DNA of 61,104 bases, from positions 1 to 61,104 of IMG/VR virus record IMGVR_UViG_3300042691_012873; one strand, written 5' to 3'. The translations under genes and the position numbers were made by a program. Origin of the DNA: a virus. Below the pieces are notes generated by a model, which was not told where the DNA came from, searched no databases, and was given only the letters and a program-made list of their open reading frames with translations. This document shows, piece by piece, positions 1-61,104 of the stretch. Numbering within the stretch: the stretch's first letter is position 1; each line of letters begins with the position of its first letter.

Positions 1-3000
1 ATAACACCCATCAACTGCATTATCTCTGCCCGTGCTACGGCGTCTATCTCAATAGAGCCCATGCGCAGCCCCTCTGCGATCTGCTCCATGGTCATCTTGC
101 CTACTGCTTGGAGTTCAGGGTACTGGGCGATCAAGTATCCCTTGATCTTCTCTATTTCTATATTGATAGATGCCTTGTCGTAGGGGAGGACATCCTCCCT
201 ACCGGCGAATAGTGTGCTCGTGTTGCCGTGCCCGAATACTGCCTGCCCAGAGGGATCGATGACGGTGCGAGTGCCTCCACGACTGTCAGTAGAGTAGCCC
301 GGAGGGAGTTTGCTTGGGTCTCTAAGGTTTACTCGCCCTGTTGCTCCTCCAGCCTCTACTGCACCAATAAACTCTTCGTCTATTCCAGAAGCACGAATGG
401 CTGATGCTATCAGGGTATTGAGGGCTTCGTCTACGCCTTCTGTGGCGTTTTCTGCTACGCGAATATCAGCAGTCCAACTCATTACCCCCTCTTCCAAGTT
501 TGCCTGTGCTTGGTCGATAGCACGCCAGTTCGCCATGAACTCTTCTGCACTCATGCCAGTCACCTTAGCATAGTGGATGAGTTGGTTTCTTAATGGGTTG
601 AATATCTCTGATGACTCTTGTAGGACCATATCTCTGACTATGTTACCTCCAAGATCTCCTCCACCACGAAGGGCTTGGTTGAGTGCCCCCGGCAGGCGAC
701 CTGTAAGGTTACCCAGTCTGGTAATGTCAATAGCCCCTCCACCACCAGCGGCGATGAAGTCTGCTAGTCTGCGTGATGCAGCAGAGTTTATTGGCCTATA
801 TCTTCCTGCTGATACGGTAGTATCATCAGCAAGGTGTGAGTTCTGCCACGAGCCACCACGCTTGGTCATAGGGCCTTCTCCGTTGTACCCTCCATAACCC
901 ATTTCGTGTCGGAGAATATCGTCTATCTTCTTACCTGTGAGTTTTCCTCCGCGCTCCAGTCCTGTTGATACTGCCTGTGTTACAGCGGTTTGGAGTTCTG
1001 TAAAGTCAAGTCCATTAGACAGAGCATAGTTTATTCTCTTGGTAATGAGCCCCAGAGACTTGTCTTCAAGTTCAACATCAAGAACAATATCTCCGTGCGT
1101 TGTAGGGATAGTTGAGCCACCCTTGGCGAAGCCCTTTACTCTACCGGCATTTAGTGCGTTGAGGAATGACCCGTGCTTCTGTGCTACCGGCTTTCTTACA
1201 ACAAACTCACCGGGAGTGAGTAGGGCTGGGATGGTGTCTCCATCTCCTGTACCGGGCACATGCCCACCAGAGGCAAGCATGACTGCTCCACGCATCTGCG
1301 CCGCTCTCATGGATGGGGCACCGGGAGCAACAGCAGACATAGCGAGTGAGAGTTCACGATAGCGTGCGATGAGTCCCTCAATCGCCCCACCCTGTGCTCC
1401 GAAACTTCCAGTCAGTCCATCAATAGCACCATCAAGAGAGCGTGTCTGGGCCATGAGGTCAAGTTCAGCACCAGAGAGGTACTTGGCCCCTGTCATAAAG
1501 GTGTGCATGACTCCAATGCCCTTGGTGAATGCACCGATGAGGTTTCCAAACTGACCGACGAGCATCATAATGGGACCGGCTATGGCGATGATGCCAACTG
1601 CTGCAAAGGCTCCCCACTTGGCAAGGTCTGGCAGGCTGTTGAATGCTTCAAGGATAGATGAGATAGCGTTGATGATGGGAATGGCTACCTGTGCGAACAT
1701 CTCCCCGATGGGGGCGAGAGCAGCGTTCAGTCTTTCTACCGCCGCAGTCATGCGAACAGAGACAGACTCTTCGATCTTGGAAAGTTCGGAGTCTGCAAGT
1801 GCAGCAAGGTTCTGTGCGCTCTTTTCTGTCAGAGCAAATGCTTTCTGAGCCTGCCCATTCTCCCTGTTGATGTTGGAGAACAGAGCACCCATTCGTGCAA
1901 ACTGCTGCTTACCGAAGGTAGCGGATAGTACCTGCTGCTGCTGGAATTCATCTACTCCGTTGAGTGCTTTGCCAAAGTCTTGGATAAGTCCCTGTAGGTC
2001 TCCACGGTTAGAAGAAAGAATGTCGTCAATGGCAATGCCTGCTCCATTGAGAGCCTCGCGTGCCTGCTTAGTTGGTTCAATAAGACGAGCAAGCGATGTC
2101 TTGAGAGCGTTGGCTCCTTCTACTGCGCCTACCCCGCCCTCCTTCATGGCAGTAAGGAAGACAGCGAGGTCCTTTACATCTCCACCAAGACCTTGGATGA
2201 CGGGAGCAACGCGGGGAATTGCCTCTGACATATCCTGAATAGAAAGAATGGTCTGGTTCTCTACAGCGTTGAGGAAGTTGACCGACTCGGCAACCTCTTC
2301 TGATGACTGCTTGAATGCAGTAGACATAGAGATAATGGACTGCATAGCAGTCTCATTGTCCATCATGCCAAGAGTAGCGAGTCGTGTCGTTGCCTGTGTT
2401 GACTTGAGAAGAGCCTCCCCAGCCAAGCCGGTAGCAGCAAGGTCGGCAGCGATACCAATGGTATCCTTTGTAGCCATGCCCCACTTAGTTGTCTCAACAG
2501 CGAGGTCACGAATACTGGCCTTCACGGAGTCAAGTTCTGATGACTGTGTATCCAAGTCTCCATAGACACGAGACAGGGCAAGCATTTCCTTGTCGATGTC
2601 AGAGAATACCTTCATTGCCTGACGCCCGAAGAGCATCAGGGGAACGGTGAAACCTACTGTGAGTTGCCTACCAGCCCACTGGGTATTCTTGCCCCAGTTC
2701 TGCATGGAGGTTCCCAAGTCTCTAATAGACTTGTTGAGTAGTTGGGACTTCTGCGCTGCGATGTCAGCATCCATTCCAAGGGCTGATAGTGGGCGGGTCG
2801 CCACAACTCGCTGCATCCCTGTGATACTGTCGGTGAGCGTAATGTACTGGGTGTTAAGGCGCATGGCCCTATCAGTAGCAAGGTCAGTCATCTGTGCAGC
2901 GTTGTTGGAGAAGACATTCAGACCCTTGGCAGCGCCAGTAGCGTTCTGGAACATCTGTCCCATAGTCAACTTGTTGGTGTCTATCTGCTTTTGCAGAGTA

Positions 3001-3215
3001 GCCATAGCACCAGAGGTTTTGACTATCTCTGACCGGAACTGCCCTATACCATTAACAGCATAGTTGAAGTTTCCTGCGTTGGTCATCGTCTGACTGAGGT
3101 TGAGTCTGCCAGCAGCCACCGATACTTCGGATATCTGTTGCTGCAACTGGCGCAACTGTGCGAGCGCTTGACCAACATCGGCGCTTACATTCAGGTTGGC
3201 ATTAATGTCACTCAT
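1..3215 (-). CDS. Tape measure protein (C-terminus beyond window)
   Basis: This is an open frame of more than 1,070 codons starting MSDINANLNV and running off the left edge. The N-terminus is rich in Gln/Asn coiled-coil sequence. A long middle part matches the phage tail tape-measure core (for example the NWGKNTQWAGRQLTVGFTVP stretch, then many small alpha-helical residues). A hydrophobic stretch near residues 540-565 (LAKWGAFAAVGIIAIAGPIM) is the usual membrane segment. It lies directly downstream of the tail assembly chaperone pair, the standard siphovirus order. It sets tail length and probably helps DNA entry. The ATG at 3215 follows a GAGG-type ribosome site. TGGTATAAT lies about 20 bases upstream. 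Confidence 0.93.
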   Translation of the reverse strand, partial: MSDINANLNVSADVGQALAQLRQLQQQISEVSVAAGRLNLSQTMTNAGNFNYAVNGIGQFRSEIVKTSGAMATLQKQIDTNKLTMGQMFQNATGAAKGLNVFSNNAAQMTDLATDRAMRLNTQYITLTDSITGMQRVVATRPLSALGMDADIAAQKSQLLNKSIRDLGTSMQNWGKNTQWAGRQLTVGFTVPLMLFGRQAMKVFSDIDKEMLALSRVYGDLDTQSSELDSVKASIRDLAVETTKWGMATKDTIGIAADLAATGLAGEALLKSTQATTRLATLGMMDNETAMQSIISMSTAFKQSSEEVAESVNFLNAVENQTILSIQDMSEAIPRVAPVIQGLGGDVKDLAVFLTAMKEGGVGAVEGANALKTSLARLIEPTKQAREALNGAGIAIDDILSSNRGDLQGLIQDFGKALNGVDEFQQQQVLSATFGKQQFARMGALFSNINRENGQAQKAFALTEKSAQNLAALADSELSKIEESVSVRMTAAVERLNAALAPIGEMFAQVAIPIINAISSILEAFNSLPDLAKWGAFAAVGIIAIAGPIMMLVGQFGNLIGAFTKGIGVMHTFMTGAKYLSGAELDLMAQTRSLDGAIDGLTGSFGAQGGAIEGLIARYRELSLAMSAVAPGAPSMRAAQMRGAVMLASGGHVPGTGDGDTIPALLTPGEFVVRKPVAQKHGSFLNALNAGRVKGFAKGGSTIPTTHGDIVLDVELEDKSLGLITKRINYALSNGLDFTELQTAVTQAVSTGLERGGKLTGKKIDDILRHEMGYGGYNGEGPMTKRGGSWQNSHLADDTTVSAGRYRPINSAASRRLADFIAAGGGGAIDITRLGNLTGRLPGALNQALRGGGDLGGNIVRDMVLQESSEIFNPLRNQLIHYAKVTGMSAEEFMANWRAIDQAQANLEEGVMSWTADIRVAENATEGVDEALNTLIASAIRASGIDEEFIGAVEAGGATGRVNLRDPSKLPPGYSTDSRGGTRTVIDPSGQAVFGHGNTSTLFAGREDVLPYDKASINIEIEKIKGYLIAQYPELQAVGKMTMEQIAEGLRMGSIEIDAVARAEIMQLMGV

Positions 3216-3232
3216 AGATATCCTCGTGTCCT

Positions 3233-3241
3233 ATTATACCA
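3233..3241 (-). promoter_or_regulatory. Extended -10 promoter core before tape measure
   Basis: The minus strand reads TGGTATAAT in the short gap before the tape-measure start. It is one of sixteen identical copies in the left half. No good -35 is visible. Confidence 0.55.
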
Positions 3242-3250
3242 GACAGGGGC

Positions 3251-3963
3251 CTATCCAAATGGGGACTTCATTTCTCCATCACGGATGCGAATGTAGGAGG
3301 TGTCTGCGCTCATTGCCTCTGATACTTGGAAGCCTTCCTGCAAGCCCATTTTTCCATAGAGGGATACAATGTCAGAGGCATTCTCTGCTCTACCGCCGCT
3401 GAAAATGCGTGCTTGCATATCATCGAATGACTCATTCCCACTTGTCCTACCGGACTCTGCATCAAGGTCAACACCCTTGAGGGCAGCAGCAAACTTGCGT
3501 GTTTCGTAGACTTCTTCACGGGATGACTTGAGAATGGCAGTCAACTCGGGCATAGAGAGACTATCTTCTAACTCCCAAATGCTCTTCCACGAACCGACGA
3601 GGAAGACTTCCGCTTCAATAGCGGCGAGGTCTAAATCTTCCCACTTAGAGCCGCCGCTGTCGGGTTTCCCTCTGCGTCGAATTTAATACCCGATGCTGCT
3701 TCAAGAACCTTGTAGACGGTGGGTAGGTCGATGTTCTCCTCTAGGAGCGCCTTGTCTGCCCACGGTGGGGAATACTGCTCCATAGCGATGACTACGCAGT
3801 CCATCAGGACCTCAGTAGCAGCATCGTTGTCTGTCGCCACTGCCTGTAGTTCAGCGAACTTCTTCATAAACTTGCGGAAGAGCGAAATCTTGAGAGGACG
3901 CATCTTGATTTCAGTGCCGTCCATTAGTAGTACCTCTGATGTTTCAAAAACTTCTGTAGCCAT
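3251..3963 (-). CDS. Tail assembly chaperone fusion made by -1 frameshift
   Basis: The frame starting at 3963 can shift by -1 at the heptamer at 3664-3670 and continue to the stop at 3251-3253, giving about 237 residues. The shifted frame is clean from the slip site (PDSGGSKWEDLDLAAIEAE) into the sequence ending KSPFG, with no good independent start near its beginning. This is the gpG-gpGT arrangement of lambda-like phages, always just upstream of the tape measure, where the long form recruits the tape measure during tail assembly. The slip motif and frame change are seen directly. The function is inferred from position and architecture. Confidence 0.88.
3631..3963 (-). CDS. Tail assembly chaperone, short form (gpG-like)
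   Basis: A 110-residue protein beginning MATEVFETSEVLL, translated in the zero frame and ending at TAG 3631-3633. It sits between the major tail protein and the tape measure. The start at 3963 has an AAGGAGT ribosome site and a TGGTATAAT promoter core 27 bases upstream. Most ribosomes should make this form and a minority the 237-residue fusion. No enzymatic motif is visible, as expected of this chaperone family. Confidence 0.85.
   Translation of the reverse strand: MATEVFETSEVLLMDGTEIKMRPLKISLFRKFMKKFAELQAVATDNDAATEVLMDCVVIAMEQYSPPWADKALLEENIDLPTVYKVLEAASGIKFDAEGNPTAAALSGKI
3664..3670 (-). other. Programmed -1 ribosomal slippery heptamer
   Basis: The minus strand reads G GGA AAC in the frame of the short chaperone, a canonical X XXY YYZ slip site almost identical to the lambda G/T site (G GGA AAG). 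It lies about 30 bases before the zero-frame stop. The -1 frame is open from here for 137 codons. Confidence 0.88.
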
Positions 3964-3989
3964 TTGTTACTCCTTCTGTGTAGGAGACC

Positions 3990-3998
3990 ATTATACCA
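3990..3998 (-). promoter_or_regulatory. Extended -10 promoter core before chaperone gene
   Basis: TGGTATAAT on the minus strand, followed by a leader with an AAGGAG ribosome site and the ATG at 3963. Confidence 0.55.
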
Positions 3999-4010
3999 CA
4001 AATACCAAAA

Positions 4011-4043
4011 CCCCCTCCCCCCAGTTGTTCTGGGGTTCGGGGG
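4011..4043 (-). terminator. Intrinsic terminator after the major tail protein
   Basis: Outer stem CCCCC/GGGGG and inner stem CCCCAG/CTGGGG around a short loop. On the minus strand the hairpin is followed by TTTTGG. It lies 18 bases past the major tail protein stop, so it would limit read-through from this highly expressed gene. Confidence 0.75.
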
Positions 4044-4060
4044 TAGTGGCTATTTAGTTG

Positions 4061-4894
4061 TTATGCGCGAGTTACGGTGTCCTTTTCGGTTCCACCCATT
4101 GCCGCGTTAGCAGCATTAGGCTTTAGAGCGCCTACTGCGGTTGCTGACTCAGCAGAACTCTTAGCAACCACACGGTCGATGATACGACCGTATGAGCCAT
4201 TGTTCGCTGGGAGCAGACGGAACGTTACATCGAATACCGATGCAGCGTCACGCTTGATGTTGACCGTTACAGCGCTCATTGAGAGAGCACGGTAAGCGAT
4301 GTAGATACGCTCTACAACCTCACCAACGCCACACTCGCCGGGGCCGGGACCAACAGCAATAATGCCACGCTCTACGGGGCACTCACCCAACTTACCAGAT
4401 GATAGTTCTAGGAACTTGTTGGATGCGCTATGCTCTGCCATTGGCTGATTACCGGGAGAGATAACCGCAGGAGTCTTGATAGACTTATCAGTTGGGTTAG
4501 ATAGAGTTCCAGCCACTAGGTCGCCAGATGCTCCTGCGATAGCAAAGAGTAGGTTCTCTAGCGTGGACTCAGCCATACCTGTCTTGAGTTCTACCTGCAT
4601 ACCCTGCTTGAACAACTTAGCGGAGTCAAGCAACTGATCGACAGACACCTCACCGAAGTTTGGTGTGAATGTCATTTCCAGACCGTTGGAAGTATATCCA
4701 GCGTTAGGAGTTGCGGGGTTAGCAGAAAGGGTCTCTACATATGGTACTTGGTCCTCAAAGTCTGGTACCTGTGGAAGGTACGAGGCATCTGGGGTTGTCA
4801 GTGCTTCCTTCTCGGGATCGATCTGCTTCTTTGTAGTAAAGATCGCAGCCGCACCGATGATGATGTTCTTAGAGTCGCCTCTTGAATATGCCAT
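4061..4894 (-). CDS. Major tail protein
   Basis: A 277-residue protein, one gene upstream of the chaperone pair, with its own promoter core (4961-4969) and terminator, as expected for an abundant structural protein. It starts MAYSRGDSKNIIIGAAAIFT and contains a region resembling phage tail-tube proteins (GLEMTFTPNFGEVSVDQLLD, then TLENLLFAIAGASG and a late beta-rich NIKRDAASVFDVTFRLLP). It would polymerise into the tail tube. The assignment rests on order, size and beta-rich character. No catalytic motif is present. Confidence 0.82.
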   Translation of the reverse strand: MAYSRGDSKNIIIGAAAIFTTKKQIDPEKEALTTPDASYLPQVPDFEDQVPYVETLSANPATPNAGYTSNGLEMTFTPNFGEVSVDQLLDSAKLFKQGMQVELKTGMAESTLENLLFAIAGASGDLVAGTLSNPTDKSIKTPAVISPGNQPMAEHSASNKFLELSSGKLGECPVERGIIAVGPGPGECGVGEVVERIYIAYRALSMSAVTVNIKRDAASVFDVTFRLLPANNGSYGRIIDRVVAKSSAESATAVGALKPNAANAAMGGTEKDTVTRA

Positions 4895-4960
4895 TATTAT
4901 TTCACCTCTACTTTCATAGTTTTTATTTAACTATGGTAGGGGGTCTTCCTCACAAGGTCT

Positions 4961-4969
4961 ATTATACCA
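4961..4969 (-). promoter_or_regulatory. Promoter core of the major tail protein
   Basis: TGGTATAAT on the minus strand, preceded directly by GGCAAAACGGA. That is nearly the reverse complement of the TGTCCGTTTTGCC box found in the plus-strand cassettes, so a shared regulator is possible. Confidence 0.55.
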
Positions 4970-4992
4970 TCCGTTTTGCCTCTCCCCGGCGT

Positions 4993-5541
4993 TTAGCGCA
5001 CGAGGGAGAACAACTTGGGATCGTCATACGCACAGGTGTGGTACTCCGCATCCACGAAGAACTTGGACACTTGGTACTGGCGGGTGGTGAAATCCCTCAC
5101 TCCACCACCGGCCTTGGACACAGCAGACGCAGGCTGGTATACTCGTAGGTGATGAAACCTAATAGCACTTTCCGGGTAGGCAATGCTCATAAACTCGTTT
5201 ATGTCCTTCGCAGCATCATCCTGTCTATCAAGGATGAGTTGAATGGCGCTCCCAAGGTAGAGACTCTGGTTCTCCGTAGCCTTGACCGCATAGTGTATCT
5301 GCTCAGTTTTAATAGGGTAGAAAGGGCTTTTCGATACTGTGAAAAGGCGGTCGTACACTATCGATGGTTTGTCATTCCACGGAGCATCGCCACTCGCAGA
5401 CTCACTAAGCGGGAAGAAAGGTACTATGCCGTTGTAACTGGATACAAAGTCAGGGTCTATCTTTTTGATGACTCCCCATAGGTAGTTGTTGATGTAGACT
5501 GCTGCTACGTCCAGTTCAGACAGTAGAGTTGGATTCCTCAT
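4993..5541 (-). CDS. Tail terminator / neck protein
   Basis: A 182-residue protein (MRNPTLLSELDVAAVYINNY) directly before the major tail protein. Position and size fit the tail terminator or completion protein that caps the tail tube and joins it to the head. The start overlaps the upstream stop by four bases, indicating coupled translation. A TGGTATAAT at 5584-5592, inside the upstream gene, could give it a separate transcript. I see no sequence motif that fixes the family. Confidence 0.6.
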   Translation of the reverse strand: MRNPTLLSELDVAAVYINNYLWGVIKKIDPDFVSSYNGIVPFFPLSESASGDAPWNDKPSIVYDRLFTVSKSPFYPIKTEQIHYAVKATENQSLYLGSAIQLILDRQDDAAKDINEFMSIAYPESAIRFHHLRVYQPASAVSKAGGGVRDFTTRQYQVSKFFVDAEYHTCAYDDPKLFSLVR

Positions 5542-6197
5542 AGTGTAACGCTCCCCTTGATGCTGTAATATCTTCTACCGTCCATTATACCAGCACCTCG
5601 TCCACCCTTACCTCGGAACTCATCCATAGTCTCCAAGTCTGCAAAGATGCGACGTAGGACACCCTGCGATAGGTAGGAGCCAAAGAACTCTTCCACTACC
5701 CTACCGAAACTGCCTGCGACGGCATCTCCACCGGGATTTGCTATGTAGATATCCTCAGTAGTGAAGACCATCTCTCCATCGTCCCCTTCGAATGCCAGCA
5801 CGCCACCATCGTTGGGGGAGATAGTCACGTCGATACTATTCTCCATCACATTTGCCTTGTCTACGAACGGGGTATCCGATGTATCCGATGTTGAGGCTGA
5901 GGGTAGAAAACTACCAGTAAATCTGATGCTGAATGGAGAGGCGACGGGAGTGATGGTGAAGAGGCGAGCACTTGGATCGCCTACTCTGTTCCATTCATAG
6001 ACGTGGTGGAGTGATGCTGGGTCTGTCTGCGCAGCGAGGTCAACATAGCGATAGAAGATGTCTGCGATAAGGGCACCAAGTTCTTGGTTGAAGGCCATTC
6101 TATTTTGTTCTATGCCCGTCATAAACCCTTCGGCATAGTCGGTGAAGTCCTTTACCTGCTTGTTGAAAGCATTAAGGTCGAACTTGAGCGTAACCAT
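5538..6197 (-). CDS. Head-tail connector / minor structural protein
   Basis: A 219-residue protein in the neck gene block. I take ATG 6197 (MVTLKFDLNAF) because GAGG lies nine bases before it; a longer form from 6212 is possible. It overlaps the upstream gene by 26 bases. The sequence is mixed alpha/beta with a Ser/Asp-rich segment near residues 90-105. Size and location resemble HK97-gp10-type neck proteins, but no diagnostic motif is visible. Confidence 0.6.
   Translation of the reverse strand: MVTLKFDLNAFNKQVKDFTDYAEGFMTGIEQNRMAFNQELGALIADIFYRYVDLAAQTDPASLHHVYEWNRVGDPSARLFTITPVASPFSIRFTGSFLPSASTSDTSDTPFVDKANVMENSIDVTISPNDGGVLAFEGDDGEMVFTTEDIYIANPGGDAVAGSFGRVVEEFFGSYLSQGVLRRIFADLETMDEFRGKGGRGAGIMDGRRYYSIKGSVTL
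5584..5592 (-). promoter_or_regulatory. Internal extended -10 promoter core
   Basis: TGGTATAAT lies inside the 3' end of the connector gene, 43 bases before the next start at 5541. The coding sequence there (AGIMDG) encodes the promoter core. Confidence 0.45.
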
Positions 6198-6648
6198 ACG
6201 GCTCATCCTCAAGGTGCTGGTTCTCTGACCGGGTAAGCAGCAGTTTGTAGTATTCTATTTCGTTCCACGGGTTGACGAATGGCTCAACACTCAGCACATC
6301 GTGGAGTAGTGGCCTACCTGCCAGTTCTGCCTGATCGTGTGTCCATAATGACTTTCCATCTGCGGTGATGTCCAGCACCAGCATCTCTGTGATGGGATGG
6401 TAGTTACCCTGTGCGTCTATGCGAGGATCAACCTTGGTGCGAGCATTCAGTTGCTTCTTGTAGAGATACTCTCGCTCGGCTCGTAGGGGCTTTAGATCGA
6501 CTGTGCCCATTACGTTGGCGTAGCCCCGGAGCGTCTGCTGGTTTGTCTCCCAGTTGTGTTCTATCTTCCCCAACTCTGTCTGCCGCAGGGTAGAGTAGGC
6601 AATAGTCAACTGCATCGAATAGAGAAATCCACAGTCAAGGATGCCCAT
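6172..6648 (-). CDS. Neck protein, unknown
   Basis: A 158-residue protein starting MGILDCGFLYSMQLTIAYST. It follows the 328-residue gene with a one-base overlap and precedes the connector gene. The sequence has alternating charged and aromatic residues and no recognisable motif. By position it is one of the head-completion or stopper proteins. Coding is supported by the tight overlaps and absence of gaps on both sides. Confidence 0.6.
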   Translation of the reverse strand: MGILDCGFLYSMQLTIAYSTLRQTELGKIEHNWETNQQTLRGYANVMGTVDLKPLRAEREYLYKKQLNARTKVDPRIDAQGNYHPITEMLVLDITADGKSLWTHDQAELAGRPLLHDVLSVEPFVNPWNEIEYYKLLLTRSENQHLEDEPYGYAQVRP

Positions 6649-7634
6649 TAGAGGACGCCGATCCTACCAAGGACGGTAGTGTTGTATTTTCCAAGGATGT
6701 CATCTACTATCTTGTTTCCTGTACCGGCGTGGGCACCAGAGGCAAAACGAAGTTTGAACTGATCGGTGGAATACTCGCTGATGTATCTGTTGAGTTGGTC
6801 CATCTTGCCACACTTCATATCGTTGAATAGCAGGTAAGCAGCATCCTTGATGTCCTGTGGAACAGCGCCACCATTCATCTGTAGAAGGAAAGCGAATGTG
6901 CTGTCCTTGGGGAAGAGCCCTCTTCTGGTGTGCCCGATGAACTCCTGTCCTCCGAACCATCCATAGGTGTCTGTGTCGATGTGCCCGTCATAATGAGAGG
7001 CAGCATGGACGCCTGCGAGCCTGTTCCACGCACCGTTCCACCCTGCGGTAACAGCAGTACCGTCATAGGACAGCCCATACCACACGGGCCACCGCAGGGC
7101 GCTGGGGGTTTCGAACACCATCACGTTGTTCTCCCACACCTTGAAAACCCCGGTAGTCCCCATAGGCACAGGGAAGTAGTCTGTTCCCAATCCCTCTCCC
7201 TCAATCTTACGGTAGGATACACCGAACTGCCCACCAGTAGCAGCGTTGATAATCGACACTACCAGACGAGCATAGAGTTTGTCCTCTTCTGTGGGGTTGG
7301 CGGGTAGGTAGTAGGGTGTATTTACTGAGAGTGTCTCTACCTGCCACCCGTCCTTGTCATTAGGTCCTTTGCCATAGGTAGTCAGCACCATCTCATAGTC
7401 ACCATCGGCAACGTAGGCAGGAATCTCAAACTCAAGTTCACAATTGGTAGTCGTGTAGGCATAGGGCCACACGACACTATTGCCATTGAGTTCGGCTATG
7501 AATTCATAGTGTATTCCGTGAGCGTTGAAGAGTTTCACATATACTGGGGTTTCGATCCACACCTCATGCCCGTTGGACATCTCTGCCTCAACTTTGATGG
7601 TGCTGCCTAGTTGCCTCAGTATGCTGTGCTCCAT
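6648..7634 (-). CDS. Structural protein of the neck block
   Basis: A 328-residue protein. ATG 7634 (MEHSILRQLGSTIKVEAEMS) has a GGGAGG ribosome site and overlaps the upstream stop (TAATG). The first 110 residues look like an immunoglobulin-like beta domain (WIETPVYVKLFNAHGIHYEF, ADGDYEMVLTTYG). The rest, with DAAYLLFNDMKCGKMDQLNRY near residue 280, resembles the short helical head-tail connector fold, so this may be an adhesin-like domain fused to an adaptor. That fusion is inference. Confidence 0.6.
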   Translation of the reverse strand: MEHSILRQLGSTIKVEAEMSNGHEVWIETPVYVKLFNAHGIHYEFIAELNGNSVVWPYAYTTTNCELEFEIPAYVADGDYEMVLTTYGKGPNDKDGWQVETLSVNTPYYLPANPTEEDKLYARLVVSIINAATGGQFGVSYRKIEGEGLGTDYFPVPMGTTGVFKVWENNVMVFETPSALRWPVWYGLSYDGTAVTAGWNGAWNRLAGVHAASHYDGHIDTDTYGWFGGQEFIGHTRRGLFPKDSTFAFLLQMNGGAVPQDIKDAAYLLFNDMKCGKMDQLNRYISEYSTDQFKLRFASGAHAGTGNKIVDDILGKYNTTVLGRIGVL

Positions 7635-8059
7635 TACTTCCTCCCGTAATACTCCTTGAGTTCCTCGTCTGTGCATCGACGGATGCCCCGCTCCAATAGG
7701 AAGGGCTCTACCTGTGATGCCCAGAGAAGGTTGTATCCCTTGTTTACCCCGCCGATGCCGATGAGGTAGAGACTGCGATCAGACCAGATGACTTCCTTTT
7801 CCCTTACAGGGGGAGTATAGTCAGACTTGGTAGCCTTCTCTACCTTGGGTGGACCGATGACGTTGTTGCGCTCTAGCGCTGTCTGCTCTACCTCTGTAGT
7901 GGGAGCAGTGATTTCTCCTTCACTCATAAGGTCACTATCAAGTTCATCGATGAGTTTGAGAGCGTCGGCCTTGGTTACTCCAAAGGGTAGAACGATTTCC
8001 TTCTCGTCAGCATAGGCTCGTATGGCCTTCATGTTGCTTGACTTGGTTGGCTTAGACAT
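7634..8059 (-). CDS. Small structural/adaptor protein after the capsid gene
   Basis: A 141-residue protein. Residues 8-45 (NMKAIRAYADEKEIVLPFG, then TKADALKLIDEL) look like a SAP/HeH-type helix-extended-loop-helix module, common in small proteins downstream of capsid genes. The C-terminal part has a short beta-rich region. The ATG has an AGGAGG site, and a TGGTATAAT core lies 26 bases upstream. Role unknown. Confidence 0.6.
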   Translation of the reverse strand: MSKPTKSSNMKAIRAYADEKEIVLPFGVTKADALKLIDELDSDLMSEGEITAPTTEVEQTALERNNVIGPPKVEKATKSDYTPPVREKEVIWSDRSLYLIGIGGVNKGYNLLWASQVEPFLLERGIRRCTDEELKEYYGRK

Positions 8060-8084
8060 TTATCCTCCTGTAGGTGTTAGGTCT

Positions 8085-8093
8085 ATTATACCA
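8085..8093 (-). promoter_or_regulatory. Extended -10 promoter core after the capsid terminator
   Basis: TGGTATAAT on the minus strand, just past the capsid terminator and upstream of the gene starting at 8059. It restarts transcription after the terminator. Confidence 0.55.
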
Positions 8094-8104
8094 GAAAAGC
8101 GTTT

Positions 8105-8130
8105 GGGGAGGCACCCGAAGGCACCTCCCC
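8105..8130 (-). terminator. Intrinsic terminator of the major capsid gene
   Basis: Seven-base-pair stem GGGGAGG/CCTCCCC, extended by further pairs around a short TTCGG loop, 18 bases past the capsid stop. The T tract that follows is weak. Confidence 0.7.
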
Positions 8131-8148
8131 GCACGCGGTACGCTAGTT

Positions 8149-9450
8149 TTACGGAGCGTCTGTTGCTGCGTCCATCCAAGCAACTGCGTCCAGTTCTTCC
8201 ATGTTGATACCGAACCGGATGTAGACAGTGTACTCAATGGTGTCCTTCTTGGCGCGGTACTCACGGTTTACCGTGATGTCGCGCTGTAGGCCCCATACGC
8301 GGTTGTCTGGGAAAGACAACTCAACGTAGTCCTCCTTGAAGAAGGGAACCTCTAGGACTGGAATACCAAGAACGCGGGTTGTGCGAGCAGGCCCAAAGGT
8401 CTGGTCTGTTCCACTTAGCCAGTTGTTCCGGTAAGCCTCTGTTGCTACGTTGTTGTCGTAGGATAGAGGGCCAGTTCCGTTGTTAGCAACGATGTTTGCA
8501 AAGGTGTCTGTTCCACAGTAGAACTTCATGCCTGTGCGGATCGCACGGTACTTGCGTGGGAGCGCTAGGATGAGACCCTGTAGGACCTCTGGCTTCCACT
8601 GGGTAATGGCTGGACCAGTCGTACCGGGAGCGGGTGTGCCGGTTCCTGCTGGGTTCTTGGCCTCGTGTGTGCCACCGCCTGCGCCTGCACCGATGGACTG
8701 CTGGACAATCTTGACGAAGCCGTCCATGATGCTTGTGAAAGCATCATTGGAGCCCTTGTCGCCATTGATAGCGAGGTCCTCAAGGTCATTACCGAATGCG
8801 TTAGTCATCAGGCGAACCAGATGGTCCTCAAATGCTGCACCTTCGATGTTGTCCTCAAGTGACTCAGTAGAGAGTTCCCAGTCAAGACGAATCTTTGTGG
8901 TTACTAGTTCTACCTTCGTGAATCGTGCCCCAGCATTGACGTAAGTGTCGTCTGCTTGGTTTGCCGCACGGATGACGCGCTCGCCAACGTTGACCTTCTC
9001 AATCTCCATTGTGTTCGCACGCATCGTGACCTTGCGACCATCGTTCGCCAGAACGGTTGCGTTCCAGACATAATCGATGAAGCGCTGTGCCTGATCGTAG
9101 CGCAAGCGTCCACCGACATCACCGCTAGGGTTTGAAGAGTTCTTCCCACCGGGATAGTTCCCATCAAACTGGTTAGAGGCTTGACCTAGGAATCCCCAAG
9201 TCTGTGGCTGATTGGCGTTTGGGCCTGCCACGGCTGCGCCGTCGTCAAGGTTGCCTACACCACCAGCAGCGAATACGCCTGAGGCATGTACGCCGTATCC
9301 GTCTTCTACTGCTCTACCTGCGAAGGTAGCGTCTGTAGAAATTCCGTCTAGCGAATGCCCCTGCTCGGGGCTAGCATCAGGACCAGCAGGCTCTGTCCCC
9401 ATCTGGGTACGCTCTGCTCCTGCCTTTTCAATCTTTGTGTTTTCTGACAT
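8149..9450 (-). CDS. Major capsid protein (HK97 fold)
   Basis: A 433-residue protein directly after the protease/scaffold gene. The first 80 residues are Gly/Ala/Asp rich and low in complexity. The remainder has typical HK97-fold features: a paired strand and long-helix region (LSTESLEDNIEGAAFEDHLV, LEDLAINGDKGSNDAFTS), then GIPVLEVPFFKEDYVELSF and a late DITVNREYRAKKDTIEYTVY strand region. AGGAGGTGAC precedes the start. It forms the icosahedral shell. An efficient terminator follows, matching high expression. Confidence 0.92.
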   Translation of the reverse strand: MSENTKIEKAGAERTQMGTEPAGPDASPEQGHSLDGISTDATFAGRAVEDGYGVHASGVFAAGGVGNLDDGAAVAGPNANQPQTWGFLGQASNQFDGNYPGGKNSSNPSGDVGGRLRYDQAQRFIDYVWNATVLANDGRKVTMRANTMEIEKVNVGERVIRAANQADDTYVNAGARFTKVELVTTKIRLDWELSTESLEDNIEGAAFEDHLVRLMTNAFGNDLEDLAINGDKGSNDAFTSIMDGFVKIVQQSIGAGAGGGTHEAKNPAGTGTPAPGTTGPAITQWKPEVLQGLILALPRKYRAIRTGMKFYCGTDTFANIVANNGTGPLSYDNNVATEAYRNNWLSGTDQTFGPARTTRVLGIPVLEVPFFKEDYVELSFPDNRVWGLQRDITVNREYRAKKDTIEYTVYIRFGINMEELDAVAWMDAATDAP

Positions 9451-9479
9451 TTTATGTCACCTCCTGTTAATTTTTGTTT

Positions 9480-10703
9480 CTATTGGAATAGGTCGGACTT
9501 TGTGAGGAATACGCCGTTCCATAGTGATTTCTGAACCTTTACAGGTTCGAACTGCACGACATCTCCGATGTCGCCAGACTTGCGGAATGCTGTGTCCTTT
9601 TCTACTGACTGGACACGCATTCCAAACTCATTAATTCCACCCTTGACTGATTCCACCTCGGCCTGAACACCGGAGATATCCTTCTGTAGGCTGTCTACCT
9701 TAGCGTTCAGTGTGCTTACGGTGTCAGCAAGAGCAGTAATGACCTGAGTAAGTTGTGATTGGAGAGACTTGACTACCGCCGTTACTTCGGCAGCAGGATC
9801 GGCCTCTGGCTCTTCTGGTGTTTCTGGGTCTGCGGGGTCCTCAACCTCCACATCACCTTCTACAGCCTCGGCAACCGCTTCGGCAACTACGTCCTCTGGG
9901 GTTTCTGCTTCGATCTTGGCCTCAACCTCAACTGACTTCTCAAGGTCTGCAACGACCTCGGATTCTACTGTATCTGTTTCCATACTGTTTACCTCCTTTA
10001 CCTTTGTTAGCATCCCCTTGACTACCTCGGCCCTGTCGGCATCGTTTGTCTCTACGAAACCGATAGTGCTCATCTCCTTGTCACAACGAGGACACTCGGA
10101 GGTGTGTGAAGTGGAAAGTTGGACTACATCGTCATCAGCGCACCAGAAGACATTCTCTATGAGAGCGGTAGCGAGCATTCCTGTCGCTACCCCCTTCTGA
10201 ATAGAGAGGATGTTTGCAAACTGGTTTGCTGGGTTATCCACAAGGGATAGTTCATGTAGGTCGTATTCCTTGATGATTCGCACAGGCTTATTGAGTCTCT
10301 CATCAAAGACGGTCTCGGTCTTCTTTGCTGAACCACCGATGGAGAACCCTGTGAGTGTTCCATCAAGGACCTTCTCCCAAGTGTCCTGTGCGCCCTTGCT
10401 GATGTAGGCAGAGACATAGATGCCGTCATAGAACTGCTTGGTGTTGGTGTCGTAGTAGACATCCTCCTTGAAGGAGAGTGCCTTTCCTACTGCGAGGTTT
10501 GAGTGCTGCTCTCTGATGTTACCCCGCCAGTTTGAGAATGCCCTGAGAGAAGCCTTGCCGTCGATGACATCATCCTGCTCATCTGGTGATGCGACAGTAG
10601 CCCATCCAGAGACAACTCTACGCTCTCTGTCTACCTTCTCAATAGGCATAGAGATGCGAACGTCGTCGCCTGTAACATTGAAGTGTGCCTTATTAATGTC
10701 CAT
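9480..10703 (-). CDS. Prohead protease with scaffold-like C-terminal region
   Basis: A 407-residue protein. I choose ATG 10703 (MDINKAHFNV) because AGGAGG precedes it; the frame is open further upstream but has no better start. Residues 20-160 are a phage prohead protease (GWATVASPDEQDDVIDG, a His in REQH near 67, Ser near 121 in GFSIGGSAK, ELSLVDNPAN). A small zinc-ribbon-like insert (WCADDD...ECPRCDKEM) is at about 180-205. Residues 245-350 are very acidic, then coiled coil, as in fused scaffolds. It would mature the capsid shell and guide its assembly. Confidence 0.88.
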   Translation of the reverse strand: MDINKAHFNVTGDDVRISMPIEKVDRERRVVSGWATVASPDEQDDVIDGKASLRAFSNWRGNIREQHSNLAVGKALSFKEDVYYDTNTKQFYDGIYVSAYISKGAQDTWEKVLDGTLTGFSIGGSAKKTETVFDERLNKPVRIIKEYDLHELSLVDNPANQFANILSIQKGVATGMLATALIENVFWCADDDVVQLSTSHTSECPRCDKEMSTIGFVETNDADRAEVVKGMLTKVKEVNSMETDTVESEVVADLEKSVEVEAKIEAETPEDVVAEAVAEAVEGDVEVEDPADPETPEEPEADPAAEVTAVVKSLQSQLTQVITALADTVSTLNAKVDSLQKDISGVQAEVESVKGGINEFGMRVQSVEKDTAFRKSGDIGDVVQFEPVKVQKSLWNGVFLTKSDLFQ

Positions 10704-10713
10704 GCTGCCTCCT

Positions 10714-10722
10714 ATTATACCA
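10714..10722 (-). promoter_or_regulatory. Promoter core of the protease gene
   Basis: TGGTATAAT on the minus strand, preceded by AAAACGGA as at the major tail promoter. The AGGAGG ribosome site begins right after it, so the leader is only about ten bases. Confidence 0.55.
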
Positions 10723-10749
10723 TCCGTTTTCACGAACGTAATACAACTG

Positions 10750-12369
10750 TTATTTTCCTTGCACCGCACGGCCTTCGCCCTTGGCATTACGACCAGTAGG
10801 CGTGGATGTGCTGTCTGTTGCGTTCGTAGCACGAGCAATTGAACGCTCGTCTGTGCCCTTCTCATCATTCTTCTGAGAGGCAATCTGCTTGGGTGCCTGC
10901 TCAAATACCTTGTCCCCACCGGGGAGAGGACCCTTGCCCAGAGACTCTCTTACTTCGTTGGGAGTGATGACCTGATCCTTAAGGTAAATGTCATCAATGG
11001 CAGCCTGTGCTGTCTCGTCTGTGAGAGTGAACTCATTGAACTTCAACTCTAGGATGTCGCTCTTCTCTCTGATGACTCTGGCGATCTGCTTTTCCAGTCT
11101 ACCCTGCGCTGGGCGTGCTACTTGCTCCTTGAAGGTGCGGTCCTGTGCGAGGGCAGCAGCAAGGCCACCAATGTCTGTCCCACCCAACTTGGATAGGGGA
11201 ACTTGGTGTGCGGTGAGGATTTGATCCCTATTGGTCTTCCGATACTTGTCGAAGGACGCTTCCTGAACTTGGTTCTCTACCGCCTGCATGTTGAACTCTA
11301 CCTTGTTCCCATCCTGATCGGAGGGAAGAGGAAGGAAGAGCGAGCGATGGTTCTGGCCCCGTAGGTTCGTCTGGAAGAAGCGGAACATCGTATCCTCTGC
11401 ATCGGCAGAGAACTTCGCACCCTTCAAGGTGATGACGTAGCGGGGGACTGCCTTGTTTTCAAAGTAGTCGATGTTGTACTGCTCAGCCATAGTGTCGCCT
11501 ATCAGGGCAGACATAGCAGAGATTATATCCGGTACCCCGTAGAAAGTGTTGATGGGAGAGTAGGACTTGAAGTGGATAATCTCGTTGGGACGAGGATCAT
11601 TGGTGATGGGGTTGGGGTTGGTTGCTTGGAAATTGCGGAAGTAGACTACTAGGTTGCTAATGATTTGAACGTAGCCGTCACGCAGTCTCCGTACCCGCAT
11701 CGTGGTGGAGGGGATATGACCGATGTAGCCGATGTCCCCTGTAACGGTACGGCCTATCTCCATGTAAGCGTTTCCTGTTGCTTCCAAGTCTATCTTGATC
11801 TTCTCCATTACCCCCGTAAAACTGTCCTCATCGTTGGTGTTTTCCAGCCAGTCGATCATCTCTGCCTTATGGCGTTCGATCTTCTGCTTGGCCTTCTTGG
11901 TCTTCTCCTTGTCGTCTACGCTCTCCATCTTAATCATCACATCTCTGGTGGGATGGAATTCATAGCCAAGTCCTACGACGTTGGCTGTCTTGGCGTCAAT
12001 AGCAGCATGGTTGGCAAAGTTCGTATCGTAGAAGTTAGCCAACTCGTAGAGGTTGTATGGAGGGGTAACTACATCGAATAGGCCATAGGCGGTGCGCATA
12101 GTGTCTCCGGGGTTCATGGCCTTGCTACCGGCATCGGCGTGGCCCTGTGGGATCATTCCGCTACTATCCCTGTACCCTGCGGGTACGTCCTTGGTGCCTA
12201 TTGCCTTCTCTATCCGGCTAGTCTTGCGCTTGAAGTTAGGAGAGATTCCCGTCATTACCTTAAGGTCACTCCACCCCTTCATAAAGGGGTCAGCATCCTT
12301 GAATGGGTCTGGGGCAAGGTCATCCTCATCGATGTCCCTTGTCCGTAGGTTAATAATCTGCTCTTCCAT
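10750..12369 (-). CDS. Portal protein
   Basis: A 539-residue protein of the HK97/PBSX portal type: MRTAYGLFDVVTPPYNLYEL, GNAYMEIGRTVTGDIGYIGH, NEIIHFKSYSPINTFYGVPD and LTAHQVPLSKLGGTDIGG are family-like blocks. It forms the dodecameric DNA gate at one capsid vertex. The C-terminal 50 residues are polar and low in complexity. Neighbours fit (protease and capsid follow), but the gene upstream is not a terminase, which is unusual. Confidence 0.9.
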   Translation of the reverse strand: MEEQIINLRTRDIDEDDLAPDPFKDADPFMKGWSDLKVMTGISPNFKRKTSRIEKAIGTKDVPAGYRDSSGMIPQGHADAGSKAMNPGDTMRTAYGLFDVVTPPYNLYELANFYDTNFANHAAIDAKTANVVGLGYEFHPTRDVMIKMESVDDKEKTKKAKQKIERHKAEMIDWLENTNDEDSFTGVMEKIKIDLEATGNAYMEIGRTVTGDIGYIGHIPSTTMRVRRLRDGYVQIISNLVVYFRNFQATNPNPITNDPRPNEIIHFKSYSPINTFYGVPDIISAMSALIGDTMAEQYNIDYFENKAVPRYVITLKGAKFSADAEDTMFRFFQTNLRGQNHRSLFLPLPSDQDGNKVEFNMQAVENQVQEASFDKYRKTNRDQILTAHQVPLSKLGGTDIGGLAAALAQDRTFKEQVARPAQGRLEKQIARVIREKSDILELKFNEFTLTDETAQAAIDDIYLKDQVITPNEVRESLGKGPLPGGDKVFEQAPKQIASQKNDEKGTDERSIARATNATDSTSTPTGRNAKGEGRAVQGK

Positions 12370-12370
12370 C

Positions 12371-12772
12371 TTACTCTCCCAAGTGCTTTATTGTCTGTTG
12401 TGCGTCGTAGACCGATCCCAAGTCATTCAGGAGCAGTTCTCCCTTGCCGAACCTGTCTATCTGCTCGCTGTACTCTTCCTCGCTTACTCGTCCTACCCCC
12501 GCTACAAACACGGCCTTGCCGTTGGGGTATCCGTAGTAGCGAGCAGCGCTGGTTATTTCAGAGATAGCGCGTAAGTCATCCTTGCGTGCGGGGATGTTGA
12601 GGGGGTTTCCATCATCATCACGAAGCAACTTCTTCTCATCAAGGAGCATCCAGAAGTAGGAACCATACTGGTAGCCTACGAGTTTCTCCTGCCCCTTGCC
12701 CTTATCAACAACAGACCACCGGGCATTCTTCACTGCCTTGTGGTTGACCTTGAGCCTGCGAGTTTTAGACAT
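12371..12772 (-). CDS. Hypothetical protein upstream of portal
   Basis: A 133-residue basic protein (MSKTRRLKVNHKAVKNARWS) ending one base before the portal ATG, so probably translationally coupled. It has an AGGAGAA ribosome site and a TGGTATAAT core 24 bases upstream. No family recognised. The YGYPNGKAVFVAGVGRVSEE region is beta-rich. In this position other phages have small terminase or adaptor proteins, but no DNA-binding motif is clear here. Confidence 0.65.
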   Translation of the reverse strand: MSKTRRLKVNHKAVKNARWSVVDKGKGQEKLVGYQYGSYFWMLLDEKKLLRDDDGNPLNIPARKDDLRAISEITSAARYYGYPNGKAVFVAGVGRVSEEEYSEQIDRFGKGELLLNDLGSVYDAQQTIKHLGE

Positions 12773-12795
12773 ATTTCTCCTTTAGTGGTGCCAAT

Positions 12796-12804
12796 ATTAT
12801 ACCA
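12796..12804 (-). promoter_or_regulatory. Extended -10 promoter core, head-gene unit
   Basis: TGGTATAAT on the minus strand between the LamG-like gene stop and the gene starting at 12772. It probably drives the portal unit. Confidence 0.55.
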
Positions 12805-12815
12805 CAGGCGACCAC

Positions 12816-15800
12816 TTAAAGGGGTTTACGACTGAAACTTGACCATTCGATGTCAGAAAACAGCACTACTGCGTCCTCTTGTAGCAACATACCGTGCGTA
12901 TCATCGACTATTGTGCGGTTGGTTCCGGTGTAAACATCGTAAAACATATCAGGACCGATGGGGTATTCGGTGTGTGTTGTCTTGTAGAGCATATCCGATA
13001 GTGTGATCGGCTGCCACTTGGCCCAGTTATCAACAGTAGCAGCATCATTATCATCCTTAACCTCTTCCCAAGTGCGCTTGTCCTTCTGGATGAAGAGTTG
13101 AGCGCCTGTGGGATGGTGGAAGGAGATGCCGTTGAATACCGCCCCGGAGAGAAGGTTGATGCCTCCAAGATAGTTGCCGAAGTTGATGGGATGCCTAAAG
13201 ACTACCCCGATGATCGTCCATTCACCCTTGACGAGCACAGGGGCTCCCACCTTATTCCCATCTTGGAAGAAGGTCATTCCCATAGAGGGGAAGGTGAGTG
13301 TTCCCTTGGTGACTCCAAAGTCTATTATCCCCGATGGGGCATCAAGGGAGAAGAGTGTCTGCTGGTCGGTGCCTCCCCAGTTCACCCACACTTCAAACAT
13401 AATGACATCGTAGGACTGGACGAGTTGCTTGTTGATGGGGAGTGTTATTCCCTTTTCAATAGTGTCGTGTGTCCCTACTACCTCTATGCCGCTATCCTGT
13501 GTGAGATAGAGGTAGGGAGTGTTGCCCTTGTAGATGCAGAATGGGACCTTGCCACGATAGTCGTAGTAGTGTCCTGCTCGTAGGTAGGGAGAGATTTCAT
13601 ATCCATACCGGGTTCCAATACGGGGGAAATCAAAGTCGTCCAGTACCTTGCTCGCAAGCGCCTGTGAGCGCATTTTGAAGGGAGAGGAAAGGATGCCGTC
13701 TATCTCTATCTTGTGATGGAGGACGACAGCGGTGTTGTGGATGCCCAGTCGCTTGGGAGGATAGATGATGGTGCGGTCAGTTATTTCAAATGCCTCCTGT
13801 GAGATGTTGGTCATAGCGCGGGTGGTCATTCCGTTTACCACCAATACCCTGTCCTCGTTAGTGTCCACGATGCGGTGCTTGCCCAGCGAGATGTGATTGG
13901 GGAACTCATCCAAGTGCCTAATGATGCGCTTGTTGGTAAGGCGCTGGAAGGTGAGATAGGTTTTGATGGGAGACTTGGAGAAGTCGTAGTTTCCATCCAC
14001 ATCTTGTGTGGCGACAGTGGGGAAGCCCCTGTTGTATTGGATGAAGTCAAGGTCGTATACCTGCTGGCCTTCGGGAGTCCATCCCATCTTGGCGAAGTAG
14101 GACAGAGGGAAGTATTCCTCCCAGTAGGCCGATACAGCGATGTCAAGGAAGTAGGTGTTGAACTCCTGCTTTGCCTTGAGTGTGTAGGATGCTGTTGCAG
14201 TCATAAACCATTTTGCTTCTACGTCTGACTCTATGACTACCTCCCCAAAGTCGGGAAGCGATGCTTCGCTTGCCTCATTACAGAAGCCAACCCTGTATAT
14301 CTTGCCCTCAAAGGTATTGACTCCATCTCCACCTACATAGAGTTGGACAAGTGAGGGTGTGCCGAAGAAGCGGGTAGCCAGAGACCCGTATAAAGCGAAA
14401 AGTTCCCCTAGGTGAATACCCACCCCAAATGGCTTAGAGAGGTCTACGGTGTGCTCACGGAGCGTGAAGGTGGTGTCTCCACGGTACTCTGCCTTGACCT
14501 TATCTTCCAAGAGGAAGAACTCTATCTCATGCTTGCTCGCTGTATTCACAAACTTGAATAGTGTTTGCTTGTCTGGTGTGCGCAGACCCTCAAATGTGCC
14601 GTAGATCATCTTAACCGGATCGTTGAGCACGTTGAGAGAGTTGTAGAGCAAGTGGCAGGGCTGCGTCCACGCAGGGTCAGGATGTAGAGTGAAGTAGGTG
14701 TCGGGTCGATTATCCGTCCCATTCTTCACTAGGTTCTCCCAGTAGAAGACATCTTCTGTATACCCGCCGATATTGATACTTGGTAGTTTGTAGTTGGGAG
14801 TTGATAGGGAGTTGCGAGTGGCAACAAGGTTGTTTGAATACCCAGCATCCCAGCGCTCCACATCGGGGTAGAGTTTCTGTGTAGTGTATTCTGCTACGGG
14901 GTAGTCGATGAAAGCGAGTGACGAGTCATAGGCATTAGTATCAACAGCGACACTCTCTACTCCCTGACCCCATACGAAACGACGCTTTGCTACAAGGTCG
15001 GGCACGGCATAGGGGAAGAGGGAATAGCAGTCTATCTCAAAGTTTTGGATGTCCTTGTCCCCGAAGAAGCCCACCCAGTCTTCATCTACAGGAGCAAGGT
15101 CTATCTTGGACGAGTCAAAGCGCACAGTCGCTACGCGCTCTCCGTTGATGACAAGCACCGCTTGGTCCCTGCGGAATATCATATCAATAAGCATAGGGCG
15201 TCCCCACGATCCAATAGGATGCGAGGCAAACTTGTTTCCTATCATCAGGGTGATGAAACCGTCCTTCACATAGAGTCCATCAGAGGAACGGAGAGGTCCC
15301 CAAATCTTCTTGGAGGTCAAGGAGTTATTGGTGAGTTTCATCCAGAACTCTACGGTGTAGGTGTTGTAGCGCCCTCCTTGGTTGATGACGCCGTGACCGG
15401 GAAGGACAATAGATGGTAAGGGGAAATACACCTTCTGCTCGTATTCATAGAGCAAGTCGTGTACGGTGTGAGGGCTTTTCCAGTCTCCCCAGATATTATC
15501 TGGGCCACCATCATTCTTTACCAGCGACCATGACCGATACTCTGCCTTGCTGATGTTGTAGGTCTGTGTAGAAGGATAGATTTTTGTAGAGTTGTCTGAA
15601 CCATAGACAAGCGGGATGCCGTAGTTCTTTGCCAACAACTCATCGTCTTCTATGAGGTAATAGCCACGCTCATCTGCTCCTGCGTAAGGCACGGCCTCAA
15701 GGAGTTTGCAGGTCAGGCCACCGAAGATGGGGTCAAAGTTGTAGTGTGCTTCGTTCCATTCTTTTGTGATTATGGTGGTTATGTCCTTTGTGCCATTCAT

Positions 15801-16367
15801 TACGGTGATGTCTGAAACCCAGTAGTTGAGGTCTACTCCATGAGGGGTTCCACTGAGGCGAATCCAAATCTTGTATTCCTTCTCAGATGAAGCAAACCCG
15901 TAAGCGTGTCCCTTCACATCAACCCATGTGTTCTGGGGAATGGAGAGTTCCCCTGCCACCTCTCCATCAAGGTCTAATTTGTGTGGGAGGGTTGATGATG
16001 TGGGAGTGACCTTGGGACCGGCATCAGTCTCTATCCCAACCGAAATCTTAGCACCTACTGCGTCTGTCGCTATCCTGAATGAGACATTCAGTTGGGATAC
16101 CGCACTGATGTTGTGAATAAAGACAGGCGAAACAATATTTAAGGGCTGCTGGACCAATGTCTTAGTGAAGTTGACGCACTTAGCAGGGTCAGGTGGATCG
16201 TTATACCCCTCTACGATACCGGGGCCTACCGTCCACGAGGAGAAGTCATTATCATTCATTATCCGGGTGACTTTGACCACTGGGTTATTCACATCGTCCA
16301 GCGGAAAGCAAGTGATAGGATGCTCGCTGAAAATACGGGATGCGTAGAGGTTCGACTGCACAGTCAT
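12816..16367 (-). CDS. Large LamG/concanavalin-like structural protein
   Basis: A 1,183-residue protein. I choose ATG 16367 (MTVQSNLYASRIFSEHPITC) because it lies exactly six bases after a TATAAT hexamer, a leaderless start; a start seven codons upstream would lie inside the promoter. At least two laminin-G-like beta-sandwich segments are visible: near residues 350-440 (YTVEFWMKLTNNSL ... VLINGERVATVRF) and near 990-1080 (YDVIMFEVWVNWGGTDQQTL ... GEWTIIGVVFRHP). Such proteins usually decorate tails or heads and bind carbohydrate. Its place between the reductase and portal, away from the tail-fibre block, is unusual. Role inferred. Confidence 0.75.
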   Translation of the reverse strand: MTVQSNLYASRIFSEHPITCFPLDDVNNPVVKVTRIMNDNDFSSWTVGPGIVEGYNDPPDPAKCVNFTKTLVQQPLNIVSPVFIHNISAVSQLNVSFRIATDAVGAKISVGIETDAGPKVTPTSSTLPHKLDLDGEVAGELSIPQNTWVDVKGHAYGFASSEKEYKIWIRLSGTPHGVDLNYWVSDITVMNGTKDITTIITKEWNEAHYNFDPIFGGLTCKLLEAVPYAGADERGYYLIEDDELLAKNYGIPLVYGSDNSTKIYPSTQTYNISKAEYRSWSLVKNDGGPDNIWGDWKSPHTVHDLLYEYEQKVYFPLPSIVLPGHGVINQGGRYNTYTVEFWMKLTNNSLTSKKIWGPLRSSDGLYVKDGFITLMIGNKFASHPIGSWGRPMLIDMIFRRDQAVLVINGERVATVRFDSSKIDLAPVDEDWVGFFGDKDIQNFEIDCYSLFPYAVPDLVAKRRFVWGQGVESVAVDTNAYDSSLAFIDYPVAEYTTQKLYPDVERWDAGYSNNLVATRNSLSTPNYKLPSINIGGYTEDVFYWENLVKNGTDNRPDTYFTLHPDPAWTQPCHLLYNSLNVLNDPVKMIYGTFEGLRTPDKQTLFKFVNTASKHEIEFFLLEDKVKAEYRGDTTFTLREHTVDLSKPFGVGIHLGELFALYGSLATRFFGTPSLVQLYVGGDGVNTFEGKIYRVGFCNEASEASLPDFGEVVIESDVEAKWFMTATASYTLKAKQEFNTYFLDIAVSAYWEEYFPLSYFAKMGWTPEGQQVYDLDFIQYNRGFPTVATQDVDGNYDFSKSPIKTYLTFQRLTNKRIIRHLDEFPNHISLGKHRIVDTNEDRVLVVNGMTTRAMTNISQEAFEITDRTIIYPPKRLGIHNTAVVLHHKIEIDGILSSPFKMRSQALASKVLDDFDFPRIGTRYGYEISPYLRAGHYYDYRGKVPFCIYKGNTPYLYLTQDSGIEVVGTHDTIEKGITLPINKQLVQSYDVIMFEVWVNWGGTDQQTLFSLDAPSGIIDFGVTKGTLTFPSMGMTFFQDGNKVGAPVLVKGEWTIIGVVFRHPINFGNYLGGINLLSGAVFNGISFHHPTGAQLFIQKDKRTWEEVKDDNDAATVDNWAKWQPITLSDMLYKTTHTEYPIGPDMFYDVYTGTNRTIVDDTHGMLLQEDAVVLFSDIEWSSFSRKPL

Positions 16368-16373
16368 ACGTCT

Positions 16374-16382
16374 ATTATACCA
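16374..16382 (-). promoter_or_regulatory. Leaderless promoter of the LamG-like gene
   Basis: TGGTATAAT on the minus strand. The hexamer is followed by exactly six bases and then the ATG at 16367, so the first base of the start codon is the predicted +1. Confidence 0.65.
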
Positions 16383-16388
16383 GTACAA

Positions 16389-16426
16389 GGAAAGGCGGCA
16401 GGGGTTTTATTCCCTACCGCCCTTCC
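16389..16426 (-). terminator. Hairpin terminator between HNH gene and LamG-like gene
   Basis: Stem GGCGGCAGGG/CCCTACCGCC with one mismatch and flanking AAGG/CCTT pairs around an AT-rich loop. On the minus strand it is followed by TTTCCTT. Confidence 0.65.
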
Positions 16427-16463
16427 TCGTCACAACCTATTAACAGGGGTGAAGTCTTATCCT

Positions 16464-16472
16464 ATTATACCA
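16464..16472 (-). promoter_or_regulatory. Promoter core overlapping the HNH stop codon
   Basis: TGGTATAAT on the minus strand supplies the stop codon of the HNH gene (GTA TAA TAG). No gene lies between it and the terminator at 16389-16426, so a transcript of about 65 bases is possible. Confidence 0.4.
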
Positions 16473-17112
16473 CGGACGATGCCTCCACCATCCAAGCAAC
16501 CACTCTCTGTAAGTCGCCTACTGATGCGTTGTTCTTTATTCTATTCGCCTTGCGTGATATTACATTCACATTTCCTTTGACGTACCCCTTGCTTGCGTCA
16601 AGTCTATCAAGGGATGCTGCTGTGTCGGTATTGCCTTTTGTAAAGGGTGTGAGGAGCACGGGACAAACATCGGGCACGACAATATCTTCTATATCAAGTT
16701 CAAACGGAATACCCTTTTTCTCTGCCCTCACTTTTGCGCCATATAGCAGAGAGTGCGGGATGTCCCTGCTTCTCTTGTCTTTCATAATGTCCGACCGACA
16801 CCTCCCACATTTAGAGGTTCTTCCCATTACTCCACTACTTTGTTTATGAAACTCGTTAAGTGGCTTTACCTTGCGGCAGTCGGTACATTCTTTGTGCCCT
16901 TCGGGCCACGCCGCCTTCTCTTCGGCAGTCCAGTCCATTTTTTTCGCGCTCACGCCTCGGCAAGAGTTACAGTAGTTTCCTATTCCGAACAGACTTCTTT
17001 TTTCTGTACGCTTGTAGTGACTAAAAGGGAATACACCAAAGCACTTCCGGCACTTTTTCATACCCTCTCCCCACGACGCTATTTCTTCTTGTGTCCAATG
17101 TCTTTGTCTCAT
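16465..17112 (-). CDS. HNH homing endonuclease
   Basis: A 215-residue protein. ATG 17112 (MRQRHWTQEE) lies exactly six bases after TATAAT, a leaderless start; the longer open frame would overlap the reductase gene. Two zinc-ribbon repeats (CRKC...CNSC and CTDC...CGRC) fill residues 20-105. The C-terminal domain has the ASLDRLDASKGYVKGNVNVI block of HNH/EndoVII-like nucleases. It is a free-standing selfish nuclease placed immediately 3' of the reductase, a common insertion target. It may cut reductase alleles lacking it, which is inference. Confidence 0.85.
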   Translation of the reverse strand: MRQRHWTQEEIASWGEGMKKCRKCFGVFPFSHYKRTEKRSLFGIGNYCNSCRGVSAKKMDWTAEEKAAWPEGHKECTDCRKVKPLNEFHKQSSGVMGRTSKCGRCRSDIMKDKRSRDIPHSLLYGAKVRAEKKGIPFELDIEDIVVPDVCPVLLTPFTKGNTDTAASLDRLDASKGYVKGNVNVISRKANRIKNNASVGDLQRVVAWMVEASSVV

Positions 17113-17118
17113 AGAGAC

Positions 17119-17127
17119 ATTATACCA
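17119..17127 (-). promoter_or_regulatory. Leaderless promoter of the HNH gene
   Basis: TGGTATAAT on the minus strand, in the gap after the reductase stop. Six bases separate the hexamer from ATG 17112. Confidence 0.65.
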
Positions 17128-17152
17128 CACTTGAACACACCGCTGTTTTTGT

Positions 17153-20113
17153 TCAAGCAACGGAAGACGTATGAACAACAAACTCACCAGTTGTTATATC
17201 TACTGGAAGCGCTACGGAGACTATATCAACCTGATCGCAACCCGCTGCTGAACAGGCAAGTTCCTGCGAACCAGTTGTTCCATCAACCTTTTCGTAAAGA
17301 GAAAGCATCTCCCACGTTAGACTGGAAGGCATATTCTTTACTGCGAGGGCATACTCAACCTCGCTTATCTCTATGTATGGGGCTTGCGCGTAAGTATGCT
17401 CTGTCGCTGGTAGGAAGGACACTCCACCAATAGCATCGAAGTTGTCGAATACCCACGCACCTACGTCCATCCATTCATCCTCGTGGACGTTGATGGTGAC
17501 TGATGGGTTATGCTCCGTCCAATGCTCACGGTACGCCTTCCATAGTTCCAAGTGCTCAATGGCGGTGAAGTCCTTGGTGAGGGTGGCACCCTTGGGAGCA
17601 GCGATGGGGAAGGAGAACACCGTGGTGGTGTCTGGCTTCATTACGTCTGGCTCGTTGGGGATACCGCTGTCCTTGAGGAACTGCGTGAGCGGGTCCTTGT
17701 TGTCTGCTCGTACACTACGAAGATAGTATTCTGAATACCATGGGTGAATGCCACTGGAAACACCTGTGAGTTGGGAAACCGTCCCAGAGGGCTTTACACA
17801 GGTGATAGAGGCACTTTCATTTATACCCAGTCGCTCAGCCTCACCCTTGTTCGCAGACACCGCTACGGCCCTCATAGAGGCTAGGAGAGGCACTAGGCCG
17901 TCATGCAAGTGGTTGGTGAGGGTATTGCCGAAGATTCCTGTCAGGGAAACTCCAAGTAGTCTTTCTTCCTCGCAGTTTGCCTTCCACGACTTGCGGATAT
18001 ACTTGAAGTTAGTTAGTGTGGACTGCCAAGTACCAAGGATGGTTGCCAGTTCTACCTTATCCCTAAGAGTATCCTCTGTGTCATCTGCGGAGATTACTAC
18101 TTCGGTGAGGTTGCAGAACTCGTTCGCCCTAAGGAGAATCTCCCCACAAGGGTTGGTTCCTGCAACCTTGCTAGAATCTCTTCTTCCGAACTTGTCAATG
18201 TGCTTCCTGACTGAATCCATATTGTAAATTCCTCGTTCTCCTGACTTTGACTCATAGAGATTCCTCCACTCTCGTAGGAATTGGGCTACGCTTGGCTTGC
18301 TGTTGTATACCGCCGAATTGTTGGCGAGGGCACGCTGGGGATCACTCTCCCACCACTGCCCACTCTTGGCCTTCGCCATTTCAAAGTCATCAAGGTTGGA
18401 GAGTGAGATGAGGGCAGAGCGTCTTACTCCACCGACTACCACGATTTCTCCTACCTTGCACATAAGGTCGTGTGCTTCGATGGGCTTTAACCGCCTACCC
18501 TTTGCATTCTCAAATGTTGCTACGGTGAACTTGAAAAGGTCCTTGAGAGGTGCTGGGCCAGATGCCCTGCCCCCGAATGTCTTGAGGCGTGCTCCTGCTG
18601 GGCGCACCTTGTCCATATTCCACTTGGGGATTTGCCCAGTAGCGAGAAGTGAGATGAGTTCCTTGTATGCCTTGGCCCATCCCAGTTTGCTGTCCTCTAC
18701 CACGATGGTAGTAGAAGTATCGTAGAACTCATCAGCGATGATGGGGAGTTGAGCGATGTACTTCTGCTCTACGGAGAAGCCTACTCCTGTACCGTTCATC
18801 AGAATATACATGGCCTCATCGAAGGCACGAAGGTTGTCTACAGCGATGAATGAGCAGTTCCCCGTGACTACCCCGCCAGAAAGAGTGAAAGTATTGGTGT
18901 CGGGGACCTCCGCACAGAACACCTCCTCCTTCTCTCCGGTAGCAATAACGCTATCTACAATAAACTCTGCTTGGAGTGGAACAAAGCGCTTACGCTTTCT
19001 TGAAATAAGGAAGTCATCTTCTACCATAGAGGAGCGGGATAGGTAGATGGAGAAAGTCCTGTGCTTTCTGTCTCCAAAGTTAGTCCTCTTTCCCATTTCC
19101 CACGCCCCATTAGTGAGGATGCCTATTCTTGGTAGGACATCGTTAGCCCACTCAACACTTTCCTCATTAGCGGCAAGGACGATGCCGTTGCTGTTTTTGC
19201 CGATACTTCCATCAGCAGCAAACCACCCACGGAAGAAACCAAGGAGGTAACTCTCCGTTTCGTCCTTTGATGGAAGGGTTTTGAGCGAGTGCGTCTTGGC
19301 GAATGCCCCATATAGCATAACTACCGGATCGCCATTTGCTGATGGTGGGTAGCAGACAACTCCGTGCTCGTCAAAATAAGGAAGCAGTTCTTCTCCATCC
19401 CCACAGATACGAATGTGATATCCCTTTGTTCGCTCCTGTGAATATGTAGTTGTCCCGTCGCCATAGACAAGACCGTGGATGATACCAAGGCGATAGTCAA
19501 TATTGTCTGTGTCTGGGCGAGGAGCAGTTGCGAAAGGAATATGGTCACCGGGCATCAAGGATGATGTGGGAACTACTTCTCCGTCTGTCTTTATCCACCT
19601 ATGGTTTGCCGTACAGACTACGCTCTCATTCGACTGGGAATTCTTCCTGTGAAGAGACACTTCAAATGTATCCTGTACCCCATAGGAATGAAACTCTGCG
19701 TCGGCCCACTTCCCATCTTTATTCACAACTTCGGCGGTGGTGCCGGAAAGTTTGCCTATTGCTACCTCGCCAAACTCTCTTGTGAGAACCTTGGTGCCTC
19801 CCACTACTGGGTTGTACCCTGCGATGTTGTCTCTTTCCAGAGCGGGGCCAGCGGTCATAAGGGAGCGCATGGAGGGCATCACTTCGTGGTTGAGGATCGC
19901 TTGCTCTACCCGCTTGAAAATAGGGGCCTCTGCGTCATAGTTGTATTCCTTAACGAGGTGATTCTTCATAAACGCCATGTAGCGTTCTACGGTCTCCTGC
20001 CAAGTCTCTCTTCGGCCTTTGTCCTCCATCCACCTTGCATATCGGCTCACAGCAATAAAATTGGAATAACTATCTACCAACGACCCGTTCTCATTTACCT
20101 TACTCACTTTCAT
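17153..20113 (-). CDS. nrdJ: Adenosylcobalamin-dependent ribonucleotide reductase with intein
   Basis: A 986-residue precursor whose exteins (1-101 and 420-986, 668 residues after splicing) match the monomeric class II ribonucleoside-triphosphate reductase of the Lactobacillus leichmannii type. Visible are MRSLMTAGPALERDN and, after the intein, CSFIAVDNLRAFDEAMYILM with the N-terminal redox Cys, the active-site TNPCGEILL, and the C-terminal CX4C pair (CSAAGC). It makes deoxynucleotides for phage replication and needs B12 but no oxygen and no partner subunit. The start overlaps the upstream HNH gene by 14 bases. The final residues continue past the CX4C pair, as in the family. Confidence 0.93.
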   Translation of the reverse strand: MKVSKVNENGSLVDSYSNFIAVSRYARWMEDKGRRETWQETVERYMAFMKNHLVKEYNYDAEAPIFKRVEQAILNHEVMPSMRSLMTAGPALERDNIAGYNPVVGGTKVLTREFGEVAIGKLSGTTAEVVNKDGKWADAEFHSYGVQDTFEVSLHRKNSQSNESVVCTANHRWIKTDGEVVPTSSLMPGDHIPFATAPRPDTDNIDYRLGIIHGLVYGDGTTTYSQERTKGYHIRICGDGEELLPYFDEHGVVCYPPSANGDPVVMLYGAFAKTHSLKTLPSKDETESYLLGFFRGWFAADGSIGKNSNGIVLAANEESVEWANDVLPRIGILTNGAWEMGKRTNFGDRKHRTFSIYLSRSSMVEDDFLISRKRKRFVPLQAEFIVDSVIATGEKEEVFCAEVPDTNTFTLSGGVVTGNCSFIAVDNLRAFDEAMYILMNGTGVGFSVEQKYIAQLPIIADEFYDTSTTIVVEDSKLGWAKAYKELISLLATGQIPKWNMDKVRPAGARLKTFGGRASGPAPLKDLFKFTVATFENAKGRRLKPIEAHDLMCKVGEIVVVGGVRRSALISLSNLDDFEMAKAKSGQWWESDPQRALANNSAVYNSKPSVAQFLREWRNLYESKSGERGIYNMDSVRKHIDKFGRRDSSKVAGTNPCGEILLRANEFCNLTEVVISADDTEDTLRDKVELATILGTWQSTLTNFKYIRKSWKANCEEERLLGVSLTGIFGNTLTNHLHDGLVPLLASMRAVAVSANKGEAERLGINESASITCVKPSGTVSQLTGVSSGIHPWYSEYYLRSVRADNKDPLTQFLKDSGIPNEPDVMKPDTTTVFSFPIAAPKGATLTKDFTAIEHLELWKAYREHWTEHNPSVTINVHEDEWMDVGAWVFDNFDAIGGVSFLPATEHTYAQAPYIEISEVEYALAVKNMPSSLTWEMLSLYEKVDGTTGSQELACSAAGCDQVDIVSVALPVDITTGEFVVHTSSVA
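18857..19810 (-). mobile_element. Class 3-type intein with LAGLIDADG endonuclease
   Basis: A 318-residue intein inserted between Asn101 and the conserved Cys of the reductase. It begins with Pro rather than Cys/Ser and ends in Thr-Gly-Asn before Cys. Block B has TxxH followed by Arg-Trp (TANHRW, Trp72), block F has Cys299 (VFCAEVP), and Thr316 lies in block G: together the Trp-Cys-Thr signature of class 3 inteins. Two LAGLIDADG-like helices are intact (LGIIHGLVYGDG near 109-119 and LLGFFRGWFAADG near 189-201), so the homing nuclease looks functional. Confidence 0.9.
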
Positions 20114-20696
20114 TCCTCATCTCTGTTATTTTGTAGCATAGTTCCAAGAACCTGCTTTCGGGAAAATCCCATTTCATAATGTTTATGTCTTTGTGAACGA
20201 ACTGAACGTTTCCTTCGATGTAACCAAGTGCGCTGTCTATCCTATCAAGGGAGGCATTCCCATTCACCTTTGAGCGTCCGAACCATAGTTCCTCTCCTGT
20301 GTAGGCGCACCGTCCCTGCTGCGCAAGCCACAGGGCATCAAGGTAGTCAAACGACAAGTCAAAGGTGAGTGTTCTGGAACGGCGCTCAAGCCCGTGCTTT
20401 ACTTTCGCAACGAAGTGGGCAGGAACAAACTCTCCTCCACGCCAGTGTGCGCTACGAGTTCCAGACTGTAATTCTCCCTTACAGTTGCTACACCCAAGTT
20501 TAGAGTTTCTAACGTGTTGCTTCTGGCGAACGTAACGCTCTCCACACTCTACGCACTCTACTTCCCATAGGTGATGCTGCTTGTTGCCATTCTTATCATA
20601 GGTGTAGCCGGAGAACTCTATTACCCTATACCCACCGATGACGGTCCCAAAAACGCTCTCTCCGTCTACTGACGGGGTGGTGGGTAAAACAAGCAT
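20100..20696 (-). CDS. HNH homing endonuclease upstream of the reductase
   Basis: A 198-residue protein. The N-terminal half holds a zinc ribbon (CVECGERYVR...CSNC). The C-terminal half has GRCAYTGEELWFG and ASLDRIDSALGYIEGNVQFV, the HNH block also seen in the nuclease downstream of the reductase. It has an AAGGAG ribosome site and a promoter with -35 and -10 boxes. Its end overlaps the reductase start by 14 bases, so the two are probably co-transcribed. Confidence 0.85.
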   Translation of the reverse strand: MLVLPTTPSVDGESVFGTVIGGYRVIEFSGYTYDKNGNKQHHLWEVECVECGERYVRQKQHVRNSKLGCSNCKGELQSGTRSAHWRGGEFVPAHFVAKVKHGLERRSRTLTFDLSFDYLDALWLAQQGRCAYTGEELWFGRSKVNGNASLDRIDSALGYIEGNVQFVHKDINIMKWDFPESRFLELCYKITEMRNESE

Positions 20697-20729
20697 GACA
20701 TTCTCCTTTGAATTTGTAGTAGGTGCCTC

Positions 20730-20758
20730 ATCATACCAGATGAGGAATGTAAAGTCAA
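20730..20758 (-). promoter_or_regulatory. Sigma70-type promoter for HNH and reductase
   Basis: The minus strand has TTGACT, a 17-base spacer ending TGG, then TATGAT. It is one of the few left-half promoters with both boxes. Confidence 0.7.
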
Positions 20759-20779
20759 GTTACAGAAGTAGCATTCACG

Positions 20780-20965
20780 CTACGTTGCTAAATCGTTATT
20801 TTCCTTGCCCCAGTGACCTTCGGGACACTCTGCAAAGTCAAGTCTGGCCTTCACTTTCATAAAGCAACCGCAGGATTTGCAGGTCCATGTTGGCTTGAAT
20901 AGGAGTGGGCAGTCCCGGCAAATGGCGAGGCGAGCAATAGCAACCTCATCATCAACAAACATCAT
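20780..20965 (-). CDS. Small zinc-ribbon protein
   Basis: A 61-residue protein (MMFVDDEVAIARLAICRDCP) with CRDCP, CKSCGCFMKVK and a final ECPEGHWGK. The same module forms the C-terminal part of the protein encoded just upstream, so one was probably copied from the other. The Cys pattern suggests a structural zinc site, as in small phage zinc-ribbon families of the DUF6171 type. Its start overlaps the upstream stop (ATGA). Confidence 0.75.
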   Translation of the reverse strand: MMFVDDEVAIARLAICRDCPLLFKPTWTCKSCGCFMKVKARLDFAECPEGHWGKENNDLAT

Positions 20966-21606
20966 TCACCTAACCGTTCTGCAAGTTTTGCTTCGAATGC
21001 TGCTTGGTCATCTATCTGTGCCTGTGTCTGCTCCGGGGTCTTTATCTTCTTCCGGCGCTCTTCAAATGCCTTGTCAGAGTAGTTGGATGCCTTACCCCAC
21101 TTTCCTTCTGGGCATTCGTTCTGGGCCAAGTTTGTCTTAAGGGCCATGAATGAGTTATCGACGGTACAGGTGCCTGACTCGTGGTTGTAGAGTGGGCACT
21201 CCCGGCAGATACTCATACGAGTATCACGCTCCTTGATAGGAGCAAAGAGGAAGGGACTATCATCATAGTCTCGCGGGTTCTTCTTCGATCTGCGAATACG
21301 CTGATGGGCTTCCTGTGCTGCTGCCTCATCATGGTTGTCTGGGGACTTGGTGCCTGCTTCTGTTACAACGTTTGTCTTCATGGGGGCATCGACACCACCT
21401 GTGATGTATACCCCCGTGAACTCCCACCTACCGGGGACGATGTGCGTCAAGTCAGGAGTAATGTAAGACTTTCCATTCTCTTCCTTGAGAATAAAGGTAA
21501 GGCCAGTAGCACCATCATAGTCTGCTATTTCCTTACCGTCGCTATTGAAGACACGCAAAATGGTTCTATCTCTGACCCATGTTGTTGGGTAGGGTACCTC
21601 TATCAT
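20962..21606 (-). CDS. Tail-associated protein with C-terminal zinc ribbon
   Basis: A 214-residue protein. Residues 1-80 are beta-rich (MIEVPYPTTWVRDRTILRVF), resembling the small baseplate/fibre-attachment proteins of this region. A charged linker follows. Residues 125-170 carry CRECPLYNHESGTC...MALKTNLAQNECPEGKWG, the zinc-ribbon module also encoded separately at 20780-20965. The end is a charged helix. Ribosome site GAGGAG. Function unknown. Confidence 0.7.
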   Translation of the reverse strand: MIEVPYPTTWVRDRTILRVFNSDGKEIADYDGATGLTFILKEENGKSYITPDLTHIVPGRWEFTGVYITGGVDAPMKTNVVTEAGTKSPDNHDEAAAQEAHQRIRRSKKNPRDYDDSPFLFAPIKERDTRMSICRECPLYNHESGTCTVDNSFMALKTNLAQNECPEGKWGKASNYSDKAFEERRKKIKTPEQTQAQIDDQAAFEAKLAERLGE

Positions 21607-21616
21607 CTTATTCTCC

Positions 21617-22849
21617 TCATCCTGTATACCATTCTCCGTGCCTATTCTGCCAACCTGCTACATCGTTAAGGACGCTGACCCAGTTGTCACAGTAGGAAGT
21701 ACATGACCCACAAGTAGTGATTAGACCACCATACCAGCACATCGTGCCGTCGGGGATGCCCCACGCAGGACCGCAACCACACTGACCCCACGACTGCGAG
21801 TTCGGAGCCGGGTACCTATCACAACCACCACACCCACACGCAGCCCACGACGACGAGCAGTTGCACTGGTGGGAGCCGCACGGGTATCGGTGGTTCTCGC
21901 TTCTATGAGTGTGTGGCTGCCTTTGGACTATATGCTCCCAGAACTTCAAGGAGCCTGCGTATGCTTCAAGTTTGATGGTCTGTGTTGTTGAGCCAGAGCA
22001 AGTAATAATCTGCCCTCCATTACCCGCCGCCACCGATGCATTTCCTCCCCCTCCCAGTACCGTTGCCGTGACGGTAAACTTAGATGCATCAGCAGGATCA
22101 GCAGTCCTTACCGTGAACTGACCATTGCCTGTGTGAAGCGAGTTGGCATCAACAAGAATGGGGTTGCTTGGTGCATTGTATTGGGTGCTTACGACATTCG
22201 ACCATGGACCGTAGATGCTGCCATGGATGGAGCGCACCTTGAAGGTGTAGTCGGTTTGTGGTTGTGAGGATGCTGCGTTAATAGTGCCTATTCTATTTGC
22301 CCTGTCAATGGCAACAGGAAGAGTGGTTGGATTTCCATTGCGATCCCTTATCTCGTATCCGGTAGGAGCACCAAGGCTTCCATGAAACACACTCCAATGC
22401 AGCCTTCCATCAGCAAGGAAGTGCAGGCCGGTAGCAAAAGACACACCATCAGGGATTTCTGCTTCGTCAGTATCCCTATTCACATAGAATGTTGTGGTAT
22501 CAAGGCAATAGACATAGACCAACTCTCCTGCTCGTACTTCTTGGATGTTTACCTTCTGTACTGCCTGCCCTGCGCCGGGGACGATCTTGGCGTATCCTTC
22601 CTTCACGTATACCCCGAAATATCCACCTACGGGGAATGCTCCGGGGCCTGCGGGAGGAGTAGTGATGTGTACCGTTGCTCCACTTTCTACGATGAACACC
22701 GCATCAACATCGTCTGGGGTCATCTGGTAGTCACTATACAGTTTGCCTGTATAGATATTGGTAATGGAGGCAGCAAACTCACGAATGGCCTTTGGCAAGT
22801 CTGCCGGGGTATTCATAGCAGGAATCACATATGTCTTGTATTGAGACAC
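21617..22849 (-). CDS. Fibre protein with fibronectin-like and Cys-rich domains
   Basis: A 410-residue protein. The start repeats the motif shared by several proteins here (MSQYKTYVIPAMNTPADLPK). Residues 150-230 resemble a fibronectin type III domain (RIGTINAASSQPQTDYTFKV). Another beta domain follows at 240-315. The last 95 residues are extraordinary: about 15 Cys with Trp, Gly and His in short CGCGGC-type spacings, suggesting metal binding or disulphides in a tail-tip domain. It ends 10 bases before the next gene. Confidence 0.7.
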   Translation of the reverse strand: MSQYKTYVIPAMNTPADLPKAIREFAASITNIYTGKLYSDYQMTPDDVDAVFIVESGATVHITTPPAGPGAFPVGGYFGVYVKEGYAKIVPGAGQAVQKVNIQEVRAGELVYVYCLDTTTFYVNRDTDEAEIPDGVSFATGLHFLADGRLHWSVFHGSLGAPTGYEIRDRNGNPTTLPVAIDRANRIGTINAASSQPQTDYTFKVRSIHGSIYGPWSNVVSTQYNAPSNPILVDANSLHTGNGQFTVRTADPADASKFTVTATVLGGGGNASVAAGNGGQIITCSGSTTQTIKLEAYAGSLKFWEHIVQRQPHTHRSENHRYPCGSHQCNCSSSWAACGCGGCDRYPAPNSQSWGQCGCGPAWGIPDGTMCWYGGLITTCGSCTSYCDNWVSVLNDVAGWQNRHGEWYTG

Positions 22850-23191
22850 CTAGATCACCTTTGCCCAGTGGTCCTCTAACTTAATAAACTTTGCGCTCTT
22901 CCATTGAGCAATAGACACACCATTGACTACCAAGGGACTTGCGCCTTTGTTGATGAATGTTGCTTCTGACCCGTTGGGAATGTTTACTGGGGAGGGGGGC
23001 AAATTGAATGTAGCGCCATTATCAAAGACAAGCAGTGAGTTGATGTTCTGATCGGTCATAGCGGTAGGGTTGAGAAATATCTGCATCACATTCAGGGTGT
23101 CGGCAAAGTCCTTGAAGATGACATCAATATCTGACTTGTCGTTATAGTCAGGAAGAGCGTAGATGTGTCCGTGGATGTTTTCTTTGTGCAT
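22850..23191 (-). CDS. Small fibre-associated protein, leaderless
   Basis: A 113-residue protein (MHKENIHGHIYALPDYNDKS). The first 70 residues share the layout of the neighbouring fibre proteins (a start peptide, ALPDYNDKSDIDVIFKDFAD, then NGATFNLPPSPVNIPNGSEA). It may be the N-terminal attachment unit of a fibre. Its ATG is six bases after a TATAAT hexamer, so it is probably translated without a leader. Confidence 0.65.
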   Translation of the reverse strand: MHKENIHGHIYALPDYNDKSDIDVIFKDFADTLNVMQIFLNPTAMTDQNINSLLVFDNGATFNLPPSPVNIPNGSEATFINKGASPLVVNGVSIAQWKSAKFIKLEDHWAKVI

Positions 23192-23197
23192 AGTGCT

Positions 23198-23206
23198 ATT
23201 ATACCA
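23198..23206 (-). promoter_or_regulatory. Leaderless promoter before 113-residue protein
   Basis: TGGTATAAT on the minus strand. The hexamer is six bases from ATG 23191. Confidence 0.65.
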
Positions 23207-23244
23207 CGAGTGCTCTGGCGCTCCGGGTCATGTTCTGCTCCTAA

Positions 23245-23334
23245 CTAGGGTGACGGGGCCCACGGCTTTGCGCTGATGACCCCAGCGTCATCCACCTCAG
23301 TTTCAAGGAGGTCTTCGTCAATCGGATGTGTCAT
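23245..23334 (-). CDS. Tiny protein downstream of fibre gene
   Basis: A 29-residue open frame (MTHPIDEDLLETEVDDAGVI, ending KPWAPSP) with a strong AAGGAGTAG ribosome site, starting 11 bases after the stop of the 739-residue fibre gene. Acidic start and Pro/Trp end. No family known. Spacing and ribosome site are the only support. Confidence 0.5.
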   Translation of the reverse strand: MTHPIDEDLLETEVDDAGVISAKPWAPSP

Positions 23335-23344
23335 CTGCTACTCC

Positions 23345-25564
23345 TTACTTCCACACGAAGCCGTTACCGGCAGGGTTGATGGCAAGAGTCTTGCCAGCGT
23401 CGGCAGCGGTGAACGCAGGCAGTACCGGAGCCTTCGCCCGAATACTGAACGGGCCTTGTAGCCAGCCCGAACCCGCAGGGTTCGCCTTATAGCGGTGAGC
23501 GGCAATGGAGGCCATATCCTCCCAAGCGATGTAGTCAGTCGCTTCACCAATTGCGGTTTCATCAACAAATCCGTTGGCTCCCGGAAGGGTGTCGAAAACG
23601 GTGTCGGGGAAGTCCTTGATGATGCGAAGGTAGTAGTCACCAGTCCCATCATCCGCCGTTACCTTCATGACGTTACCGGCTTTGAACAACGCCCTGTGAG
23701 TGGAGTGGTACACGTTGGCGAACTCTGCTTGCAAGTCCGAGCCGAACGGCCCAAAGTGGATATCCCCTACATGGGGAATGCGATCCCCGGTGAACGTGGG
23801 CTCAGTAAACGGAGTGGGACTCCTCCACTCAACACTGTTATTATTGTTGACCCGTAGAATGTCGTTGAAGTTCTTGACCTGTGTATGCGGGGGGACTTCC
23901 GGGACGGAATACTCCCACCCTGCGAACGTGTTGCCCTCAGCGAGAGCATCCCTAATGTCCTCCCAAGCGAAATACTCTTTCGCTCCATGCGGACCCCAAG
24001 TAGCATCTGTCAGAGGGGCCGCTGTCCAGACAGCAGCAGGCCAATCCTTGACGATGCGGTAGGTCCGTATCTTCCCCGAGATCAACGGAAGCCTTGTCCG
24101 GATAAGCGCACCAGCCACGAAGAACTGGCGGTGCTCAACGGGGATGGAAGCGAGGTTGGTGAAGGTCAACTGGGTCTCGTTCAGGGTGAACAAGGACGCC
24201 AAAGGTACCTTGAACTGTACGCCTAGTGGAGAGATGCTCGGGCTTGGAGCCTTCGGCGTCCCCCACTCAATCGCAGTACCCGTCGGGTTCACGACAAGGG
24301 TCTTGCCTGCGTCCGCAGCGACATGCGGGGGGATTTCCGGGACGGCGTAATCGTACTTGCCCTGCGTGCCGCCCTCAGCGACAGCAGCCGCAACGTCTTC
24401 CCAAGCGAAATACTCGTCCGGTCCATGCGGGCCCCAAGTAGCCTCCGGGATCGGATCAGTCGCAGTCCAGACAGCAGCAGGGAAGTCCTTGACGATGCGG
24501 TAGGTCCGTGGCGTTCCCATGTATGTTCTTGGCAACCGGAAAAGCCCACCAGCCACGAAGTACTGGCGGTGCTCAACGGGGAGGGCGGCGAGGTTGGTGA
24601 TGCTCACCTTGGCAGTCGTAGACACCGCGTTCACGGTGAAGAACCCGTATGTAGGAGTGTCTATGAAATGTACGCCTAGTGGCGCGGTGGTCGGGCTTGG
24701 AGCCCTCCACTCAGGAGTACCGTTCAGCCCAAGCCACAGCGACTGATGCTTGTCCGTCGCTGTGTGAGCGGGTAGTTCAGCCTTGTGCTGGTGGTCGGCG
24801 CGAGCGACCGTGGTGCCCGTCCCGACCGCAGCAGCAGCAGCGGGGTCAGCAGGAGCAGTCGTAGCGAGTGCGAGCGGCGCCACCCACTCCACCGCCGTTC
24901 CCGCAGCAGTCACCGCGAGGTGCTTTGCCGCGTCAGCGAGGACGTGGGCAGGTAGTTCAGCCTTGTGGACGTGATCCGCTCGCGCCGCATCTGTACTCGC
25001 ACCCACCGCCGCAGCAGGCGCAGGGTCTTTTCCAGCAACCGTGCTTGTCACCGTAGCACCGCCAGCAGCAGCAGGACCGATCTTGTCCCAATGCGCCGCG
25101 ACAGCAGGCGTCGCCGTCGCAGCGATCCATACGTGCATGTTGCCGTCGTCCAGCGTCACACGAATGTCGCCAACCGTGTTCCCCGTAGCAGGGAGAGCGG
25201 CCTCGTTCGCCACCGCCGACTTCAACTCTGTGAGGTCAGTGAGTGCTCTCCACTCCGTGACCAGCCCAGTCGCATCAACATGCAGAACATGATTTGCGTT
25301 AGCCGCCGCGTGAGCAGGGAGTTCCTTCTTATGTACGTGGTCTGCCTTTGCAGCAGTTGTTCCGCTGCCTACCGCCGCTGATGCGGCTGGATCGGCGGGA
25401 GCAGTAGTAGCAAGGGCAACACCAGCAGGGGCAGCGGGTAGAGAGTCAGCAAGATCGACTATTGCTTGCCTTACGTCCAATGGGTCTACTGTCTTGGGGA
25501 CAACGACTGTACTCCCTGCTAATGGCTTCCCTGTTGGAATCGTGTAATTCTCTCCGGTAGTCAT
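23345..25564 (-). CDS. Tail fibre with ADHVH repeats and triplicated domain
   Basis: A 739-residue protein. Residues 1-260 contain three Ala/Pro/Gly-rich repeats ending in ADHVH-like blocks (ADHVHKKELPAH, ADHVHKAELPAH, ADHQHKAELPAH), a motif typical of trimeric phage fibres. Residues 300-739 contain three copies of a module of about 145 residues recognised by VEHRQYFVAG, TYRIVKD and EYFAWED; the third copy is diverged. Codon use is distinctly GC-rich compared with flanking genes, pointing to recent transfer. Probably binds the host surface. Confidence 0.75.
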   Translation of the reverse strand: MTTGENYTIPTGKPLAGSTVVVPKTVDPLDVRQAIVDLADSLPAAPAGVALATTAPADPAASAAVGSGTTAAKADHVHKKELPAHAAANANHVLHVDATGLVTEWRALTDLTELKSAVANEAALPATGNTVGDIRVTLDDGNMHVWIAATATPAVAAHWDKIGPAAAGGATVTSTVAGKDPAPAAAVGASTDAARADHVHKAELPAHVLADAAKHLAVTAAGTAVEWVAPLALATTAPADPAAAAAVGTGTTVARADHQHKAELPAHTATDKHQSLWLGLNGTPEWRAPSPTTAPLGVHFIDTPTYGFFTVNAVSTTAKVSITNLAALPVEHRQYFVAGGLFRLPRTYMGTPRTYRIVKDFPAAVWTATDPIPEATWGPHGPDEYFAWEDVAAAVAEGGTQGKYDYAVPEIPPHVAADAGKTLVVNPTGTAIEWGTPKAPSPSISPLGVQFKVPLASLFTLNETQLTFTNLASIPVEHRQFFVAGALIRTRLPLISGKIRTYRIVKDWPAAVWTAAPLTDATWGPHGAKEYFAWEDIRDALAEGNTFAGWEYSVPEVPPHTQVKNFNDILRVNNNNSVEWRSPTPFTEPTFTGDRIPHVGDIHFGPFGSDLQAEFANVYHSTHRALFKAGNVMKVTADDGTGDYYLRIIKDFPDTVFDTLPGANGFVDETAIGEATDYIAWEDMASIAAHRYKANPAGSGWLQGPFSIRAKAPVLPAFTAADAGKTLAINPAGNGFVWK

Positions 25565-25577
25565 TTATTCATTCTCC

Positions 25578-26411
25578 TTATAGTGTGGTTATTCCTGCTT
25601 GTGTCATCTTCATCCAGACTGGCTGAGTTCCTACGAATGACAAGACTACCTTGGGGTTTCCTGTGACAGATGGAGGAGCCATGACTACCCATCCCGTTCC
25701 ATTATGGACGAGAATGTTTCCTTCTACTCCACTAGGTAGAGCGTCTACTGCTGCCCACTCAACACCTGTTCCGGTAGCGTCTACTGTGAGCACCTGACCA
25801 CTCTGTCCTACTGCGTGAGCAGGAAGTTCTGCTGGGTGAACGTGGTCTGCACGAGCAGCGACACCGCTGGCTGAGCCTACCTTGGCGACAGCAGCAGGGG
25901 CGAGAGGAACCTCTGTTGTTGCTACTGTTGCACCGCCTGCGGCGGCTGGACCGATATCATCCCAACTGTCAGGAACTCCCTTTACCCAGATGTGCATTCT
26001 CCCAGAGTCAAGTGTGACGCGAATGTCTCCGTAGTTGTTGCTTGTTGCGGGAAGTGCGGCAGCGTTTGCGACGGCAGGCTTGAGTTCAGTGATGTCTGTA
26101 ATTGCCTTCCATTCTGCTGTCTGCCCGTCTGTTCCAAGAGCAAGCACCTTATTTGCGTCTACCGTGCCTGCTGTGGGTGCTGGAAGTTCCTTGGATTCCG
26201 CTTCCCATCCAAAGGCAGTGCCTGCGGCATTCACCTTGAGAACCCTGTTCTTGTCTGTTGCCATTACGGGGGTAGGAACAAGATCAGGAAGGTCGGCTGC
26301 AAAGTCTGTGAGAGCCCGTACTACGCTGAGGTCATCTGTTACTGCGGGGATCATAAATGACTTCCCTGCGTTCTTCTTCCCTGCCGCTACTGCTGTTGAT
26401 GTCGCTGCCAT
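25578..26411 (-). CDS. Tail fibre protein with ADHVH repeat
   Basis: A 277-residue protein starting MAATSTAVAAGKKNAGKSFM. It has a conserved N-terminal attachment-like segment (IPAVTDDLSVVRALTDFAAD) also seen in the 739- and 410-residue proteins, then Ala/Gly-rich sequence with one ADHVHPAELPAH repeat near residue 195. It ends in a beta strand region (GNPKVVLSFVGTQPVWMKMT). Ribosome site AGGGG. A promoter core lies 31 bases upstream. Confidence 0.7.
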   Translation of the reverse strand: MAATSTAVAAGKKNAGKSFMIPAVTDDLSVVRALTDFAADLPDLVPTPVMATDKNRVLKVNAAGTAFGWEAESKELPAPTAGTVDANKVLALGTDGQTAEWKAITDITELKPAVANAAALPATSNNYGDIRVTLDSGRMHIWVKGVPDSWDDIGPAAAGGATVATTEVPLAPAAVAKVGSASGVAARADHVHPAELPAHAVGQSGQVLTVDATGTGVEWAAVDALPSGVEGNILVHNGTGWVVMAPPSVTGNPKVVLSFVGTQPVWMKMTQAGITTL

Positions 26412-26441
26412 TGTCCTGCCCCTTGAGTTTTATTTGTCTTC

Positions 26442-26450
26442 ATTATACCA
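26442..26450 (-). promoter_or_regulatory. Extended -10 core before 277-residue fibre gene
   Basis: TGGTATAAT on the minus strand, after the collagen-like gene stop, with a leader of about 25 bases. Confidence 0.55.
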
Positions 26451-26459
26451 TAGGAAGCA

Positions 26460-28541
26460 CTAGATGCCGCCCATGCTAATTCTCTTCCATCCGTACCCTG
26501 TGCTTGTAAAGGTGAGGACGTATTCCTCTGTTCCTCCTGATGCTATTGCTGGTGCAGGGGCGAGTGGCTCCCACACTATATTACTGCCAGAGGTTTTTGC
26601 TATAAGCAACTGCCCTTCTGCTGTTGGTGTAGGAAGGGTATCTGGGTTAGCCCACTCTGGCTTTCTATTGGCATCAGCACGAAGCACTTGACCAGCAGTA
26701 CCCGCTGTTAGTTCTGCCAACTTGTATTTTTGTGGTGTTCCAGTCCCATCCTTTACGGAGTAGTATATGGAATTTTCTGCTGTGGGGGCAAGACCAATAA
26801 GGTCTTTGAGGTTGACGCTTGTGCTTACCCACAAGTTTGATGTTCCTGCCCCAATATTTGTGCTTTTTACCTCCCACACCTCTCCCGTGTCGGTGTCTAC
26901 ATAGAGAGTGTTGGGAACTGCTGTGGTTGTTGCTGCTACTGGCTTTCCCTTACCACTCTTGATGGTGAAGAGTCCAGTGTCTCCCTTGACGCCTTGGGGT
27001 CCTCGTAGGTTTGGGCCGGTTACCCACTTTGCACCATCCCACACAATAGAGCCGTTGTCATAGACACGCACCTCTCCTAATGGATTTGGGGCAGCGACAG
27101 GTAGTGGATTAGGAATGTTCCCTGTTATTGTTGTAATGTAGAGTGACACACCATCTTTTCCATCTACTCCATCCACACCGTCTGTTCCGTCTGCTCCGTC
27201 TGCTCCTTCCAATCCATCAAGGCCGGGAGCGCCGTCACGACCGTCCAGACCGTTTACACCAGCATCACCCTGTGGACCTCTGTCTCCTTGATCGCCCTTC
27301 TCTCCTTGGGGAATAGCAAACTTGACAATTACGTCTGAATTTCCGGGGCCAGCAGCAGTCACAGTAACGGTGGCATCCGTTTGTGGTGGTAGCGTGTCCA
27401 CTACTGGGTCTATTGTTATGTTTGAGTAGTCGCCCTTGTCGCCTTGGGGTCCTTCTGGACCTACTGGACCTTCTGGTCCTGTGACGAGTGTGAAGCCAAG
27501 TTCGAATGGAAATGCCTGACTACCGTCGCCAGATGCGATAACAACTTCTGGTGAGCGTGTCCCATCTTCATAGTCAGCATAGTCAATGGTCTTGACATTT
27601 CCAATGAGCATCTCTGGTACTGGACCCGGATCGCCCTGAATTGCCTCAAGCCAGTCACCGAAACCAGCAGGAAGCGACATCGCTGCTTGGTTGTCTCGCC
27701 ATTCCTCATATGGAGACTGGCCTCGGTCGCCTGTGTCTCCCTTTGGTCCATCTACCCCGTCCCTGCCGTCGTATCCGTCCCTGCCGTCACGTCCGTCCTG
27801 ACCGGGCTCGCCCATTGCTCCTTCTGGCCCTTGGATTACTCCAAGTTTCAGCCAGCCATTTGCATTTACGTCTTTCTCTCCTACCTCGTTGAGTCCAACA
27901 AAGACCCAGAAAGTTCCATTGGACGTAACCAAGTGCATTTCATCGATTGGTGCGTTTGTTGGCAAGTCCTTCTCTTCTTTGACGCTAGCCTTTACAGAAA
28001 GAGCAGTTCCTCTTGGTCCCTGTGGTCCGGTCCTTCCAATTTTTCCTTGAGCGCCAGTTGAGCCCCTGTCTCCCTTGTCACCTTTATCTCCCTTAGGCCC
28101 CGGCTGTCCACGCTTCCCCTCAGCGCCGGTCGCTGGCTTCCACTCAACACCTACTACCTTGCCTGTTGTGTCTAACTTAGCATAGAGCGTTTGCGCTGGT
28201 GCGGAAACAGAAGGAGTGCTTGATGCGTCTGGGGCCATGTAGCCAATAGGAATGGCTACCCCGTTCTTGGACTGGTATATAGCGCCTGTTGTTTCATCAA
28301 GAAGGAAGGAGCCTTCGTCTACCGATGCTGCCAGTTGGGATGCTGCCTTCTGCGCATCTCCACGAGCATAACTGGGAACGATAGACAGCCCCGAACCACT
28401 GGTCTTACCGGGGGCAGGCATTGTCATGCCATAACGCACCCAACGATAGCCGTCCCAGTAATATTCCTTCTCAAACAAATTGCTTCCTCTTTGTGAGAAG
28501 GGAATGGTACCAACGTTCCCATTCATGGGTGCCTGTGCCAT
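26460..28541 (-). CDS. Collagen-like tail fibre protein
   Basis: A 693-residue protein with several Gly-X-Y blocks: near 148-172 (GKRGQPGPKGDKGDKGDRG), 240-275, 355-372, and a long one near 408-465 rich in GADGADG and GVDGVDG repeats. Between them are small globular beta segments. Such collagen-like fibres trimerise and carry receptor-binding tips. The C-terminal part (TAEGQLLIAKTSGSNIVWEP) matches the end of the neighbouring fibre genes. Likely a side fibre. Confidence 0.8.
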   Translation of the reverse strand: MAQAPMNGNVGTIPFSQRGSNLFEKEYYWDGYRWVRYGMTMPAPGKTSGSGLSIVPSYARGDAQKAASQLAASVDEGSFLLDETTGAIYQSKNGVAIPIGYMAPDASSTPSVSAPAQTLYAKLDTTGKVVGVEWKPATGAEGKRGQPGPKGDKGDKGDRGSTGAQGKIGRTGPQGPRGTALSVKASVKEEKDLPTNAPIDEMHLVTSNGTFWVFVGLNEVGEKDVNANGWLKLGVIQGPEGAMGEPGQDGRDGRDGYDGRDGVDGPKGDTGDRGQSPYEEWRDNQAAMSLPAGFGDWLEAIQGDPGPVPEMLIGNVKTIDYADYEDGTRSPEVVIASGDGSQAFPFELGFTLVTGPEGPVGPEGPQGDKGDYSNITIDPVVDTLPPQTDATVTVTAAGPGNSDVIVKFAIPQGEKGDQGDRGPQGDAGVNGLDGRDGAPGLDGLEGADGADGTDGVDGVDGKDGVSLYITTITGNIPNPLPVAAPNPLGEVRVYDNGSIVWDGAKWVTGPNLRGPQGVKGDTGLFTIKSGKGKPVAATTTAVPNTLYVDTDTGEVWEVKSTNIGAGTSNLWVSTSVNLKDLIGLAPTAENSIYYSVKDGTGTPQKYKLAELTAGTAGQVLRADANRKPEWANPDTLPTPTAEGQLLIAKTSGSNIVWEPLAPAPAIASGGTEEYVLTFTSTGYGWKRISMGGI

Positions 28542-28581
28542 AGTGATGACTCCTATAAGTTATTGACTTACGTCACTGCCT

Positions 28582-28590
28582 ATTATACCA
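28582..28590 (-). promoter_or_regulatory. Extended -10 core before collagen-like gene
   Basis: TGGTATAAT on the minus strand, between the peptidase gene and the collagen-like gene. Confidence 0.55.
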
Positions 28591-28603
28591 TAGGAGTTAT
28601 TGA

Positions 28604-29014
28604 CTACCGTGGTTTTACGACCTTCACATGACCCATAGGAGTCCATGTAGACCAGTGGACCTTATTGTCCTTCGTCCATGCTGGAAGAGACAGTGGGCAA
28701 AGGTCAATATATCCTCTACGCTTGTAGTCTACGGAGTATCCCATTCCATTACCCGCCGCAAGCCAAGCATGACCATAGGTGGTATTCAAAAGACCATAAC
28801 ATATTGCGCCTGTTGGTACTTCGGATACTGGGGTGTAGTGTAGTTCTGACTTCGGGGTCATCTCATATGCCTTGCGAGCCGATGTTGCCCACGCAGGAAG
28901 ACCGAGTGCGCTGCGCACACTGGACTGGCATTTGTGCTGCCACTTTGGGCCTCCATGTAGGGACTGATCGTGCATCCACGCAAGTGCTGACTTTACATCA
29001 CGCATTGTCTTCAT
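28604..29014 (-). CDS. Putative cysteine peptidase / endolysin (CHAP or NlpC-like)
   Basis: A 136-residue protein; I choose ATG 29014 (MKTMRDVKSALAWMHDQ), which has GAGG nine bases upstream. The frame is open to 29074 but that part overlaps a small gene. KCQSSVRSALGLP holds the presumed nucleophile Cys, and YGHAWLAAGNGMGYSVD the presumed catalytic His, the order expected of a CHAP/NlpC-P60 cysteine peptidase. Together with the holin and glycosidase nearby it could cleave peptidoglycan, as a lysin or as a virion-borne enzyme. The family call is tentative. Confidence 0.6.
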   Translation of the reverse strand: MKTMRDVKSALAWMHDQSLHGGPKWQHKCQSSVRSALGLPAWATSARKAYEMTPKSELHYTPVSEVPTGAICYGLLNTTYGHAWLAAGNGMGYSVDYKRRGYIDLCPLSLPAWTKDNKVHWSTWTPMGHVKVVKPR

Positions 29015-29102
29015 CCTTATCTTCCTCGTGCCCGTCTTCGAAGGGCAGTGGCTCGTATTCGTTTCCATCCTCATCGACGTGAAGAACTGGCTGCTCGCTC
29101 AT
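28998..29102 (-). CDS. Small acidic protein before the peptidase
   Basis: A 34-residue open frame (MSEQPVLHVDEDGNEYEPLP) with a perfect AGGAGG site and a TGGTATAAT core 36 bases upstream. It overlaps the start of the peptidase gene, so the two are translationally coupled. No family recognised. Confidence 0.6.
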   Translation of the reverse strand: MSEQPVLHVDEDGNEYEPLPFEDGHEEDKDEDNA

Positions 29103-29137
29103 AGTAATGCCTCCTGTTAATAGGTTGTGCAACTATC

Positions 29138-29146
29138 ATTATACCA
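29138..29146 (-). promoter_or_regulatory. Extended -10 core before the peptidase unit
   Basis: TGGTATAAT on the minus strand, driving the 34-residue protein and the peptidase. Confidence 0.55.
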
Positions 29147-29165
29147 GATGACTATTTGAGTTGCC

Positions 29166-29228
29166 TCATGGGGTAACGAAGAAGATTGTGTCTCGTTCCT
29201 TCACTACATCTAAATAAAGTGCTCTCAT
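29166..29228 (-). CDS. Possible 20-residue peptide
   Basis: MRALYLDVVKERDTIFFVTP, starting with an ATGA overlap with the upstream 46-residue gene. Only the overlap supports it. Confidence 0.3.
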   Translation of the reverse strand: MRALYLDVVKERDTIFFVTP

Positions 29229-29365
29229 GTTACATCTTCTTCTTCTTCTTCTATGATTTGTATTGCCTTCTTCAAGCCTCTATCATACCCTACTTCATAG
29301 TCGGACTTGCCTATAAGGTAGTTGCTTATCTGTGCTCTTATCCTTGCCACGATGTTCTCTATCAC
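29225..29365 (-). CDS. Small protein, paralogue of 58193-58414 product
   Basis: A 46-residue protein from GTG 29365, which overlaps the upstream stop (GTGA). It shares DYEVGYxRGLKKAxxII with the protein at 58193-58414, so the two are paralogues at opposite ends of the window. The C-terminus is a run of Glu. Predicted helical. Function unknown. Confidence 0.6.
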   Translation of the reverse strand: MIENIVARIRAQISNYLIGKSDYEVGYDRGLKKAIQIIEEEEEDVT

Positions 29366-30057
29366 GGACTTGCCTCTGTCAGGGTAAAGATGACGACGAT
29401 GAAGTGAACGGCTTCGGTGGGGGCAGAGTCACTAGTCACAGCCTGAATGTCGATCTGATCTTGCGCCCAGTATTTCCTCGGGGGGACGATGCCACCGAAC
29501 TCCGGTGCGTGACCACTACCGTCGGTCCAGTTGTCGTCAGCGTTCGTCCCGTACTTGAACGGGTGGATCGGGGTCAGCGCGAAGTACGTGCCGTAGTGGG
29601 CTTCTGGTGAATTGGGATCGATGTCCTTGATGATCGTGCTCTTCACCCGGTCTAGGCCCCACGACTTGACCGTGCCGTCGGGACTCATAACCTTGTCCCA
29701 CGTGTCATCGTCGCTGTAGCACATCATCCGGTAGTAGGTGCCAGCGTCCGACGCTGCCCTCAGGTGCACCCGAGCATCGTTCGCGCCGAACGCGGGAACG
29801 TTGCCCTGCAAGCCCACCGCGAAGATCGCCGTACCGTCCGTGACCAGCGCAGGCGGTCCACCAGCCATCAGCGGAACCATCTCGCTGCCATCTTCGAGGT
29901 AGTCCTGCAACTCGTTCGACGGCACAAGGAACGGTGTCGCTACCTTTTTGGTCACAACAACAACAGGCCATATCTGGTCAGAACCAAGATAGATACGGCT
30001 CAACTCCTTGCTGTTATAGAAGGCACGCAAAGTCTTGGGAGCATTCAGTACGCTCAT
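29362..30057 (-). CDS. Minor tail / fibre-tip protein
   Basis: A 231-residue protein (MSVLNAPKTLRAFYNSKELS) directly after the giant fibre gene with a four-base overlap. The beginning is like the short conserved phage peptide LxAFYxGxxxxxIYxGxxxVWP often found in minor tail proteins. The rest is beta-rich, aromatic and GC-rich in codon use. Probably a distal tail component. Confidence 0.65.
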   Translation of the reverse strand: MSVLNAPKTLRAFYNSKELSRIYLGSDQIWPVVVVTKKVATPFLVPSNELQDYLEDGSEMVPLMAGGPPALVTDGTAIFAVGLQGNVPAFGANDARVHLRAASDAGTYYRMMCYSDDDTWDKVMSPDGTVKSWGLDRVKSTIIKDIDPNSPEAHYGTYFALTPIHPFKYGTNADDNWTDGSGHAPEFGGIVPPRKYWAQDQIDIQAVTSDSAPTEAVHFIVVIFTLTEASP

Positions 30058-33000
30058 GGCTTTTCAATCAGGTAGAGAGTTGTTGCGCTTTGAGTACCAA
30101 GCGCATCAAACGCTGCCTGAGTTCCCCTCCATATTGTAATGGAAGTGCCATCATCTCCCTTTGGTCCCCTGATAGCATCCATGTAGTCTGATAGTGCTAC
30201 ATTGGTTGCTGGTGGAGTGAGAGCAAGTTGTGCCTTCTTCCAAACAGTATATCCGTCGTCACCATCCCTGCCTGCTGCTCCTGTGTCGCCCTTATCTCCC
30301 TTGGGGAGTTCGAAGTCAAGGATTGCTGCTGAGGCAGTCCCACTATTCCTTACCGTCGCAGGATCGCTGGGTAGAGCAAGAGTGGCGACTGTTCCGATAG
30401 TGATGGTTGCTGCTGTGCCTGCTGGACCGGCAGGACCGGGTGGCCCAGTTTGGCCTTCGGGGATGCCTATTTCCAAAACTGCCGCATCTGGCGTTCCTGT
30501 GTTGACGACGGTAGGAGTAGCACCAGAGGCAAGATGCTTTACCTTGGAGATAGTGATGGTTCCGGTCGCTCCTGCTATACCCTGCGGTCCAGCGGGTCCT
30601 TGGACCTTTCCCATATCTACCCATCCAATAGGTACTACTGCACTTGCTGCGCTTGATGTGGGATCGTAAATCCACAGATGCGAGTCGTCCTGCGTGATAA
30701 GCACGGTAAGTGGTGATGGAGTAGCAGGGAGTCCTGCTTTGTTTATTACAGCACCAGAAACCTTAAGTGTCTCGCCAGCATCACCCTTATCACCCTTATC
30801 ACCCTTCTGACCGTTAAGTCCGGGTGTCCCTTGGGGCCCTGTCTGTCCTCTCTGACCTTCTGTTCCCATATCCATGGCACAGATAGCAGCAACCATAAGG
30901 ATGTGCTGTGGTGCAGTTTCGCTGTCCCAAGCAGCACGGAACTCTACGTCGTGCCAATGGTCACCGCCAGCCGTCACGGTGATGGAGTGAGTGTGCTCGC
31001 CAGCGCTGCCGGTATACGGATGCCGCCAGCCTGACTCATGTGGGAGTGGCCCAGATACACCGTCGGTTGCATTGACACCGCCCCAAGGCATGTCACTCAG
31101 GTGCCAGTGCGTGCCACCTTCAATGTGCCGATGCCCGCCCTGCGAGTCTGTCACCGCAGCCGTGTGACCGTGCTGCGAATGAACACCAGCCGAAGCGAAC
31201 ACCGACCCAGTAGAAAGACCCACAGTAGGCTTTGCCGTAGACCCTGCAACCTTGGTAAGGGCAGTCTGACTTACATTTTTTGCCCGGATGAACTGGCCTC
31301 GCAAGTCAGGAACAGTAAGCGAGGAAAAGAGTTTTGCGAGTTCGGGGTAGGTAGTAGCGCTGAATGTCTGTCCGTTGCACTCCAACCATCCATTAGGCAG
31401 GGAAGTAACAGGGAAGAATGCTACTGCTCCTATCATAGAGCCAGCGCCTACCTTTGCTACGATACCGTTGGAAACCTTGACCCAAGCAGTACCATTCCAA
31501 GTCCAGTTCTCATTACCGTTGTCGTTGAGATGGGTTTCTCCCTTGACTGGTGCTGTGAAGACCCACTTCGCACCGTCCCAGTGTGCGAGTTGGTTTGCCT
31601 GTCCTAACCACGCACCGATGGGGGATGAGCCTACGATGTAGAGGTCTTCAAGTGTCTGTGTTGCTGGTGGGTTATTGGTAATGTCGATGACAGCAAGGCC
31701 GTGAGTCAAACCAGACACGCTCTTGTCTATCTCTGCCTTGACATCAGCAATAGTGAGGACCTGTGGGGAGTCTATTGCTTCCCACTTCTTACCGTCCTTT
31801 GTTCCCAATACCTGCGGAAGTTTGGCGGTGGCACCTATCTCACGAGTCTCTGTGTAGTAGGAAAGGCCGGTGTTGGTCTCTGAGAAGTAGACTATCTCTG
31901 CGGGAGCGCCGGTATTAATGTAAAGGTCTCCTGCCTTTGGCTTCTCTACCTTCGGATCAGGAAGAGTACCGGCAGGCATTCCATAGTTGTTTGCCTTGTT
32001 GTTGATATTGGCAGGAGCAAAGGCACCTACACCTCTGTACTCTGTCTGCTCTTCCTGCCACTTGCCTGCTGGTGCGCCCACTTCCCACTTATTGGTGGTG
32101 GCGTTCCACACAAGTGAATCTCCCTGTGTTGTGCCCTTGGGTAGTGGGTCGTTGTCAATCCACGCCGTTGATGTTGCTGTCTTGGAGACTATCTGACCGG
32201 GTAGACCGCCTGTAGGAAGTCCGACGCCCTGATCGCCCTTTGGCCCTTGGATGTGCCCCATATTGACCCATCCCGGTGCTACGGTGCTTGCGGGAGTAAC
32301 GTTTGGCTCGTAGACCCATAGGTCTCCGGTGTCTTGGACAAGGTGAGCGTCCATGGCAACAGGAGAGGCGATCTTCTTCAAGTCTGCTACTGTCGCTACT
32401 ACGCCCTTTGCTACAAGCGTCTGACCGGGTGGGCCTGCTGGTCCGGGTGGCCCTGCCTCACCCATAAGGCCGCTATCCTTGCCACAAATGGCTGCTACAA
32501 GGTAGATGTGCTGGGGAGCAGTTTCAGTATCTCCACCACCCATAACTGTCGTAACCGTACCAGTAATGGTATGAGTATGTGCTGCTTCTGCGGTAATAGT
32601 ATGGGAATGGTTTCCACTTGATAGTGCTGTGTGAGTATGGTTTCCATTATCAGGGACAGTAATGTTGTGGGTATGTCCTCCTGCCGAAGTGGTAGTGTTT
32701 GCGTATGGCCCTATTGCCGTAGCATCAGCAGACCATCCACCTCCACCCTTCCAGTTATGGTCGTGTAGGTTGACATGGTTGTAGCCGTGAGTATGTGCTC
32801 CTTGACTATCTACCGTCGCTGCGTGGGAGTGGTTTCCCGGCCTATCAGTATTATGAGTATGGTCACCACCAGCAGAGGTATTCGTGCTGTGATTGTGGTT
32901 GCCTGCCGCTTCTGCTGTCGCAGCAAGAGTGTTAGTAAAGGTAAAGAGTGTCTTGGGAATGGCGGTGGAGAACTGCACCATCTCTAATGGAATATGTCCT

Positions 33001-35681
33001 GCACTCAGTACCCTGACAAACTGACCTCGTAGGTCTGGTGTGCGATCGACTGGGTGAATGCCTGCATCCTTGAAATACTTGGCGAGTTCTGGGTAGTCAG
33101 CAGCACTAAACTGCTGTCCATTACACATCAACCATCCCTTGGGCATAGCAGTAGCGGGGAAGTAGGCAATAGCGCCGACCATCGTTCCACCACTTATGAC
33201 CTCACTACCAAGTGCTCCGAGGTCGGCCCATCCAATAGTTGCCTTACCGGGACCAGTTGTGGTTTCTGCCTTGGGATTGGTTGGGTCATAAATCCATAGA
33301 TGCTTTGTGTCAAGGGTAAGGATCATATCCATTGGGTTTGCCTGTGGAGGAGATGGTAGGACGGTCTTGTCCTTCACGGTGGTGTTTATTTGCAGTCCCT
33401 TTCCTATTGGTCCTGTATCTCCCTTGTCGCCCTTGTCACCCTTGGGCCCCTGAACACCTTGCCTTCCTACTGCGCCTGAGGCAATGGGGAACGCTCTAAT
33501 GGCGTAGACAACTGCTATGTTAGCAGGACGAGTTTCATCATCCCAGTCAGCACGGAAGTCAACATTATGCCAGTGGTTGCCTACCGTTGCTGTGTGAGTG
33601 TGAGAAGCACCAGCATTTGTAGTGCCTGCGTGTGAGTGGTGACCGGGGTGTCCAGCGGTGGCGGTATGACTATGATCACCGGCTGCTTCCATGTTGCCAC
33701 CGGGGGCGTACCACTTGATTGGGTTGGGGGCTGCCGACGCCCTCCCCCAAGAGGTGAAGTTTGTGTTGCCGTCGTGCGCACCCAGAAGTTGAACATGGAC
33801 GTGGGAGCCCTGCTGGTCTATGGTTATGCTATGGTTGTGGTTTCCATCATCATTTGTGTGGAACCCGTGAGTGTGTCCTGCTTCGCCAGCAATAGTAACA
33901 GAAGGGTTGCGAGCAGCATCCTCTTCTGCAATCACACTACCCCTCGCAAGACCAGTAGTAGGCTTGGCAGTTGCCTGTGCTTCTGCTGTCAAGGGTAGAC
34001 GGGTGGAAGTCCAACCTCTTACAAACTTACCCCGAAGGTCTGGTAGGACATTACTGTTCCCCAGAAACTCATAGAGTTCTTTGTAAGTTGTGATATCAAA
34101 GGTAGAGCCGTCGCATACAAGGTAGGAGGATGGTAGTCCTGCTGATTTGGGGAACATGGCGATTTCGCCTACACCATAACTGCCGCCGCCACTTGTGGAT
34201 GCGAGTGCTGCCTTTACCCACGCACCAGTGCCCTTACCATCTGAGTTGTCGCTCCATGCCATAAGCATGTAGGTGTCTTCTACTAGATGGGACTGACCTT
34301 CCTTTGGCTTGGTTGCGGAGGTAGCAGGGTCAAATGTCCACGACCCCTTTGCTCCTACAACATGCCACACAGCAAGAGCATTCTCATGCCCTACCCAGTC
34401 ACCTGTAACAGGATTGGTAGTATCTCCCGGCTTGATGATGTAGACATCACCCTCTGCGGGGGAAGTAGGTGGAGTGGAGCGATAGGACTTTACTGAAACA
34501 CCATGAGATAGACCAAGAACGGCTGCGCTTACTGCGTCATCGACGTACTTTGTGGAGACACCAGACATTTGGTTCTCCCAACGTCCGTGTGTCCCATCTG
34601 GGTCAACAGCCCAAGTAAGTGTCTCCCCCTTGTTGAGGGGCTTTCCAAGAACCACGTCGCTGTGCTCAACTAGGCTCTGAGAATCGATAATGAATAAGGA
34701 TGAGAGAGTGTCGTACTTTACGATGTCTCCATTTTTTAGGCTGGAATTAGGAATAACGTCCCTGAGGAAAGCGTCACCGGACAAGTCTCCTGCGAGTGTA
34801 GGAGTCTTGCCTACCCAGTAGTTCTGTGAGAATCCAGCAGCGACATCGTAAACTGGGACATCTCCGTCCTTGAGAGGATGGGTGGCATCGTTCCTTACCC
34901 ACTGAATGTCTGCTGGGTCTACCCACTCTGCGGATAGGCTTCCGTCCCTGTTGGTGATAATGTAGCCCTTCTGCGGGTTGGGGATGTCTACATCTCTACC
35001 CTGAGGTCCTTCGGGTCCTACAGGTCCTTCTGGCCCTTCTGGACCGGCGACCATGGGAAGAATCCACACCTCATCATAGGGAACTCCGTTGGGGTCCTTG
35101 GGAGTGGGAAGTGACCAGTCCCTGAGGGGCTGATAGCGTCCGGGGTCTGCCTTGGCGTCAACGTAGTCAACGACGCTCGCTCCATCGTATTCGAAGGCGA
35201 TGGAGACTGTCCTGCCGGGAGGACCAGTGAGACCCTGTGGGCCAGTCATGGCACCTAGGTCTACCCATCCGATGCGGGGATCAGGGATAGTCTTGGGGTT
35301 GTTTGTTGGGTCTACTGGCTGAGAACCATCGAAGTTGGGGTTGGCAATATCGGGGAGGAAATGCTGGCCTTTTATGTGAGTGTTCTGGTAGGCACTACGG
35401 CTATTCGGTTGATACACCCATACATGACCATCATTCTGGGTGATGAGAGTATCCAGTGGACGAGTCTGATGAAGGTAGGAAGATGTAGGCACAACTCCAC
35501 TAGCATGAAGAGCACTACCGGGTGGGCCTTGTAAACCTGTATCGCCTTTATCACCCTTGGGTCCGGTGGGACCAACAACAGCATAGGGGGTTGGTCGCTG
35601 TCCCCACGACGCCTTCCACCAAGTAACCCCATCCCAGTAGTAAGTATCTTCCCATGGTGCGTCGGGTAGTGGTGTAGTCAT
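30054..35681 (-). CDS. Giant collagen-like tail protein with three tail-collar domains
   Basis: A 1,875-residue protein. Gly-X-Y blocks occur near residues 32-52, 145-155, 212-228, 740-760, 1075-1092, 1148-1156, 1605-1632, 1665-1675, 1740-1755 and 1795-1812. Three phage tail-collar domains are seen near 500-560 (SSYLVCDGSTFD...LPDLRGKFVRGW), 840-895 (KGWLMCNGQQF...TPDLRGQFVRVL) and 1425-1475 (NGWLECNGQTF...VPDLRGQFIRA). Each is followed by a His-rich stretch with many HxH pairs, as in metal-threaded collar tips. Likely the central receptor-binding fibre. Confidence 0.85.
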   Translation of the reverse strand: MTTPLPDAPWEDTYYWDGVTWWKASWGQRPTPYAVVGPTGPKGDKGDTGLQGPPGSALHASGVVPTSSYLHQTRPLDTLITQNDGHVWVYQPNSRSAYQNTHIKGQHFLPDIANPNFDGSQPVDPTNNPKTIPDPRIGWVDLGAMTGPQGLTGPPGRTVSIAFEYDGASVVDYVDAKADPGRYQPLRDWSLPTPKDPNGVPYDEVWILPMVAGPEGPEGPVGPEGPQGRDVDIPNPQKGYIITNRDGSLSAEWVDPADIQWVRNDATHPLKDGDVPVYDVAAGFSQNYWVGKTPTLAGDLSGDAFLRDVIPNSSLKNGDIVKYDTLSSLFIIDSQSLVEHSDVVLGKPLNKGETLTWAVDPDGTHGRWENQMSGVSTKYVDDAVSAAVLGLSHGVSVKSYRSTPPTSPAEGDVYIIKPGDTTNPVTGDWVGHENALAVWHVVGAKGSWTFDPATSATKPKEGQSHLVEDTYMLMAWSDNSDGKGTGAWVKAALASTSGGGSYGVGEIAMFPKSAGLPSSYLVCDGSTFDITTYKELYEFLGNSNVLPDLRGKFVRGWTSTRLPLTAEAQATAKPTTGLARGSVIAEEDAARNPSVTIAGEAGHTHGFHTNDDGNHNHSITIDQQGSHVHVQLLGAHDGNTNFTSWGRASAAPNPIKWYAPGGNMEAAGDHSHTATAGHPGHHSHAGTTNAGASHTHTATVGNHWHNVDFRADWDDETRPANIAVVYAIRAFPIASGAVGRQGVQGPKGDKGDKGDTGPIGKGLQINTTVKDKTVLPSPPQANPMDMILTLDTKHLWIYDPTNPKAETTTGPGKATIGWADLGALGSEVISGGTMVGAIAYFPATAMPKGWLMCNGQQFSAADYPELAKYFKDAGIHPVDRTPDLRGQFVRVLSAGHIPLEMVQFSTAIPKTLFTFTNTLAATAEAAGNHNHSTNTSAGGDHTHNTDRPGNHSHAATVDSQGAHTHGYNHVNLHDHNWKGGGGWSADATAIGPYANTTTSAGGHTHNITVPDNGNHTHTALSSGNHSHTITAEAAHTHTITGTVTTVMGGGDTETAPQHIYLVAAICGKDSGLMGEAGPPGPAGPPGQTLVAKGVVATVADLKKIASPVAMDAHLVQDTGDLWVYEPNVTPASTVAPGWVNMGHIQGPKGDQGVGLPTGGLPGQIVSKTATSTAWIDNDPLPKGTTQGDSLVWNATTNKWEVGAPAGKWQEEQTEYRGVGAFAPANINNKANNYGMPAGTLPDPKVEKPKAGDLYINTGAPAEIVYFSETNTGLSYYTETREIGATAKLPQVLGTKDGKKWEAIDSPQVLTIADVKAEIDKSVSGLTHGLAVIDITNNPPATQTLEDLYIVGSSPIGAWLGQANQLAHWDGAKWVFTAPVKGETHLNDNGNENWTWNGTAWVKVSNGIVAKVGAGSMIGAVAFFPVTSLPNGWLECNGQTFSATTYPELAKLFSSLTVPDLRGQFIRAKNVSQTALTKVAGSTAKPTVGLSTGSVFASAGVHSQHGHTAAVTDSQGGHRHIEGGTHWHLSDMPWGGVNATDGVSGPLPHESGWRHPYTGSAGEHTHSITVTAGGDHWHDVEFRAAWDSETAPQHILMVAAICAMDMGTEGQRGQTGPQGTPGLNGQKGDKGDKGDAGETLKVSGAVINKAGLPATPSPLTVLITQDDSHLWIYDPTSSAASAVVPIGWVDMGKVQGPAGPQGIAGATGTITISKVKHLASGATPTVVNTGTPDAAVLEIGIPEGQTGPPGPAGPAGTAATITIGTVATLALPSDPATVRNSGTASAAILDFELPKGDKGDTGAAGRDGDDGYTVWKKAQLALTPPATNVALSDYMDAIRGPKGDDGTSITIWRGTQAAFDALGTQSATTLYLIEKP

Positions 35682-35710
35682 AGCGGGTTTCCTCCAAGTG
35701 TGATAGTGTT

Positions 35711-35719
35711 ATTATACCA
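35711..35719 (-). promoter_or_regulatory. Extended -10 core before the giant fibre gene
   Basis: TGGTATAAT on the minus strand, right after the upstream stop codon. The leader of about 25 bases holds a GGAGG ribosome site. Confidence 0.55.
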
Positions 35720-35721
35720 CG

Positions 35722-36135
35722 TCAAGAAGTACCTACCTGCGACAGAGGCACCCATTTGGCTACGCCTCCGATAGTAGCAAGAACAGTGCCTTCCGGCCCC
35801 ACACCGACAGACGGTGATGGAGAAGGATGTAGCGATGACCCTCCTGATCCACCACCTACGACGGTAGTTGTAAGGTCCATCTTTTCTACCCATGTACCGC
35901 CGCCTGCTTTGACTTCAAACTGAAACATCTTCTTGGTAGAAGTGTCGATGTATGCGTCGTACTCTTGGATGGTTTGGTTGGGAGGCAGAGTAGCGTTAGA
36001 AGGAGTCCCCGCTCCCATGAAGATAAGGCTTCCTCGTCTGCCAGTAGGTCCAACATCGGTTTGTAGTTCAATGACCTGTGGCCCTGCGAGTACAAGGAGT
36101 TGAGAATCTTCCACGATAACGTCAATGGTCATCAT
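35722..36135 (-). CDS. Small fibre/baseplate protein
   Basis: A 137-residue protein (MMTIDVIVEDSQLLVLAGPQ). The middle has GPTGRRGSLIFMGAGTPS, a short Gly-X-Y element, and YDAYIDTSTKKMFQFEVKA, a layout common in proteins that join collagen-like fibres to the tail. Starts with a four-base overlap with the upstream gene. Its end (ATIGGVAKWVPLSQVGTS) resembles the C-terminus of the other fibre proteins here. Confidence 0.65.
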   Translation of the reverse strand: MMTIDVIVEDSQLLVLAGPQVIELQTDVGPTGRRGSLIFMGAGTPSNATLPPNQTIQEYDAYIDTSTKKMFQFEVKAGGGTWVEKMDLTTTVVGGGSGGSSLHPSPSPSVGVGPEGTVLATIGGVAKWVPLSQVGTS

Positions 36136-36500
36136 GGGGACACATCACCCATCACGCTGAGGTTTCCTGTGATGAGGGTGTGCGTCCTTGGTGGAGACAC
36201 ACCTACCTTTGTCTTTATCTGGACATCGTAGACCCAAGGAGTAGTCCAGTCCTCAGGCTGATCTAGGTTGATAGTATCAAAAGCAACAGCGACCTTTCCA
36301 TTTCTTATCTCCGCTTTCTGCGGTGTGAGGTCCGGTGCAGCAGTTGGGTTGTCTGGTCCTCTGCGATCACTTGCAATATTGGCAGTTGCCTCAAAGTCCG
36401 TAAGGTCAAATAGACTACCGTCCCGGTTACGGGGGACAAGGAGAAACTCTAGTGTGTCCTTGTAATAATGGTCGAAGTTGTGGATTACTGGAAAACTCAT
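36132..36500 (-). CDS. Small tail protein, BppU-like N-terminal type
   Basis: A 122-residue beta-rich protein (MSFPVIHNFDHYYKDTLEFL) with the look of the beta domain found at the base of many tail-fibre complexes (FDLTDFEATANIASDRRG, TPWVYDVQIKTKVGVSPPRT). It overlaps the holin gene stop by one base and the next gene by four. Family is a guess from pattern. Confidence 0.6.
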   Translation of the reverse strand: MSFPVIHNFDHYYKDTLEFLLVPRNRDGSLFDLTDFEATANIASDRRGPDNPTAAPDLTPQKAEIRNGKVAVAFDTINLDQPEDWTTPWVYDVQIKTKVGVSPPRTHTLITGNLSVMGDVSP

Positions 36501-36715
36501 TATTCCTCCTTGTTGTTCTTTCCTGCTTGATACCCTGCTGCCCCACCGATAAGACCACCAGCGAGGGTAGAGAGAAGCGTGCTGACGGCAGTAATCATCC
36601 CGTCAGTAGGTCCATTTCCTTCTATCGCTGCAATGGCCCCGCCGACGCCCAAGAACAGCATTCCTGTCAATAGAGCCATTCCTAGCCATACGTGTGCGCT
36701 CGTTGGTAGTTTCAT
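36500..36715 (-). CDS. Holin-like membrane protein
   Basis: A 71-residue protein with two membrane segments: about 10-30 (WLGMALLTGMLFLGVGGAIA) and about 41-63 (AVSTLLSTLAGGLIGGAAGY), and a short polar tail (AGKNNKEE). This is the size and topology of small phage holins. Next to the glycosidase and not far from the peptidase it suggests a lysis unit. AGGGAG precedes the ATG. Confidence 0.65.
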   Translation of the reverse strand: MKLPTSAHVWLGMALLTGMLFLGVGGAIAAIEGNGPTDGMITAVSTLLSTLAGGLIGGAAGYQAGKNNKEE

Positions 36716-36740
36716 GCATTTTCACTCCCTATAAGTATGG

Positions 36741-37631
36741 TTACATTATACCACGAAGGATACCGATGACTTCATCGGTGACAGTAATACCCTTGAGGTC
36801 TGGTCTGTTGTAGGCGTACCACATCCATTCCTGAATGGGGAAGGATGAATGTGATGTCTGATTTATCGTCTTATAGACCCCGGTGAGGTCACCAATAGCC
36901 CCTCCTGCTTCTAGAAGGGCAGGCAGAGCCTCCGTAACCCATAGTGGGTGGTGATGGAGCCCACTATTTACAAATGCCGCCTGCGTGTCTCTGATGAGCA
37001 TTGAGAAGGTTTCCTTTATCGCCTTCCTTGGGTAGAGATGAACAGCATAACCATCAACAACGTTATCTACTTTATGGTTCTTGAATGCCGCAAGCAACTT
37101 CATCGCCTTGCGCATCCCGCCGCTTGATGCACGGGGGAGGACTGACGCAGAGATGATCTGCGCCGACGGGTCGATAGCCTTGATGGAAGAGGCAGCGAGC
37201 ACGGTCATTATCGCAAGAATGTTGGGGCCGTGTGCCTTCCATTCGGCAGGGTCCATGAACTCTGCGAGTTGTGGCTCGTTTCCTATCTCATAGCACCAGA
37301 TGCGCCCATGGTAGCGTGTGACGAGTGCGTCCATGAAGGCGGTGAAGTGGGTAAGTTTGGAAGGCATACTGTTACTACCCGGCCCGAGCCACGGTGCTGC
37401 GGTGGTGGTATGGGGGTTGTGTGCTGCCCACGCAGGAGTGCCAGACACGACATAGACTATTTTCTTCCCACTATAGAACGCGACAAGCCTGTCCAGCCTG
37501 TCCCAGTTGAATACGCCGGGAGCAGTGTGAATAGCGCCCCAATGAACGCCTACATCCCAGAGGCGCACAACATCCACATCGGGGTTTGCATTGTCTAGCG
37601 TGATGTTCATTCCAAGTTTCATATGCTTCAT
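36741..37631 (-). CDS. Glycoside hydrolase, clan GH-A type (GH39/GH5-like)
   Basis: A 296-residue TIM-barrel enzyme. IWCYEIGNEPQ holds the acid/base Glu (about E119) of the GNEP motif at the end of strand 4. LWVTEALP holds the nucleophile Glu (about E234) at strand 7. RLWDVGVHWGAIHTAPGVFN and YVVSGTPAWAA fit strands 1-3 of GH39/GH5-like enzymes. It probably hydrolyses a cell-envelope polysaccharide, for lysis or as a depolymerase. No signal peptide. A start at 37622 (MKLGMN) is equally possible. Confidence 0.8.
   Translation of the reverse strand: MKHMKLGMNITLDNANPDVDVVRLWDVGVHWGAIHTAPGVFNWDRLDRLVAFYSGKKIVYVVSGTPAWAAHNPHTTTAAPWLGPGSNSMPSKLTHFTAFMDALVTRYHGRIWCYEIGNEPQLAEFMDPAEWKAHGPNILAIMTVLAASSIKAIDPSAQIISASVLPRASSGGMRKAMKLLAAFKNHKVDNVVDGYAVHLYPRKAIKETFSMLIRDTQAAFVNSGLHHHPLWVTEALPALLEAGGAIGDLTGVYKTINQTSHSSFPIQEWMWYAYNRPDLKGITVTDEVIGILRGIM
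36745..36753 (-). promoter_or_regulatory. Extended -10 core before the holin gene
   Basis: TGGTATAAT overlaps the last codons of the glycosidase gene (GGT ATA ATG TAA) and lies 30 bases before the holin start. Confidence 0.55.
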
Positions 37632-37763
37632 TCTATACTATGCTCGCAAGGCAAGCAATTGTGGCTGTATCATTTACTACCTCACTACGTTCGGTAGTCT
37701 CTTTACTGTATAAATATCAGGAGAGGGATGTAGTTTCGTTTATTTAGGTAGAGTCTTTGTAGT

Positions 37764-37809
37764 GGTAGGGCTAAGAGCACTCATGTTCCCTGCTTACCTT
37801 AGCCCTACC
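37764..37809 (-). terminator. Perfect 12-bp inverted repeat
   Basis: GGTAGGGCTAAG and CTTAGCCCTACC face each other across 22 bases in the leader between the promoter at 37829 and the glycosidase gene. It has no T tract. It may act as an attenuator or regulator site. Confidence 0.5.
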
Positions 37810-37828
37810 ATGTTATATAACAAGCATC

Positions 37829-37857
37829 ATTATAGCACCTGTGTGACGGAAAACACA
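37829..37857 (-). promoter_or_regulatory. Promoter with CRP-like operator for the leftward genes
   Basis: The minus strand reads TGTGTTTTCCGTCACA, six bases, TGC, TATAAT. An imperfect TGTGA-N6-TCACA palindrome therefore overlaps the -35 position of an extended -10 promoter pointing at the glycosidase, holin and fibre genes. Confidence 0.55.
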
Positions 37858-38074
37858 AGATGTAAGCGCTTATTGGCTAAACTTTGTCCGGTCAAACTTT
37901 TGTAAATGACTGAATGTTATGCTTCTGTTATTAAAGTGTGCCTATCTGGTAGGGAGCAAGCATCGCAACACGCTTCGCCCCATGTACGTCAATGTAGCAC
38001 TTGGAGAAGGGGTAGCGCTGGGGGATGGGCTATCGTCATAAGTAGTTTTCTCATAAGCATAGTGTAGCACAAAA
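37858..38074. other. Non-coding stretch
   Basis: I see no convincing gene here. A CGGACA motif (part of the repeated operator-like box) occurs near 37890 on the minus strand, and an AT-rich stretch around 37900-37950. Confidence 0.5.
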
Positions 38075-38111
38075 ACCCCTAAAAGTGTAGTTGAAACTAC
38101 CTAAAAGGGGT
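38075..38111. terminator. Bidirectional hairpin terminator
   Basis: Outer ACCCCT/AGGGGT and inner GTAGTT/AACTAC stems. On the minus strand it is followed by a run of T, so it should end transcription from the HNH gene side. Confidence 0.65.
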
Positions 38112-38228
38112 CATGCGCATAACTTTTAACTTGGACTTTACGGTGCCTGAATGCTTACTGCCAGTCCACGCTTGGTGGCACTGCGGTGCATGACTACGGG
38201 CACTCCACTTCCATCTGGGAAGTTTCAT
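38097..38228 (-). CDS. Small basic protein
   Basis: A 43-residue open frame (MKLPRWKWSARSHAPQCHQA) whose ATG overlaps the stop of the structural remnant (ATGA) with GAGG four bases before it. Very basic with many Lys, Arg, His and Trp. The last codons run into the terminator stem. It might be a degraded relic of the same operon. Confidence 0.4.
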   Translation of the reverse strand: MKLPRWKWSARSHAPQCHQAWTGSKHSGTVKSKLKVMRMTPFR

Positions 38229-38393
38229 CGGACCTCGCACTCAAATTCGACGACAGTCACGATGGTGTTGACCGTCGGGTTCCTCAGGATGTAGAAGCGG
38301 GTGGGGTACCACGTCACCCTGATGTCAGGGTTGTCAACACGTATACCCAGAGCACTGCCCGTGTACAGGCCGCCCGTGGCAAAGTTTAAAATT
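38225..38393 (-). pseudogene. 3' fragment of a structural protein gene after HNH insertion
   Basis: One reading frame directly after the HNH stop reads FATGGLYTGSALGIRVDNPD then IRVTWYPTRFYILRNPTVNT and ends at TGA 38225-38227, about 50 codons without a usable start. The GC-rich codon use and beta-strand pattern resemble the tail proteins. The matching 5' part is not on the other side of the HNH gene, so the gene looks truncated by the insertion or a later deletion. Confidence 0.6.
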
Positions 38394-38913
38394 TTTGTAT
38401 TTCCAAGTAAGCGATAAGCGCTTGCAGTCTCTCAATGCTGTCATCTACCATTCCAAGTGCTGCATTGCATTTTGTGCATAGCACTCCCCTCACACATTTG
38501 CCACACGAGCCTTGGCCCGGACAGCACGCATGGTCATGGTCAATGCACATTCTCCCCTCCGTCTTCCCGCATACAGCGCATCCATGAGAATACATATCGT
38601 TTATCGTATCTATTGATATATTCCATCTACGAGAAGTCTTTATCTTCCTATCGTAGTCTTTCTTGCACGAAGAGCAATAGTTATTGTTTTTAGGATATTC
38701 TGACAGGGGCTTGTTCTTCTCACACAATGGGCACTTCTTCTCGCCGCCAACAGGATAGTTTCTCTTTTTCCTATCCCTCCCCGCCCCCTTACGCTCATAG
38801 TAGTTGTCGGACACACATTCTCTACACCAAGAGTGAAACCCGGTGCTGTTATTCCTATTCTTGTAGAAATCGTTCGGTGCCTTTGTCTTCTTGCATCGGG
38901 TGCATGTTATCAT
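38386..38913 (-). CDS. Endonuclease VII-like HNH endonuclease
   Basis: A 175-residue protein. It begins with a zinc ribbon MITCTRCKKTKAPNDFYKNR, has a second CPLCEKNKPLSEYPKN...CSSCKKDY, and ends with the EndoVII-type core CAVCGKTEGRMCIDHDHACC...VRGVLCTKCNAALGMVDD. ATG 38913 is exactly six bases after TATAAT, a leaderless start. Structure-selective or homing nuclease. It sits in front of a truncated structural gene. Confidence 0.88.
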   Translation of the reverse strand: MITCTRCKKTKAPNDFYKNRNNSTGFHSWCRECVSDNYYERKGAGRDRKKRNYPVGGEKKCPLCEKNKPLSEYPKNNNYCSSCKKDYDRKIKTSRRWNISIDTINDMYSHGCAVCGKTEGRMCIDHDHACCPGQGSCGKCVRGVLCTKCNAALGMVDDSIERLQALIAYLEIQKF

Positions 38914-38919
38914 ATACCC

Positions 38920-38928
38920 ATTATATCA
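38920..38928 (-). promoter_or_regulatory. Leaderless promoter of the HNH gene
   Basis: TGATATAAT on the minus strand, six bases before ATG 38913. Confidence 0.6.
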
Positions 38929-39051
38929 CACTATTTTTATTACTTCTCACTATTTTGTTTATTAATATCGACAAACTTTAATTTTGAGACTATTTGTACG
39001 ATACGTCCTATTTGTCCTTTATGCGTCAGCGTTTAGTGCGCCTATATTGTC

Positions 39052-39067
39052 TGTGACAATCATCACA
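39052..39067 (+). promoter_or_regulatory. CRP/GlxR-like palindrome
   Basis: TGTGA-CAATCA-TCACA, a perfect match to TGTGA-N6-TCACA, 11 bases upstream of the -35 box of the first rightward gene. Confidence 0.6.
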
Positions 39068-39077
39068 CCATCACAAC

Positions 39078-39106
39078 TTGACTTATCCCTCTCCATGCTG
39101 TAGTCT
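39078..39106 (+). promoter_or_regulatory. Leaderless promoter for 39113
   Basis: TTGACT, 17-base spacer ending CTG, TAGTCT, then six bases and ATG. Confidence 0.75.
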
Positions 39107-39112
39107 TAGACT

Positions 39113-39577
39113 ATGAGTAAGAGACAGGCTATGATCGTTGATATGGACGGTACCCTTGCCGATGTGAGTGGTATCAGGCACTACATCCTTCCCCCTACCC
39201 CCAAGCCTAAGGGGTGGCACAAGGACTTCCATGCCTTTCATAGTGAGAGCGTCAACGTGCCTGCTCATGCCCATGTGGTGGATCAGGTGCATAGGGCACA
39301 CATGCTAGGTACTACCATCATCATCGTTACTGCTAGGCGTGCTATGTACCGTCATGCAACAGCATGGTGGCTCGCCCTTCATGGTGTACCGTCAGACCTC
39401 ATGCTCATGCGAGGGGACAAGGACGGTCGCCCTGACTACGATGTCAAGAGTGACATACTCCACCGCATACAGCAGGAGTACGATGTGATCCATGCCATTG
39501 ATGACAACCCTGCTGTGCTGGCCCTCTGGGCAGAGCATGGTATCCCCACTACCGTAGTACCCTCATGGGAGGACTAG
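39113..39577 (+). CDS. HAD-family phosphatase (polynucleotide kinase 3'-phosphatase-like)
   Basis: A 154-residue protein with the HAD motifs in order: motif I VDMDGTLAD (residues 9-17), motif II IVTARR (about 70-75) and motif IV AIDDNPAV (about 130-137). This is like the phosphatase half of T4 Pnk, which removes 3' phosphates from RNA or DNA ends, so it may repair nicked tRNA or DNA. No kinase domain is attached. First gene of the rightward block, with a consensus promoter and no leader. Confidence 0.85.
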   Translation: MSKRQAMIVDMDGTLADVSGIRHYILPPTPKPKGWHKDFHAFHSESVNVPAHAHVVDQVHRAHMLGTTIIIVTARRAMYRHATAWWLALHGVPSDLMLMRGDKDGRPDYDVKSDILHRIQQEYDVIHAIDDNPAVLALWAEHGIPTTVVPSWED

Positions 39578-39578
39578 T

Positions 39579-39854
39579 ATGAGCAAGACTGATAAGACTC
39601 GCCCTGCCCGTGTGCAGATAGCATACGTCAAGGACAAGCATGGTGAGGCACACATTAACTGGCATACCGACGTAGCATGGCGACGGTACAAGGGTGATGG
39701 AGAATGGACTAACGAAATCCGTCATCGCAAGGATAGGTACTACTCCATTACTGATGGAATCATGGACTACCTTGACATTGAAGAAGAGAAGGTACAGGAT
39801 GAGGATGACCACAAGGAAGGCTGCATGTGGTGCTGTGGTGGATATGACTACTAG
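39579..39854 (+). CDS. Hypothetical protein with Cys-rich C-terminus
   Basis: A 91-residue protein starting MSKTDKTRPARVQIAYVKDK, ribosome site GGAGG six bases before ATG, one base after the phosphatase stop. Ends EGCMWCCGGYDY with three Cys. Charged, probably cytosolic. Family not recognised. Confidence 0.7.
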   Translation: MSKTDKTRPARVQIAYVKDKHGEAHINWHTDVAWRRYKGDGEWTNEIRHRKDRYYSITDGIMDYLDIEEEKVQDEDDHKEGCMWCCGGYDY

Positions 39855-40092
39855 GGTAGGTAGGGTACAGCACTACCTCCCAGAGGGGGATGAGCATACG
39901 TCGTTTCAGGTATACAACTACCCTCGCAACTGTACCGTTGTGTTCTTTAAGCATGACCGTGCTAGCGCTACCCTTGTGCCCTTCTTCGCTGACCATGAGG
40001 CTGTAGTGGTAAGGGACCATGGACACTCTGTGTTCTACACCCTTGTACCCTATGACCTTGTTACCTGCTACCTTGCTACACTACCCTCCTGA
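39844..40092 (+). CDS. Hypothetical protein
   Basis: An 82-residue protein (MTTRVGRVQHYLPEGDEHTS), overlapping the upstream gene by 11 bases in another frame. Pattern VYNYPRNCTVVFFKHDR then VVVRDHGHSVFYTLVPYD suggests a small beta fold. It closes this cluster; the GC hairpin follows 10 bases later. Confidence 0.65.
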   Translation: MTTRVGRVQHYLPEGDEHTSFQVYNYPRNCTVVFFKHDRASATLVPFFADHEAVVVRDHGHSVFYTLVPYDLVTCYLATLPS

Positions 40093-40102
40093 CTACCCTG
40101 CC

Positions 40103-40115
40103 GGGGCCGCGCCCC
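40103..40115 (+). terminator. GC-rich hairpin
   Basis: GGGGC-CGC-GCCCC, the form found after several rightward gene clusters. There is no T tract, so termination is uncertain. Confidence 0.45.
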
Positions 40116-40116
40116 C

Positions 40117-40132
40117 TGTGATATTACTCACA
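40117..40132 (+). promoter_or_regulatory. CRP/GlxR-like palindrome
   Basis: TGTGA-TATTAC-TCACA, followed by the TGTCCGTTTTGCC box at 40139-40151 and the -35 box at 40154. Confidence 0.6.
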
Positions 40133-40153
40133 CGCCAATGTCCGTTTTGCCCC

Positions 40154-40182
40154 TTGACCATACCCATATTATCCTGTATAGT
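40154..40182 (+). promoter_or_regulatory. Leaderless promoter for Gp88-like gene
   Basis: TTGACC, 17-base spacer ending CTG, TATAGT, seven bases, ATG. Confidence 0.7.
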
Positions 40183-40189
40183 TACACCT

Positions 40190-40936
40190 ATGACTACGAA
40201 AACAATGCTCCCCGTCCTAGCCGCTTCTAATGACCGGAAAGTGGCTTCCTGCGTTACTAAAAATGGAAAGCAGGCCGCTTTCTCAAATACTATGGGCCTT
40301 GCCAATGGAATTGACTATTCCTGCGTCGGTGCTACCGAATATTGCGAACTAATTTGCTACGCTGGCAAATTGGAAAACCTTTTTAAGGGTGTCGGGGCTG
40401 CCATGCTCCACAATTACAATGCCCTTAAGGATGCCAACCTTATCGACACTTTCGATATGCTGAACGCCCTTATCTGGGAATTCGATACTAAGTCTGAGAA
40501 AAAGGGCTCTGAGCGTATTTATCGCATCCATTGGGACGGGGACTTTTTCTCTGAAACCTATATTGAGGCATGGATTAACATTATCATCCTGTACCCGCAT
40601 ATCCAATTCTGGGTCTATACCCGTAATGCTAATGCTGCCGTCAGGCTGCACAAGGCTAATCTGCCTAATCTGTCGCTTTACTTTAGTGGCGACCCCAATA
40701 ATAAGCCGGTAGCAGATATGCTCTACCGTACTTATGGAATTAAGGTCGCTTTCGTTGCTGAGACTTTTGCAGAAAGTCAGGCGGCTGTCAAGGATATTAC
40801 CGGCAGGCCCGGTGCTATCTGTCCTGAGCAGCGTAAGCAAATTCCCCTTATTAGCACCGAGGGTAGCGCCTGTAGTGTCTGCCGTCTATGCGTTGATAAT
40901 AAGGCCAATATCTCATTCTCACGATCAAAGAAATAA
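40190..40936 (+). CDS. Gp88-family phage protein
   Basis: A 248-residue protein; ATG 40190 (MTTKTMLPVLAASNDRKVAS) fits the promoter spacing. It resembles the Gp88 family of actinophages: CVGATEYCELICYAGK (three Cys near residues 45-57), IHWDGDFFSETYIEAW, HIQFWVYTRNANAA, and a C-terminal CPEQRKQIP...CSVCRLC cluster. The Cys clusters suggest metal or iron-sulphur binding. Biochemical role unknown to me. AT-richer in codon use than its neighbours. Confidence 0.75.
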   Translation: MTTKTMLPVLAASNDRKVASCVTKNGKQAAFSNTMGLANGIDYSCVGATEYCELICYAGKLENLFKGVGAAMLHNYNALKDANLIDTFDMLNALIWEFDTKSEKKGSERIYRIHWDGDFFSETYIEAWINIIILYPHIQFWVYTRNANAAVRLHKANLPNLSLYFSGDPNNKPVADMLYRTYGIKVAFVAETFAESQAAVKDITGRPGAICPEQRKQIPLISTEGSACSVCRLCVDNKANISFSRSKK

Positions 40937-40947
40937 GGAAAATAATC

Positions 40948-41130
40948 ATGGATGACACTATCGGTCTGGATGACGTTTGCTACGCTATCTATCAAGATAA
41001 GGGCCAGAGGGCTGTCGAAGAATTTGTCTATAAGTATTTCCCCGACCTACCGTGGGAGCCGTGTATCGGCTGCGAGGATATCGAACCTAGGTATAAGGCT
41101 ATCTGTCTCGTGTGTGGGAGTGTATTCTAA
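40948..41130 (+). CDS. Small zinc-ribbon protein
   Basis: A 60-residue protein with CIGC...CLVC near its end (residues 39-57), preceded by acidic sequence (VEEFVYKYFPDLPWEP). Ribosome site AAGGAAAA, 11 bases after the Gp88-like stop. Function unknown. Confidence 0.65.
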   Translation: MDDTIGLDDVCYAIYQDKGQRAVEEFVYKYFPDLPWEPCIGCEDIEPRYKAICLVCGSVF

Positions 41131-41330
41131 TGATTACTGACGAATTCCCTTGTGAGTCTGTAGATAATGACTACCGTGGACTATTGGGGGCATATCAAAT
41201 GGATAATATGGAATATCCTCCCGATCCTGAGGAGGATATCTGCGAGCATGGCATGTCTGCATGGCTTTGCGCCCATCCTATTTACCACTACCCTACCGAT
41301 GAAATGATGAATGAAGGACGGTACTACTAA
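41130..41330 (+). CDS. Hypothetical small acidic protein
   Basis: 66 residues (MITDEFPCESVDNDYRGLLG), ATG overlapping the upstream stop (TAATG). Asp/Glu/Tyr-rich with CEHGMSAWLCAHP, a possible metal site. Confidence 0.65.
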   Translation: MITDEFPCESVDNDYRGLLGAYQMDNMEYPPDPEEDICEHGMSAWLCAHPIYHYPTDEMMNEGRYY

Positions 41331-41491
41331 TGACTATCGAACGCACACTAATCGGCGGGTGTGGAGTAGCGGGATGCCTTGACTGCCGCCCACTATTCAT
41401 TCAGACATACAATAGCAATGATGGGGCTATTAGAGAGTATGAGGTAATAGACTTCTCATACACTCAGGCAATGGAGGAATACAATGGATGA
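41330..41491 (+). CDS. Hypothetical small protein
   Basis: 53 residues (MTIERTLIGGCGVAGCLDCR), with TAATG overlap at its start. CGVAGCLDC gives three closely spaced Cys. It ends overlapping the next gene by eight bases. Confidence 0.6.
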   Translation: MTIERTLIGGCGVAGCLDCRPLFIQTYNSNDGAIREYEVIDFSYTQAMEEYNG

Positions 41492-41768
41492 CCGCTGGTG
41501 GCTGGTAGAGCAAATGCTCCGTAATGCGAAGGGTATGCATTTTGACGGTTGTCATAAAATCTACCTGTCTATGGATGATGAGCAGGTTAGGCAAATGGAG
41601 GAATGGGACTATGAGACATATGCTCCCAACCTCAAGGATATCGTAGACTGGTATGACGAGTCATGCGGCCTACGCTTTATCAACGCTGTTTTTACTAATG
41701 ACGATGCCAACGATGGTTTCGTTACGCTGATTCCGCAAGGGTATGGAGAAGGAAGATATTGTGGTTAG
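41484..41768 (+). CDS. Hypothetical protein
   Basis: 94 residues (MDDRWWLVEQMLRNAKGMHF), acidic and aromatic, ending GYGEGRYCG. Overlaps its neighbours on both sides, as in tightly packed phage accessory operons. No family. Confidence 0.65.
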   Translation: MDDRWWLVEQMLRNAKGMHFDGCHKIYLSMDDEQVRQMEEWDYETYAPNLKDIVDWYDESCGLRFINAVFTNDDANDGFVTLIPQGYGEGRYCG

Positions 41769-41895
41769 AGTAGAGATGCCTCGTGCATCATGGGAAATGG
41801 TACTGAGCGCTCTGGATATGCTTATTGAGCAGGGGTATCTAATGAAGGCTGAATACAAGGATATTGCTGAGCAGGTGTATAGTCAGGAATATTAA
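41761..41895 (+). CDS. Hypothetical small helical protein
   Basis: 44 residues from GTG 41761 (MVRVEMPRASWEMVLSALDM), overlapping the upstream stop. AAGGAAG lies seven bases before the GTG. The MPRASWEMVLSALD pattern is familiar from small actinophage proteins of unknown role. An internal ATG at 41776 is an alternative. Confidence 0.6.
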   Translation: MVRVEMPRASWEMVLSALDMLIEQGYLMKAEYKDIAEQVYSQEY

Positions 41896-41928
41896 CGGGG
41901 GCCGCGACCCGTTGTGACACACATCACA
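41896..41928 (+). promoter_or_regulatory. GC hairpin plus CRP/GlxR-like palindrome
   Basis: CGGG...CCCG hairpin at 41896-41911, then TGTGA-CACACA-TCACA at 41913-41928, followed by TGTCCGTTTTG. Confidence 0.55.
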
Positions 41929-41959
41929 TAAAGTTGTCCGTTTTGTATGCATTTTCAAC

Positions 41960-41988
41960 TTGCTTTCTGCCCCCATCCGTGGTAACCT
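41960..41988 (+). promoter_or_regulatory. First promoter of the hairpin-RNA region
   Basis: TTGCTT, 17-base spacer ending TGG, TAACCT. The start-site region reads ATAAGAAAATAGAGAG. Confidence 0.6.
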
Positions 41989-42057
41989 TAAGGTATAAGA
42001 AAATAGAGAGTGAGCAAGGTCAAGGATGAGCCTGCGTGAGCAAGTAAGCACAGAAAA

Positions 42058-42073
42058 TGTGATGAGCCTCACA
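42058..42073 (+). promoter_or_regulatory. CRP/GlxR-like palindrome between the tandem promoters
   Basis: TGTGA-TGAGCC-TCACA, a perfect match, 20 bases upstream of the second -35 box. Confidence 0.55.
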
Positions 42074-42093
42074 CAGCAAATAAGCCTCAGGAC

Positions 42094-42122
42094 TTGCAAA
42101 CCAGACCAAAGTGTGGTACTCT
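42094..42122 (+). promoter_or_regulatory. Second promoter of the hairpin-RNA and tRNA region
   Basis: TTGCAA, 17-base spacer ending TGG, TACTCT. The next 24 bases repeat those after the first promoter with few changes. Confidence 0.6.
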
Positions 42123-42420
42123 TAAGACATAAGAAAATAGAGAGTATCCAGAAGCGCTAGGAAGCGCAGATTGGGAGTCTGAAAGCCCCGAAGCACTAGT
42201 TGGGAATTGGAAAGCACAGGATGCGCCAGTCGAAACTAGAAACGCTAGGCACGCACAGACCGAAATCTGAAAGCGGTAAGAATCCGCTCACAAACTTGGG
42301 AAAACTGAGGAAAGCCGTAGTGGCAATGGTACTCAGAAGGGTGGAACGAACGCTCCGGTTAGACCGGGTTAGCCTAGTCCCCGAAACCCCAAAACACAAG
42401 GGTAGTAGGTACAAATAGTG

Positions 42421-42564
42421 ACACGTTCAATGTTAAATGAGGTTCTCGCCACCAATGCCTATAGTAATCCCCTTGAACCCCCGGCTCTCAGTAGCACCCG
42501 CAAGGGATAGGCCAGTCACCGGGAAGGTAGGGAAGCCTGAGAATATTCCTACCACACACACTTC
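42421..42564 (+). other. Leader between hairpin array and tRNAs
   Basis: No gene found. It is Pro/Gly-codon-like and GC-rich with a CTCAG...CTGAG pairing possibility around 42487-42541. It is not a tRNA. Confidence 0.4.
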
Positions 42565-42635
42565 GGGGGTATAGTCTAACGGTAAAACCGCTGACTCTTA
42601 ATCAGCAGATCGGGGTTCGATTCCCTGTGCCCCCA
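42565..42635 (+). tRNA. tRNA-Lys (anticodon CTT)
   Basis: GGGGGTA pairs with TGCCCCC; TTCGATT T-loop; anticodon loop CTCTTAA gives CTT. Discriminator A. No CCA encoded. Confidence 0.9.
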
Positions 42636-42652
42636 CTAGCGGCCCAGACGAC

Positions 42653-42723
42653 GGGGATATGGTGAAAAGGTATCACAGTTGCTTTGCAAGCAATCGTTCG
42701 GGGTTCAAATCCCTGTATCTCCA
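42653..42723 (+). tRNA. tRNA-Ala (anticodon TGC)
   Basis: GGGGATA pairs with TATCTCC with one wobble; T-loop TTCAAAT; anticodon loop TTTGCAA with a GTTGC/GCAAT stem. Confidence 0.88.
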
Positions 42724-42728
42724 CTCTT

Positions 42729-42800
42729 GCCTAGGTAGTTCAATGGTAGAACGGCGCACTTGTAATGCGTTGGTTGAGGGTTCGATTCCTTCTCTAGGCT
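42729..42800 (+). tRNA. tRNA-Thr (anticodon TGT)
   Basis: GCCTAGG pairs with TCTAGGC; T-loop TTCGATT; anticodon loop CTTGTAA in a GCGCA stem. Discriminator T. Confidence 0.88.
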
Positions 42801-42805
42801 CTCCA

Positions 42806-42877
42806 TGGGGTATAGTGAAAAGGTCATCACTACAATCTGATACGTTGTCATTCATGGTTCGAATCCATGTACCCCAA
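42806..42877 (+). tRNA. tRNA-Ile (anticodon GAT)
   Basis: TGGGGTA pairs with TACCCCA; T-loop TTCGAAT; anticodon loop CTGATAC with an ACAAT/GTTGT stem. Confidence 0.87.
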
Positions 42878-42882
42878 CTCTG

Positions 42883-42954
42883 TGGCATGTAGCACAACGG
42901 CAGTGCGTTCGACTGTTAATCGAAAGGTTGGAGGTTCGAATCCTCCCATGCCAG
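42883..42954 (+). tRNA. tRNA-Asn (anticodon GTT)
   Basis: TGGCATG pairs with CATGCCA; T-loop TTCGAAT; anticodon loop CTGTTAA in a TTCGA/TCGAA stem. Confidence 0.9.
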
Positions 42955-42958
42955 CCAA

Positions 42959-43030
42959 GGAATCATAGTGTAGAGGTTAACACGCCACCCTGTCACGGTG
43001 GTAACACGGGTTCGATCCCCGTTGGTTCCG
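42959..43030 (+). tRNA. tRNA-Asp (anticodon GTC)
   Basis: GGAATCA pairs with TGGTTCC; T-loop TTCGATC; anticodon loop CTGTCAC in a CCACC/GGTGG stem. Confidence 0.9.
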
Positions 43031-43048
43031 CTCATCAAATCTTCAATA

Positions 43049-43079
43049 GGGGCGCGGCCCCCATGTGATGCAAGCCACA
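43049..43079 (+). promoter_or_regulatory. GC hairpin plus CRP-like palindrome after the tRNAs
   Basis: GGGGC-GCG-GCCCC at 43049-43061 ends the tRNA transcript. TGTGA-TGCAAG-CCACA at 43064-43079 has one mismatch. Confidence 0.5.
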
Positions 43080-43121
43080 TAAATATTTTTCAGAATGTCC
43101 TATTTTGTCCCATTTTGCGAG

Positions 43122-43151
43122 TTGCGAAGTGGCACCTACCTGTGGTACCCT
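43122..43151 (+). promoter_or_regulatory. Promoter for 43176
   Basis: TTGCGA, 18-base spacer ending TGG, TACCCT, the same type as the two hairpin-RNA promoters. The leader carries AAAGAAAGG. Confidence 0.55.
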
Positions 43152-43175
43152 AAGGGTAGAAAGAAAGGTTAGACA

Positions 43176-43325
43176 ATGTTCGTTTACTTGGTCCATCTTA
43201 CCTCTGGTAAGTCTGTTCGTGTGGTTACCGCTGGTGACCCTACCGACCACCCTGCCTTCTGGGGCCGTGTGGCCGATGTTGAGACTCTGGGCGAGGACGG
43301 CAAGTTGCTGTCCCTCGTTCCCTAG
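43176..43325 (+). CDS. Hypothetical small protein
   Basis: 49 residues (MFVYLVHLTSGKSVRVVTAG), a probable small beta protein ending LGEDGKLLSLVP. Ribosome site GAAAGG nine bases upstream. Single-gene unit between two regulatory cassettes. Confidence 0.65.
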   Translation: MFVYLVHLTSGKSVRVVTAGDPTDHPAFWGRVADVETLGEDGKLLSLVP

Positions 43326-43347
43326 TGTCAGACCCCTCTGCTAGTCT
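43326..43347 (+). promoter_or_regulatory. TGTCAGACCCC-type promoter element
   Basis: TGTCAGACCCC, TCTGC, then TAGTCT. It starts at the first base after the upstream stop codon. Confidence 0.6.
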
Positions 43348-43368
43348 TTGATTGTCGAAAGGAACAAA

Positions 43369-43566
43369 GTGAGCACCTTCACTCAGATCAAGAGCGCCTG
43401 TGGTCGCATCACCACAGACATTGATATCTTCGATCTGCCCCTCAACCCTCACGGGATCATCTGCTGCCCTGAGTGCGAACTCATCATTCAGAGCCGTGAG
43501 GCTTGGGATGACTTCGAGGATGAGGACTATTGGGAGCAGATGTGGGGGATGGACGGTAATGCGTAA
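43369..43566 (+). CDS. Hypothetical small acidic protein with CPEC motif
   Basis: 65 residues from GTG 43369 (MSTFTQIKSACGRITTDIDI), chosen because GAAAGGAAC precedes it at the proper distance. CCPEC near residue 35, acidic Trp-rich end (DYWEQMWGMDGNA). Overlaps the next gene by eight bases. Confidence 0.65.
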   Translation: MSTFTQIKSACGRITTDIDIFDLPLNPHGIICCPECELIIQSREAWDDFEDEDYWEQMWGMDGNA

Positions 43567-43750
43567 GAACTACCGTGTCCTCAAGGCATCTAGCCGCCAT
43601 GGGCGTGAGCATACTCAGTACCGTGTGGAGTCATTCACCATGTATGGCACTACCTTTACTTTCATTGTCCGTCCCCGCCATGGGTCGTACAAGTTCCGAC
43701 TGTCAGACCCCCATTGTGATTCTTGTCACACTAGGCGAAATGCGACATAA
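43559..43750 (+). CDS. Hypothetical basic protein
   Basis: 63 residues (MRKNYRVLKASSRHGREHTQ), basic, ending LSDPHCDSCHTRRNAT. The last 16 codons contain a TGTCAGACCCCC motif and a TGTGA-N6-TCACA palindrome, so regulatory DNA and coding DNA overlap; the HCDSCH tail may be an accident of the shared sequence. Confidence 0.6.
   Translation: MRKNYRVLKASSRHGREHTQYRVESFTMYGTTFTFIVRPRHGSYKFRLSDPHCDSCHTRRNAT
43715..43730 (+). promoter_or_regulatory. CRP/GlxR-like palindrome inside a gene end
   Basis: TGTGA-TTCTTG-TCACA, a perfect match, within the 3' end of the upstream gene and 40 bases before the next promoter element. Confidence 0.5.
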
Positions 43751-43770
43751 CGGACATTCGCCTGTCTGAA

Positions 43771-43792
43771 TGTCAGACCCCCCTGCTACAAT
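43771..43792 (+). promoter_or_regulatory. TGTCAGACCCC-type promoter element
   Basis: TGTCAGACCCC, CCTGC, TACAAT. GTCTGA-ATG-TCAGAC forms an inverted repeat at its left edge. Leader GAAAC...AACGAAAGG follows. Confidence 0.6.
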
Positions 43793-43822
43793 GAAACTAA
43801 GAAACAAACGAAAGGCTATACA

Positions 43823-44053
43823 ATGACCCTCCCAACCTTCCATATCTATCACGACACCGCTCTCGGTCGGCTGCCGTTCACGCTTTTTGTGTTCGGCCCG
43901 TACTCTGATGGGGAGTATGACGTTGAGGTTTACGCCGATCACGTTGAGGAGTCCCGCCGCTTCTCTGCAACCTACATGGGTACTTGCTCTTCACTCACTC
44001 GCAACACGCACGTCATCGCTGACGTGTGGGATTGGATGGACGCTAATGTCTAA
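43823..44053 (+). CDS. Hypothetical protein
   Basis: 76 residues (MTLPTFHIYHDTALGRLPFT), beta-rich start and acidic end (VIADVWDWMDANV). Ribosome site CGAAAGG. First gene of a five-gene run. Confidence 0.65.
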   Translation: MTLPTFHIYHDTALGRLPFTLFVFGPYSDGEYDVEVYADHVEESRRFSATYMGTCSSLTRNTHVIADVWDWMDANV

Positions 44054-44255
44054 CATTTCTCATCACTTTGACTTCAATGAGGGCGGCTGCTGCTGTGGCT
44101 CTTCATGGGAGTATATGGACAATGAATGTTCATACGTCCTCGCCCGTCAGGAAGAGGAAAACGTCTATGCCTCCCTCATGCTTGAGGATGAGGATATCGA
44201 CTTCGGTTATTTCGAGTGCTCGCATGGGCACGCTCACTGCTCTTCTCACAAGTAA
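44046..44255 (+). CDS. Hypothetical His/Cys-rich protein
   Basis: 69 residues (MSNISHHFDFNEGGCCCGSS). CCCG near the start and CSHGHAHCSSHK at the end form a likely metal-binding pattern, with a strongly acidic helix between. Overlaps the upstream gene by eight bases. Confidence 0.65.
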   Translation: MSNISHHFDFNEGGCCCGSSWEYMDNECSYVLARQEEENVYASLMLEDEDIDFGYFECSHGHAHCSSHK

Positions 44256-44266
44256 GGATTCACACA

Positions 44267-44527
44267 ATGCGTATTCAGATTTTCTTTCAGGACGGTACCG
44301 CAGGCGTCTATGCTCACGTTGTGGAGGATAGCCTGATCGTCAAGGCTGCCTACATCTCTTGGGAGGTAGACAATAAGGATATGGACATCATCTATGTCCC
44401 TACCGCCAACGTCAAGCACTTCACTACTCTCATTGATGAGCCGACCAAGACTAAGCCACTCATGCCCATTGAGGACGCTGACTACGTTGTCGTAGACGGC
44501 AAGGAATACTGGAAGGCACCGTTCTAG
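44267..44527 (+). CDS. Hypothetical protein
   Basis: 86 residues (MRIQIFFQDGTAGVYAHVVE), regular beta pattern and acidic C-terminal half (PIEDADYVVVDGKEYWKAPF). AAGGATT before the ATG. Confidence 0.65.
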   Translation: MRIQIFFQDGTAGVYAHVVEDSLIVKAAYISWEVDNKDMDIIYVPTANVKHFTTLIDEPTKTKPLMPIEDADYVVVDGKEYWKAPF

Positions 44528-44529
44528 TC

Positions 44530-44685
44530 ATGCATAGCATCGTTAGCAAGCGTGATGGGGTTTTGGTTGAGACCGCATTCTGCGAATCAGCATTCGACTA
44601 CTACTGCTACTACCTCGGTGAAGGCTATGAGTACCCCGACCTGACTATTGAAGGTGAGTGCGAAGAGGAAGAGGATATTTTGTGA
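44530..44685 (+). CDS. Hypothetical small acidic protein
   Basis: 51 residues (MHSIVSKRDGVLVETAFCES), Tyr-rich (YYCYYLGEGYEYP) and ending in acidic residues. It begins two bases after the previous stop and overlaps the next gene. Confidence 0.6.
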   Translation: MHSIVSKRDGVLVETAFCESAFDYYCYYLGEGYEYPDLTIEGECEEEEDIL

Positions 44686-44873
44686 GGTGGCATGAGCGTA
44701 TAGACTGGATCACTTGCAACGTGTGCGAGACAACAGTGAGTCCCAACAGTTGCGATGCTGTTGGCTGGATGCAGGTAGAGACTGTTGCGCTTGGAATTGT
44801 TGCCAACACTCGCACCGAACGACACCTGTGCAACGACTGCCGGGTACTGCTTGACGACTTCTGGGGAGAATAA
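44682..44873 (+). CDS. Zinc-ribbon protein
   Basis: 63 residues from GTG 44682 (GTGA overlap). CNVC at about residue 13 and CNDC at about 50 frame a conserved-looking core (VGWMQVETVALGIV), a typical small phage zinc ribbon. It ends the cluster. Confidence 0.65.
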   Translation: MRWHERIDWITCNVCETTVSPNSCDAVGWMQVETVALGIVANTRTERHLCNDCRVLLDDFWGE

Positions 44874-44901
44874 GTGTTGGGATTAAACAACTTCTGAGGG
44901 T

Positions 44902-44934
44902 CGGGGCGCGGCCCGTCCTGTGAGATTCATCACA
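44902..44934 (+). promoter_or_regulatory. GC hairpin plus CRP/GlxR-like palindrome
   Basis: CGGGGC-GCG-GCCCG region at 44902-44915 and TGTGA-GATTCA-TCACA at 44919-44934, followed by TGTCCGTTTTGC at 44953. Confidence 0.55.
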
Positions 44935-44984
44935 TAAACTTTTTTCTGCGTGTGTCCGTTTTGCACACATTCTGAGGCCAAGAA

Positions 44985-45006
44985 TGTCAGACCCCCCTGC
45001 TAGACT
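44985..45006 (+). promoter_or_regulatory. TGTCAGACCCC-type promoter element
   Basis: TGTCAGACCCC, CCTGC, TAGACT. This gap holds both cassette types. Confidence 0.6.
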
Positions 45007-45032
45007 GATGGCATAGAAAGAAAGGAAAGACA

Positions 45033-45116
45033 ATGACTCAGATTCTCTGCTCTGGTTGCGACAGTCGCCATGACCGTCGTGATTGCCCTCACAAGGGCTA
45101 CCTCAACCGAAAGTAA
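45033..45116 (+). CDS. Tiny Cys/His protein
   Basis: 27 residues, MTQILCSGCDSRHDRRDCPH then KGYLNRK. CSGC...CPH could bind zinc. Ribosome site AAGGAAAG, own promoter. Among the shortest likely genes here. Confidence 0.55.
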   Translation: MTQILCSGCDSRHDRRDCPHKGYLNRK

Positions 45117-45228
45117 CGGTTAGGTAACGGTTCTGATTGGGTGTCCGATATCACCCGATTCCCCCGAACTAAATGTCAGACCCCTCTGCTAGGATGAGGG
45201 TATAGAAAGAAACAAGAAAGGTAAGAAA
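45117..45228 (+). promoter_or_regulatory. Hairpin and TGTCAGACCCC promoter
   Basis: GGGTG-TCCGATAT-CACCC hairpin at 45139-45156 and the promoter element TGTCAGACCCC, TCTGC, TAGGAT at 45174-45195. The hairpin loop holds TCCGAT. Confidence 0.5.
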
Positions 45229-45444
45229 ATGATCCGCATTTGCACTACCGACCTCATGGTTGGCGACCACGTTTTCACTTCTGGTGGAATGGAGGGCATC
45301 GTCACTTGGATGCCTAAGCACCGTCAGGGTCGTTTCTGGGTTGAGATTGACGGTACGCCAGTCTCCATGCGGGATTGCGGCTCTATCGAACTCCGCTCCG
45401 CTCTTGGGGATCGTGAGCCTGTCAAGTCATTCGGACGCTGGTAG
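45229..45444 (+). CDS. Hypothetical protein with SH3-like pattern
   Basis: 71 residues (MIRICTTDLMVGDHVFTSGG). The VGDHV...EGIVTWM...GRFWVEIDG spacing is like small KOW/SH3-like barrels; the proteins at 48626 and 52865 have similar VGDxY/VGDRV blocks. Confidence 0.65.
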   Translation: MIRICTTDLMVGDHVFTSGGMEGIVTWMPKHRQGRFWVEIDGTPVSMRDCGSIELRSALGDREPVKSFGRW

Positions 45445-45456
45445 AAAGGAAACACA

Positions 45457-45633
45457 ATGATTACCAAGCATGATTTCGCAGAGGCAGTAGTCGATACCAT
45501 CACCGCTAAGGTGTGGTCATTCGATACTGACCAGACTATCGACATTGAGATTTGGAATGGCGATACCTACGTCAATACCCTGACCATTTCCGTAGAGAAT
45601 GGCGCTGTCATTCACAATGCGATTGGAGCATAA
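45457..45633 (+). CDS. Hypothetical small protein
   Basis: 58 residues (MITKHDFAEAVVDTITAKVW), a helix then beta strands (IDIEIWNGDTYVNTLTISVE). GAAAGGAAAC ribosome site. Followed immediately by the next ATG. Confidence 0.65.
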   Translation: MITKHDFAEAVVDTITAKVWSFDTDQTIDIEIWNGDTYVNTLTISVENGAVIHNAIGA

Positions 45634-45924
45634 ATGCCTACTTACACTATCGTTCACCCGCAGGCTGATGAGATCAGTGTGCAGAACAGCGAATACCATA
45701 TGTGCCGCAAGGGTATCTCTAGTGAGATTGCTTTCTTCCTCAATGGCAAATGGGTATGCGATCCCATTGAGCCGTTCGCTGACTACCACGACGGTAGCAT
45801 TGGTGGCACTTCTGTCTATGGCTATGTGCCTGATGAACTCATTGATGCATTCATGGCTGAGAATGGGGCAGTCCAAAAGCGTTGGGATATAACGGTTATT
45901 GGCTATGGGCGTAGTCCATGGTGA
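45634..45924 (+). CDS. Hypothetical protein
   Basis: 96 residues (MPTYTIVHPQADEISVQNSE). Starts right after the upstream TAA. Two Cys, otherwise acidic. A good terminator follows. Confidence 0.65.
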   Translation: MPTYTIVHPQADEISVQNSEYHMCRKGISSEIAFFLNGKWVCDPIEPFADYHDGSIGGTSVYGYVPDELIDAFMAENGAVQKRWDITVIGYGRSPW

Positions 45925-45930
45925 GGGCCG

Positions 45931-45956
45931 AAAGTTGTTGGTACTAAACAACTTTT
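45931..45956 (+). terminator. Intrinsic terminator
   Basis: Perfect nine-base stem AAAGTTGTT/AACAACTTT with seven-base loop and a TTTT end, six bases after the stop. Confidence 0.8.
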
Positions 45957-45960
45957 CACC

Positions 45961-45989
45961 TGTGGATAACTTGGGAAATCTGTGGATAA
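45961..45989 (+). other. Pair of DnaA-box-like sites
   Basis: Two exact TGTGGATAA sequences (reverse of TTATCCACA) whose starts are 20 bases apart, in a gap with an AT-rich follow-up and a TGTCCGATTTG box. Confidence 0.4.
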
Positions 45990-46047
45990 CTCTGTTACCA
46001 TCTCGTTATACAACCTGTCCGATTTGATAGCATTTCCAAGCCTCCAA

Positions 46048-46069
46048 TGTCAGACCCCCCTGCTAGAAT
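46048..46069 (+). promoter_or_regulatory. TGTCAGACCCC-type promoter element
   Basis: TGTCAGACCCC, CCTGC, TAGAAT, then the conserved leader ending GAAAGGTTACACA before ATG. Confidence 0.6.
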
Positions 46070-46098
46070 AAAACCAAGAAACAACGAAAGGTTACACA

Positions 46099-46254
46099 AT
46101 GAACGTCTGGGTTATCACTTACCGATTTAACAATCAGGATCGAACCATTATCCAAGAGAACGACCTGCATGACGTGGCTGACGTTATCAAGGGTGTGCAT
46201 CCTTCCATTGCAACCAAGTTGGTTGACGTAGAGTTTGTGGGGACACTCGCATGA
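46099..46254 (+). CDS. Hypothetical small protein
   Basis: 51 residues (MNVWVITYRFNNQDRTIIQE), beta start and helix. Similar layout to the 46-residue product at 46722 (VxxYxxN...). Ends with an ATGA overlap. Confidence 0.65.
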   Translation: MNVWVITYRFNNQDRTIIQENDLHDVADVIKGVHPSIATKLVDVEFVGTLA

Positions 46255-46592
46255 GTTATGAGGTTCACTTCCTAGGTCGCCCTGTATTCTCTACCCGCTC
46301 ATGGGAGGATGCTGTTGAGAAGATTAACAGCCGTGTTGAGTTGGCTGGCGACGGCACCACATTTGATGACTACGAGATTATTGGAAGGTCCCCCGCCTTG
46401 CCCGTGAGTATTCAGTTTCGGGAGGATGTCTGGCACTTCATTGCAGACACCCTGAACGACCGTATGGAAAATGCTGTGGACCTCATGGGAACGTGCAGTG
46501 AAGATGAGGAGGCGGTGGAGTACCTCAAAGAAATTGAGCAGCGCTGTTCCGCTCTCATTGATACTATCACTACAAGGCTGCAAAGCCGATGA
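46251..46592 (+). CDS. Hypothetical protein
   Basis: 113 residues (MSYEVHFLGRPVFSTRSWED). The C-terminal 60 residues form a likely long helix with one Cys (EDEEAVEYLKEIEQRCSALI). No family recognised. Confidence 0.65.
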   Translation: MSYEVHFLGRPVFSTRSWEDAVEKINSRVELAGDGTTFDDYEIIGRSPALPVSIQFREDVWHFIADTLNDRMENAVDLMGTCSEDEEAVEYLKEIEQRCSALIDTITTRLQSR

Positions 46593-46735
46593 CAGCGTGG
46601 TGTGAGGGTAGTACGAAGGGTCATAGTGCCAAGGATGGATGGACACTTGACCCCAATAGTGGACAGTGGGTGTGCTCCTACTGTCGTAAGCCTTCTAAGA
46701 TGAACTATGAAAGTGAGAACAATGAGTCAGTATAG
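46589..46735 (+). CDS. Small zinc-binding protein
   Basis: 48 residues (MTAWCEGSTKGHSAKDGWTL) with C...H in the first half and CSYCRKPSK in the second, a possible C-H-C-C zinc site. ATGA start overlap. Confidence 0.6.
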   Translation: MTAWCEGSTKGHSAKDGWTLDPNSGQWVCSYCRKPSKMNYESENNESV

Positions 46736-46862
46736 AGTTTACTACCTGAACGTCTTTCAGCGGTCCTTCCCCAATAGGGATGCTGCCCTAGACTACATTC
46801 GTAGTCGTGAGGAGTTTTCTCCTGAGGACTTTGAGATTCTGGATGTTTCAGATGTATTCTAA
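46722..46862 (+). CDS. Hypothetical small protein
   Basis: 46 residues ([20 protein letters not shown]). Overlaps both the gene before and the HNH gene after. Resembles the N-terminus of the 113-residue product (beta strand, then DAALDYI helix). Confidence 0.6.
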
Positions 46863-47244
46863 GGCTCCTGCCCGGTTCTGGGCGAGGGTAGTCATGGGGG
46901 CTCCCGATGAATGTTGGGAGTGGTCAGGGTATGTCAATCCCGGCGGGTATGGACAATACAACTATTGGAAGGCACACAGACTCTCATATTTCCTGACTTA
47001 TGGAGAGTGGCCCGATGTTGTTATGCACCTGTGTGATAATCGTTCCTGTGTGAATCCACGGCACTTGCGAGCAGGCTCTCCTGCTGACAACGTTGGAGAT
47101 ATGGTGTCCAAGGGCCGACACGCCAACCAAGCCAAGACCCATTGCAAGTGGGGGCACCCATACAATGACGAGAACACAAAATATGTAGATGGTAGGCGTA
47201 GGTGCAAGAGTTGCATCCAGCGCTGGAACGATGAAAGGAAATAG
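46843..47244 (+). CDS. HNH endonuclease (HNH_3-like)
   Basis: About 133 residues from ATG 46843 (130 from 46852). [34 protein letters not shown], and [20 protein letters not shown] with the Asn-Arg core are typical of the small HNH homing nucleases found in phages. The end has a Cys/His cluster (HCKWGHPYN...CKSC). It overlaps the upstream gene in another frame, a sign of insertion at a gene end. Confidence 0.85.
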
Positions 47245-47253
47245 TGATTTCCG

Positions 47254-47460
47254 GTGAAGTCTAACAAGGAACTTACTGAGACTCAGTTTGCTATGCGTCA
47301 CGCTCTCTACCGTGCGGCAAATGAGGTCAACAAGATCATTGACAGTCTTGAGAGTCTTGCATTTGTGAATGAGAACGCAGAGGATCGCATAGAGACTGTG
47401 ACTATCGGATTAAAGAATGTCAAGTATGATATTGCTGATGCGTTGAGTGCTGTAGGGTAA
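47254..47460 (+). CDS. Hypothetical helical protein
   Basis: 68 residues from GTG 47254 (MKSNKELTETQFAMRHALYR), mostly helical (ANEVNKIIDSLESLAFVNEN). Ribosome site weak; a later ATG at 47293 is possible. Confidence 0.5.
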   Translation: MKSNKELTETQFAMRHALYRAANEVNKIIDSLESLAFVNENAEDRIETVTIGLKNVKYDIADALSAVG

Positions 47461-47485
47461 AAATCTGAGGCGGGGCGCGGTCCAA

Positions 47486-47501
47486 TGTGACAATCATCAC
47501 A
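47486..47501 (+). promoter_or_regulatory. CRP/GlxR-like palindrome
   Basis: TGTGA-CAATCA-TCACA, identical to the copy at 39052. A degenerate GC hairpin (47470-47483) precedes and TGTCCGTTTTGCC follows at 47508. Confidence 0.6.
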
Positions 47502-47542
47502 CTCCAATGTCCGTTTTGCCTCTTCCCATCCAACGAAAAGTG

Positions 47543-47551
47543 TGGTAAAGT
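47543..47551 (+). promoter_or_regulatory. Leaderless -10 element
   Basis: TGG then TAAAGT, six bases, ATG 47558. The -35 box is weak. Confidence 0.5.
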
Positions 47552-47557
47552 ATTACC

Positions 47558-47692
47558 ATGATGAAAACAAGAAAGAAGACCCGTGAGGAAGTGCAGTATT
47601 GGCAGGACCTTCGCCGGTCCAATGCTGCCCAGCCCCATCGTAATAAGAGCAAGTATACTAGGAAGGCCAAGCACCGTAATGCCGAATACTGA
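47558..47692 (+). CDS. Small very basic protein
   Basis: 44 residues (MMKTRKKTREEVQYWQDLRR) with over a third Lys, Arg and His; it could bind nucleic acid. Start fits a leaderless promoter. The stop overlaps the next gene. Confidence 0.6.
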   Translation: MMKTRKKTREEVQYWQDLRRSNAAQPHRNKSKYTRKAKHRNAEY

Positions 47693-47822
47693 ATTTGTCT
47701 ATGCCACCCTCATGGTTACTCCTGATGAGGCAAGCGTGCTCAATCAAATCCTTGAGTATACCTATGACAATACCTCTGACCTTAACTATATCAAGGCTGC
47801 TATTCTGAGAGGAGAAATCTAA
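47679..47822 (+). CDS. Hypothetical small protein
   Basis: 47 residues (MPNTEFVYATLMVTPDEASV), starting within the upstream gene. Helical with regular charge pattern. Overlaps the next start by one base. Confidence 0.6.
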   Translation: MPNTEFVYATLMVTPDEASVLNQILEYTYDNTSDLNYIKAAILRGEI

Positions 47823-48067
47823 TGGGAAGTCCTGTTCAGACTCTTATCGACAACGCCGATTATGAGCCTGTCCCTCCTGCCCCTGTCCTTTCCTTGATGG
47901 ACCGTTGCGACCGTTGTATTCAGCGAGCATGGGTGCGGGTGGCAAACAAGAAGGGTCTTCCCTTGCAATTCTGTGCTCATCATGCACGCAAGTTTGAGGC
48001 AAGCCTCATTGGGTTTGCCCAAGATACTATTGATGAGACCGACAACGGTTTTAGTAGGGATAAGTAA
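47822..48067 (+). CDS. DUF7455-like zinc-ribbon protein
   Basis: 81 residues (MGSPVQTLIDNADYEPVPPA). CDRCIQRAWVRV...LPLQFCAHHARKFE is the pattern of a widespread actinobacterial and actinophage zinc-ribbon family (CDRC x AxVR ... LxFCxHH). Function of the family is unknown. Confidence 0.75.
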   Translation: MGSPVQTLIDNADYEPVPPAPVLSLMDRCDRCIQRAWVRVANKKGLPLQFCAHHARKFEASLIGFAQDTIDETDNGFSRDK

Positions 48068-48147
48068 TGAAGATTAAAATTCCCCCCTTCCTGTTGGAAA
48101 ACATCGTTCTCATGGCTACCGGCTTTTTGGCGCTGTGGTTCGGATGA
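48067..48147 (+). CDS. Single-pass membrane peptide
   Basis: 26 residues, MKIKIPPFLLENIVLMATGF then LALWFG, nearly all one membrane segment. TAATG and ATGA overlaps at both ends support translation. Confidence 0.55.
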   Translation: MKIKIPPFLLENIVLMATGFLALWFG

Positions 48148-48326
48148 ACGCACACGTCTATGAAATGCCCTATGATGATGACGAGGACAAATGGATCGTC
48201 TACACTGATAACGACTTCCTGTGCTATGTCGATGGGGATGAGTTTGGGGACTGGATTTCACTCTGGAAGTCAACCCTAGACATTCACATCTATTTCTATA
48301 CCCCGTTGTTTGGGGGGTGCGCATGA
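48144..48326 (+). CDS. Hypothetical small acidic protein
   Basis: 60 residues from ATG 48144 (MNAHVYEMPYDDDEDKWIVY), which overlaps the upstream stop. Acidic, Trp/Tyr-rich. No family. Confidence 0.6.
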   Translation: MNAHVYEMPYDDDEDKWIVYTDNDFLCYVDGDEFGDWISLWKSTLDIHIYFYTPLFGGCA

Positions 48327-48538
48327 AGGTCATTGATAGAATAGAAGTCTATTCGCTTGAAGTAGGGGACAGGGTAATTATCCGTGGCAGTGAGTACGTC
48401 ATTAATTCCATGTTTCCCACCGGCAGCGGGTACATCATTCATCTGTTAGATGAGTGGTCCGAGTTTAAGTCTATTGAGGTATCTGATACCGATACGCTTC
48501 CCTGTATTGTGTTGGATAGTCCCGACTACGAAGAGTAG
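48323..48538 (+). CDS. Hypothetical small beta protein
   Basis: 71 residues from ATG 48323 (MKVIDRIEVYSLEVGDRVII), overlapping the upstream stop. VGDRVIIRGSEYVINSM resembles the SH3-like proteins at 45229 and 52865. End of this cluster. Confidence 0.65.
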   Translation: MKVIDRIEVYSLEVGDRVIIRGSEYVINSMFPTGSGYIIHLLDEWSEFKSIEVSDTDTLPCIVLDSPDYEE

Positions 48539-48555
48539 CGTTACCGAAACGTGAC

Positions 48556-48584
48556 TTGACAATAGCGCCGGTATCCGGTATACT
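48556..48584 (+). promoter_or_regulatory. Consensus sigma70-type promoter
   Basis: TTGACA, 17-base spacer, TATACT. One of the strongest matches in the window. Confidence 0.8.
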
Positions 48585-48625
48585 TGAGTCATCAGAAAGA
48601 CCCACTACAGCACTAAGGAATACAT

Positions 48626-48808
48626 ATGCCGAGCAAGCCCAAGTCAGTCAAGGTTGGCGACACCTACCGTACCTCCCGTTCGGGCCTCCGTGGTACCGTT
48701 CTAGATATCCACAAGCACAACGGTCGGAAGATCGTGGAGATGACCGTCAATGACGACGTTATCTTCTCTACCCTCCCACGGGGCATCCGTGCCAACGTTA
48801 CTGTCTAA
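48626..48808 (+). CDS. Hypothetical basic SH3-like protein
   Basis: 60 residues (MPSKPKSVKVGDTYRTSRSG), with VKVGDTYRTSRSGLRGTVLD like a KOW/SH3 barrel, and Lys/His-rich middle. AAGGAA ribosome site. Monocistronic, with a strong promoter and a hairpin after it. Confidence 0.7.
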   Translation: MPSKPKSVKVGDTYRTSRSGLRGTVLDIHKHNGRKIVEMTVNDDVIFSTLPRGIRANVTV

Positions 48809-48817
48809 TTAAAAAAC

Positions 48818-48858
48818 GGTAAGACCCCACTCTATGAGATAGAGATAAGACTCTTACC
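48818..48858 (+). terminator. Nested hairpin
   Basis: Outer GGTAAGA/TCTTACC and inner CTCTAT-GAG-ATAGAG stems, 10 bases past the stop. It lacks a T tract, so it may be a processing or stability element. Confidence 0.5.
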
Positions 48859-49007
48859 ATATGCCACCCAAGCAAGGGGATAAAGGTGGCCTTCAACTTC
48901 CTCACTACTGGTCATAGTGGGGAATGGACGAAAGATGTGAGGTACCTTTCCCTCTTTCCTTTCGACCAACATCCTGAGTATGATGTAAAACTACTCAAAT
49001 ACTTTTT
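48859..49007 (+). other. No convincing gene
   Basis: An open frame from GTG 48886 runs through the hairpin and operator that follow and has no ribosome site. I do not call it. Confidence 0.4.
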
Positions 49008-49041
49008 GCGGGGCGCGACCCGCCCTGTGACCGACATCACA
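49008..49041 (+). promoter_or_regulatory. GC hairpin plus CRP/GlxR-like palindrome
   Basis: GCGGG-GCGCGA-CCCGC at 49008-49023, then TGTGA-CCGACA-TCACA at 49026-49041. Confidence 0.6.
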
Positions 49042-49051
49042 ACACCAGAAG

Positions 49052-49081
49052 TTGACTCCCAGAGCAATTATGTGGTATTGT
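49052..49081 (+). promoter_or_regulatory. Promoter for 49105
   Basis: TTGACT, 18-base spacer ending TGG, TATTGT. Confidence 0.6.
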
Positions 49082-49104
49082 AGTGTCAACAGAAAGGGAA
49101 AATA

Positions 49105-49221
49105 ATGGCTATTTTCGAGTTTTCAGACGGCTTCGACGCTCAAGGCTGGTACACTGAGCAGATGATGCGGGGTCATTTCGATGAGGATTCCCTTGACTCG
49201 TGGGGCTTCGGGGACGAGTAG
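49105..49221 (+). CDS. Small acidic protein
   Basis: 38 residues (MAIFEFSDGFDAQGWYTEQM), Asp/Phe/Trp-rich. AGAAAGGGAA before the ATG; stands alone between two operator cassettes. Confidence 0.55.
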   Translation: MAIFEFSDGFDAQGWYTEQMMRGHFDEDSLDSWGFGDE

Positions 49222-49235
49222 GCCCCGCGCCCCCG

Positions 49236-49251
49236 TGTGTTACACATCACA
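49236..49251 (+). promoter_or_regulatory. CRP/GlxR-like palindrome
   Basis: TGTGT-TACACA-TCACA, one mismatch, 10 bases upstream of the -35 box. Confidence 0.5.
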
Positions 49252-49261
49252 CTCTCAGGAC

Positions 49262-49290
49262 TTGACTACAGCCCCCATCGATGCTATAGT
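49262..49290 (+). promoter_or_regulatory. Leaderless promoter for 49297
   Basis: TTGACT, 17-base spacer, TATAGT, six bases, ATG. Confidence 0.75.
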
Positions 49291-49296
49291 AGAACT

Positions 49297-49545
49297 ATGA
49301 ATGAGACCAAGGAAGCGGTTCACAGCCCCGCCACTATCGACTGTGTAGAGTGCGCCTATGAGGGTCGTGGCCTCCACAACGCCATGCCTTTCGCTGGCAT
49401 CCACCAGCGTGGGGAGGACTGGACCAACGTTGCCTATGGTCCTTGCCCGGTGTGTGGCGAGCGCACCACCGCTCTGTGGGGCTTTGAGATGCTGGCCCCC
49501 ATTACCCGTAGCAATATTTCTGATGAGGACTGGTACGTTCGATGA
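49297..49545 (+). CDS. Zinc-ribbon protein
   Basis: 82 residues from ATG 49297 (MNETKEAVHSPATIDCVECA). CVEC near residue 16 and CPVCGERTTALWGFE near 52 are paired zinc knuckles. Ends with ATGA overlap. Leaderless by promoter spacing; a longer open frame upstream runs through the operator and is rejected. Confidence 0.7.
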   Translation: MNETKEAVHSPATIDCVECAYEGRGLHNAMPFAGIHQRGEDWTNVAYGPCPVCGERTTALWGFEMLAPITRSNISDEDWYVR

Positions 49546-49748
49546 ATGACGATTTTGACTTCGTGATGGAGTCGTGTGGCTGGGGTACTGATGAGCAGTA
49601 CGGCTACTACGGTGATCCCTATGAGTACCCCGAGACAATGTGGGAAGACCTCACAGACGAGGACCATGCCGAGATGAAGGCATCCTTTGATGAGCCTATG
49701 ATGGGCTATGAGGACTTCTATGCTGAGGCTGCACTGAATAGGGAGTAA
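49542..49748 (+). CDS. Small acidic protein
   Basis: 68 residues (MNDDFDFVMESCGWGTDEQY), about a third Asp and Glu with many Tyr. Such very acidic small phage proteins can mimic DNA, but there is no direct evidence here. Confidence 0.6.
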   Translation: MNDDFDFVMESCGWGTDEQYGYYGDPYEYPETMWEDLTDEDHAEMKASFDEPMMGYEDFYAEAALNRE

Positions 49749-49775
49749 GGGTACCCTAACCCTACCCGCGCCCCG

Positions 49776-49820
49776 TGTGATCTATCTCACATTGACAATG
49801 GTTTCCAAGTCCGGTATACT
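49776..49820 (+). promoter_or_regulatory. CRP-like palindrome abutting a consensus promoter
   Basis: TGTGA-TCTATC-TCACA at 49776-49791 is followed at once by TTGACA, 17 bases and TATACT (49792-49820). A bound protein would touch the -35 box. Confidence 0.7.
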
Positions 49821-49974
49821 TAGAGTAGCAAAAAGGGGAGAATCGGACAGTTCGGACACCCAAAACGGGCAAAACGGACATTCGATCCTCCCCCAAACTG
49901 GGTCAAACCGGACACCCTGCCCGAAACGGATTACGGACTAACTAAAAATATCGCAGGAAAAATGAATTTTCCTC
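49821..49974 (+). promoter_or_regulatory. Repeat-rich leader with CGGACA boxes
   Basis: No gene. Repeats of CGGACA and CGGGC-type boxes occur (near 49845, 49855, 49865, 49878, 49909), several as AAACGGACA, the reverse of the TGTCCGTTT box in other cassettes. A first transcript would start here, and a second promoter lies at 49975. Confidence 0.5.
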
Positions 49975-50003
49975 TTGACAACCTGCGCCGGATCGTGTAT
50001 ACT
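49975..50003 (+). promoter_or_regulatory. Consensus promoter for DUF932 gene
   Basis: TTGACA, 17-base spacer, TATACT. Confidence 0.8.
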
Positions 50004-50020
50004 TAGACTATAACAACAAC

Positions 50021-50035
50021 GAGGGATTGTCCCTC
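50021..50035 (+). promoter_or_regulatory. 5' leader hairpin
   Basis: GAGGGA-TTG-TCCCTC, six base pairs, eight bases before the AAAGGAAG ribosome site. The leader at 51351 carries a similar hairpin. Confidence 0.55.
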
Positions 50036-50053
50036 ACGAAAGGAAGTAACAAA

Positions 50054-51058
50054 ATGGCACATATGCTTGAGCAGTACGAGGATATGGCGACCTTCGCCTC
50101 CCTGCGTCAGCCTGCATGGCATGGTCTGGGCACCATCCTTGAGGATGAGGTCACTACCGAGGAAATGCTGGCAGCAGCACACCTCAACGATTGGAACGTT
50201 CGGCTTGAGCCGATCAAGTTCCCTAAGAATACCAACAGTCATAAGGACTGGTTCTCTACCGTTCGCACCAACCCGTTTGACCGTTCTCAGAAGGACGTTC
50301 TTGGTGTCGTGGGCGAGCGTTACAAGGTGCTCCAGAATGAGGAACTGTTTGCCTTCGGTGATAACATCCTTGACGGTGCTCGCTGGGAGACTGCTGGCGC
50401 TATCAAGAATGGTACCGTCGTGTTCGGCTCCCTCGCTCTTGAGCGTGAGACTGTCCTTGACCCCAAGGGTGTCAGTGATAAGGTGAAGTCTTACCTGCTG
50501 GTTCATACCTCGCATGACGGCTCGCTTGCTATTCAGGCCAGCGTTACCCCCGTCCGTGTGGTCTGCCAGAACACGCTCAACATGGCTGTTGGCGCTCGTG
50601 GCAAGGCTGCAAAGCAGTCCTACCGTATCCGTCACACTCAGACTCTTGAGGGCCGTATTGCTGCTGCTCGTGAGGCTCTTGGTCTGGCTCACGCCTACAT
50701 GGATGAGTTCGACAAGCAGGCTGCTGAGATGATTGCCAAGGAGATTAGCGATAAGCAGTTCTTCGACATCATCACCGCTGCCTACCCGGTTCCTGACAAG
50801 GATGCTAAGGGCTCGTTCTCCAAGTGGGAGAAGAAGGTTGACACGATCAACTCTATCTACACTGGTGAGACTAACGGCATGATCGCCGGTACTGCGTGGG
50901 GATGCCTGAATGCCCTGACCGAACGACTGGATTGGTACAGGAACCCCCGCAAGGGTGACGCAACCGCCGTTCTGGCTGCTGCCTCTGGTTTTGATGCCGC
51001 CACGAATGCGGAGAAGAACCGGCTCCTTGGGATTGTTAAGCAGGTCGCTGGCCTGTAA
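50054..51058 (+). CDS. DUF932 phage/plasmid-like protein
   Basis: 334 residues from ATG 50054 (MAHMLEQYEDMATFASLRQP), chosen for AAAGGAAG. It has the family look: PAWHGLGTILEDEVTTEEML, GVVGERYKVLQNEELFAFGD, FGSLALERETVL, SVTPVRVVCQNTLNMA and a helical C-terminal half. This family is common in phages and plasmids; its role is unknown. Two promoters and a leader hairpin suggest strong, early expression. It is the largest plus-strand gene here. Confidence 0.85.
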   Translation: MAHMLEQYEDMATFASLRQPAWHGLGTILEDEVTTEEMLAAAHLNDWNVRLEPIKFPKNTNSHKDWFSTVRTNPFDRSQKDVLGVVGERYKVLQNEELFAFGDNILDGARWETAGAIKNGTVVFGSLALERETVLDPKGVSDKVKSYLLVHTSHDGSLAIQASVTPVRVVCQNTLNMAVGARGKAAKQSYRIRHTQTLEGRIAAAREALGLAHAYMDEFDKQAAEMIAKEISDKQFFDIITAAYPVPDKDAKGSFSKWEKKVDTINSIYTGETNGMIAGTAWGCLNALTERLDWYRNPRKGDATAVLAAASGFDAATNAEKNRLLGIVKQVAGL

Positions 51059-51203
51059 TCTCTAAATAGTGGAGGGCGGCCCTGAGAATCTCGGGGTCGT
51101 CCTTCATTAATCCCAAGGCAGTATTACAATTTGCGCAGAGGATTCCTCTCACCAAATTTGTCTTGTGATCGTGGTCGGTATGTGCGTCAGAATCTTTCTG
51201 GAA
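51036..51203 (-). pseudogene. Remnant of an endonuclease VII-like HNH gene
   Basis: The minus strand reads DAHTDHDHKTNLVRGILCAN then CNTALGLMKDDPEILRAALH before a TAA at 51036-51038. This matches the C-terminus of the intact endonuclease at 38386-38913 (IDHDHACC...VRGVLCTKCNAALG). The upstream part is replaced by a GC hairpin and AT-rich DNA, with no start codon. Its end overlaps the DUF932 gene on the other strand. Confidence 0.75.
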
Positions 51204-51306
51204 AATTTTGCGGGGCGCGGCCCCGAAAATTTATCTACAATTTTTTCCACAAATTTTATCCCGAACTTCTTGGGCAAAAAATTCTAAGATTTTTCTGGCG
51301 AAACTC
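51204..51306 (+). other. GC hairpin and AT-rich spacer
   Basis: CGGGGC-GCG-GCCCCG at 51211-51225, a perfect copy of the repeated hairpin, followed by about 80 bases rich in AAATTTT runs like those at 55446-55574. No gene. Confidence 0.5.
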
Positions 51307-51365
51307 TTGCGCTGTGGGTCAGAGTAGGGTATACTTAGACCTATAGAAGCGAGGGAAACGCCCTC
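51307..51365 (+). promoter_or_regulatory. Promoter and leader hairpin for 51380
   Basis: TTGCGC, 17-base spacer, TATACT (51307-51335), then GAGGG-AAACG-CCCTC at 51351-51365 before the AAAGGAAC ribosome site. Confidence 0.65.
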
Positions 51366-51379
51366 CGTGAAAGGAACAA

Positions 51380-51742
51380 ATGCCCGAGTACGAAGAGGTG
51401 CTGGCAATGTCTGAGCGCATTGAGCGGCTGGAACAGACCGTGAACACCAAGAACCGCATGATTGCTGAGTTGGAAGAGTATCTCAAGGAAAACATTGAGG
51501 ACCTTGAGGATCATGCTGAGCCTATTGCTAAGATTTTTGGCTTCTCTCTCACGCAGGAGATTTACGTTGAGGGTGACTTCCACTTCTCTGGCTACGTTAC
51601 CGTGCCGCTGGTGGGCTTCGATTGCGATGACATTGAGGCCGAGGTCTCTGGTGAGGTCCACTTCTCCTCCTATACCTCCGACATTGACAACATCAGCATT
51701 GATGTCGATGATGTTTCCAACTTCTCTTGGAGCGGTGCGTGA
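51380..51742 (+). CDS. Hypothetical protein with N-terminal coiled coil
   Basis: 120 residues. Residues 4-45 form a Glu/Leu-rich coiled coil (SERIERLEQTVNTKNRMIAE). The remainder is acidic, beta-rich (EVHFSSYTSDIDNISIDVDD). First gene of a seven-gene run sharing the pattern of overlapping starts. Confidence 0.7.
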   Translation: MPEYEEVLAMSERIERLEQTVNTKNRMIAELEEYLKENIEDLEDHAEPIAKIFGFSLTQEIYVEGDFHFSGYVTVPLVGFDCDDIEAEVSGEVHFSSYTSDIDNISIDVDDVSNFSWSGA

Positions 51743-51945
51743 TGGGAACCTACGTTGTGTACGTCAATGCCTACTTCTCTGACTCGTTTGAGGTAGAGGC
51801 TAACTCCTACGATGAGGCTCTTAACACTGCCTCTATTGAGTTTTCCGAGAATTGGTCGGCCTACTCTGCCAACGGTGGCTACACTATGCCATTTGACAAC
51901 TACGAAATTGACAGTGTTGAGGAGCCTGAGGATGAGGACGAGTGA
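51742..51945 (+). CDS. Hypothetical small acidic protein
   Basis: 67 residues from ATG 51742 (MGTYVVYVNAYFSDSFEVEA), overlapping the upstream stop. Ends PEDEDE. Beta strand then helix (YDEALNTASIEFSENW), a layout shared with the products at 46099 and 46722. Confidence 0.65.
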   Translation: MGTYVVYVNAYFSDSFEVEANSYDEALNTASIEFSENWSAYSANGGYTMPFDNYEIDSVEEPEDEDE

Positions 51946-52091
51946 TGATTTACTCCGGTTACATTGAGTGCGGTGGGCACGAGGCAGACTATGAGTTTGA
52001 GTCTGATGAGATTCTGGACGGTATGGGACAGTTGGAATGGCTGCTTTCCTCCGGTACCCTGCAAATTATGGACGATGCTCCCCGTGAGTAG
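51945..52091 (+). CDS. Hypothetical small acidic protein
   Basis: 48 residues (MIYSGYIECGGHEADYEFES), start overlapping the previous stop by one base. Acidic, no family. Confidence 0.6.
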   Translation: MIYSGYIECGGHEADYEFESDEILDGMGQLEWLLSSGTLQIMDDAPRE

Positions 52092-52104
52092 GATGAGGAT
52101 GACT

Positions 52105-52263
52105 ATGAAGACTGAGTGGAACACCCAAGAACTGCAAGAGGACTTTGAGGTTCTTGGTTTCGTTGCTCCGTTTGTTGTTGTGAATCGTAAGTCTGACGGT
52201 GTGCAGGGCACACTTGAGTTTACTCACGCTCCCCGTGTCTACTTTAACTGGCAGGAGGCATAA
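52105..52263 (+). CDS. Small conserved-looking phage protein
   Basis: 52 residues from ATG 52105 (MKTEWNTQELQEDFEVLGFV), with GAGG six bases upstream; ATGs at 52093 and 52099 are alternatives. The pattern NTxELQxDFxVxGFxAPFV, RKSDGVQGTLEF, PRVYFNW is one I have seen in actinophage small proteins. Function unknown. Confidence 0.65.
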   Translation: MKTEWNTQELQEDFEVLGFVAPFVVVNRKSDGVQGTLEFTHAPRVYFNWQEA

Positions 52264-52850
52264 TGCTACCAGAGTATATCATGGCCCAGCAGACGTTTAC
52301 CTATAACGTTGAGGATGCCCGCACCTACCTGCGGGAAATGGACATTGATCCTACTGACGAAGAAGTTATCTCACTTATTGAGTCATGGGCAGAGGAAGAG
52401 TTTGGCTGGGGGAACTACACCCTCCTTGGTCCCGATGGATGGAGAGGAACTGGCATGAGTGCATGGATCGTAAGCAAGCGTCACATTGACGCTCTTGTGT
52501 ATTGGGCTGATATGCTGGGGGTATCCAAGGCAGACAAGACCAACATGGGGAAGATGCTCTGGAAGGAGAATCACAGGTCTATCAACTATCGCTATGGCGA
52601 GCGAGGTCGGACCCCCTCCTATCGTTGGTCGAAGCCGTTTGCCTCTACTCAGCGTCACTATGACGACTATGACCCTGAGAGTATGGACCAAGCGCTCCAT
52701 CTGGTTCGTTGCTATGACTACCAGACCTGTGAGACCGCCGACTACTGGCAGACTCCCGCTGGTCGTCTTATTGTTAAGTTGGAAACAGCACTTATGCGTA
52801 TGGGGGCAGACCCCAAGCGTGACGGTGCGAAGCCACCGTGGGGTATCTAA
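52263..52850 (+). CDS. Hypothetical protein
   Basis: 195 residues (MLPEYIMAQQTFTYNVEDAR), TAATG overlap with the upstream gene. Helical N-terminus (DPTDEEVISLIESWAEEEFG), then an SRYRYG-type basic and aromatic middle (SINYRYGERGRTPSYRW). The second Met (MAQQTF) may be the true start. No recognised family. Confidence 0.65.
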   Translation: MLPEYIMAQQTFTYNVEDARTYLREMDIDPTDEEVISLIESWAEEEFGWGNYTLLGPDGWRGTGMSAWIVSKRHIDALVYWADMLGVSKADKTNMGKMLWKENHRSINYRYGERGRTPSYRWSKPFASTQRHYDDYDPESMDQALHLVRCYDYQTCETADYWQTPAGRLIVKLETALMRMGADPKRDGAKPPWGI

Positions 52851-52864
52851 TGAAGGGAAATGAA

Positions 52865-53179
52865 ATGGAAACCAAGATCAAGTTCGATGACTACTACATT
52901 ATTGCAGCGGGTATTCTGAATGGAGAGTTTGATGAGTACCTTGATGGTATGATGCAGACTATCAAGAGTAGGATGGATGCGCTTGCTCCCAAGGCTACTG
53001 ACTACAATGTAGGGGATAGGGTGCGTTACACTTCCAATACCCGGCCCAAGTACCTTGCTGGTGAGCAGGGAACTATCGTCCAGATCAATAGGACCAAGGT
53101 TGTTGTCCAACTTGATAGGCCATGTGGTCGCTTCCGTGGACGTATCACTACTCCCGTCAATCTGATTGAAGGTATTTAA
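52865..53179 (+). CDS. Hypothetical protein with KOW/SH3-like barrel
   Basis: 104 residues from ATG 52865 (METKIKFDDYYIIAAGILNG), with GAAGGGAAA upstream. C-terminal half NVGDRVRYTSNTRPKYLAGE then QGTIVQINRTKVVVQLDRP is a clear SH3/KOW-like pattern, often nucleic-acid or protein binding. Confidence 0.7.
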   Translation: METKIKFDDYYIIAAGILNGEFDEYLDGMMQTIKSRMDALAPKATDYNVGDRVRYTSNTRPKYLAGEQGTIVQINRTKVVVQLDRPCGRFRGRITTPVNLIEGI

Positions 53180-53180
53180 G

Positions 53181-53393
53181 ATGGAATATCACTACATCGT
53201 GTCATACAACGACCATACCCACAAGTGGTCTGTTGAGGATGAGACCAAGTATCTTGACGGCAATGTCTGGGACACTGCTGCTGAGGAATGGTTTTATCCC
53301 GAGTCTTGGACACCGGAAGCATACCAAGATATAAAGTGTAGGCAGATGGTGGAAGTGCTGGCTACAATCTGGCCTGAGTGCCGGATTGATTAG
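53181..53393 (+). CDS. Hypothetical small protein
   Basis: 70 residues (MEYHYIVSYNDHTHKWSVED), two bases after the upstream stop. Trp/Tyr/Glu-rich. Last gene of the run. Confidence 0.65.
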   Translation: MEYHYIVSYNDHTHKWSVEDETKYLDGNVWDTAAEEWFYPESWTPEAYQDIKCRQMVEVLATIWPECRID

Positions 53394-53445
53394 TGTTCCT
53401 TGGGATGGGAACCGCCGCTGGCCTGTATGGGTCGGTGTCCCAGAG

Positions 53446-53489
53446 CGGGGGTAGTTAGTATTGACAACTGCCCCCGTTTCTGGTAGAAT
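53446..53489 (+). promoter_or_regulatory. Terminator hairpin containing the next promoter's -35 box
   Basis: CGGGGG-T-AGTT pairs with AACT-G-CCCCCG (53446-53476) and is followed by TTTCTGG. TTGACA (53461-53466) lies across loop and stem; 17 bases on is TAGAAT (53484-53489). Confidence 0.75.
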
Positions 53490-53510
53490 AGAACCAAGCA
53501 AAGGAGTGAA

Positions 53511-53795
53511 ATGACAGTATGGGTACTGGACCCCGAGGTCCACGATCTTGGAGAAATGGGCGAGTGCTATTCGCTTGCGTGGAATGATGAAGGCAAGTCT
53601 CACATCTCATTCCCACAGGGGCCATTCGATGAGGATGAGTTTTGGAGCCGGGTACAGGAAGGCGATAAGGTCTATTGGGTAGAGTCTATTGAGTCTGACT
53701 CTATCTACCCCGAGTATGCCTCAGTCTATCTCTATGACCACCGTGGTATTCTTATTGCTGACGTTACGGAGGCGTGGAACAATGGCGACGAATAA
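53511..53795 (+). CDS. Hypothetical acidic protein
   Basis: 94 residues (MTVWVLDPEVHDLGEMGECY) with an AAAGGAG site and a consensus promoter. Resembles many small acidic proteins of this block. Ends overlapping the next gene. Confidence 0.65.
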   Translation: MTVWVLDPEVHDLGEMGECYSLAWNDEGKSHISFPQGPFDEDEFWSRVQEGDKVYWVESIESDSIYPEYASVYLYDHRGILIADVTEAWNNGDE

Positions 53796-53949
53796 GTTGG
53801 AGCGCTACCTACAGACAACAAAGGAAGAAACGATCAAGCATGATGTTCGTCGGACCTACTGGGAGTCACCAGAACTCACTAGTCGGCTGTTCACCATCGT
53901 GTATTCGGCGGTAGAGATGGGAGACAATGATGAATCAGCAGAGGGGTGA
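53782..53949 (+). CDS. Hypothetical small protein
   Basis: 55 residues (MATNKLERYLQTTKEETIKH), helical and basic in the first half, acidic at the end. Overlaps the gene before and after. Confidence 0.6.
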   Translation: MATNKLERYLQTTKEETIKHDVRRTYWESPELTSRLFTIVYSAVEMGDNDESAEG

Positions 53950-54079
53950 TGACTTCATTACTACATTCGTGGGGGGAGTGATCGCACTAATCTTCGTGTT
54001 CTTTCTCATGGGGGGATGCACACTGTTGGTGTTCGGGGATGGGGAGAGTTCGTTAAGTGAGCATAGTCTAGAAAAGTGA
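53930..54079 (+). CDS. Small membrane protein with lipobox-like Cys
   Basis: 49 residues. A membrane segment at about 10-30 (FVGGVIALIFVFFLMGGC) ends in a Cys with LMGG before it, like a lipoprotein signal, followed by a short acidic tail. It could be anchored to the host membrane, perhaps for exclusion. Inference only. Confidence 0.6.
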   Translation: MNQQRGDDFITTFVGGVIALIFVFFLMGGCTLLVFGDGESSLSEHSLEK

Positions 54080-54363
54080 GGCGGGGCGCGGCCCCTGTGC
54101 ATAACCTGTGGACAATATCACCCAAATCGGACATTTCGCACATTAACAAATCGGACATTTTGCCCATTTAGCCCAAGAAAATTTCATGCACAAATCCTCC
54201 CAAACCCTACCATATCGGACACCACCCTCCATTTACGAAGGACCCCCAGAATTGCAGGAAAATAGATTACGAACCGCACAGAAATATTGCACAGATTTTC
54301 GGGTATCGGCAGGGTATCCTGTATAATGGATATTACGAACCACTTAATGGAAGGCAGGAGCAC
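54080..54363 (+). promoter_or_regulatory. Regulatory gap with GC hairpin, CGGACA repeats and promoter
   Basis: GGGGC-GCG-GCCCC hairpin at 54083-54095; TCGGACA boxes near 54127, 54152 and 54214; TATAAT at 54322-54327 preceded by CTG. The leader carries GGCAGGAG before ATG 54364. No gene seen. Confidence 0.6.
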
Positions 54364-54876
54364 ATGACGGTTATCGTAGGTCTTACCCATAATGGTAGTA
54401 CATACATAGGGGGAGATAGAGGGGCATCAGGAGGGGGAGTTATTGTTCCGACTACCCGGCCTAAGGTGGGAGTGAACAATGGATGGGCCTACGGCTACTC
54501 TGGTTCATTCGGGAACGGGCAGTTGTTTGATTTCCTTGATATCCCCACACCTGACGATGGTGATATGTATGGCACACTGCGTCTGAGTATCGTAGAGCAG
54601 TACAAGGCTGCTATCGAAGCCTTTGGCAACAAGAAGGGAGAGGCTGCAAGCCTTCTCATTGGTGCTAAGGGGATGCTATGGGAAGTGCAGCAGGATGATT
54701 GGGGAGTGATAGAGGTGAAGGAGACTGCTACTGGCTCAGGTTTCGGGGTAGCGTTAGGAAGCCTATTCACCTCTGATAGTGTCAAATCCCCATATAAGAG
54801 AATACATAAGGCAGTGGAAGCAGCCTGTCTCTATGACTCCTATTGCTGTCTGCCTGTGGATATCGTCAAGGCATAG
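54364..54876 (+). CDS. Proteasome/HslV-like Ntn hydrolase
   Basis: 170 residues (MTVIVGLTHNGSTYIGGDRG). After Met removal the first residue would be Thr, the nucleophile in proteasome-type enzymes. GDRGAS..., the Lys in RPKVGV and GWAYGYSGSFGNGQLFDF match the fold start, and SLLIGAKGMLWEVQQDD and GSGFGVALGSL the later strands. It may be a peptidase or a dead family member acting on phage or host proteins. No unfoldase partner is visible. Strong ribosome site. Confidence 0.7.
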   Translation: MTVIVGLTHNGSTYIGGDRGASGGGVIVPTTRPKVGVNNGWAYGYSGSFGNGQLFDFLDIPTPDDGDMYGTLRLSIVEQYKAAIEAFGNKKGEAASLLIGAKGMLWEVQQDDWGVIEVKETATGSGFGVALGSLFTSDSVKSPYKRIHKAVEAACLYDSYCCLPVDIVKA

Positions 54877-54915
54877 CACATAATCGCTCAAATGTCAAGG
54901 ATTGTGGGAAATGGC

Positions 54916-54963
54916 AAAAAACACCCTGTTTTGGAGGAAATATGGCAAGAATCGGGTGTTTTT
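54916..54963. terminator. Inverted repeat at the convergent junction
   Basis: AAAAACACCC and GGGTGTTTTT form a perfect 10-bp stem with a 27-base loop; T runs on either strand would allow termination both ways. Confidence 0.6.
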
Positions 54964-55183
54964 GGCAGTAAATAGGGGGAAATAGGCTGTTTTTTGATAA
55001 AGATTACGAAGATTAAGTATATTGCCGCGCACACACCCCACCCAATCTAATACCATACACAACCATCTAGTTGTAAGTAGAGTAACATCCATCCCTTGTC
55101 AACACCTTATCCACAGGGCTATCAACACCTTCTATCAGGGTATATATATATGTGTATGTTTCTTATAGGGGGGTTAATACTGA
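54964..55183. other. Non-coding junction with DnaA-box-like site
   Basis: No gene. It holds an exact TTATCCACA (55107-55115), two AACACCTT copies flanking it, and an AT stretch with TATATATATATG around 55141-55155. It could take part in replication control. Confidence 0.4.
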
Positions 55184-55393
55184 CTACCGGGCCTTGGTGG
55201 GCGGCTGCGCCGCATCATTAGTCTGTTTCTTGGCTTGGGGCCAATAGCCTGCTTGCCTGTGTGTCTGTACCGTGATGAAGTGGGCACTGTCGCCTATGAT
55301 GGGTTGACGGCCTTCCTTGATTACCCGGCGAGGGGTGGTGACTACTGCTACAGTACCCTTACTCTTGCTTGTTATGTTCGGTGGGGGTTTCAT
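55184..55393 (-). CDS. Hypothetical basic protein
   Basis: 69 residues (MKPPPNITSKSKGTVAVVTT) with an AAGGAAGAG ribosome site. Basic start and Gln/Ala/Pro-rich end (GYWPQAKKQTNDAAQPPTKA). Last leftward gene before the junction. Confidence 0.5.
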   Translation of the reverse strand: MKPPPNITSKSKGTVAVVTTPRRVIKEGRQPIIGDSAHFITVQTHRQAGYWPQAKKQTNDAAQPPTKAR

Positions 55394-55445
55394 TGCTCTT
55401 CCTTGTCCTGTCCTCGTGTGGCTTCTTGAAGCGTTTGTAGGGCAT
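55359..55445 (-). CDS. Possible small basic protein
   Basis: 28 residues (MPYKRFKKPHEDRTRKSNET), overlapping the next gene's start. AGGGC upstream is weak. Low certainty. Confidence 0.35.
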   Translation of the reverse strand: MPYKRFKKPHEDRTRKSNETPTEHNKQE

Positions 55446-55574
55446 ACTGCCCTGAACTTTCTTTGGAAAATTTTTTCCCAAATTTTTGCTGGAAATTTTT
55501 CTTGGAAAATCTTTATTGAAATTATCTTTGGAAATCATCTGGCTCCAAAGTTGAAAATTTTTGTGGGAATTTTT
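55446..55574. repeat. AT-rich degenerate repeat
   Basis: About 130 bases made of GGAAA(A)TTTTT-like words (TTTGGAAAATTTTTTCCC, CTGGAAATTTTTCTTGG, AAAATTTTTGTGGG) repeated roughly every 20-25 bases, flanking the leaderless 64-residue gene's end. Similar words occur at 51225-51300. Function unknown. Confidence 0.5.
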
Positions 55575-55769
55575 CTACCATTTGTAGCCATGCTTGGCGT
55601 GGTTACGCCATTCCTTTATTTCAGCAGCCGTGAGCGTGTGATGTGTCCAAGTCTTGATGATGGTGATGAGGTTTTTGTCGGTGAGATTCGCTATGTCCTT
55701 GCGGGGAATGTTTCCTTCACGGAAGACATAGGAGTCAATTGACTTCTGATAGCGGGTGCTTATCTTCAT
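55575..55769 (-). CDS. Hypothetical basic protein, leaderless
   Basis: 64 residues (MKISTRYQKSIDSYVFREGN). ATG 55769 lies six bases after TATAAT. Basic helix-rich sequence with TAAEIKEWRNHAKHGYKW. Possible small DNA-binding protein, not proven. Confidence 0.6.
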   Translation of the reverse strand: MKISTRYQKSIDSYVFREGNIPRKDIANLTDKNLITIIKTWTHHTLTAAEIKEWRNHAKHGYKW

Positions 55770-55775
55770 ACCCCC

Positions 55776-55784
55776 ATTATACAG
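55776..55784 (-). promoter_or_regulatory. Leaderless promoter for 55769
   Basis: CTGTATAAT on the minus strand, six bases before the ATG, inside the end of the upstream gene region. Confidence 0.6.
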
Positions 55785-56010
55785 GATGCCCGGTTACTCC
55801 ATCGTCAACAAGGTACTTCACAAACACCTGATCGCCTGTGGATAAGTGGTAGTTGTATTCTGCCTCAAATTTTTCTGGGGGAATCCAGCCAAGGAAGTCA
55901 GACCAGTTATCCCTATCTTTCCTCCACCAAATCTCAAACCCTCTGCCTCCCGGCTTGGGATCACCCTGCCGTATGGAATGCCCTTTTTCTACCTCAATGA
56001 AAATAATCAT
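55777..56010 (-). CDS. Hypothetical protein
   Basis: 77 residues (MIIFIEVEKGHSIRQGDPKP), charged beta protein, Trp-rich centre (EIWWRKDRDNWSDFLGW). Overlaps the upstream gene by four bases (ATGA). It contains a TGTGGATAA at 55837-55845. Confidence 0.65.
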   Translation of the reverse strand: MIIFIEVEKGHSIRQGDPKPGGRGFEIWWRKDRDNWSDFLGWIPPEKFEAEYNYHLSTGDQVFVKYLVDDGVTGHPV

Positions 56011-56207
56011 TTATCCCTCATTAAGTCTGCTCCGGTGATGTGCTTGACGGGTGTGCCCAAGGCTGCCTCAATAGCATCCTTGTACTTGACTGCCCATTCA
56101 CCTTGGTAAGGGAGTAGGGGAAGGTTATCCACAGCATCAGCAGCATCCTGTCTACCGGCGTTGTAGGCCACGGTGCATCCTCTACATCTGCATACAAGCG
56201 TATTCAT
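56007..56207 (-). CDS. Small protein with CRCRGC motif
   Basis: 66 residues from ATG 56207 (MNTLVCRCRGCTVAYNAGRQ), which has AAGGAG; a longer open frame exists but overlaps the upstream gene. VCRCRGCTVAYNAGRQDAAD suggests a small metal site followed by a helix. Paralogous in style to 56456 and 59345 products (DAL...AGxxxAxEAV). Confidence 0.6.
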   Translation of the reverse strand: MNTLVCRCRGCTVAYNAGRQDAADAVDNLPLLPYQGEWAVKYKDAIEAALGTPVKHITGADLMRDK

Positions 56208-56314
56208 TTCTTCTCCTTGTCGCACACTGTGCCTATCGTCTGGAAATAACTGCGCTTGCAGCGCACGCACATACCGTTGTCATAGTCATGCCCCTGCAAG
56301 GTCTTCATCTTCAT
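56204..56314 (-). CDS. Small zinc-knuckle protein
   Basis: 36 residues (MKMKTLQGHDYDNGMCVRCK), with CVRC and a later Cys. Overlaps the upstream gene by 29 bases and the next by four. Confidence 0.55.
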   Translation of the reverse strand: MKMKTLQGHDYDNGMCVRCKRSYFQTIGTVCDKEKK

Positions 56315-56462
56315 CACTGTACTCTAGACTAATACTTATCAACTCGCTGTGTGCGGTCATTCCTGCCAAGTACCCGACTACAATAGCGGTGTTGTCGAAG
56401 GACTGAATAGCGTTGAACTCTTCCTTTGTCTCCTTGTCGCGTGCTTGTACCCAGACTAGCAT
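56286..56462 (-). CDS. Hypothetical small acidic protein
   Basis: 58 residues (MLVWVQARDKETKEEFNAIQ), with a beta strand start and acidic end (YSDEDEDLAGA). Start overlaps the upstream stop by seven bases. Confidence 0.6.
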   Translation of the reverse strand: MLVWVQARDKETKEEFNAIQSFDNTAIVVGYLAGMTAHSELISISLEYSDEDEDLAGA

Positions 56463-56821
56463 GTTTCTCCTTTGAGGTGTCCGTCTGCTATTCCCATCTG
56501 CTTGGATGGTTTCCTGTTTCTTTCGTCTTCACGAACGAGGGTAATGAAGGAGCATTGGCATGGTGTCCATCGCTCTGTGTTCTTAGGGCAGAAGGGGTCA
56601 TGCTGCTCGTTCATCATTGCCTGCCCCTTTCTTACAGGTGCATGGTCCAAGCCAGCCACCATTGCTCCAATAGCAGTCGTCGATGCCCCATCACTGTATT
56701 CTGCTTTCAAGGCGGCGAGGGCGGCGAGATGGTCGTCATAGGTGACCCACTTGCCCTCTGGATCGGGTTCGGCCCACGCGGTATTGTAGTCGGTTACGGG
56801 GTGCCACCGCTGGATGCTCAC
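56456..56821 (-). CDS. Hypothetical protein of the SIQRW family
   Basis: 121 residues from GTG 56821 (MSIQRWHPVTDYNTAWAEPD), which overlaps the upstream stop and has GGAAGAAAG. The N-terminal half shares MSIQRW...YVTYxDxxAALA with the product at 59076. The C-terminal half (HDPFCPKNTERWTPCQC...ITLVREDER) matches the product at 59345, so it looks like a fusion of both. Function unknown. Confidence 0.7.
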   Translation of the reverse strand: MSIQRWHPVTDYNTAWAEPDPEGKWVTYDDHLAALAALKAEYSDGASTTAIGAMVAGLDHAPVRKGQAMMNEQHDPFCPKNTERWTPCQCSFITLVREDERNRKPSKQMGIADGHLKGETC

Positions 56822-57093
56822 AGTCTTTCTTCCAATCTTTCTGTAAGTGGGGTTTTTTCTTCTGTGCGCTTGTTGAGGATGCGCTTTACCAGCGACCATG
56901 CTCCAAGTGAACGAGTGAAGTTCTTGATGGTGCCGGTAGAAACATTGGCGGGTCTGTCTGTGTAGGTGAAAGCATAGGCATAGTCTCCTACGCCATAGCC
57001 TCTGCTACCGTCGTTGGCAATAACCATCTTGCCTATCTCCCGTGCCTCTTCCTCTATACCGAAGGGCACCAGTTCTATCGTTACTCGTAGCAT
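56818..57093 (-). CDS. Hypothetical protein
   Basis: 91 residues (MLRVTIELVPFGIEEEAREI). The VIANDGSRGYGVGDYAYAFT pattern belongs to a small phage family of unknown role. Ribosome site weak. Confidence 0.65.
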   Translation of the reverse strand: MLRVTIELVPFGIEEEAREIGKMVIANDGSRGYGVGDYAYAFTYTDRPANVSTGTIKNFTRSLGAWSLVKRILNKRTEEKTPLTERLEERL

Positions 57094-57164
57094 CTCATCA
57101 GTCCCATAACTCTTGAAAGTGTTTGCTCGTTCTGTGAGTAGTCTTTTCTGTTCATAGGACTATT

Positions 57165-57446
57165 CTACAGAATTTTTGTGGAAAAGTCAACAGCCTCACG
57201 GACTTTTTTCAAGTGGGATACTGTAGCGTCCGTCACCTTTACCCGGCACACCATCGACAGGAAGGATGCTACCTCATCTGGGGAATCATCATCAAGGACT
57301 CCCCCACGGAAGAACACCCCCGTGTGGTCGCACTTGAAATAGTCTCCCTTTGCGTTGTAGACGAATGATGGGTATGCCTCTGGGTCCTCATTCTCTCTCT
57401 GCCTCTTTGTGTTGTAGGCAGCAAAGAGTTTATCTGTGTCAATCAT
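57165..57446 (-). CDS. Hypothetical protein
   Basis: 93 residues from ATG 57446 (MIDTDKLFAAYNTKRQRENE), chosen for GGAGAG upstream; it starts two bases before the metalloprotease stop. Central beta region and C-terminal helix (HLKKVREAVDFSTKIL). Confidence 0.65.
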   Translation of the reverse strand: MIDTDKLFAAYNTKRQRENEDPEAYPSFVYNAKGDYFKCDHTGVFFRGGVLDDDSPDEVASFLSMVCRVKVTDATVSHLKKVREAVDFSTKIL

Positions 57447-57447
57447 C

Positions 57448-58191
57448 TTACTCTCCGATGCTATCTGTGGTAATGGTTGGCTGGACTTCGCACATCTTCT
57501 TGAAGGACTCAAGCGTCATGGTCGTATCCGTGGAAAGCACCTGTGACTTATTGAGTATGGGATACATGACATCATTCGCGTCTGTGCTATGTCCTAGTCC
57601 TAGTGCGTGCCCTAACTCGTGAAGGATGAGGTGACGACGCATATAGGTGGGGGCAGACTGGAAATAGTCTGACTTGAATACAGCAAAGCCAGATGTTATT
57701 TCATTTCTACCGGGCAAGAGTTCGATAGGACCAGCAAGCCCTGCGATTTTGGGGTTCTCATCAAGAACAGGAGCGAAGTCCATGTAGATGTTATTGTCTA
57801 GTGTTTGTGATGGAGTTATCGTCTGTTCTGCTACATTGAAGTCAGTGGAAACCTCCCCTGAATAGGCGAAAGTGTAGCCAGTGGCGCTATTCCACTGGTC
57901 GAAGGCCCACTTTACGTCCTTAATGGCCCTAGAATGGCTCTCTGGCGGGAGAGCACCTAGGTCTAGGGTAAATGATACGGGGTTATTTGAACACCAGCCA
58001 GCGGCCTCGTAGGGCGTTCCTTTGAGGATGCTGTCGATGTTGGCCCCAGCATAGGCAATACCCACGACAACGGCAGAAGCAACAGCAGTCGTAATAATGG
58101 TTGCTATTACTGGATGCTGACGACTTCCTAACCTTACCCGGCGTTCGGGGGATGACCACTTACGCCTATGCGCTACTCTGCGTTCTTCCAT
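57448..58191 (-). CDS. Membrane-anchored matrixin-type metalloprotease
   Basis: 247 residues. Basic N-terminus, one membrane segment at about 28-48 (VIATIITTAVASAVVVGIAY), then a matrixin/metzincin domain. HELGHALGLGH at 191-201 gives the three zinc His and catalytic Glu; VMYP at 208-211 is the Met-turn. It would act outside the membrane of the host cell, with the type II orientation. Rare in phages; possible roles are envelope remodelling or superinfection exclusion. Confidence 0.88.
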   Translation of the reverse strand: MEERRVAHRRKWSSPERRVRLGSRQHPVIATIITTAVASAVVVGIAYAGANIDSILKGTPYEAAGWCSNNPVSFTLDLGALPPESHSRAIKDVKWAFDQWNSATGYTFAYSGEVSTDFNVAEQTITPSQTLDNNIYMDFAPVLDENPKIAGLAGPIELLPGRNEITSGFAVFKSDYFQSAPTYMRRHLILHELGHALGLGHSTDANDVMYPILNKSQVLSTDTTMTLESFKKMCEVQPTITTDSIGE

Positions 58192-58192
58192 C

Positions 58193-58414
58193 TTATCTCC
58201 TTTTCGGGGCAGTCTTAATGACGATGGGAGGGATCGTGGCTATCTCGCCCCCATAGATTTTTGCGACGTAACGGCAAATGATTTCCATTGCCTTTTTTAG
58301 ACCACGTTCATACCCTACTTCATAGTCTGTACTGTATTCAGCAATAGCACTTCTCTGCTCGTTGATGAGAAAAACAATGGCATCTGCTTCTATTACTCGT
58401 CCTCGCCCGTACAT
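58193..58414 (-). CDS. Small protein, paralogue of 29225-29365 product
   Basis: 73 residues from ATG 58414 (MYGRGRVIEADAIVFLINEQ), with a GGAGTG site. YSTDYEVGYERGLKKAMEII matches the 46-residue protein in the tail-fibre region. Helical. One base before the metalloprotease start. Confidence 0.65.
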   Translation of the reverse strand: MYGRGRVIEADAIVFLINEQRSAIAEYSTDYEVGYERGLKKAMEIICRYVAKIYGGEIATIPPIVIKTAPKRR

Positions 58415-58482
58415 GCTGCTCACTCCCAAAAACTAATTTTCGTTTGCATTATAGCACGAACAGTTTAAAAAGGAATTATATT

Positions 58483-58716
58483 TTAGAAGGCCACAGCACT
58501 CAGAATAGCATCAGCAAGTTCAGCGGTAGTGGGCTGACGATCACGCATCTTTGTGTAGTTCTCTACACATCTGTCAATAGCCTGCTCTATGTCCTTGGGG
58601 TCGATGGGCTCTGGTGCGCTATCCTTATAGGTGTAGCGAGCACGCTCAACAGCAGCCTCCGCATCGCGCAGGGCACCGAGTGCCTCGTCAAAATCATAGT
58701 CAATATCGCTTCTCAT
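58483..58716 (-). CDS. Hypothetical acidic helical protein
   Basis: 77 residues from ATG 58716 (MRSDIDYDFDEALGALRDAE), with GGAGAG; helical with one Cys. One-base overlap with the upstream gene. Confidence 0.6.
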   Translation of the reverse strand: MRSDIDYDFDEALGALRDAEAAVERARYTYKDSAPEPIDPKDIEQAIDRCVENYTKMRDRQPTTAELADAILSAVAF

Positions 58717-59072
58717 TATTCTCTCCAATAGGTTGTGGGAATCCCTGCCTGCTCAGCCATGCGTGCGCAGCCAGTTGCTCCCTTGCTGTTCTTGCGAATG
58801 AAAGCGAAGCAGACATCTATGTCTGACTCCACCATTTCCCTGTTTCTGATGGGTCCTGCGGCGCTACCAAAGTCTTCCCACTTTGCCCCGTGCGGCTCAG
58901 TAAAGAGAAGTAGTCGCTTTGCTGCCGTGTGAGCAAGGTAGTCAGCACCACGAGCACCACCGTGGACAACAGTGATGGACTCATTTACCTTCTTCTGGTA
59001 TTCAAGTAGGGCAGTATAGATCACTGCGTAGTCTGTCCACGTTCGTGAACCCGTGATGAGTAGTCGCTTCAT
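58716..59072 (-). CDS. SLOG-family protein (DUF2493/YspA-like)
   Basis: 118 residues. LLITGSRTWTD at the start, VVHGGARGADYLA near 35-47, then AAGPIRNREMVE and DVCFAFIRKNSKG form the Rossmann-like SLOG fold, which binds nucleotides or nucleotide-derived ligands. Stand-alone versions are frequent in actinophages. Possible nucleotide sensor; role unknown. Confidence 0.82.
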   Translation of the reverse strand: MKRLLITGSRTWTDYAVIYTALLEYQKKVNESITVVHGGARGADYLAHTAAKRLLLFTEPHGAKWEDFGSAAGPIRNREMVESDIDVCFAFIRKNSKGATGCARMAEQAGIPTTYWRE

Positions 59073-59075
59073 TAG

Positions 59076-59348
59076 TTATTCTCCTTCTCGGGCGAGTTCG
59101 TCAATAGCGGCGAGGGCGTGCGGTATGCACTCACACAGGCCGCTGCATGGAGCATCCGTAGCGACAACCGCTTTCCGCACAGCGTCCAGCGCGGCGTTCC
59201 ACTGGCGGTTGTCCCACAGCGCCCGGTTGTCGTCCTCACGGGTGATTCGTTCCATTCGCTGTTCAGCGTCGGCTAGGGCAGCGACGTAATCGGCGTAAGT
59301 GACGTACTCGCTCCCGCTTGTGTCGATGCGCCACCGCTGGATGCTCAT
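59076..59348 (-). CDS. Hypothetical protein of the SIQRW family
   Basis: 90 residues from ATG 59348 (MSIQRWRIDTSGSEYVTYAD), with AAAGGAGG. Helical with an LCECIP Cys pair. It matches the N-terminal half of the product at 56456. Confidence 0.65.
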   Translation of the reverse strand: MSIQRWRIDTSGSEYVTYADYVAALADAEQRMERITREDDNRALWDNRQWNAALDAVRKAVVATDAPCSGLCECIPHALAAIDELAREGE

Positions 59349-59599
59349 GACTCCTCCTTTAATGCGTCGATAGCGGCGATGATTACGTTGCTGTCGATGA
59401 GTTGCTGCGGGTATCCCCACTTGCGATGGACTTCAACCACTGCTTCCCGCGCAGCGGACAGGCCAGCGGCGTAGGAGAGCGTGGTGGGAATCTCATGCTT
59501 CCGCTCGTCCTCGCGGACACGGGCGATCAGGGCACAGTCACAGAACGCTTCGCTCATCTCGGTATTCAGTACCGTGGTGCACAGCGGGTCGTGAGTCAT
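59345..59599 (-). CDS. Hypothetical protein
   Basis: 84 residues (MTHDPLCTTVLNTEMSEAFC). LCTTV...FCDCALIARVREDERKH matches the C-terminal half of the product at 56456. Overlaps its neighbours by four bases each. Confidence 0.65.
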   Translation of the reverse strand: MTHDPLCTTVLNTEMSEAFCDCALIARVREDERKHEIPTTLSYAAGLSAAREAVVEVHRKWGYPQQLIDSNVIIAAIDALKEES

Positions 59600-59733
59600 C
59601 GCTCACCGCCTAGAGCCGTGTCCATCTTGTCTCCACACACGCAGGACACGCACTTGCCAGTCTCAGCGCTGATGAGGAAACAGCCGCGCTCGTCGGCGTT
59701 GTTGCACGGGCACATTGGTTCGTGGTCAGTCAT
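59596..59733 (-). CDS. Small Cys-rich protein
   Basis: 45 residues from ATG 59733 (MTDHEPMCPCNNADERGCFL) with CPC, C and CVSCVCGDK. Possible zinc or redox protein. Start overlaps the upstream stop. Confidence 0.6.
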   Translation of the reverse strand: MTDHEPMCPCNNADERGCFLISAETGKCVSCVCGDKMDTALGGER

Positions 59734-60055
59734 CATCCGTCCTCTCATCGTCCTTCCCACCAAGCATAGTGGAAATTGGGACAAGCGCACACTGTACCGC
59801 TGTGCTGACTTCGATGTATCTCATACCATCGATGACTTTGTAGTTAGAATAGTCCTTAGCCATTTCAGACTCATCAGCATAGTCCATGATCCGCTCTCCT
59901 GCTGAGATGCAGGCATTGATGTAGGCAAAAGACTCTACTCTTTTCATTTCCTCAAACGTCTGAACGGCGTAGTCTTTCTGGATTTCAATAACTACCCGGT
60001 GAGGAACCTTAAGCAATCTTTCCTTATTGTCGGGATCAGCCATAAAATATCTCAC
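59726..60055 (-). CDS. Hypothetical protein
   Basis: 109 residues from GTG 60055, with GGGGA five bases before it; ATG 60043 (MADPDNKERLLKVPHRVVIE) is an alternative. Helical with an acidic end (KDDERTDDD). Confidence 0.6.
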   Translation of the reverse strand: MRYFMADPDNKERLLKVPHRVVIEIQKDYAVQTFEEMKRVESFAYINACISAGERIMDYADESEMAKDYSNYKVIDGMRYIEVSTAVQCALVPISTMLGGKDDERTDDD

Positions 60056-60234
60056 TACTTCCCCTTATCGTTACTTGCGAAACCGCTTCCCTTAAAGGAA
60101 ATAGCGGGGGCGGTGAACAACTTCCTAAACCCTAGTTTGCCGCATTCCGGGCAGGAAGTCAAGGGCTTCTCCGTTATCTGCTGAAAGATGTTTGCTGGCC
60201 CACAATAGGCACACACATAACTGTAGTTGGGCAT
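60055..60234 (-). CDS. FmdB-type zinc-ribbon protein
   Basis: 59 residues from ATG 60234 (MPNYSYVCAYCGPANIFQQI). CAYC and CPECG pairs and the later GFRKLFTAPAISFKGSGF match the FmdB-type putative regulatory zinc ribbon. Ribosome site GGAGG. Confidence 0.8.
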   Translation of the reverse strand: MPNYSYVCAYCGPANIFQQITEKPLTSCPECGKLGFRKLFTAPAISFKGSGFASNDKGK

Positions 60235-60440
60235 CAACGCCTCCAATAGGCATTCATAATTTTGGTAGTATTGAGACTCATTATCTGCATAACAACACTA
60301 AGGTTGACAAAAACGTCCTCAGGGTGCTGCTCGCTGTCTTCTCCGATTCCGTATACCTCGCCCATAATGGCAAGAGCATCCTCGCAGAAGCGAGCGGGTG
60401 TAGTGTAGAAGGTGCGCTTTGATGTTTCGGCATTAGGCAT
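60234..60440 (-). CDS. Hypothetical protein
   Basis: 68 residues (MPNAETSKRTFYTTPARFCE), helical. Its stop overlaps the next start by one base. Confidence 0.6.
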   Translation of the reverse strand: MPNAETSKRTFYTTPARFCEDALAIMGEVYGIGEDSEQHPEDVFVNLSVVMQIMSLNTTKIMNAYWRR

Positions 60441-60533
60441 TAGTTTTTCTCTTTCGTAGGAATTCTATCATTAGATTATCTGATTTGGATTTGTTACACT
60501 TACAAGAGCACATTTTTAGAGTTGAAACAGACA
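60441..60533 (-). promoter_or_regulatory. Gap with weak promoter features
   Basis: AT-rich. I find no clear promoter or gene. Confidence 0.3.
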
Positions 60534-60728
60534 TTACTTATTTCCTTTGTAATGGGGATGACCGCAGTCACACCCACACTTGCCCGAAAGAAGTTGATAA
60601 GGACATCTATCATGCGCCGCTGGGAACTCCATACACCAACCAGACTTTCTGGTTAGTTGAACATCGGGAGTGGGGACGAACATCCCACCATCCTTGACTA
60701 CCGGGGCTCGCTTACTTCTTGGAGGCAA
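60534..60728 (-). CDS. Hypothetical Cys-rich protein
   Basis: 64 residues from TTG 60728 (MPPRSKRAPVVKDGGMFVPT), or 49 from ATG 60683, which has AAGGATGG. The end CPYQLLSGKCGCDCGHPH is rich in Cys and His. The basic N-terminus reads like a real protein, favouring TTG. Confidence 0.55.
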   Translation of the reverse strand: MPPRSKRAPVVKDGGMFVPTPDVQLTRKSGWCMEFPAAHDRCPYQLLSGKCGCDCGHPHYKGNK

Positions 60729-60843
60729 AATGCTCTACCTTCTTTTCTAGGTCTGTAATCTTTCCATAAAGAAGAATGATTTCTTGATTAGTGTCCTTAA
60801 TGAACTTGCTTAGCCATTCCTCTGTGAGAGAAAAGTCCCGCAT
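60712..60843 (-). CDS. Small coiled-coil protein
   Basis: 43 residues (MRDFSLTEEWLSKFIKDTNQ), helical with ILLYGKITDLEKKVEHF as a short coiled coil. AAAGGAG ribosome site and a consensus promoter. The stop overlaps the TTG gene. Confidence 0.65.
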   Translation of the reverse strand: MRDFSLTEEWLSKFIKDTNQEIILLYGKITDLEKKVEHFASKK

Positions 60844-60872
60844 AGTGCTTCTCCTTTGTTCAACGTGTCTCT

Positions 60873-60914
60873 ATTATACAGGAAGAAGGGGCAGGTTGTC
60901 AAGTCCCTGCCCCT
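60873..60914 (-). promoter_or_regulatory. Terminator hairpin containing the next promoter's -35 box
   Basis: GGGGCAGG-G and CCTGCCCC form a stem (60887-60914) whose loop reads ACTTGACAA on the minus strand. That TTGACA (60897-60902) is the -35 box, 18 bases before TATAAT (60873-60878). Confidence 0.75.
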
Positions 60915-60931
60915 CCTATCCTTTGGTTTAT

Positions 60932-61104
60932 TTAGATTCCACGCTTAGCAAGCATCTGGATACCGGAGAATGTTGCGGTTACCACACCAGCAGACATTAG
61001 TAGTAGTCCTACTAGTGTTAATGGTGATGGGCCTTCATCCTGACTACCCCCGCCACCAGCATTAACCTCTACTGGTAAGGTTGCCTTCTGAGGTATATTG
61101 ACCA
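60932..61104 (-). CDS. C-terminal end of a membrane-anchored protein (partial)
   Basis: The last 57 residues of a gene running off the right edge. Gly-rich linker (NAGGGGSQDEGPSPL), a membrane segment (LVGLLLMSAGVVTATFSGIQ) and a basic tail (KRGI). This resembles the C-terminal anchor of surface proteins, but no LPxTG motif is present. The N-terminal part is outside the window, so the role is unknown. Confidence 0.6.
   Translation of the reverse strand, partial: VNIPQKATLPVEVNAGGGGSQDEGPSPLTLVGLLLMSAGVVTATFSGIQMLAKRGI

What the first reader, a model, noticed from the sequence alone, without database searches (positions are those of the whole stretch)
39052..49791. At least ten TGTGA-N6-TCACA palindromes ahead of rightward genes suggest a CRP/GlxR-type regulon in the phage
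Seen: copies start at 39052, 40117, 41913, 42058, 43064, 43715, 44919, 47486, 49026, 49236 and 49776; eight are perfect and the rest differ by one or two bases. Most lie 10-40 bases upstream of a -35 box, and a diverged copy (37842) overlaps the leftward promoter. Known: this is the consensus of CRP and of GlxR in corynebacteria. Inference: either the phage senses the host cAMP state or it encodes its own dimeric repressor outside the window.
Basis: partly seen in the sequence, partly recalled or inferred. Interest (0 to 1): 0.82.

Follow-up and report, generated by a model that had tools for sequence, protein, structure and literature searches.

The report
Phage promoters wired to host regulators
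A bacterial virus, and many of its relatives, carries rows of perfect binding sites for a bacterial master regulator, CRP, placed at exact helical steps in front of its promoters, which suggests that the virus runs these genes with its host's own control proteins.

Summary
In detail: 9 perfect TGTGA-N6-TCACA sites (12 with at most one mismatch) lie in 39-50 kb, against 0.02 perfect expected from shuffles; the rest of the window has no perfect site. It is not peculiar to this phage. Of 20 long IMG/VR relatives that I chose, 17 carry 4-11 perfect sites, 105 in all, with no control match. After redundancy removal, 76% of perfect sites and 61% of a separate set of one-mismatch sites have a promoter downstream, against 15% for two-mismatch sites and 14-24% for scrambled palindromes; distances to the predicted start cluster on a 10.5-bp lattice, about -53.5, -64.5, -74.5, -84.5. 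That is the geometry of a class-I CRP activator rather than of a repressor. CRP-family domains were found in none of 20 phage records, while 58 of 61 genomes of a candidate host order have a CRP orthologue. Many of the promoters also match the published motif of PafBC, a DNA-damage activator. Best reading: host CRP, often with PafBC, drives these phage genes. Binding, cAMP dependence and host identity are untested; the candidate host shows no such regulon of its own. Cyanophage NtcA sites are the nearest precedent.

The parts
39052..39067 (+). perfect CRP-type site; centre about -53.5 from TTGACT(39078)-N17-TAGTCT; predicted start is the ATG of the HAD/PNKP-phosphatase-like gene 39113-39577
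   Evidence: a higher-scoring promoter candidate at -82.5 was also listed
40117..40132 (+). perfect site; centre about -64.5 from TTGACC(40154)-N17-TATAGT; GP88-family gene (40190-40936)
41913..41928 (+). perfect site; centre about -74.5 from a weak -10 TAACCT (41983) placed by eye within a 33-nt repeat; upstream of a non-coding stretch and the tRNA array
   Evidence: the scan found no promoter here
42058..42073 (+). perfect site; centre about -63.5 from TTGCAA(42094)-N17-TACTCT; second copy of the 33-nt repeat; same tRNA operon
   Evidence: weak promoter
43064..43079 (+). one-mismatch site; centre about -86.5 from weak TTGCGA(43122)-N18-TACCCT; ORF 43176-43325
   Evidence: not the highest-scoring candidate (that was -134.5)
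43715..43730 (+). perfect site; centre about -76.5 from the PafBC-type promoter at 43771
   Evidence: distance worked out by hand
44919..44934 (+). perfect site; centre about -86.5 from the PafBC-type promoter at 44985
   Evidence: distance worked out by hand
47486..47501 (+). perfect site; centre about -64.5 from TTCCCA(47523)-N17-TAAAGT; predicted start at ATG 47558
49026..49041 (+). perfect site; centre about -54.5 from TTGACT(49052)-N18-TATTGT
49236..49251 (+). one-mismatch site; centre about -53.5 from TTGACT(49262)-N17-TATAGT; predicted start is the ATG of ORF 49297-49545
49776..49791 (+). perfect site abutting TTGACA(49792)-N17-TATACT; centre about -43.5
43771..43792 (+). PafBC-type promoter TGTCAG-N10-TANNNT
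   Evidence: motif as printed in PMC8151990
44985..45006 (+). PafBC-type promoter
43326..43347 (+). PafBC-type promoter without a CRP-type site within 200 bases upstream
45174..45195 (+). PafBC-type promoter; only the probably chance site 45078 upstream
46048..46069 (+). PafBC-type promoter without a perfect or one-mismatch CRP-type site nearby
37842..37857 (.). one-mismatch site between leftward and rightward genes; no convincing promoter either way

Best explanation
The palindromes are binding sites of the host's CRP (the actinobacterial CRP/GlxR orthologue). CRP bound there activates phage promoters from one face of the helix, as a class-I activator, by touching RNA polymerase held at the next -35/-10 or TGTCAG/-10 element. 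The phage thus puts a block of small, probably early genes and its tRNA operon under a host global activator, with consensus-strength sites that should be occupied even at low CRP activity. In many relatives the same promoters also match the motif of PafBC, an actinobacterial activator that answers single-stranded DNA, so the two host regulators probably act together. Shown: the sites, their density, their occurrence across the clade, the phasing, no CRP-family or WYL match in 20 of 20 phage records, and CRP (58 of 61) and WYL genes (8 of 8) in genomes of a candidate host order. Inferred: that CRP binds, that it activates, that the genes are early, and which host.
For: Nine perfect sites against 0.02 expected in 11 kb. 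In a scan of every 5-mer half-site with gaps 0-12, TGTGA with gap 6 was the top palindrome in four of five site-bearing loci tried (L028, L048, L109, L027; not in L126, which has one perfect site). 90 of 101 relative loci, with redundancy, hold at least one perfect site; 17 of 20 long records carry 4-11, 105 in 2.03 Mb, control 0 (three of the 11 in G013 recur at both record ends). A relative with 52% portal identity has four perfect sites. Phasing: perfect sites 104 of 137 with a promoter, nR2 45.1 at 10.5 bp; one-mismatch sites, a separate set, 98 of 160, nR2 35.6, same phase; two-mismatch sites 58 of 378, nR2 1.9; scrambled palindromes 14-24%, no phase. Direction: of 245 sites, 152 have a sigma70-like promoter downstream on the locus strand and 49 in the reverse direction; PafBC-type 151 and 7. 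The core avoids A at position 6 (3%) and is 85% A/T at the two central bases, as in CRP sites (recalled). No PF00027 or PF13545 match in 20 of 20 phage records, while control genomes rang (10 and 14 of 14). Of 69 proteins of this phage scanned with Pfam the only transcription-factor match was WhiB. 58 of 61 genomes of the order of G025 have a CRP orthologue, with SRETVNKALADF of the recognition-helix region identical to Mycolicibacterium CRP in 30 of 30 read; the closest solved chains are CRP/FNR regulators.
Against: The candidate host order itself shows almost no perfect sites (1 in 10 genomes, control 4) and no excess of one-mismatch sites (86 against 93 control in 6 genomes): no regulon with this consensus is visible there. 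The host link rests on WhiB, on cultured relatives that infect Streptomyces, and on one 4.7-kb phage-like contig binned in an Actinomycetota MAG (L138); for the window's own phage there is no direct link. 3 of the 20 long records (G006, G007, G010) and 11 of 101 loci have no perfect site, among them the closest relative by GP88 (L029, 75%). Cultured family members lack arrays: Faust 1 site, Mandalore 0. One minor group of PafBC-type promoters lies off the lattice, at -69.5 (14 of 145; 4 of 104). Several window promoters are weak, chosen by eye or not the best-scoring candidate, and promoter-like matches in the region do not exceed shuffles. Start sites are predicted, not mapped. The series lies 2-3 bp from the E. 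coli series as I recall it. Only 18% of sites have the central TA that I recall for GlxR.
Confidence: 0.78

Rival explanations
1. A phage-encoded, non-CRP activator recognises TGTGA-N6-TCACA and switches on these promoters. The resemblance to the CRP consensus is convergence.
For: The candidate host order shows no visible regulon of its own with this consensus. Most of the small phage proteins match no family, so an unknown regulator could hide among them; one ORF (L025:13978-14295) looks MerR-like to my eye but has no Pfam match.
Against: The motif equals the printed GlxR consensus TGTGA-N6-TCACA (PMC7999487), the geometry is CRP-like, and no CRP-family match was found in 20 of 20 records. 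The only transcription-factor match among 69 proteins scanned with Pfam was WhiB, which is not known to bind such palindromes (recalled).
Confidence: 0.15
2. The sites are operators or stoperators of a phage repressor, as in mycobacteriophage L5-like phages.
For: Many near-identical sites in short intergenic stretches of one region are typical of such systems (recalled).
Against: Sites sit upstream of the promoters, mostly at -52 to -86 on a 10.5-bp lattice, and do not overlap the boxes. L5-type stoperators are asymmetric (recalled). No repressor or integrase match in the proteins scanned (not the whole genome).
Confidence: 0.04
3. The palindromes are a decoy: perfect sites, copied with the phage DNA, pull CRP off host promoters and so mute the host regulon.
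For: Site density in the 20 phage records is 51.6 per Mb against 0.59 per Mb in 118 Actinomycetota genomes.
Against: Phasing to promoters would not be needed for a decoy. It may be a side effect.
Confidence: 0.02
4. RNA hairpins or terminators: the inverted repeat works in the transcript.
For: In this phage a GC-rich dyad stands just upstream of seven of the eleven sites, and of an eighth by eye.
Against: The half-site letters are fixed rather than covarying, and hardly any other 5-bp half-site with a 6-bp gap stands out (CCCGC three times in L048). The phase to downstream promoters is unexplained.
Confidence: 0.01

Closest known systems
NtcA sites in T4-like marine cyanophages (PMC3037559, passages read)
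   Same: Host CRP-family activator (family recalled for NtcA and stated in the listing of PMC3898017); the paper reports 1-16 NtcA sites per genome, mean 8.9, in all 16 cyanophages, proposed to exploit the host response.
   Different: There GTA-N8-TAC and nitrogen status in cyanobacteria; here TGTGA-N6-TCACA in phages of apparently actinobacterial hosts, with helical phasing measured and a PafBC-type core promoter.
CtrA sites in Alphaproteobacteria phages (PMC9437464, abstract and passages read)
   Same: Dense, skewed, intergenic clusters of sites for a host master regulator; binding and regulation shown by experiment there.
   Different: Another regulator; sites in terminal repeats or gap regions; both activation and repression; proposed purpose lytic deferment.
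CRP control of T1-type prophage genes in E. coli (PMC6737242, passages read)
   Same: Host CRP acts on phage promoters.
   Different: [quoted passage not shown] no array of activator sites described in the passages.
PhoB control of cyanophage S-PM2d genes (PMC10976474, passages read)
   Same: Host regulator binds several phage promoters, shown by EMSA.
   Different: Phosphate response; 7 of 14 up-regulated genes had a putative Pho box.
CRP/GlxR regulons of mycobacteria and corynebacteria (PMC4117774: one section and passages; PMC7999487: passages)
   Same: Same consensus; upstream binding goes with activation.
   Different: Bacterial genes; CRP sites of M. tuberculosis cluster at -60 to -40 and +1 to +20, not on a lattice out to -85.
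PafBC (RecA-NDp) promoters of mycobacteria (PMC8151990, PMC11804915, PMC6789036: passages read)
   Same: TGTCAG-10xN-TA-3xN-T is printed as a form of the PafBC motif; the phage promoters match it with the same spacing.
   Different: Known there for DNA-damage-induced bacterial genes; here on phage genes, often beside CRP-type sites.

Membership tests
CRP/GlxR binding sites | TGTGA-N6-TCACA dyad well above chance | tested here: met
   9 perfect against 0.02 expected in 11 kb
CRP/GlxR binding sites | position upstream of promoters on one helical face | tested here: met
   10.5-bp lattice in perfect and one-mismatch sites, absent in controls; predicted, not mapped, starts; a minor -69.5 group is off the lattice
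CRP/GlxR binding sites | a CRP orthologue with the matching recognition helix in the host | tested here: inconclusive
   58 of 61 genomes of a candidate order, SRETVNKALADF identical in 30 of 30; that this order is the host is not established, and G025 itself gave no match
CRP/GlxR binding sites | same consensus enriched in the host's own genome | tested here: not met
   candidate order: no enrichment. Phylum sample 208 sites against 26 control in 118 genomes, but many of those listed read TGTGAA-N4-TTCACA and may belong to another regulator
CRP/GlxR binding sites | physical binding by CRP, cAMP effect | not testable with these tools
   needs gel shift or ChIP
PafBC-dependent promoters | TGTC(A/G)G-N10-TA-N3-T, directional | tested here: met
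   TGTCAG form: 658 on the locus + strand against 19 on the - strand in 81 partly redundant sources; scrambled 2/4 and 5/0; 5 in the window against 0.61 expected
PafBC-dependent promoters | pafB-pafC in the host | tested here: inconclusive
   WYL genes in 8 of 8 candidate-order genomes, in each two of them about 0.9 kb apart, two ORFs side by side read in L216; host not established
PafBC-dependent promoters | induction by DNA damage or ssDNA through PafBC | not testable with these tools
   needs expression assays
phage-encoded repressor/operator array | cognate DNA-binding protein in the phage | tested here: inconclusive
   CRP family absent in 20 of 20 records; 69 proteins scanned with Pfam gave WhiB only; proteins without any family match remain

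The most novel reading that the evidence does not exclude
A whole clade of uncultured actinophages has put an early regulon under a two-input host circuit: host CRP (metabolic state) on a fixed helical lattice, combined with host PafBC (single-stranded DNA), so that these genes fire when the cell is in the right metabolic state and phage replication or damage exposes ssDNA. The consensus-strength sites would also out-compete host promoters for CRP.
Probability: 0.35. Interest if true: 0.85.

Novelty: new variant of a known kind. Interest (0 to 1): 0.74.

Why it matters
Use of host regulators by phages is known from a few cases. Here the evidence is unusually strong for a sequence-only result: a dose-response from perfect to one-mismatch to two-mismatch sites, and helical phasing in some 200 non-redundant sites from many phages. 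It makes phage take-over of uncultured actinobacteria testable in model actinobacteria, ties it to cAMP and DNA-damage signalling, and gives a natural library of phased CRP promoters for studying activation in actinobacteria.

Tried and rejected
Rejected: a phage CRP gene outside the window; chance; an RNA hairpin reading; a decoy alone (does not explain phasing). The A/T periodicity seen around sites is significant only downstream (upstream P 0.09), where the promoters themselves may cause it, so I do not use it as evidence of bending. A search for another palindrome in the eleven relatives without perfect sites (L029-L032, L038, L050, L053, L061, L074, L078, L088) gave only weak or homopolymer-type hits, and three of the eleven nothing. 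Megablast of window 36000-50000 against known phages gave no match. The 575-nt leader before the tRNAs is not more structured than shuffles (z -0.9), and Rfam at gathering thresholds finds only the six tRNAs. Pfam scans of small ORFs gave almost nothing.

Literature: 10 searches showed me no paper on CRP or PafBC sites in actinophages in the listings; several listings gave only the first 10-20 of many papers, and most subscription journals are not held, so this is not proof of absence.


Full report
WHAT WAS CLAIMED AND WHAT IS THERE. The finding listed eleven TGTGA-N6-TCACA copies between 39 and 50 kb. All eleven are present; nine are perfect and two have one mismatch. In 300 dinucleotide shuffles of the window the mean number of perfect sites is 0.12, and in 500 shuffles of the 11-kb stretch it is 0.02. 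The first 39 kb and the last 11 kb of the window have no perfect site. Allowing up to two mismatches the count is at chance.

WHAT THE WINDOW IS. It is a 61,104-base IMG/VR virus record. Its portal protein is 100% identical to that of a 98,864-base record, G003. By coordinate arithmetic, G003 covers the same phage as a circular map of about 98.4 kb; I did not align the ends. The best listed portal matches among known phages, 20 of 229 records shown, are Streptomyces phages at 44-46% identity; Faust and Mandalore are Stanwilliamsviridae. G003 encodes a WhiB protein (L026:14184-14483), which PMC10202952 (first of two parts read) names as an indicator of actinophages. The 39 kb of G003 fetched to complete the genome have no perfect and no one-mismatch site, so the array is confined to one block of small rightward genes with six tRNAs.

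THE ARRAY IS A CLADE FEATURE. 90 of these 101 loci, with redundancy, hold at least one perfect site. Over all 129 sources then held, with redundancy, there are 526 perfect sites against 5 of the reversed motif. Of 20 long records that I chose from these loci (not all the long ones), 17 have 4-11 perfect sites, 105 in 2.03 Mb, with no control match; G006, G007 and G010 have none. Three of the 11 sites of G013 recur at both ends of the record and may be a terminal repeat. The habitat is not shown by the tools; I take it to be fresh water from MAG titles and recall. A relative with 52% portal identity (G005) has four perfect sites; three of the four have promoter matches at -53.5 to -55.5 on one strand, but three also have matches on the other strand (-64.5, -54.5, -53.5), so direction is open there. 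The cultured relatives Faust (1 site) and Mandalore (0) and a 22-kb part of Mycobacterium phage KingCyrus (0) lack the array. Of the 12 GP88-bearing loci in GTDB genomes, L129, L130 and L138 carry 4, 1 and 1 perfect sites; six Geodermatophilus/Blastococcus loci and L133, L139, L140 carry none (L133 has one one-mismatch site).

THE SITES ARE LOCKED TO PROMOTERS. I took 245 perfect sites after removing those over 80% alike over 136 bases and dropping sites within 150 bases of a locus end. 152 have a sigma70-like promoter downstream on the locus strand against 49 the other way, and the predicted distances from start to site centre pile up at -53.5, -64.5, -74.5 and -84.5 with few between. With PafBC-type promoters allowed, 210 of 245 have at least one promoter. 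A minor group of PafBC-type promoters lies off the lattice at -69.5 (14 of 145). With a stricter cut (55% flank identity, site masked) 103 of 140 sites have a promoter at -35 to -100, nR2 44.3 at 10.5 bp, against 10.8 for the 99.9th percentile of 2000 random sets. The decisive control is (loci L028-L128). Perfect sites: 104 of 137 with a promoter at -35 to -100, nR2 45.1. One-mismatch sites, a separate set: 98 of 160, nR2 35.6, same phase to 0.1 bp. Two-mismatch sites: 58 of 378, nR2 1.9. Scrambled half-sites: 3 of 22, 54 of 373, 9 of 37 and 76 of 428, nR2 1.0 to 2.4. So perfect and one-mismatch copies are kept in a fixed relation to promoters, and weaker ones are chance.

IN THE WINDOW ITSELF the eleven sites sit at about -43.5, -53.5 (two), -54.5, -63.5, -64.5 (two), -74.5, -76.5 and -86.5 (two) from predicted starts (nR2 9.0 at 10.5 bp). 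For 39052 and 43064 I chose a candidate that was not the best-scoring one, for 41913 the scan found none and I placed the -10 by eye, and 42058 is weak; 43715 and 44919 use the PafBC-type promoters. This small set was therefore fitted after the fact and only illustrates the clade result. Promoter-like matches in the region as a whole do not exceed shuffles. Predicted starts fall on an ATG at 39113, 47558 and 49297, which suggests leaderless transcripts (inference).

A SECOND HOST-TYPE MOTIF. In 81 partly redundant sources (window and L028-L107) TGTCAG-N10-TANNNT occurs 658 times on the locus strand and 19 times on the other; TGTCAGTG-N8-TANNNT 253 and 8; spacers of 9 and 11 give 7/8 and 6/4, of 12 and 8 give 33/0 and 14/2; scrambled hexamers 2/4 and 5/0. 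PMC8151990 prints forms of the PafBC motif as TGTCGG-10xN-TA-3xN-T and TGTCAG-10xN-TA-3xN-T (passage). PMC11804915 reports that PafBC is activated by single-stranded DNA and that PafB contacts a -26 motif (passages). In the window there are five, two of them behind CRP-type sites. WYL genes are in 8 of 8 candidate-order genomes, in each two about 0.9 kb apart, and in 0 of 20 phage records; L216 shows two such ORFs side by side (named pafB and pafC by me, not by a family search).

WHO BINDS. PF00027 and PF13545 ring in none of 20 phage records, while control genomes ring. Of 69 proteins of this phage scanned with Pfam, only WhiB is a transcription-factor match; most small proteins have no match, so an unknown regulator is not excluded. 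A genome scan with GP88 placed one phage-like contig with a site (L138) in an Actinomycetota MAG, G025. In the order of G025, 58 of 61 genomes have a CRP orthologue, 46-56% identical; G025, G066 and G074 gave none. SRETVNKALADF is identical to Mycolicibacterium CRP in 30 of 30 read. Against this reading, the same order has 1 perfect site in 10 genomes (control 4) and 86 one-mismatch sites against 93 control in 6 genomes. Its PafBC pattern is weakly enriched (14 against 5 in 8 genomes). In a phylum sample perfect sites are commoner than control (208 against 26 in 118 genomes), but many of the listed ones read TGTGAA-N4-TTCACA, a form that the phage sites avoid (A at position 6 in 3%), so part of that excess may belong to another regulator.

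HOW IT MOST LIKELY WORKS. Host CRP binds and, from one helical face, recruits polymerase. The consensus-strength sites would keep occupancy high. Where a PafBC motif replaces the -35, the promoter would need or profit from both host factors. Early timing is inferred from gene type and position. Whether cAMP matters is open.

NOVELTY. Host-regulator sites in phages are known: NtcA in cyanophages, CtrA, CRP on T1 genes, PhoB. New here, as far as my ten searches show, are a CRP-type array in phages of apparently actinobacterial hosts, its strict phasing, and its coupling with PafBC-type promoters. I therefore call it a new variant of a known kind.

Noticed in passing
window 43326, 43771, 44985, 45174, 46048; L048, L033 and many of L028-L107: PafBC (RecA-NDp) promoter motif TGTCAG-N10-TANNNT at high density and on one strand: a likely DNA-damage/ssDNA-responsive phage regulon in its own right.
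   Followed up: yes
window 40104, 41899, 43049, 44903, 47472, 49010, 49222; also 51212 and 54083: GC-rich dyad GGGGCGCGRCCC just upstream of seven of the eleven CRP-type sites, and twice without one; perhaps a terminator of the upstream gene without a T run.
   Followed up: partly
window 40139, 41935, 44953, 47508 (+), 49870 (-): Repeated TGTCCGTTTTG element, four exact copies between a CRP-type site and its promoter; with up to one mismatch 11 copies against 0.85 expected. Unknown binder.
   Followed up: no
window 41979-42145 and on to 42564: A 33-nt promoter/leader repeat (two copies, 134 bases apart) and about 450 bases of apparently non-coding leader before six tRNA genes; no Rfam match and no unusual folding.
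   Followed up: partly
window 17153-20113 flanked by 16465-17187 and 20100-20696: Ribonucleotide reductase gene flanked on both sides by endonuclease-VII/HNH-type genes.
   Followed up: no
window 57448-58191: Predicted phage protein with a matrixin-type (M10) metalloprotease match.
   Followed up: no
L222 24093-24108 (Streptomyces phage Faust): Single perfect TGTGA-N6-TCACA site in a 1.5-kb gap between annotated genes.
   Followed up: no
L027 2336-5461 (G005): Ribonucleotide-reductase-like ORF that appears by eye to hold an intein-type insertion.
   Followed up: no
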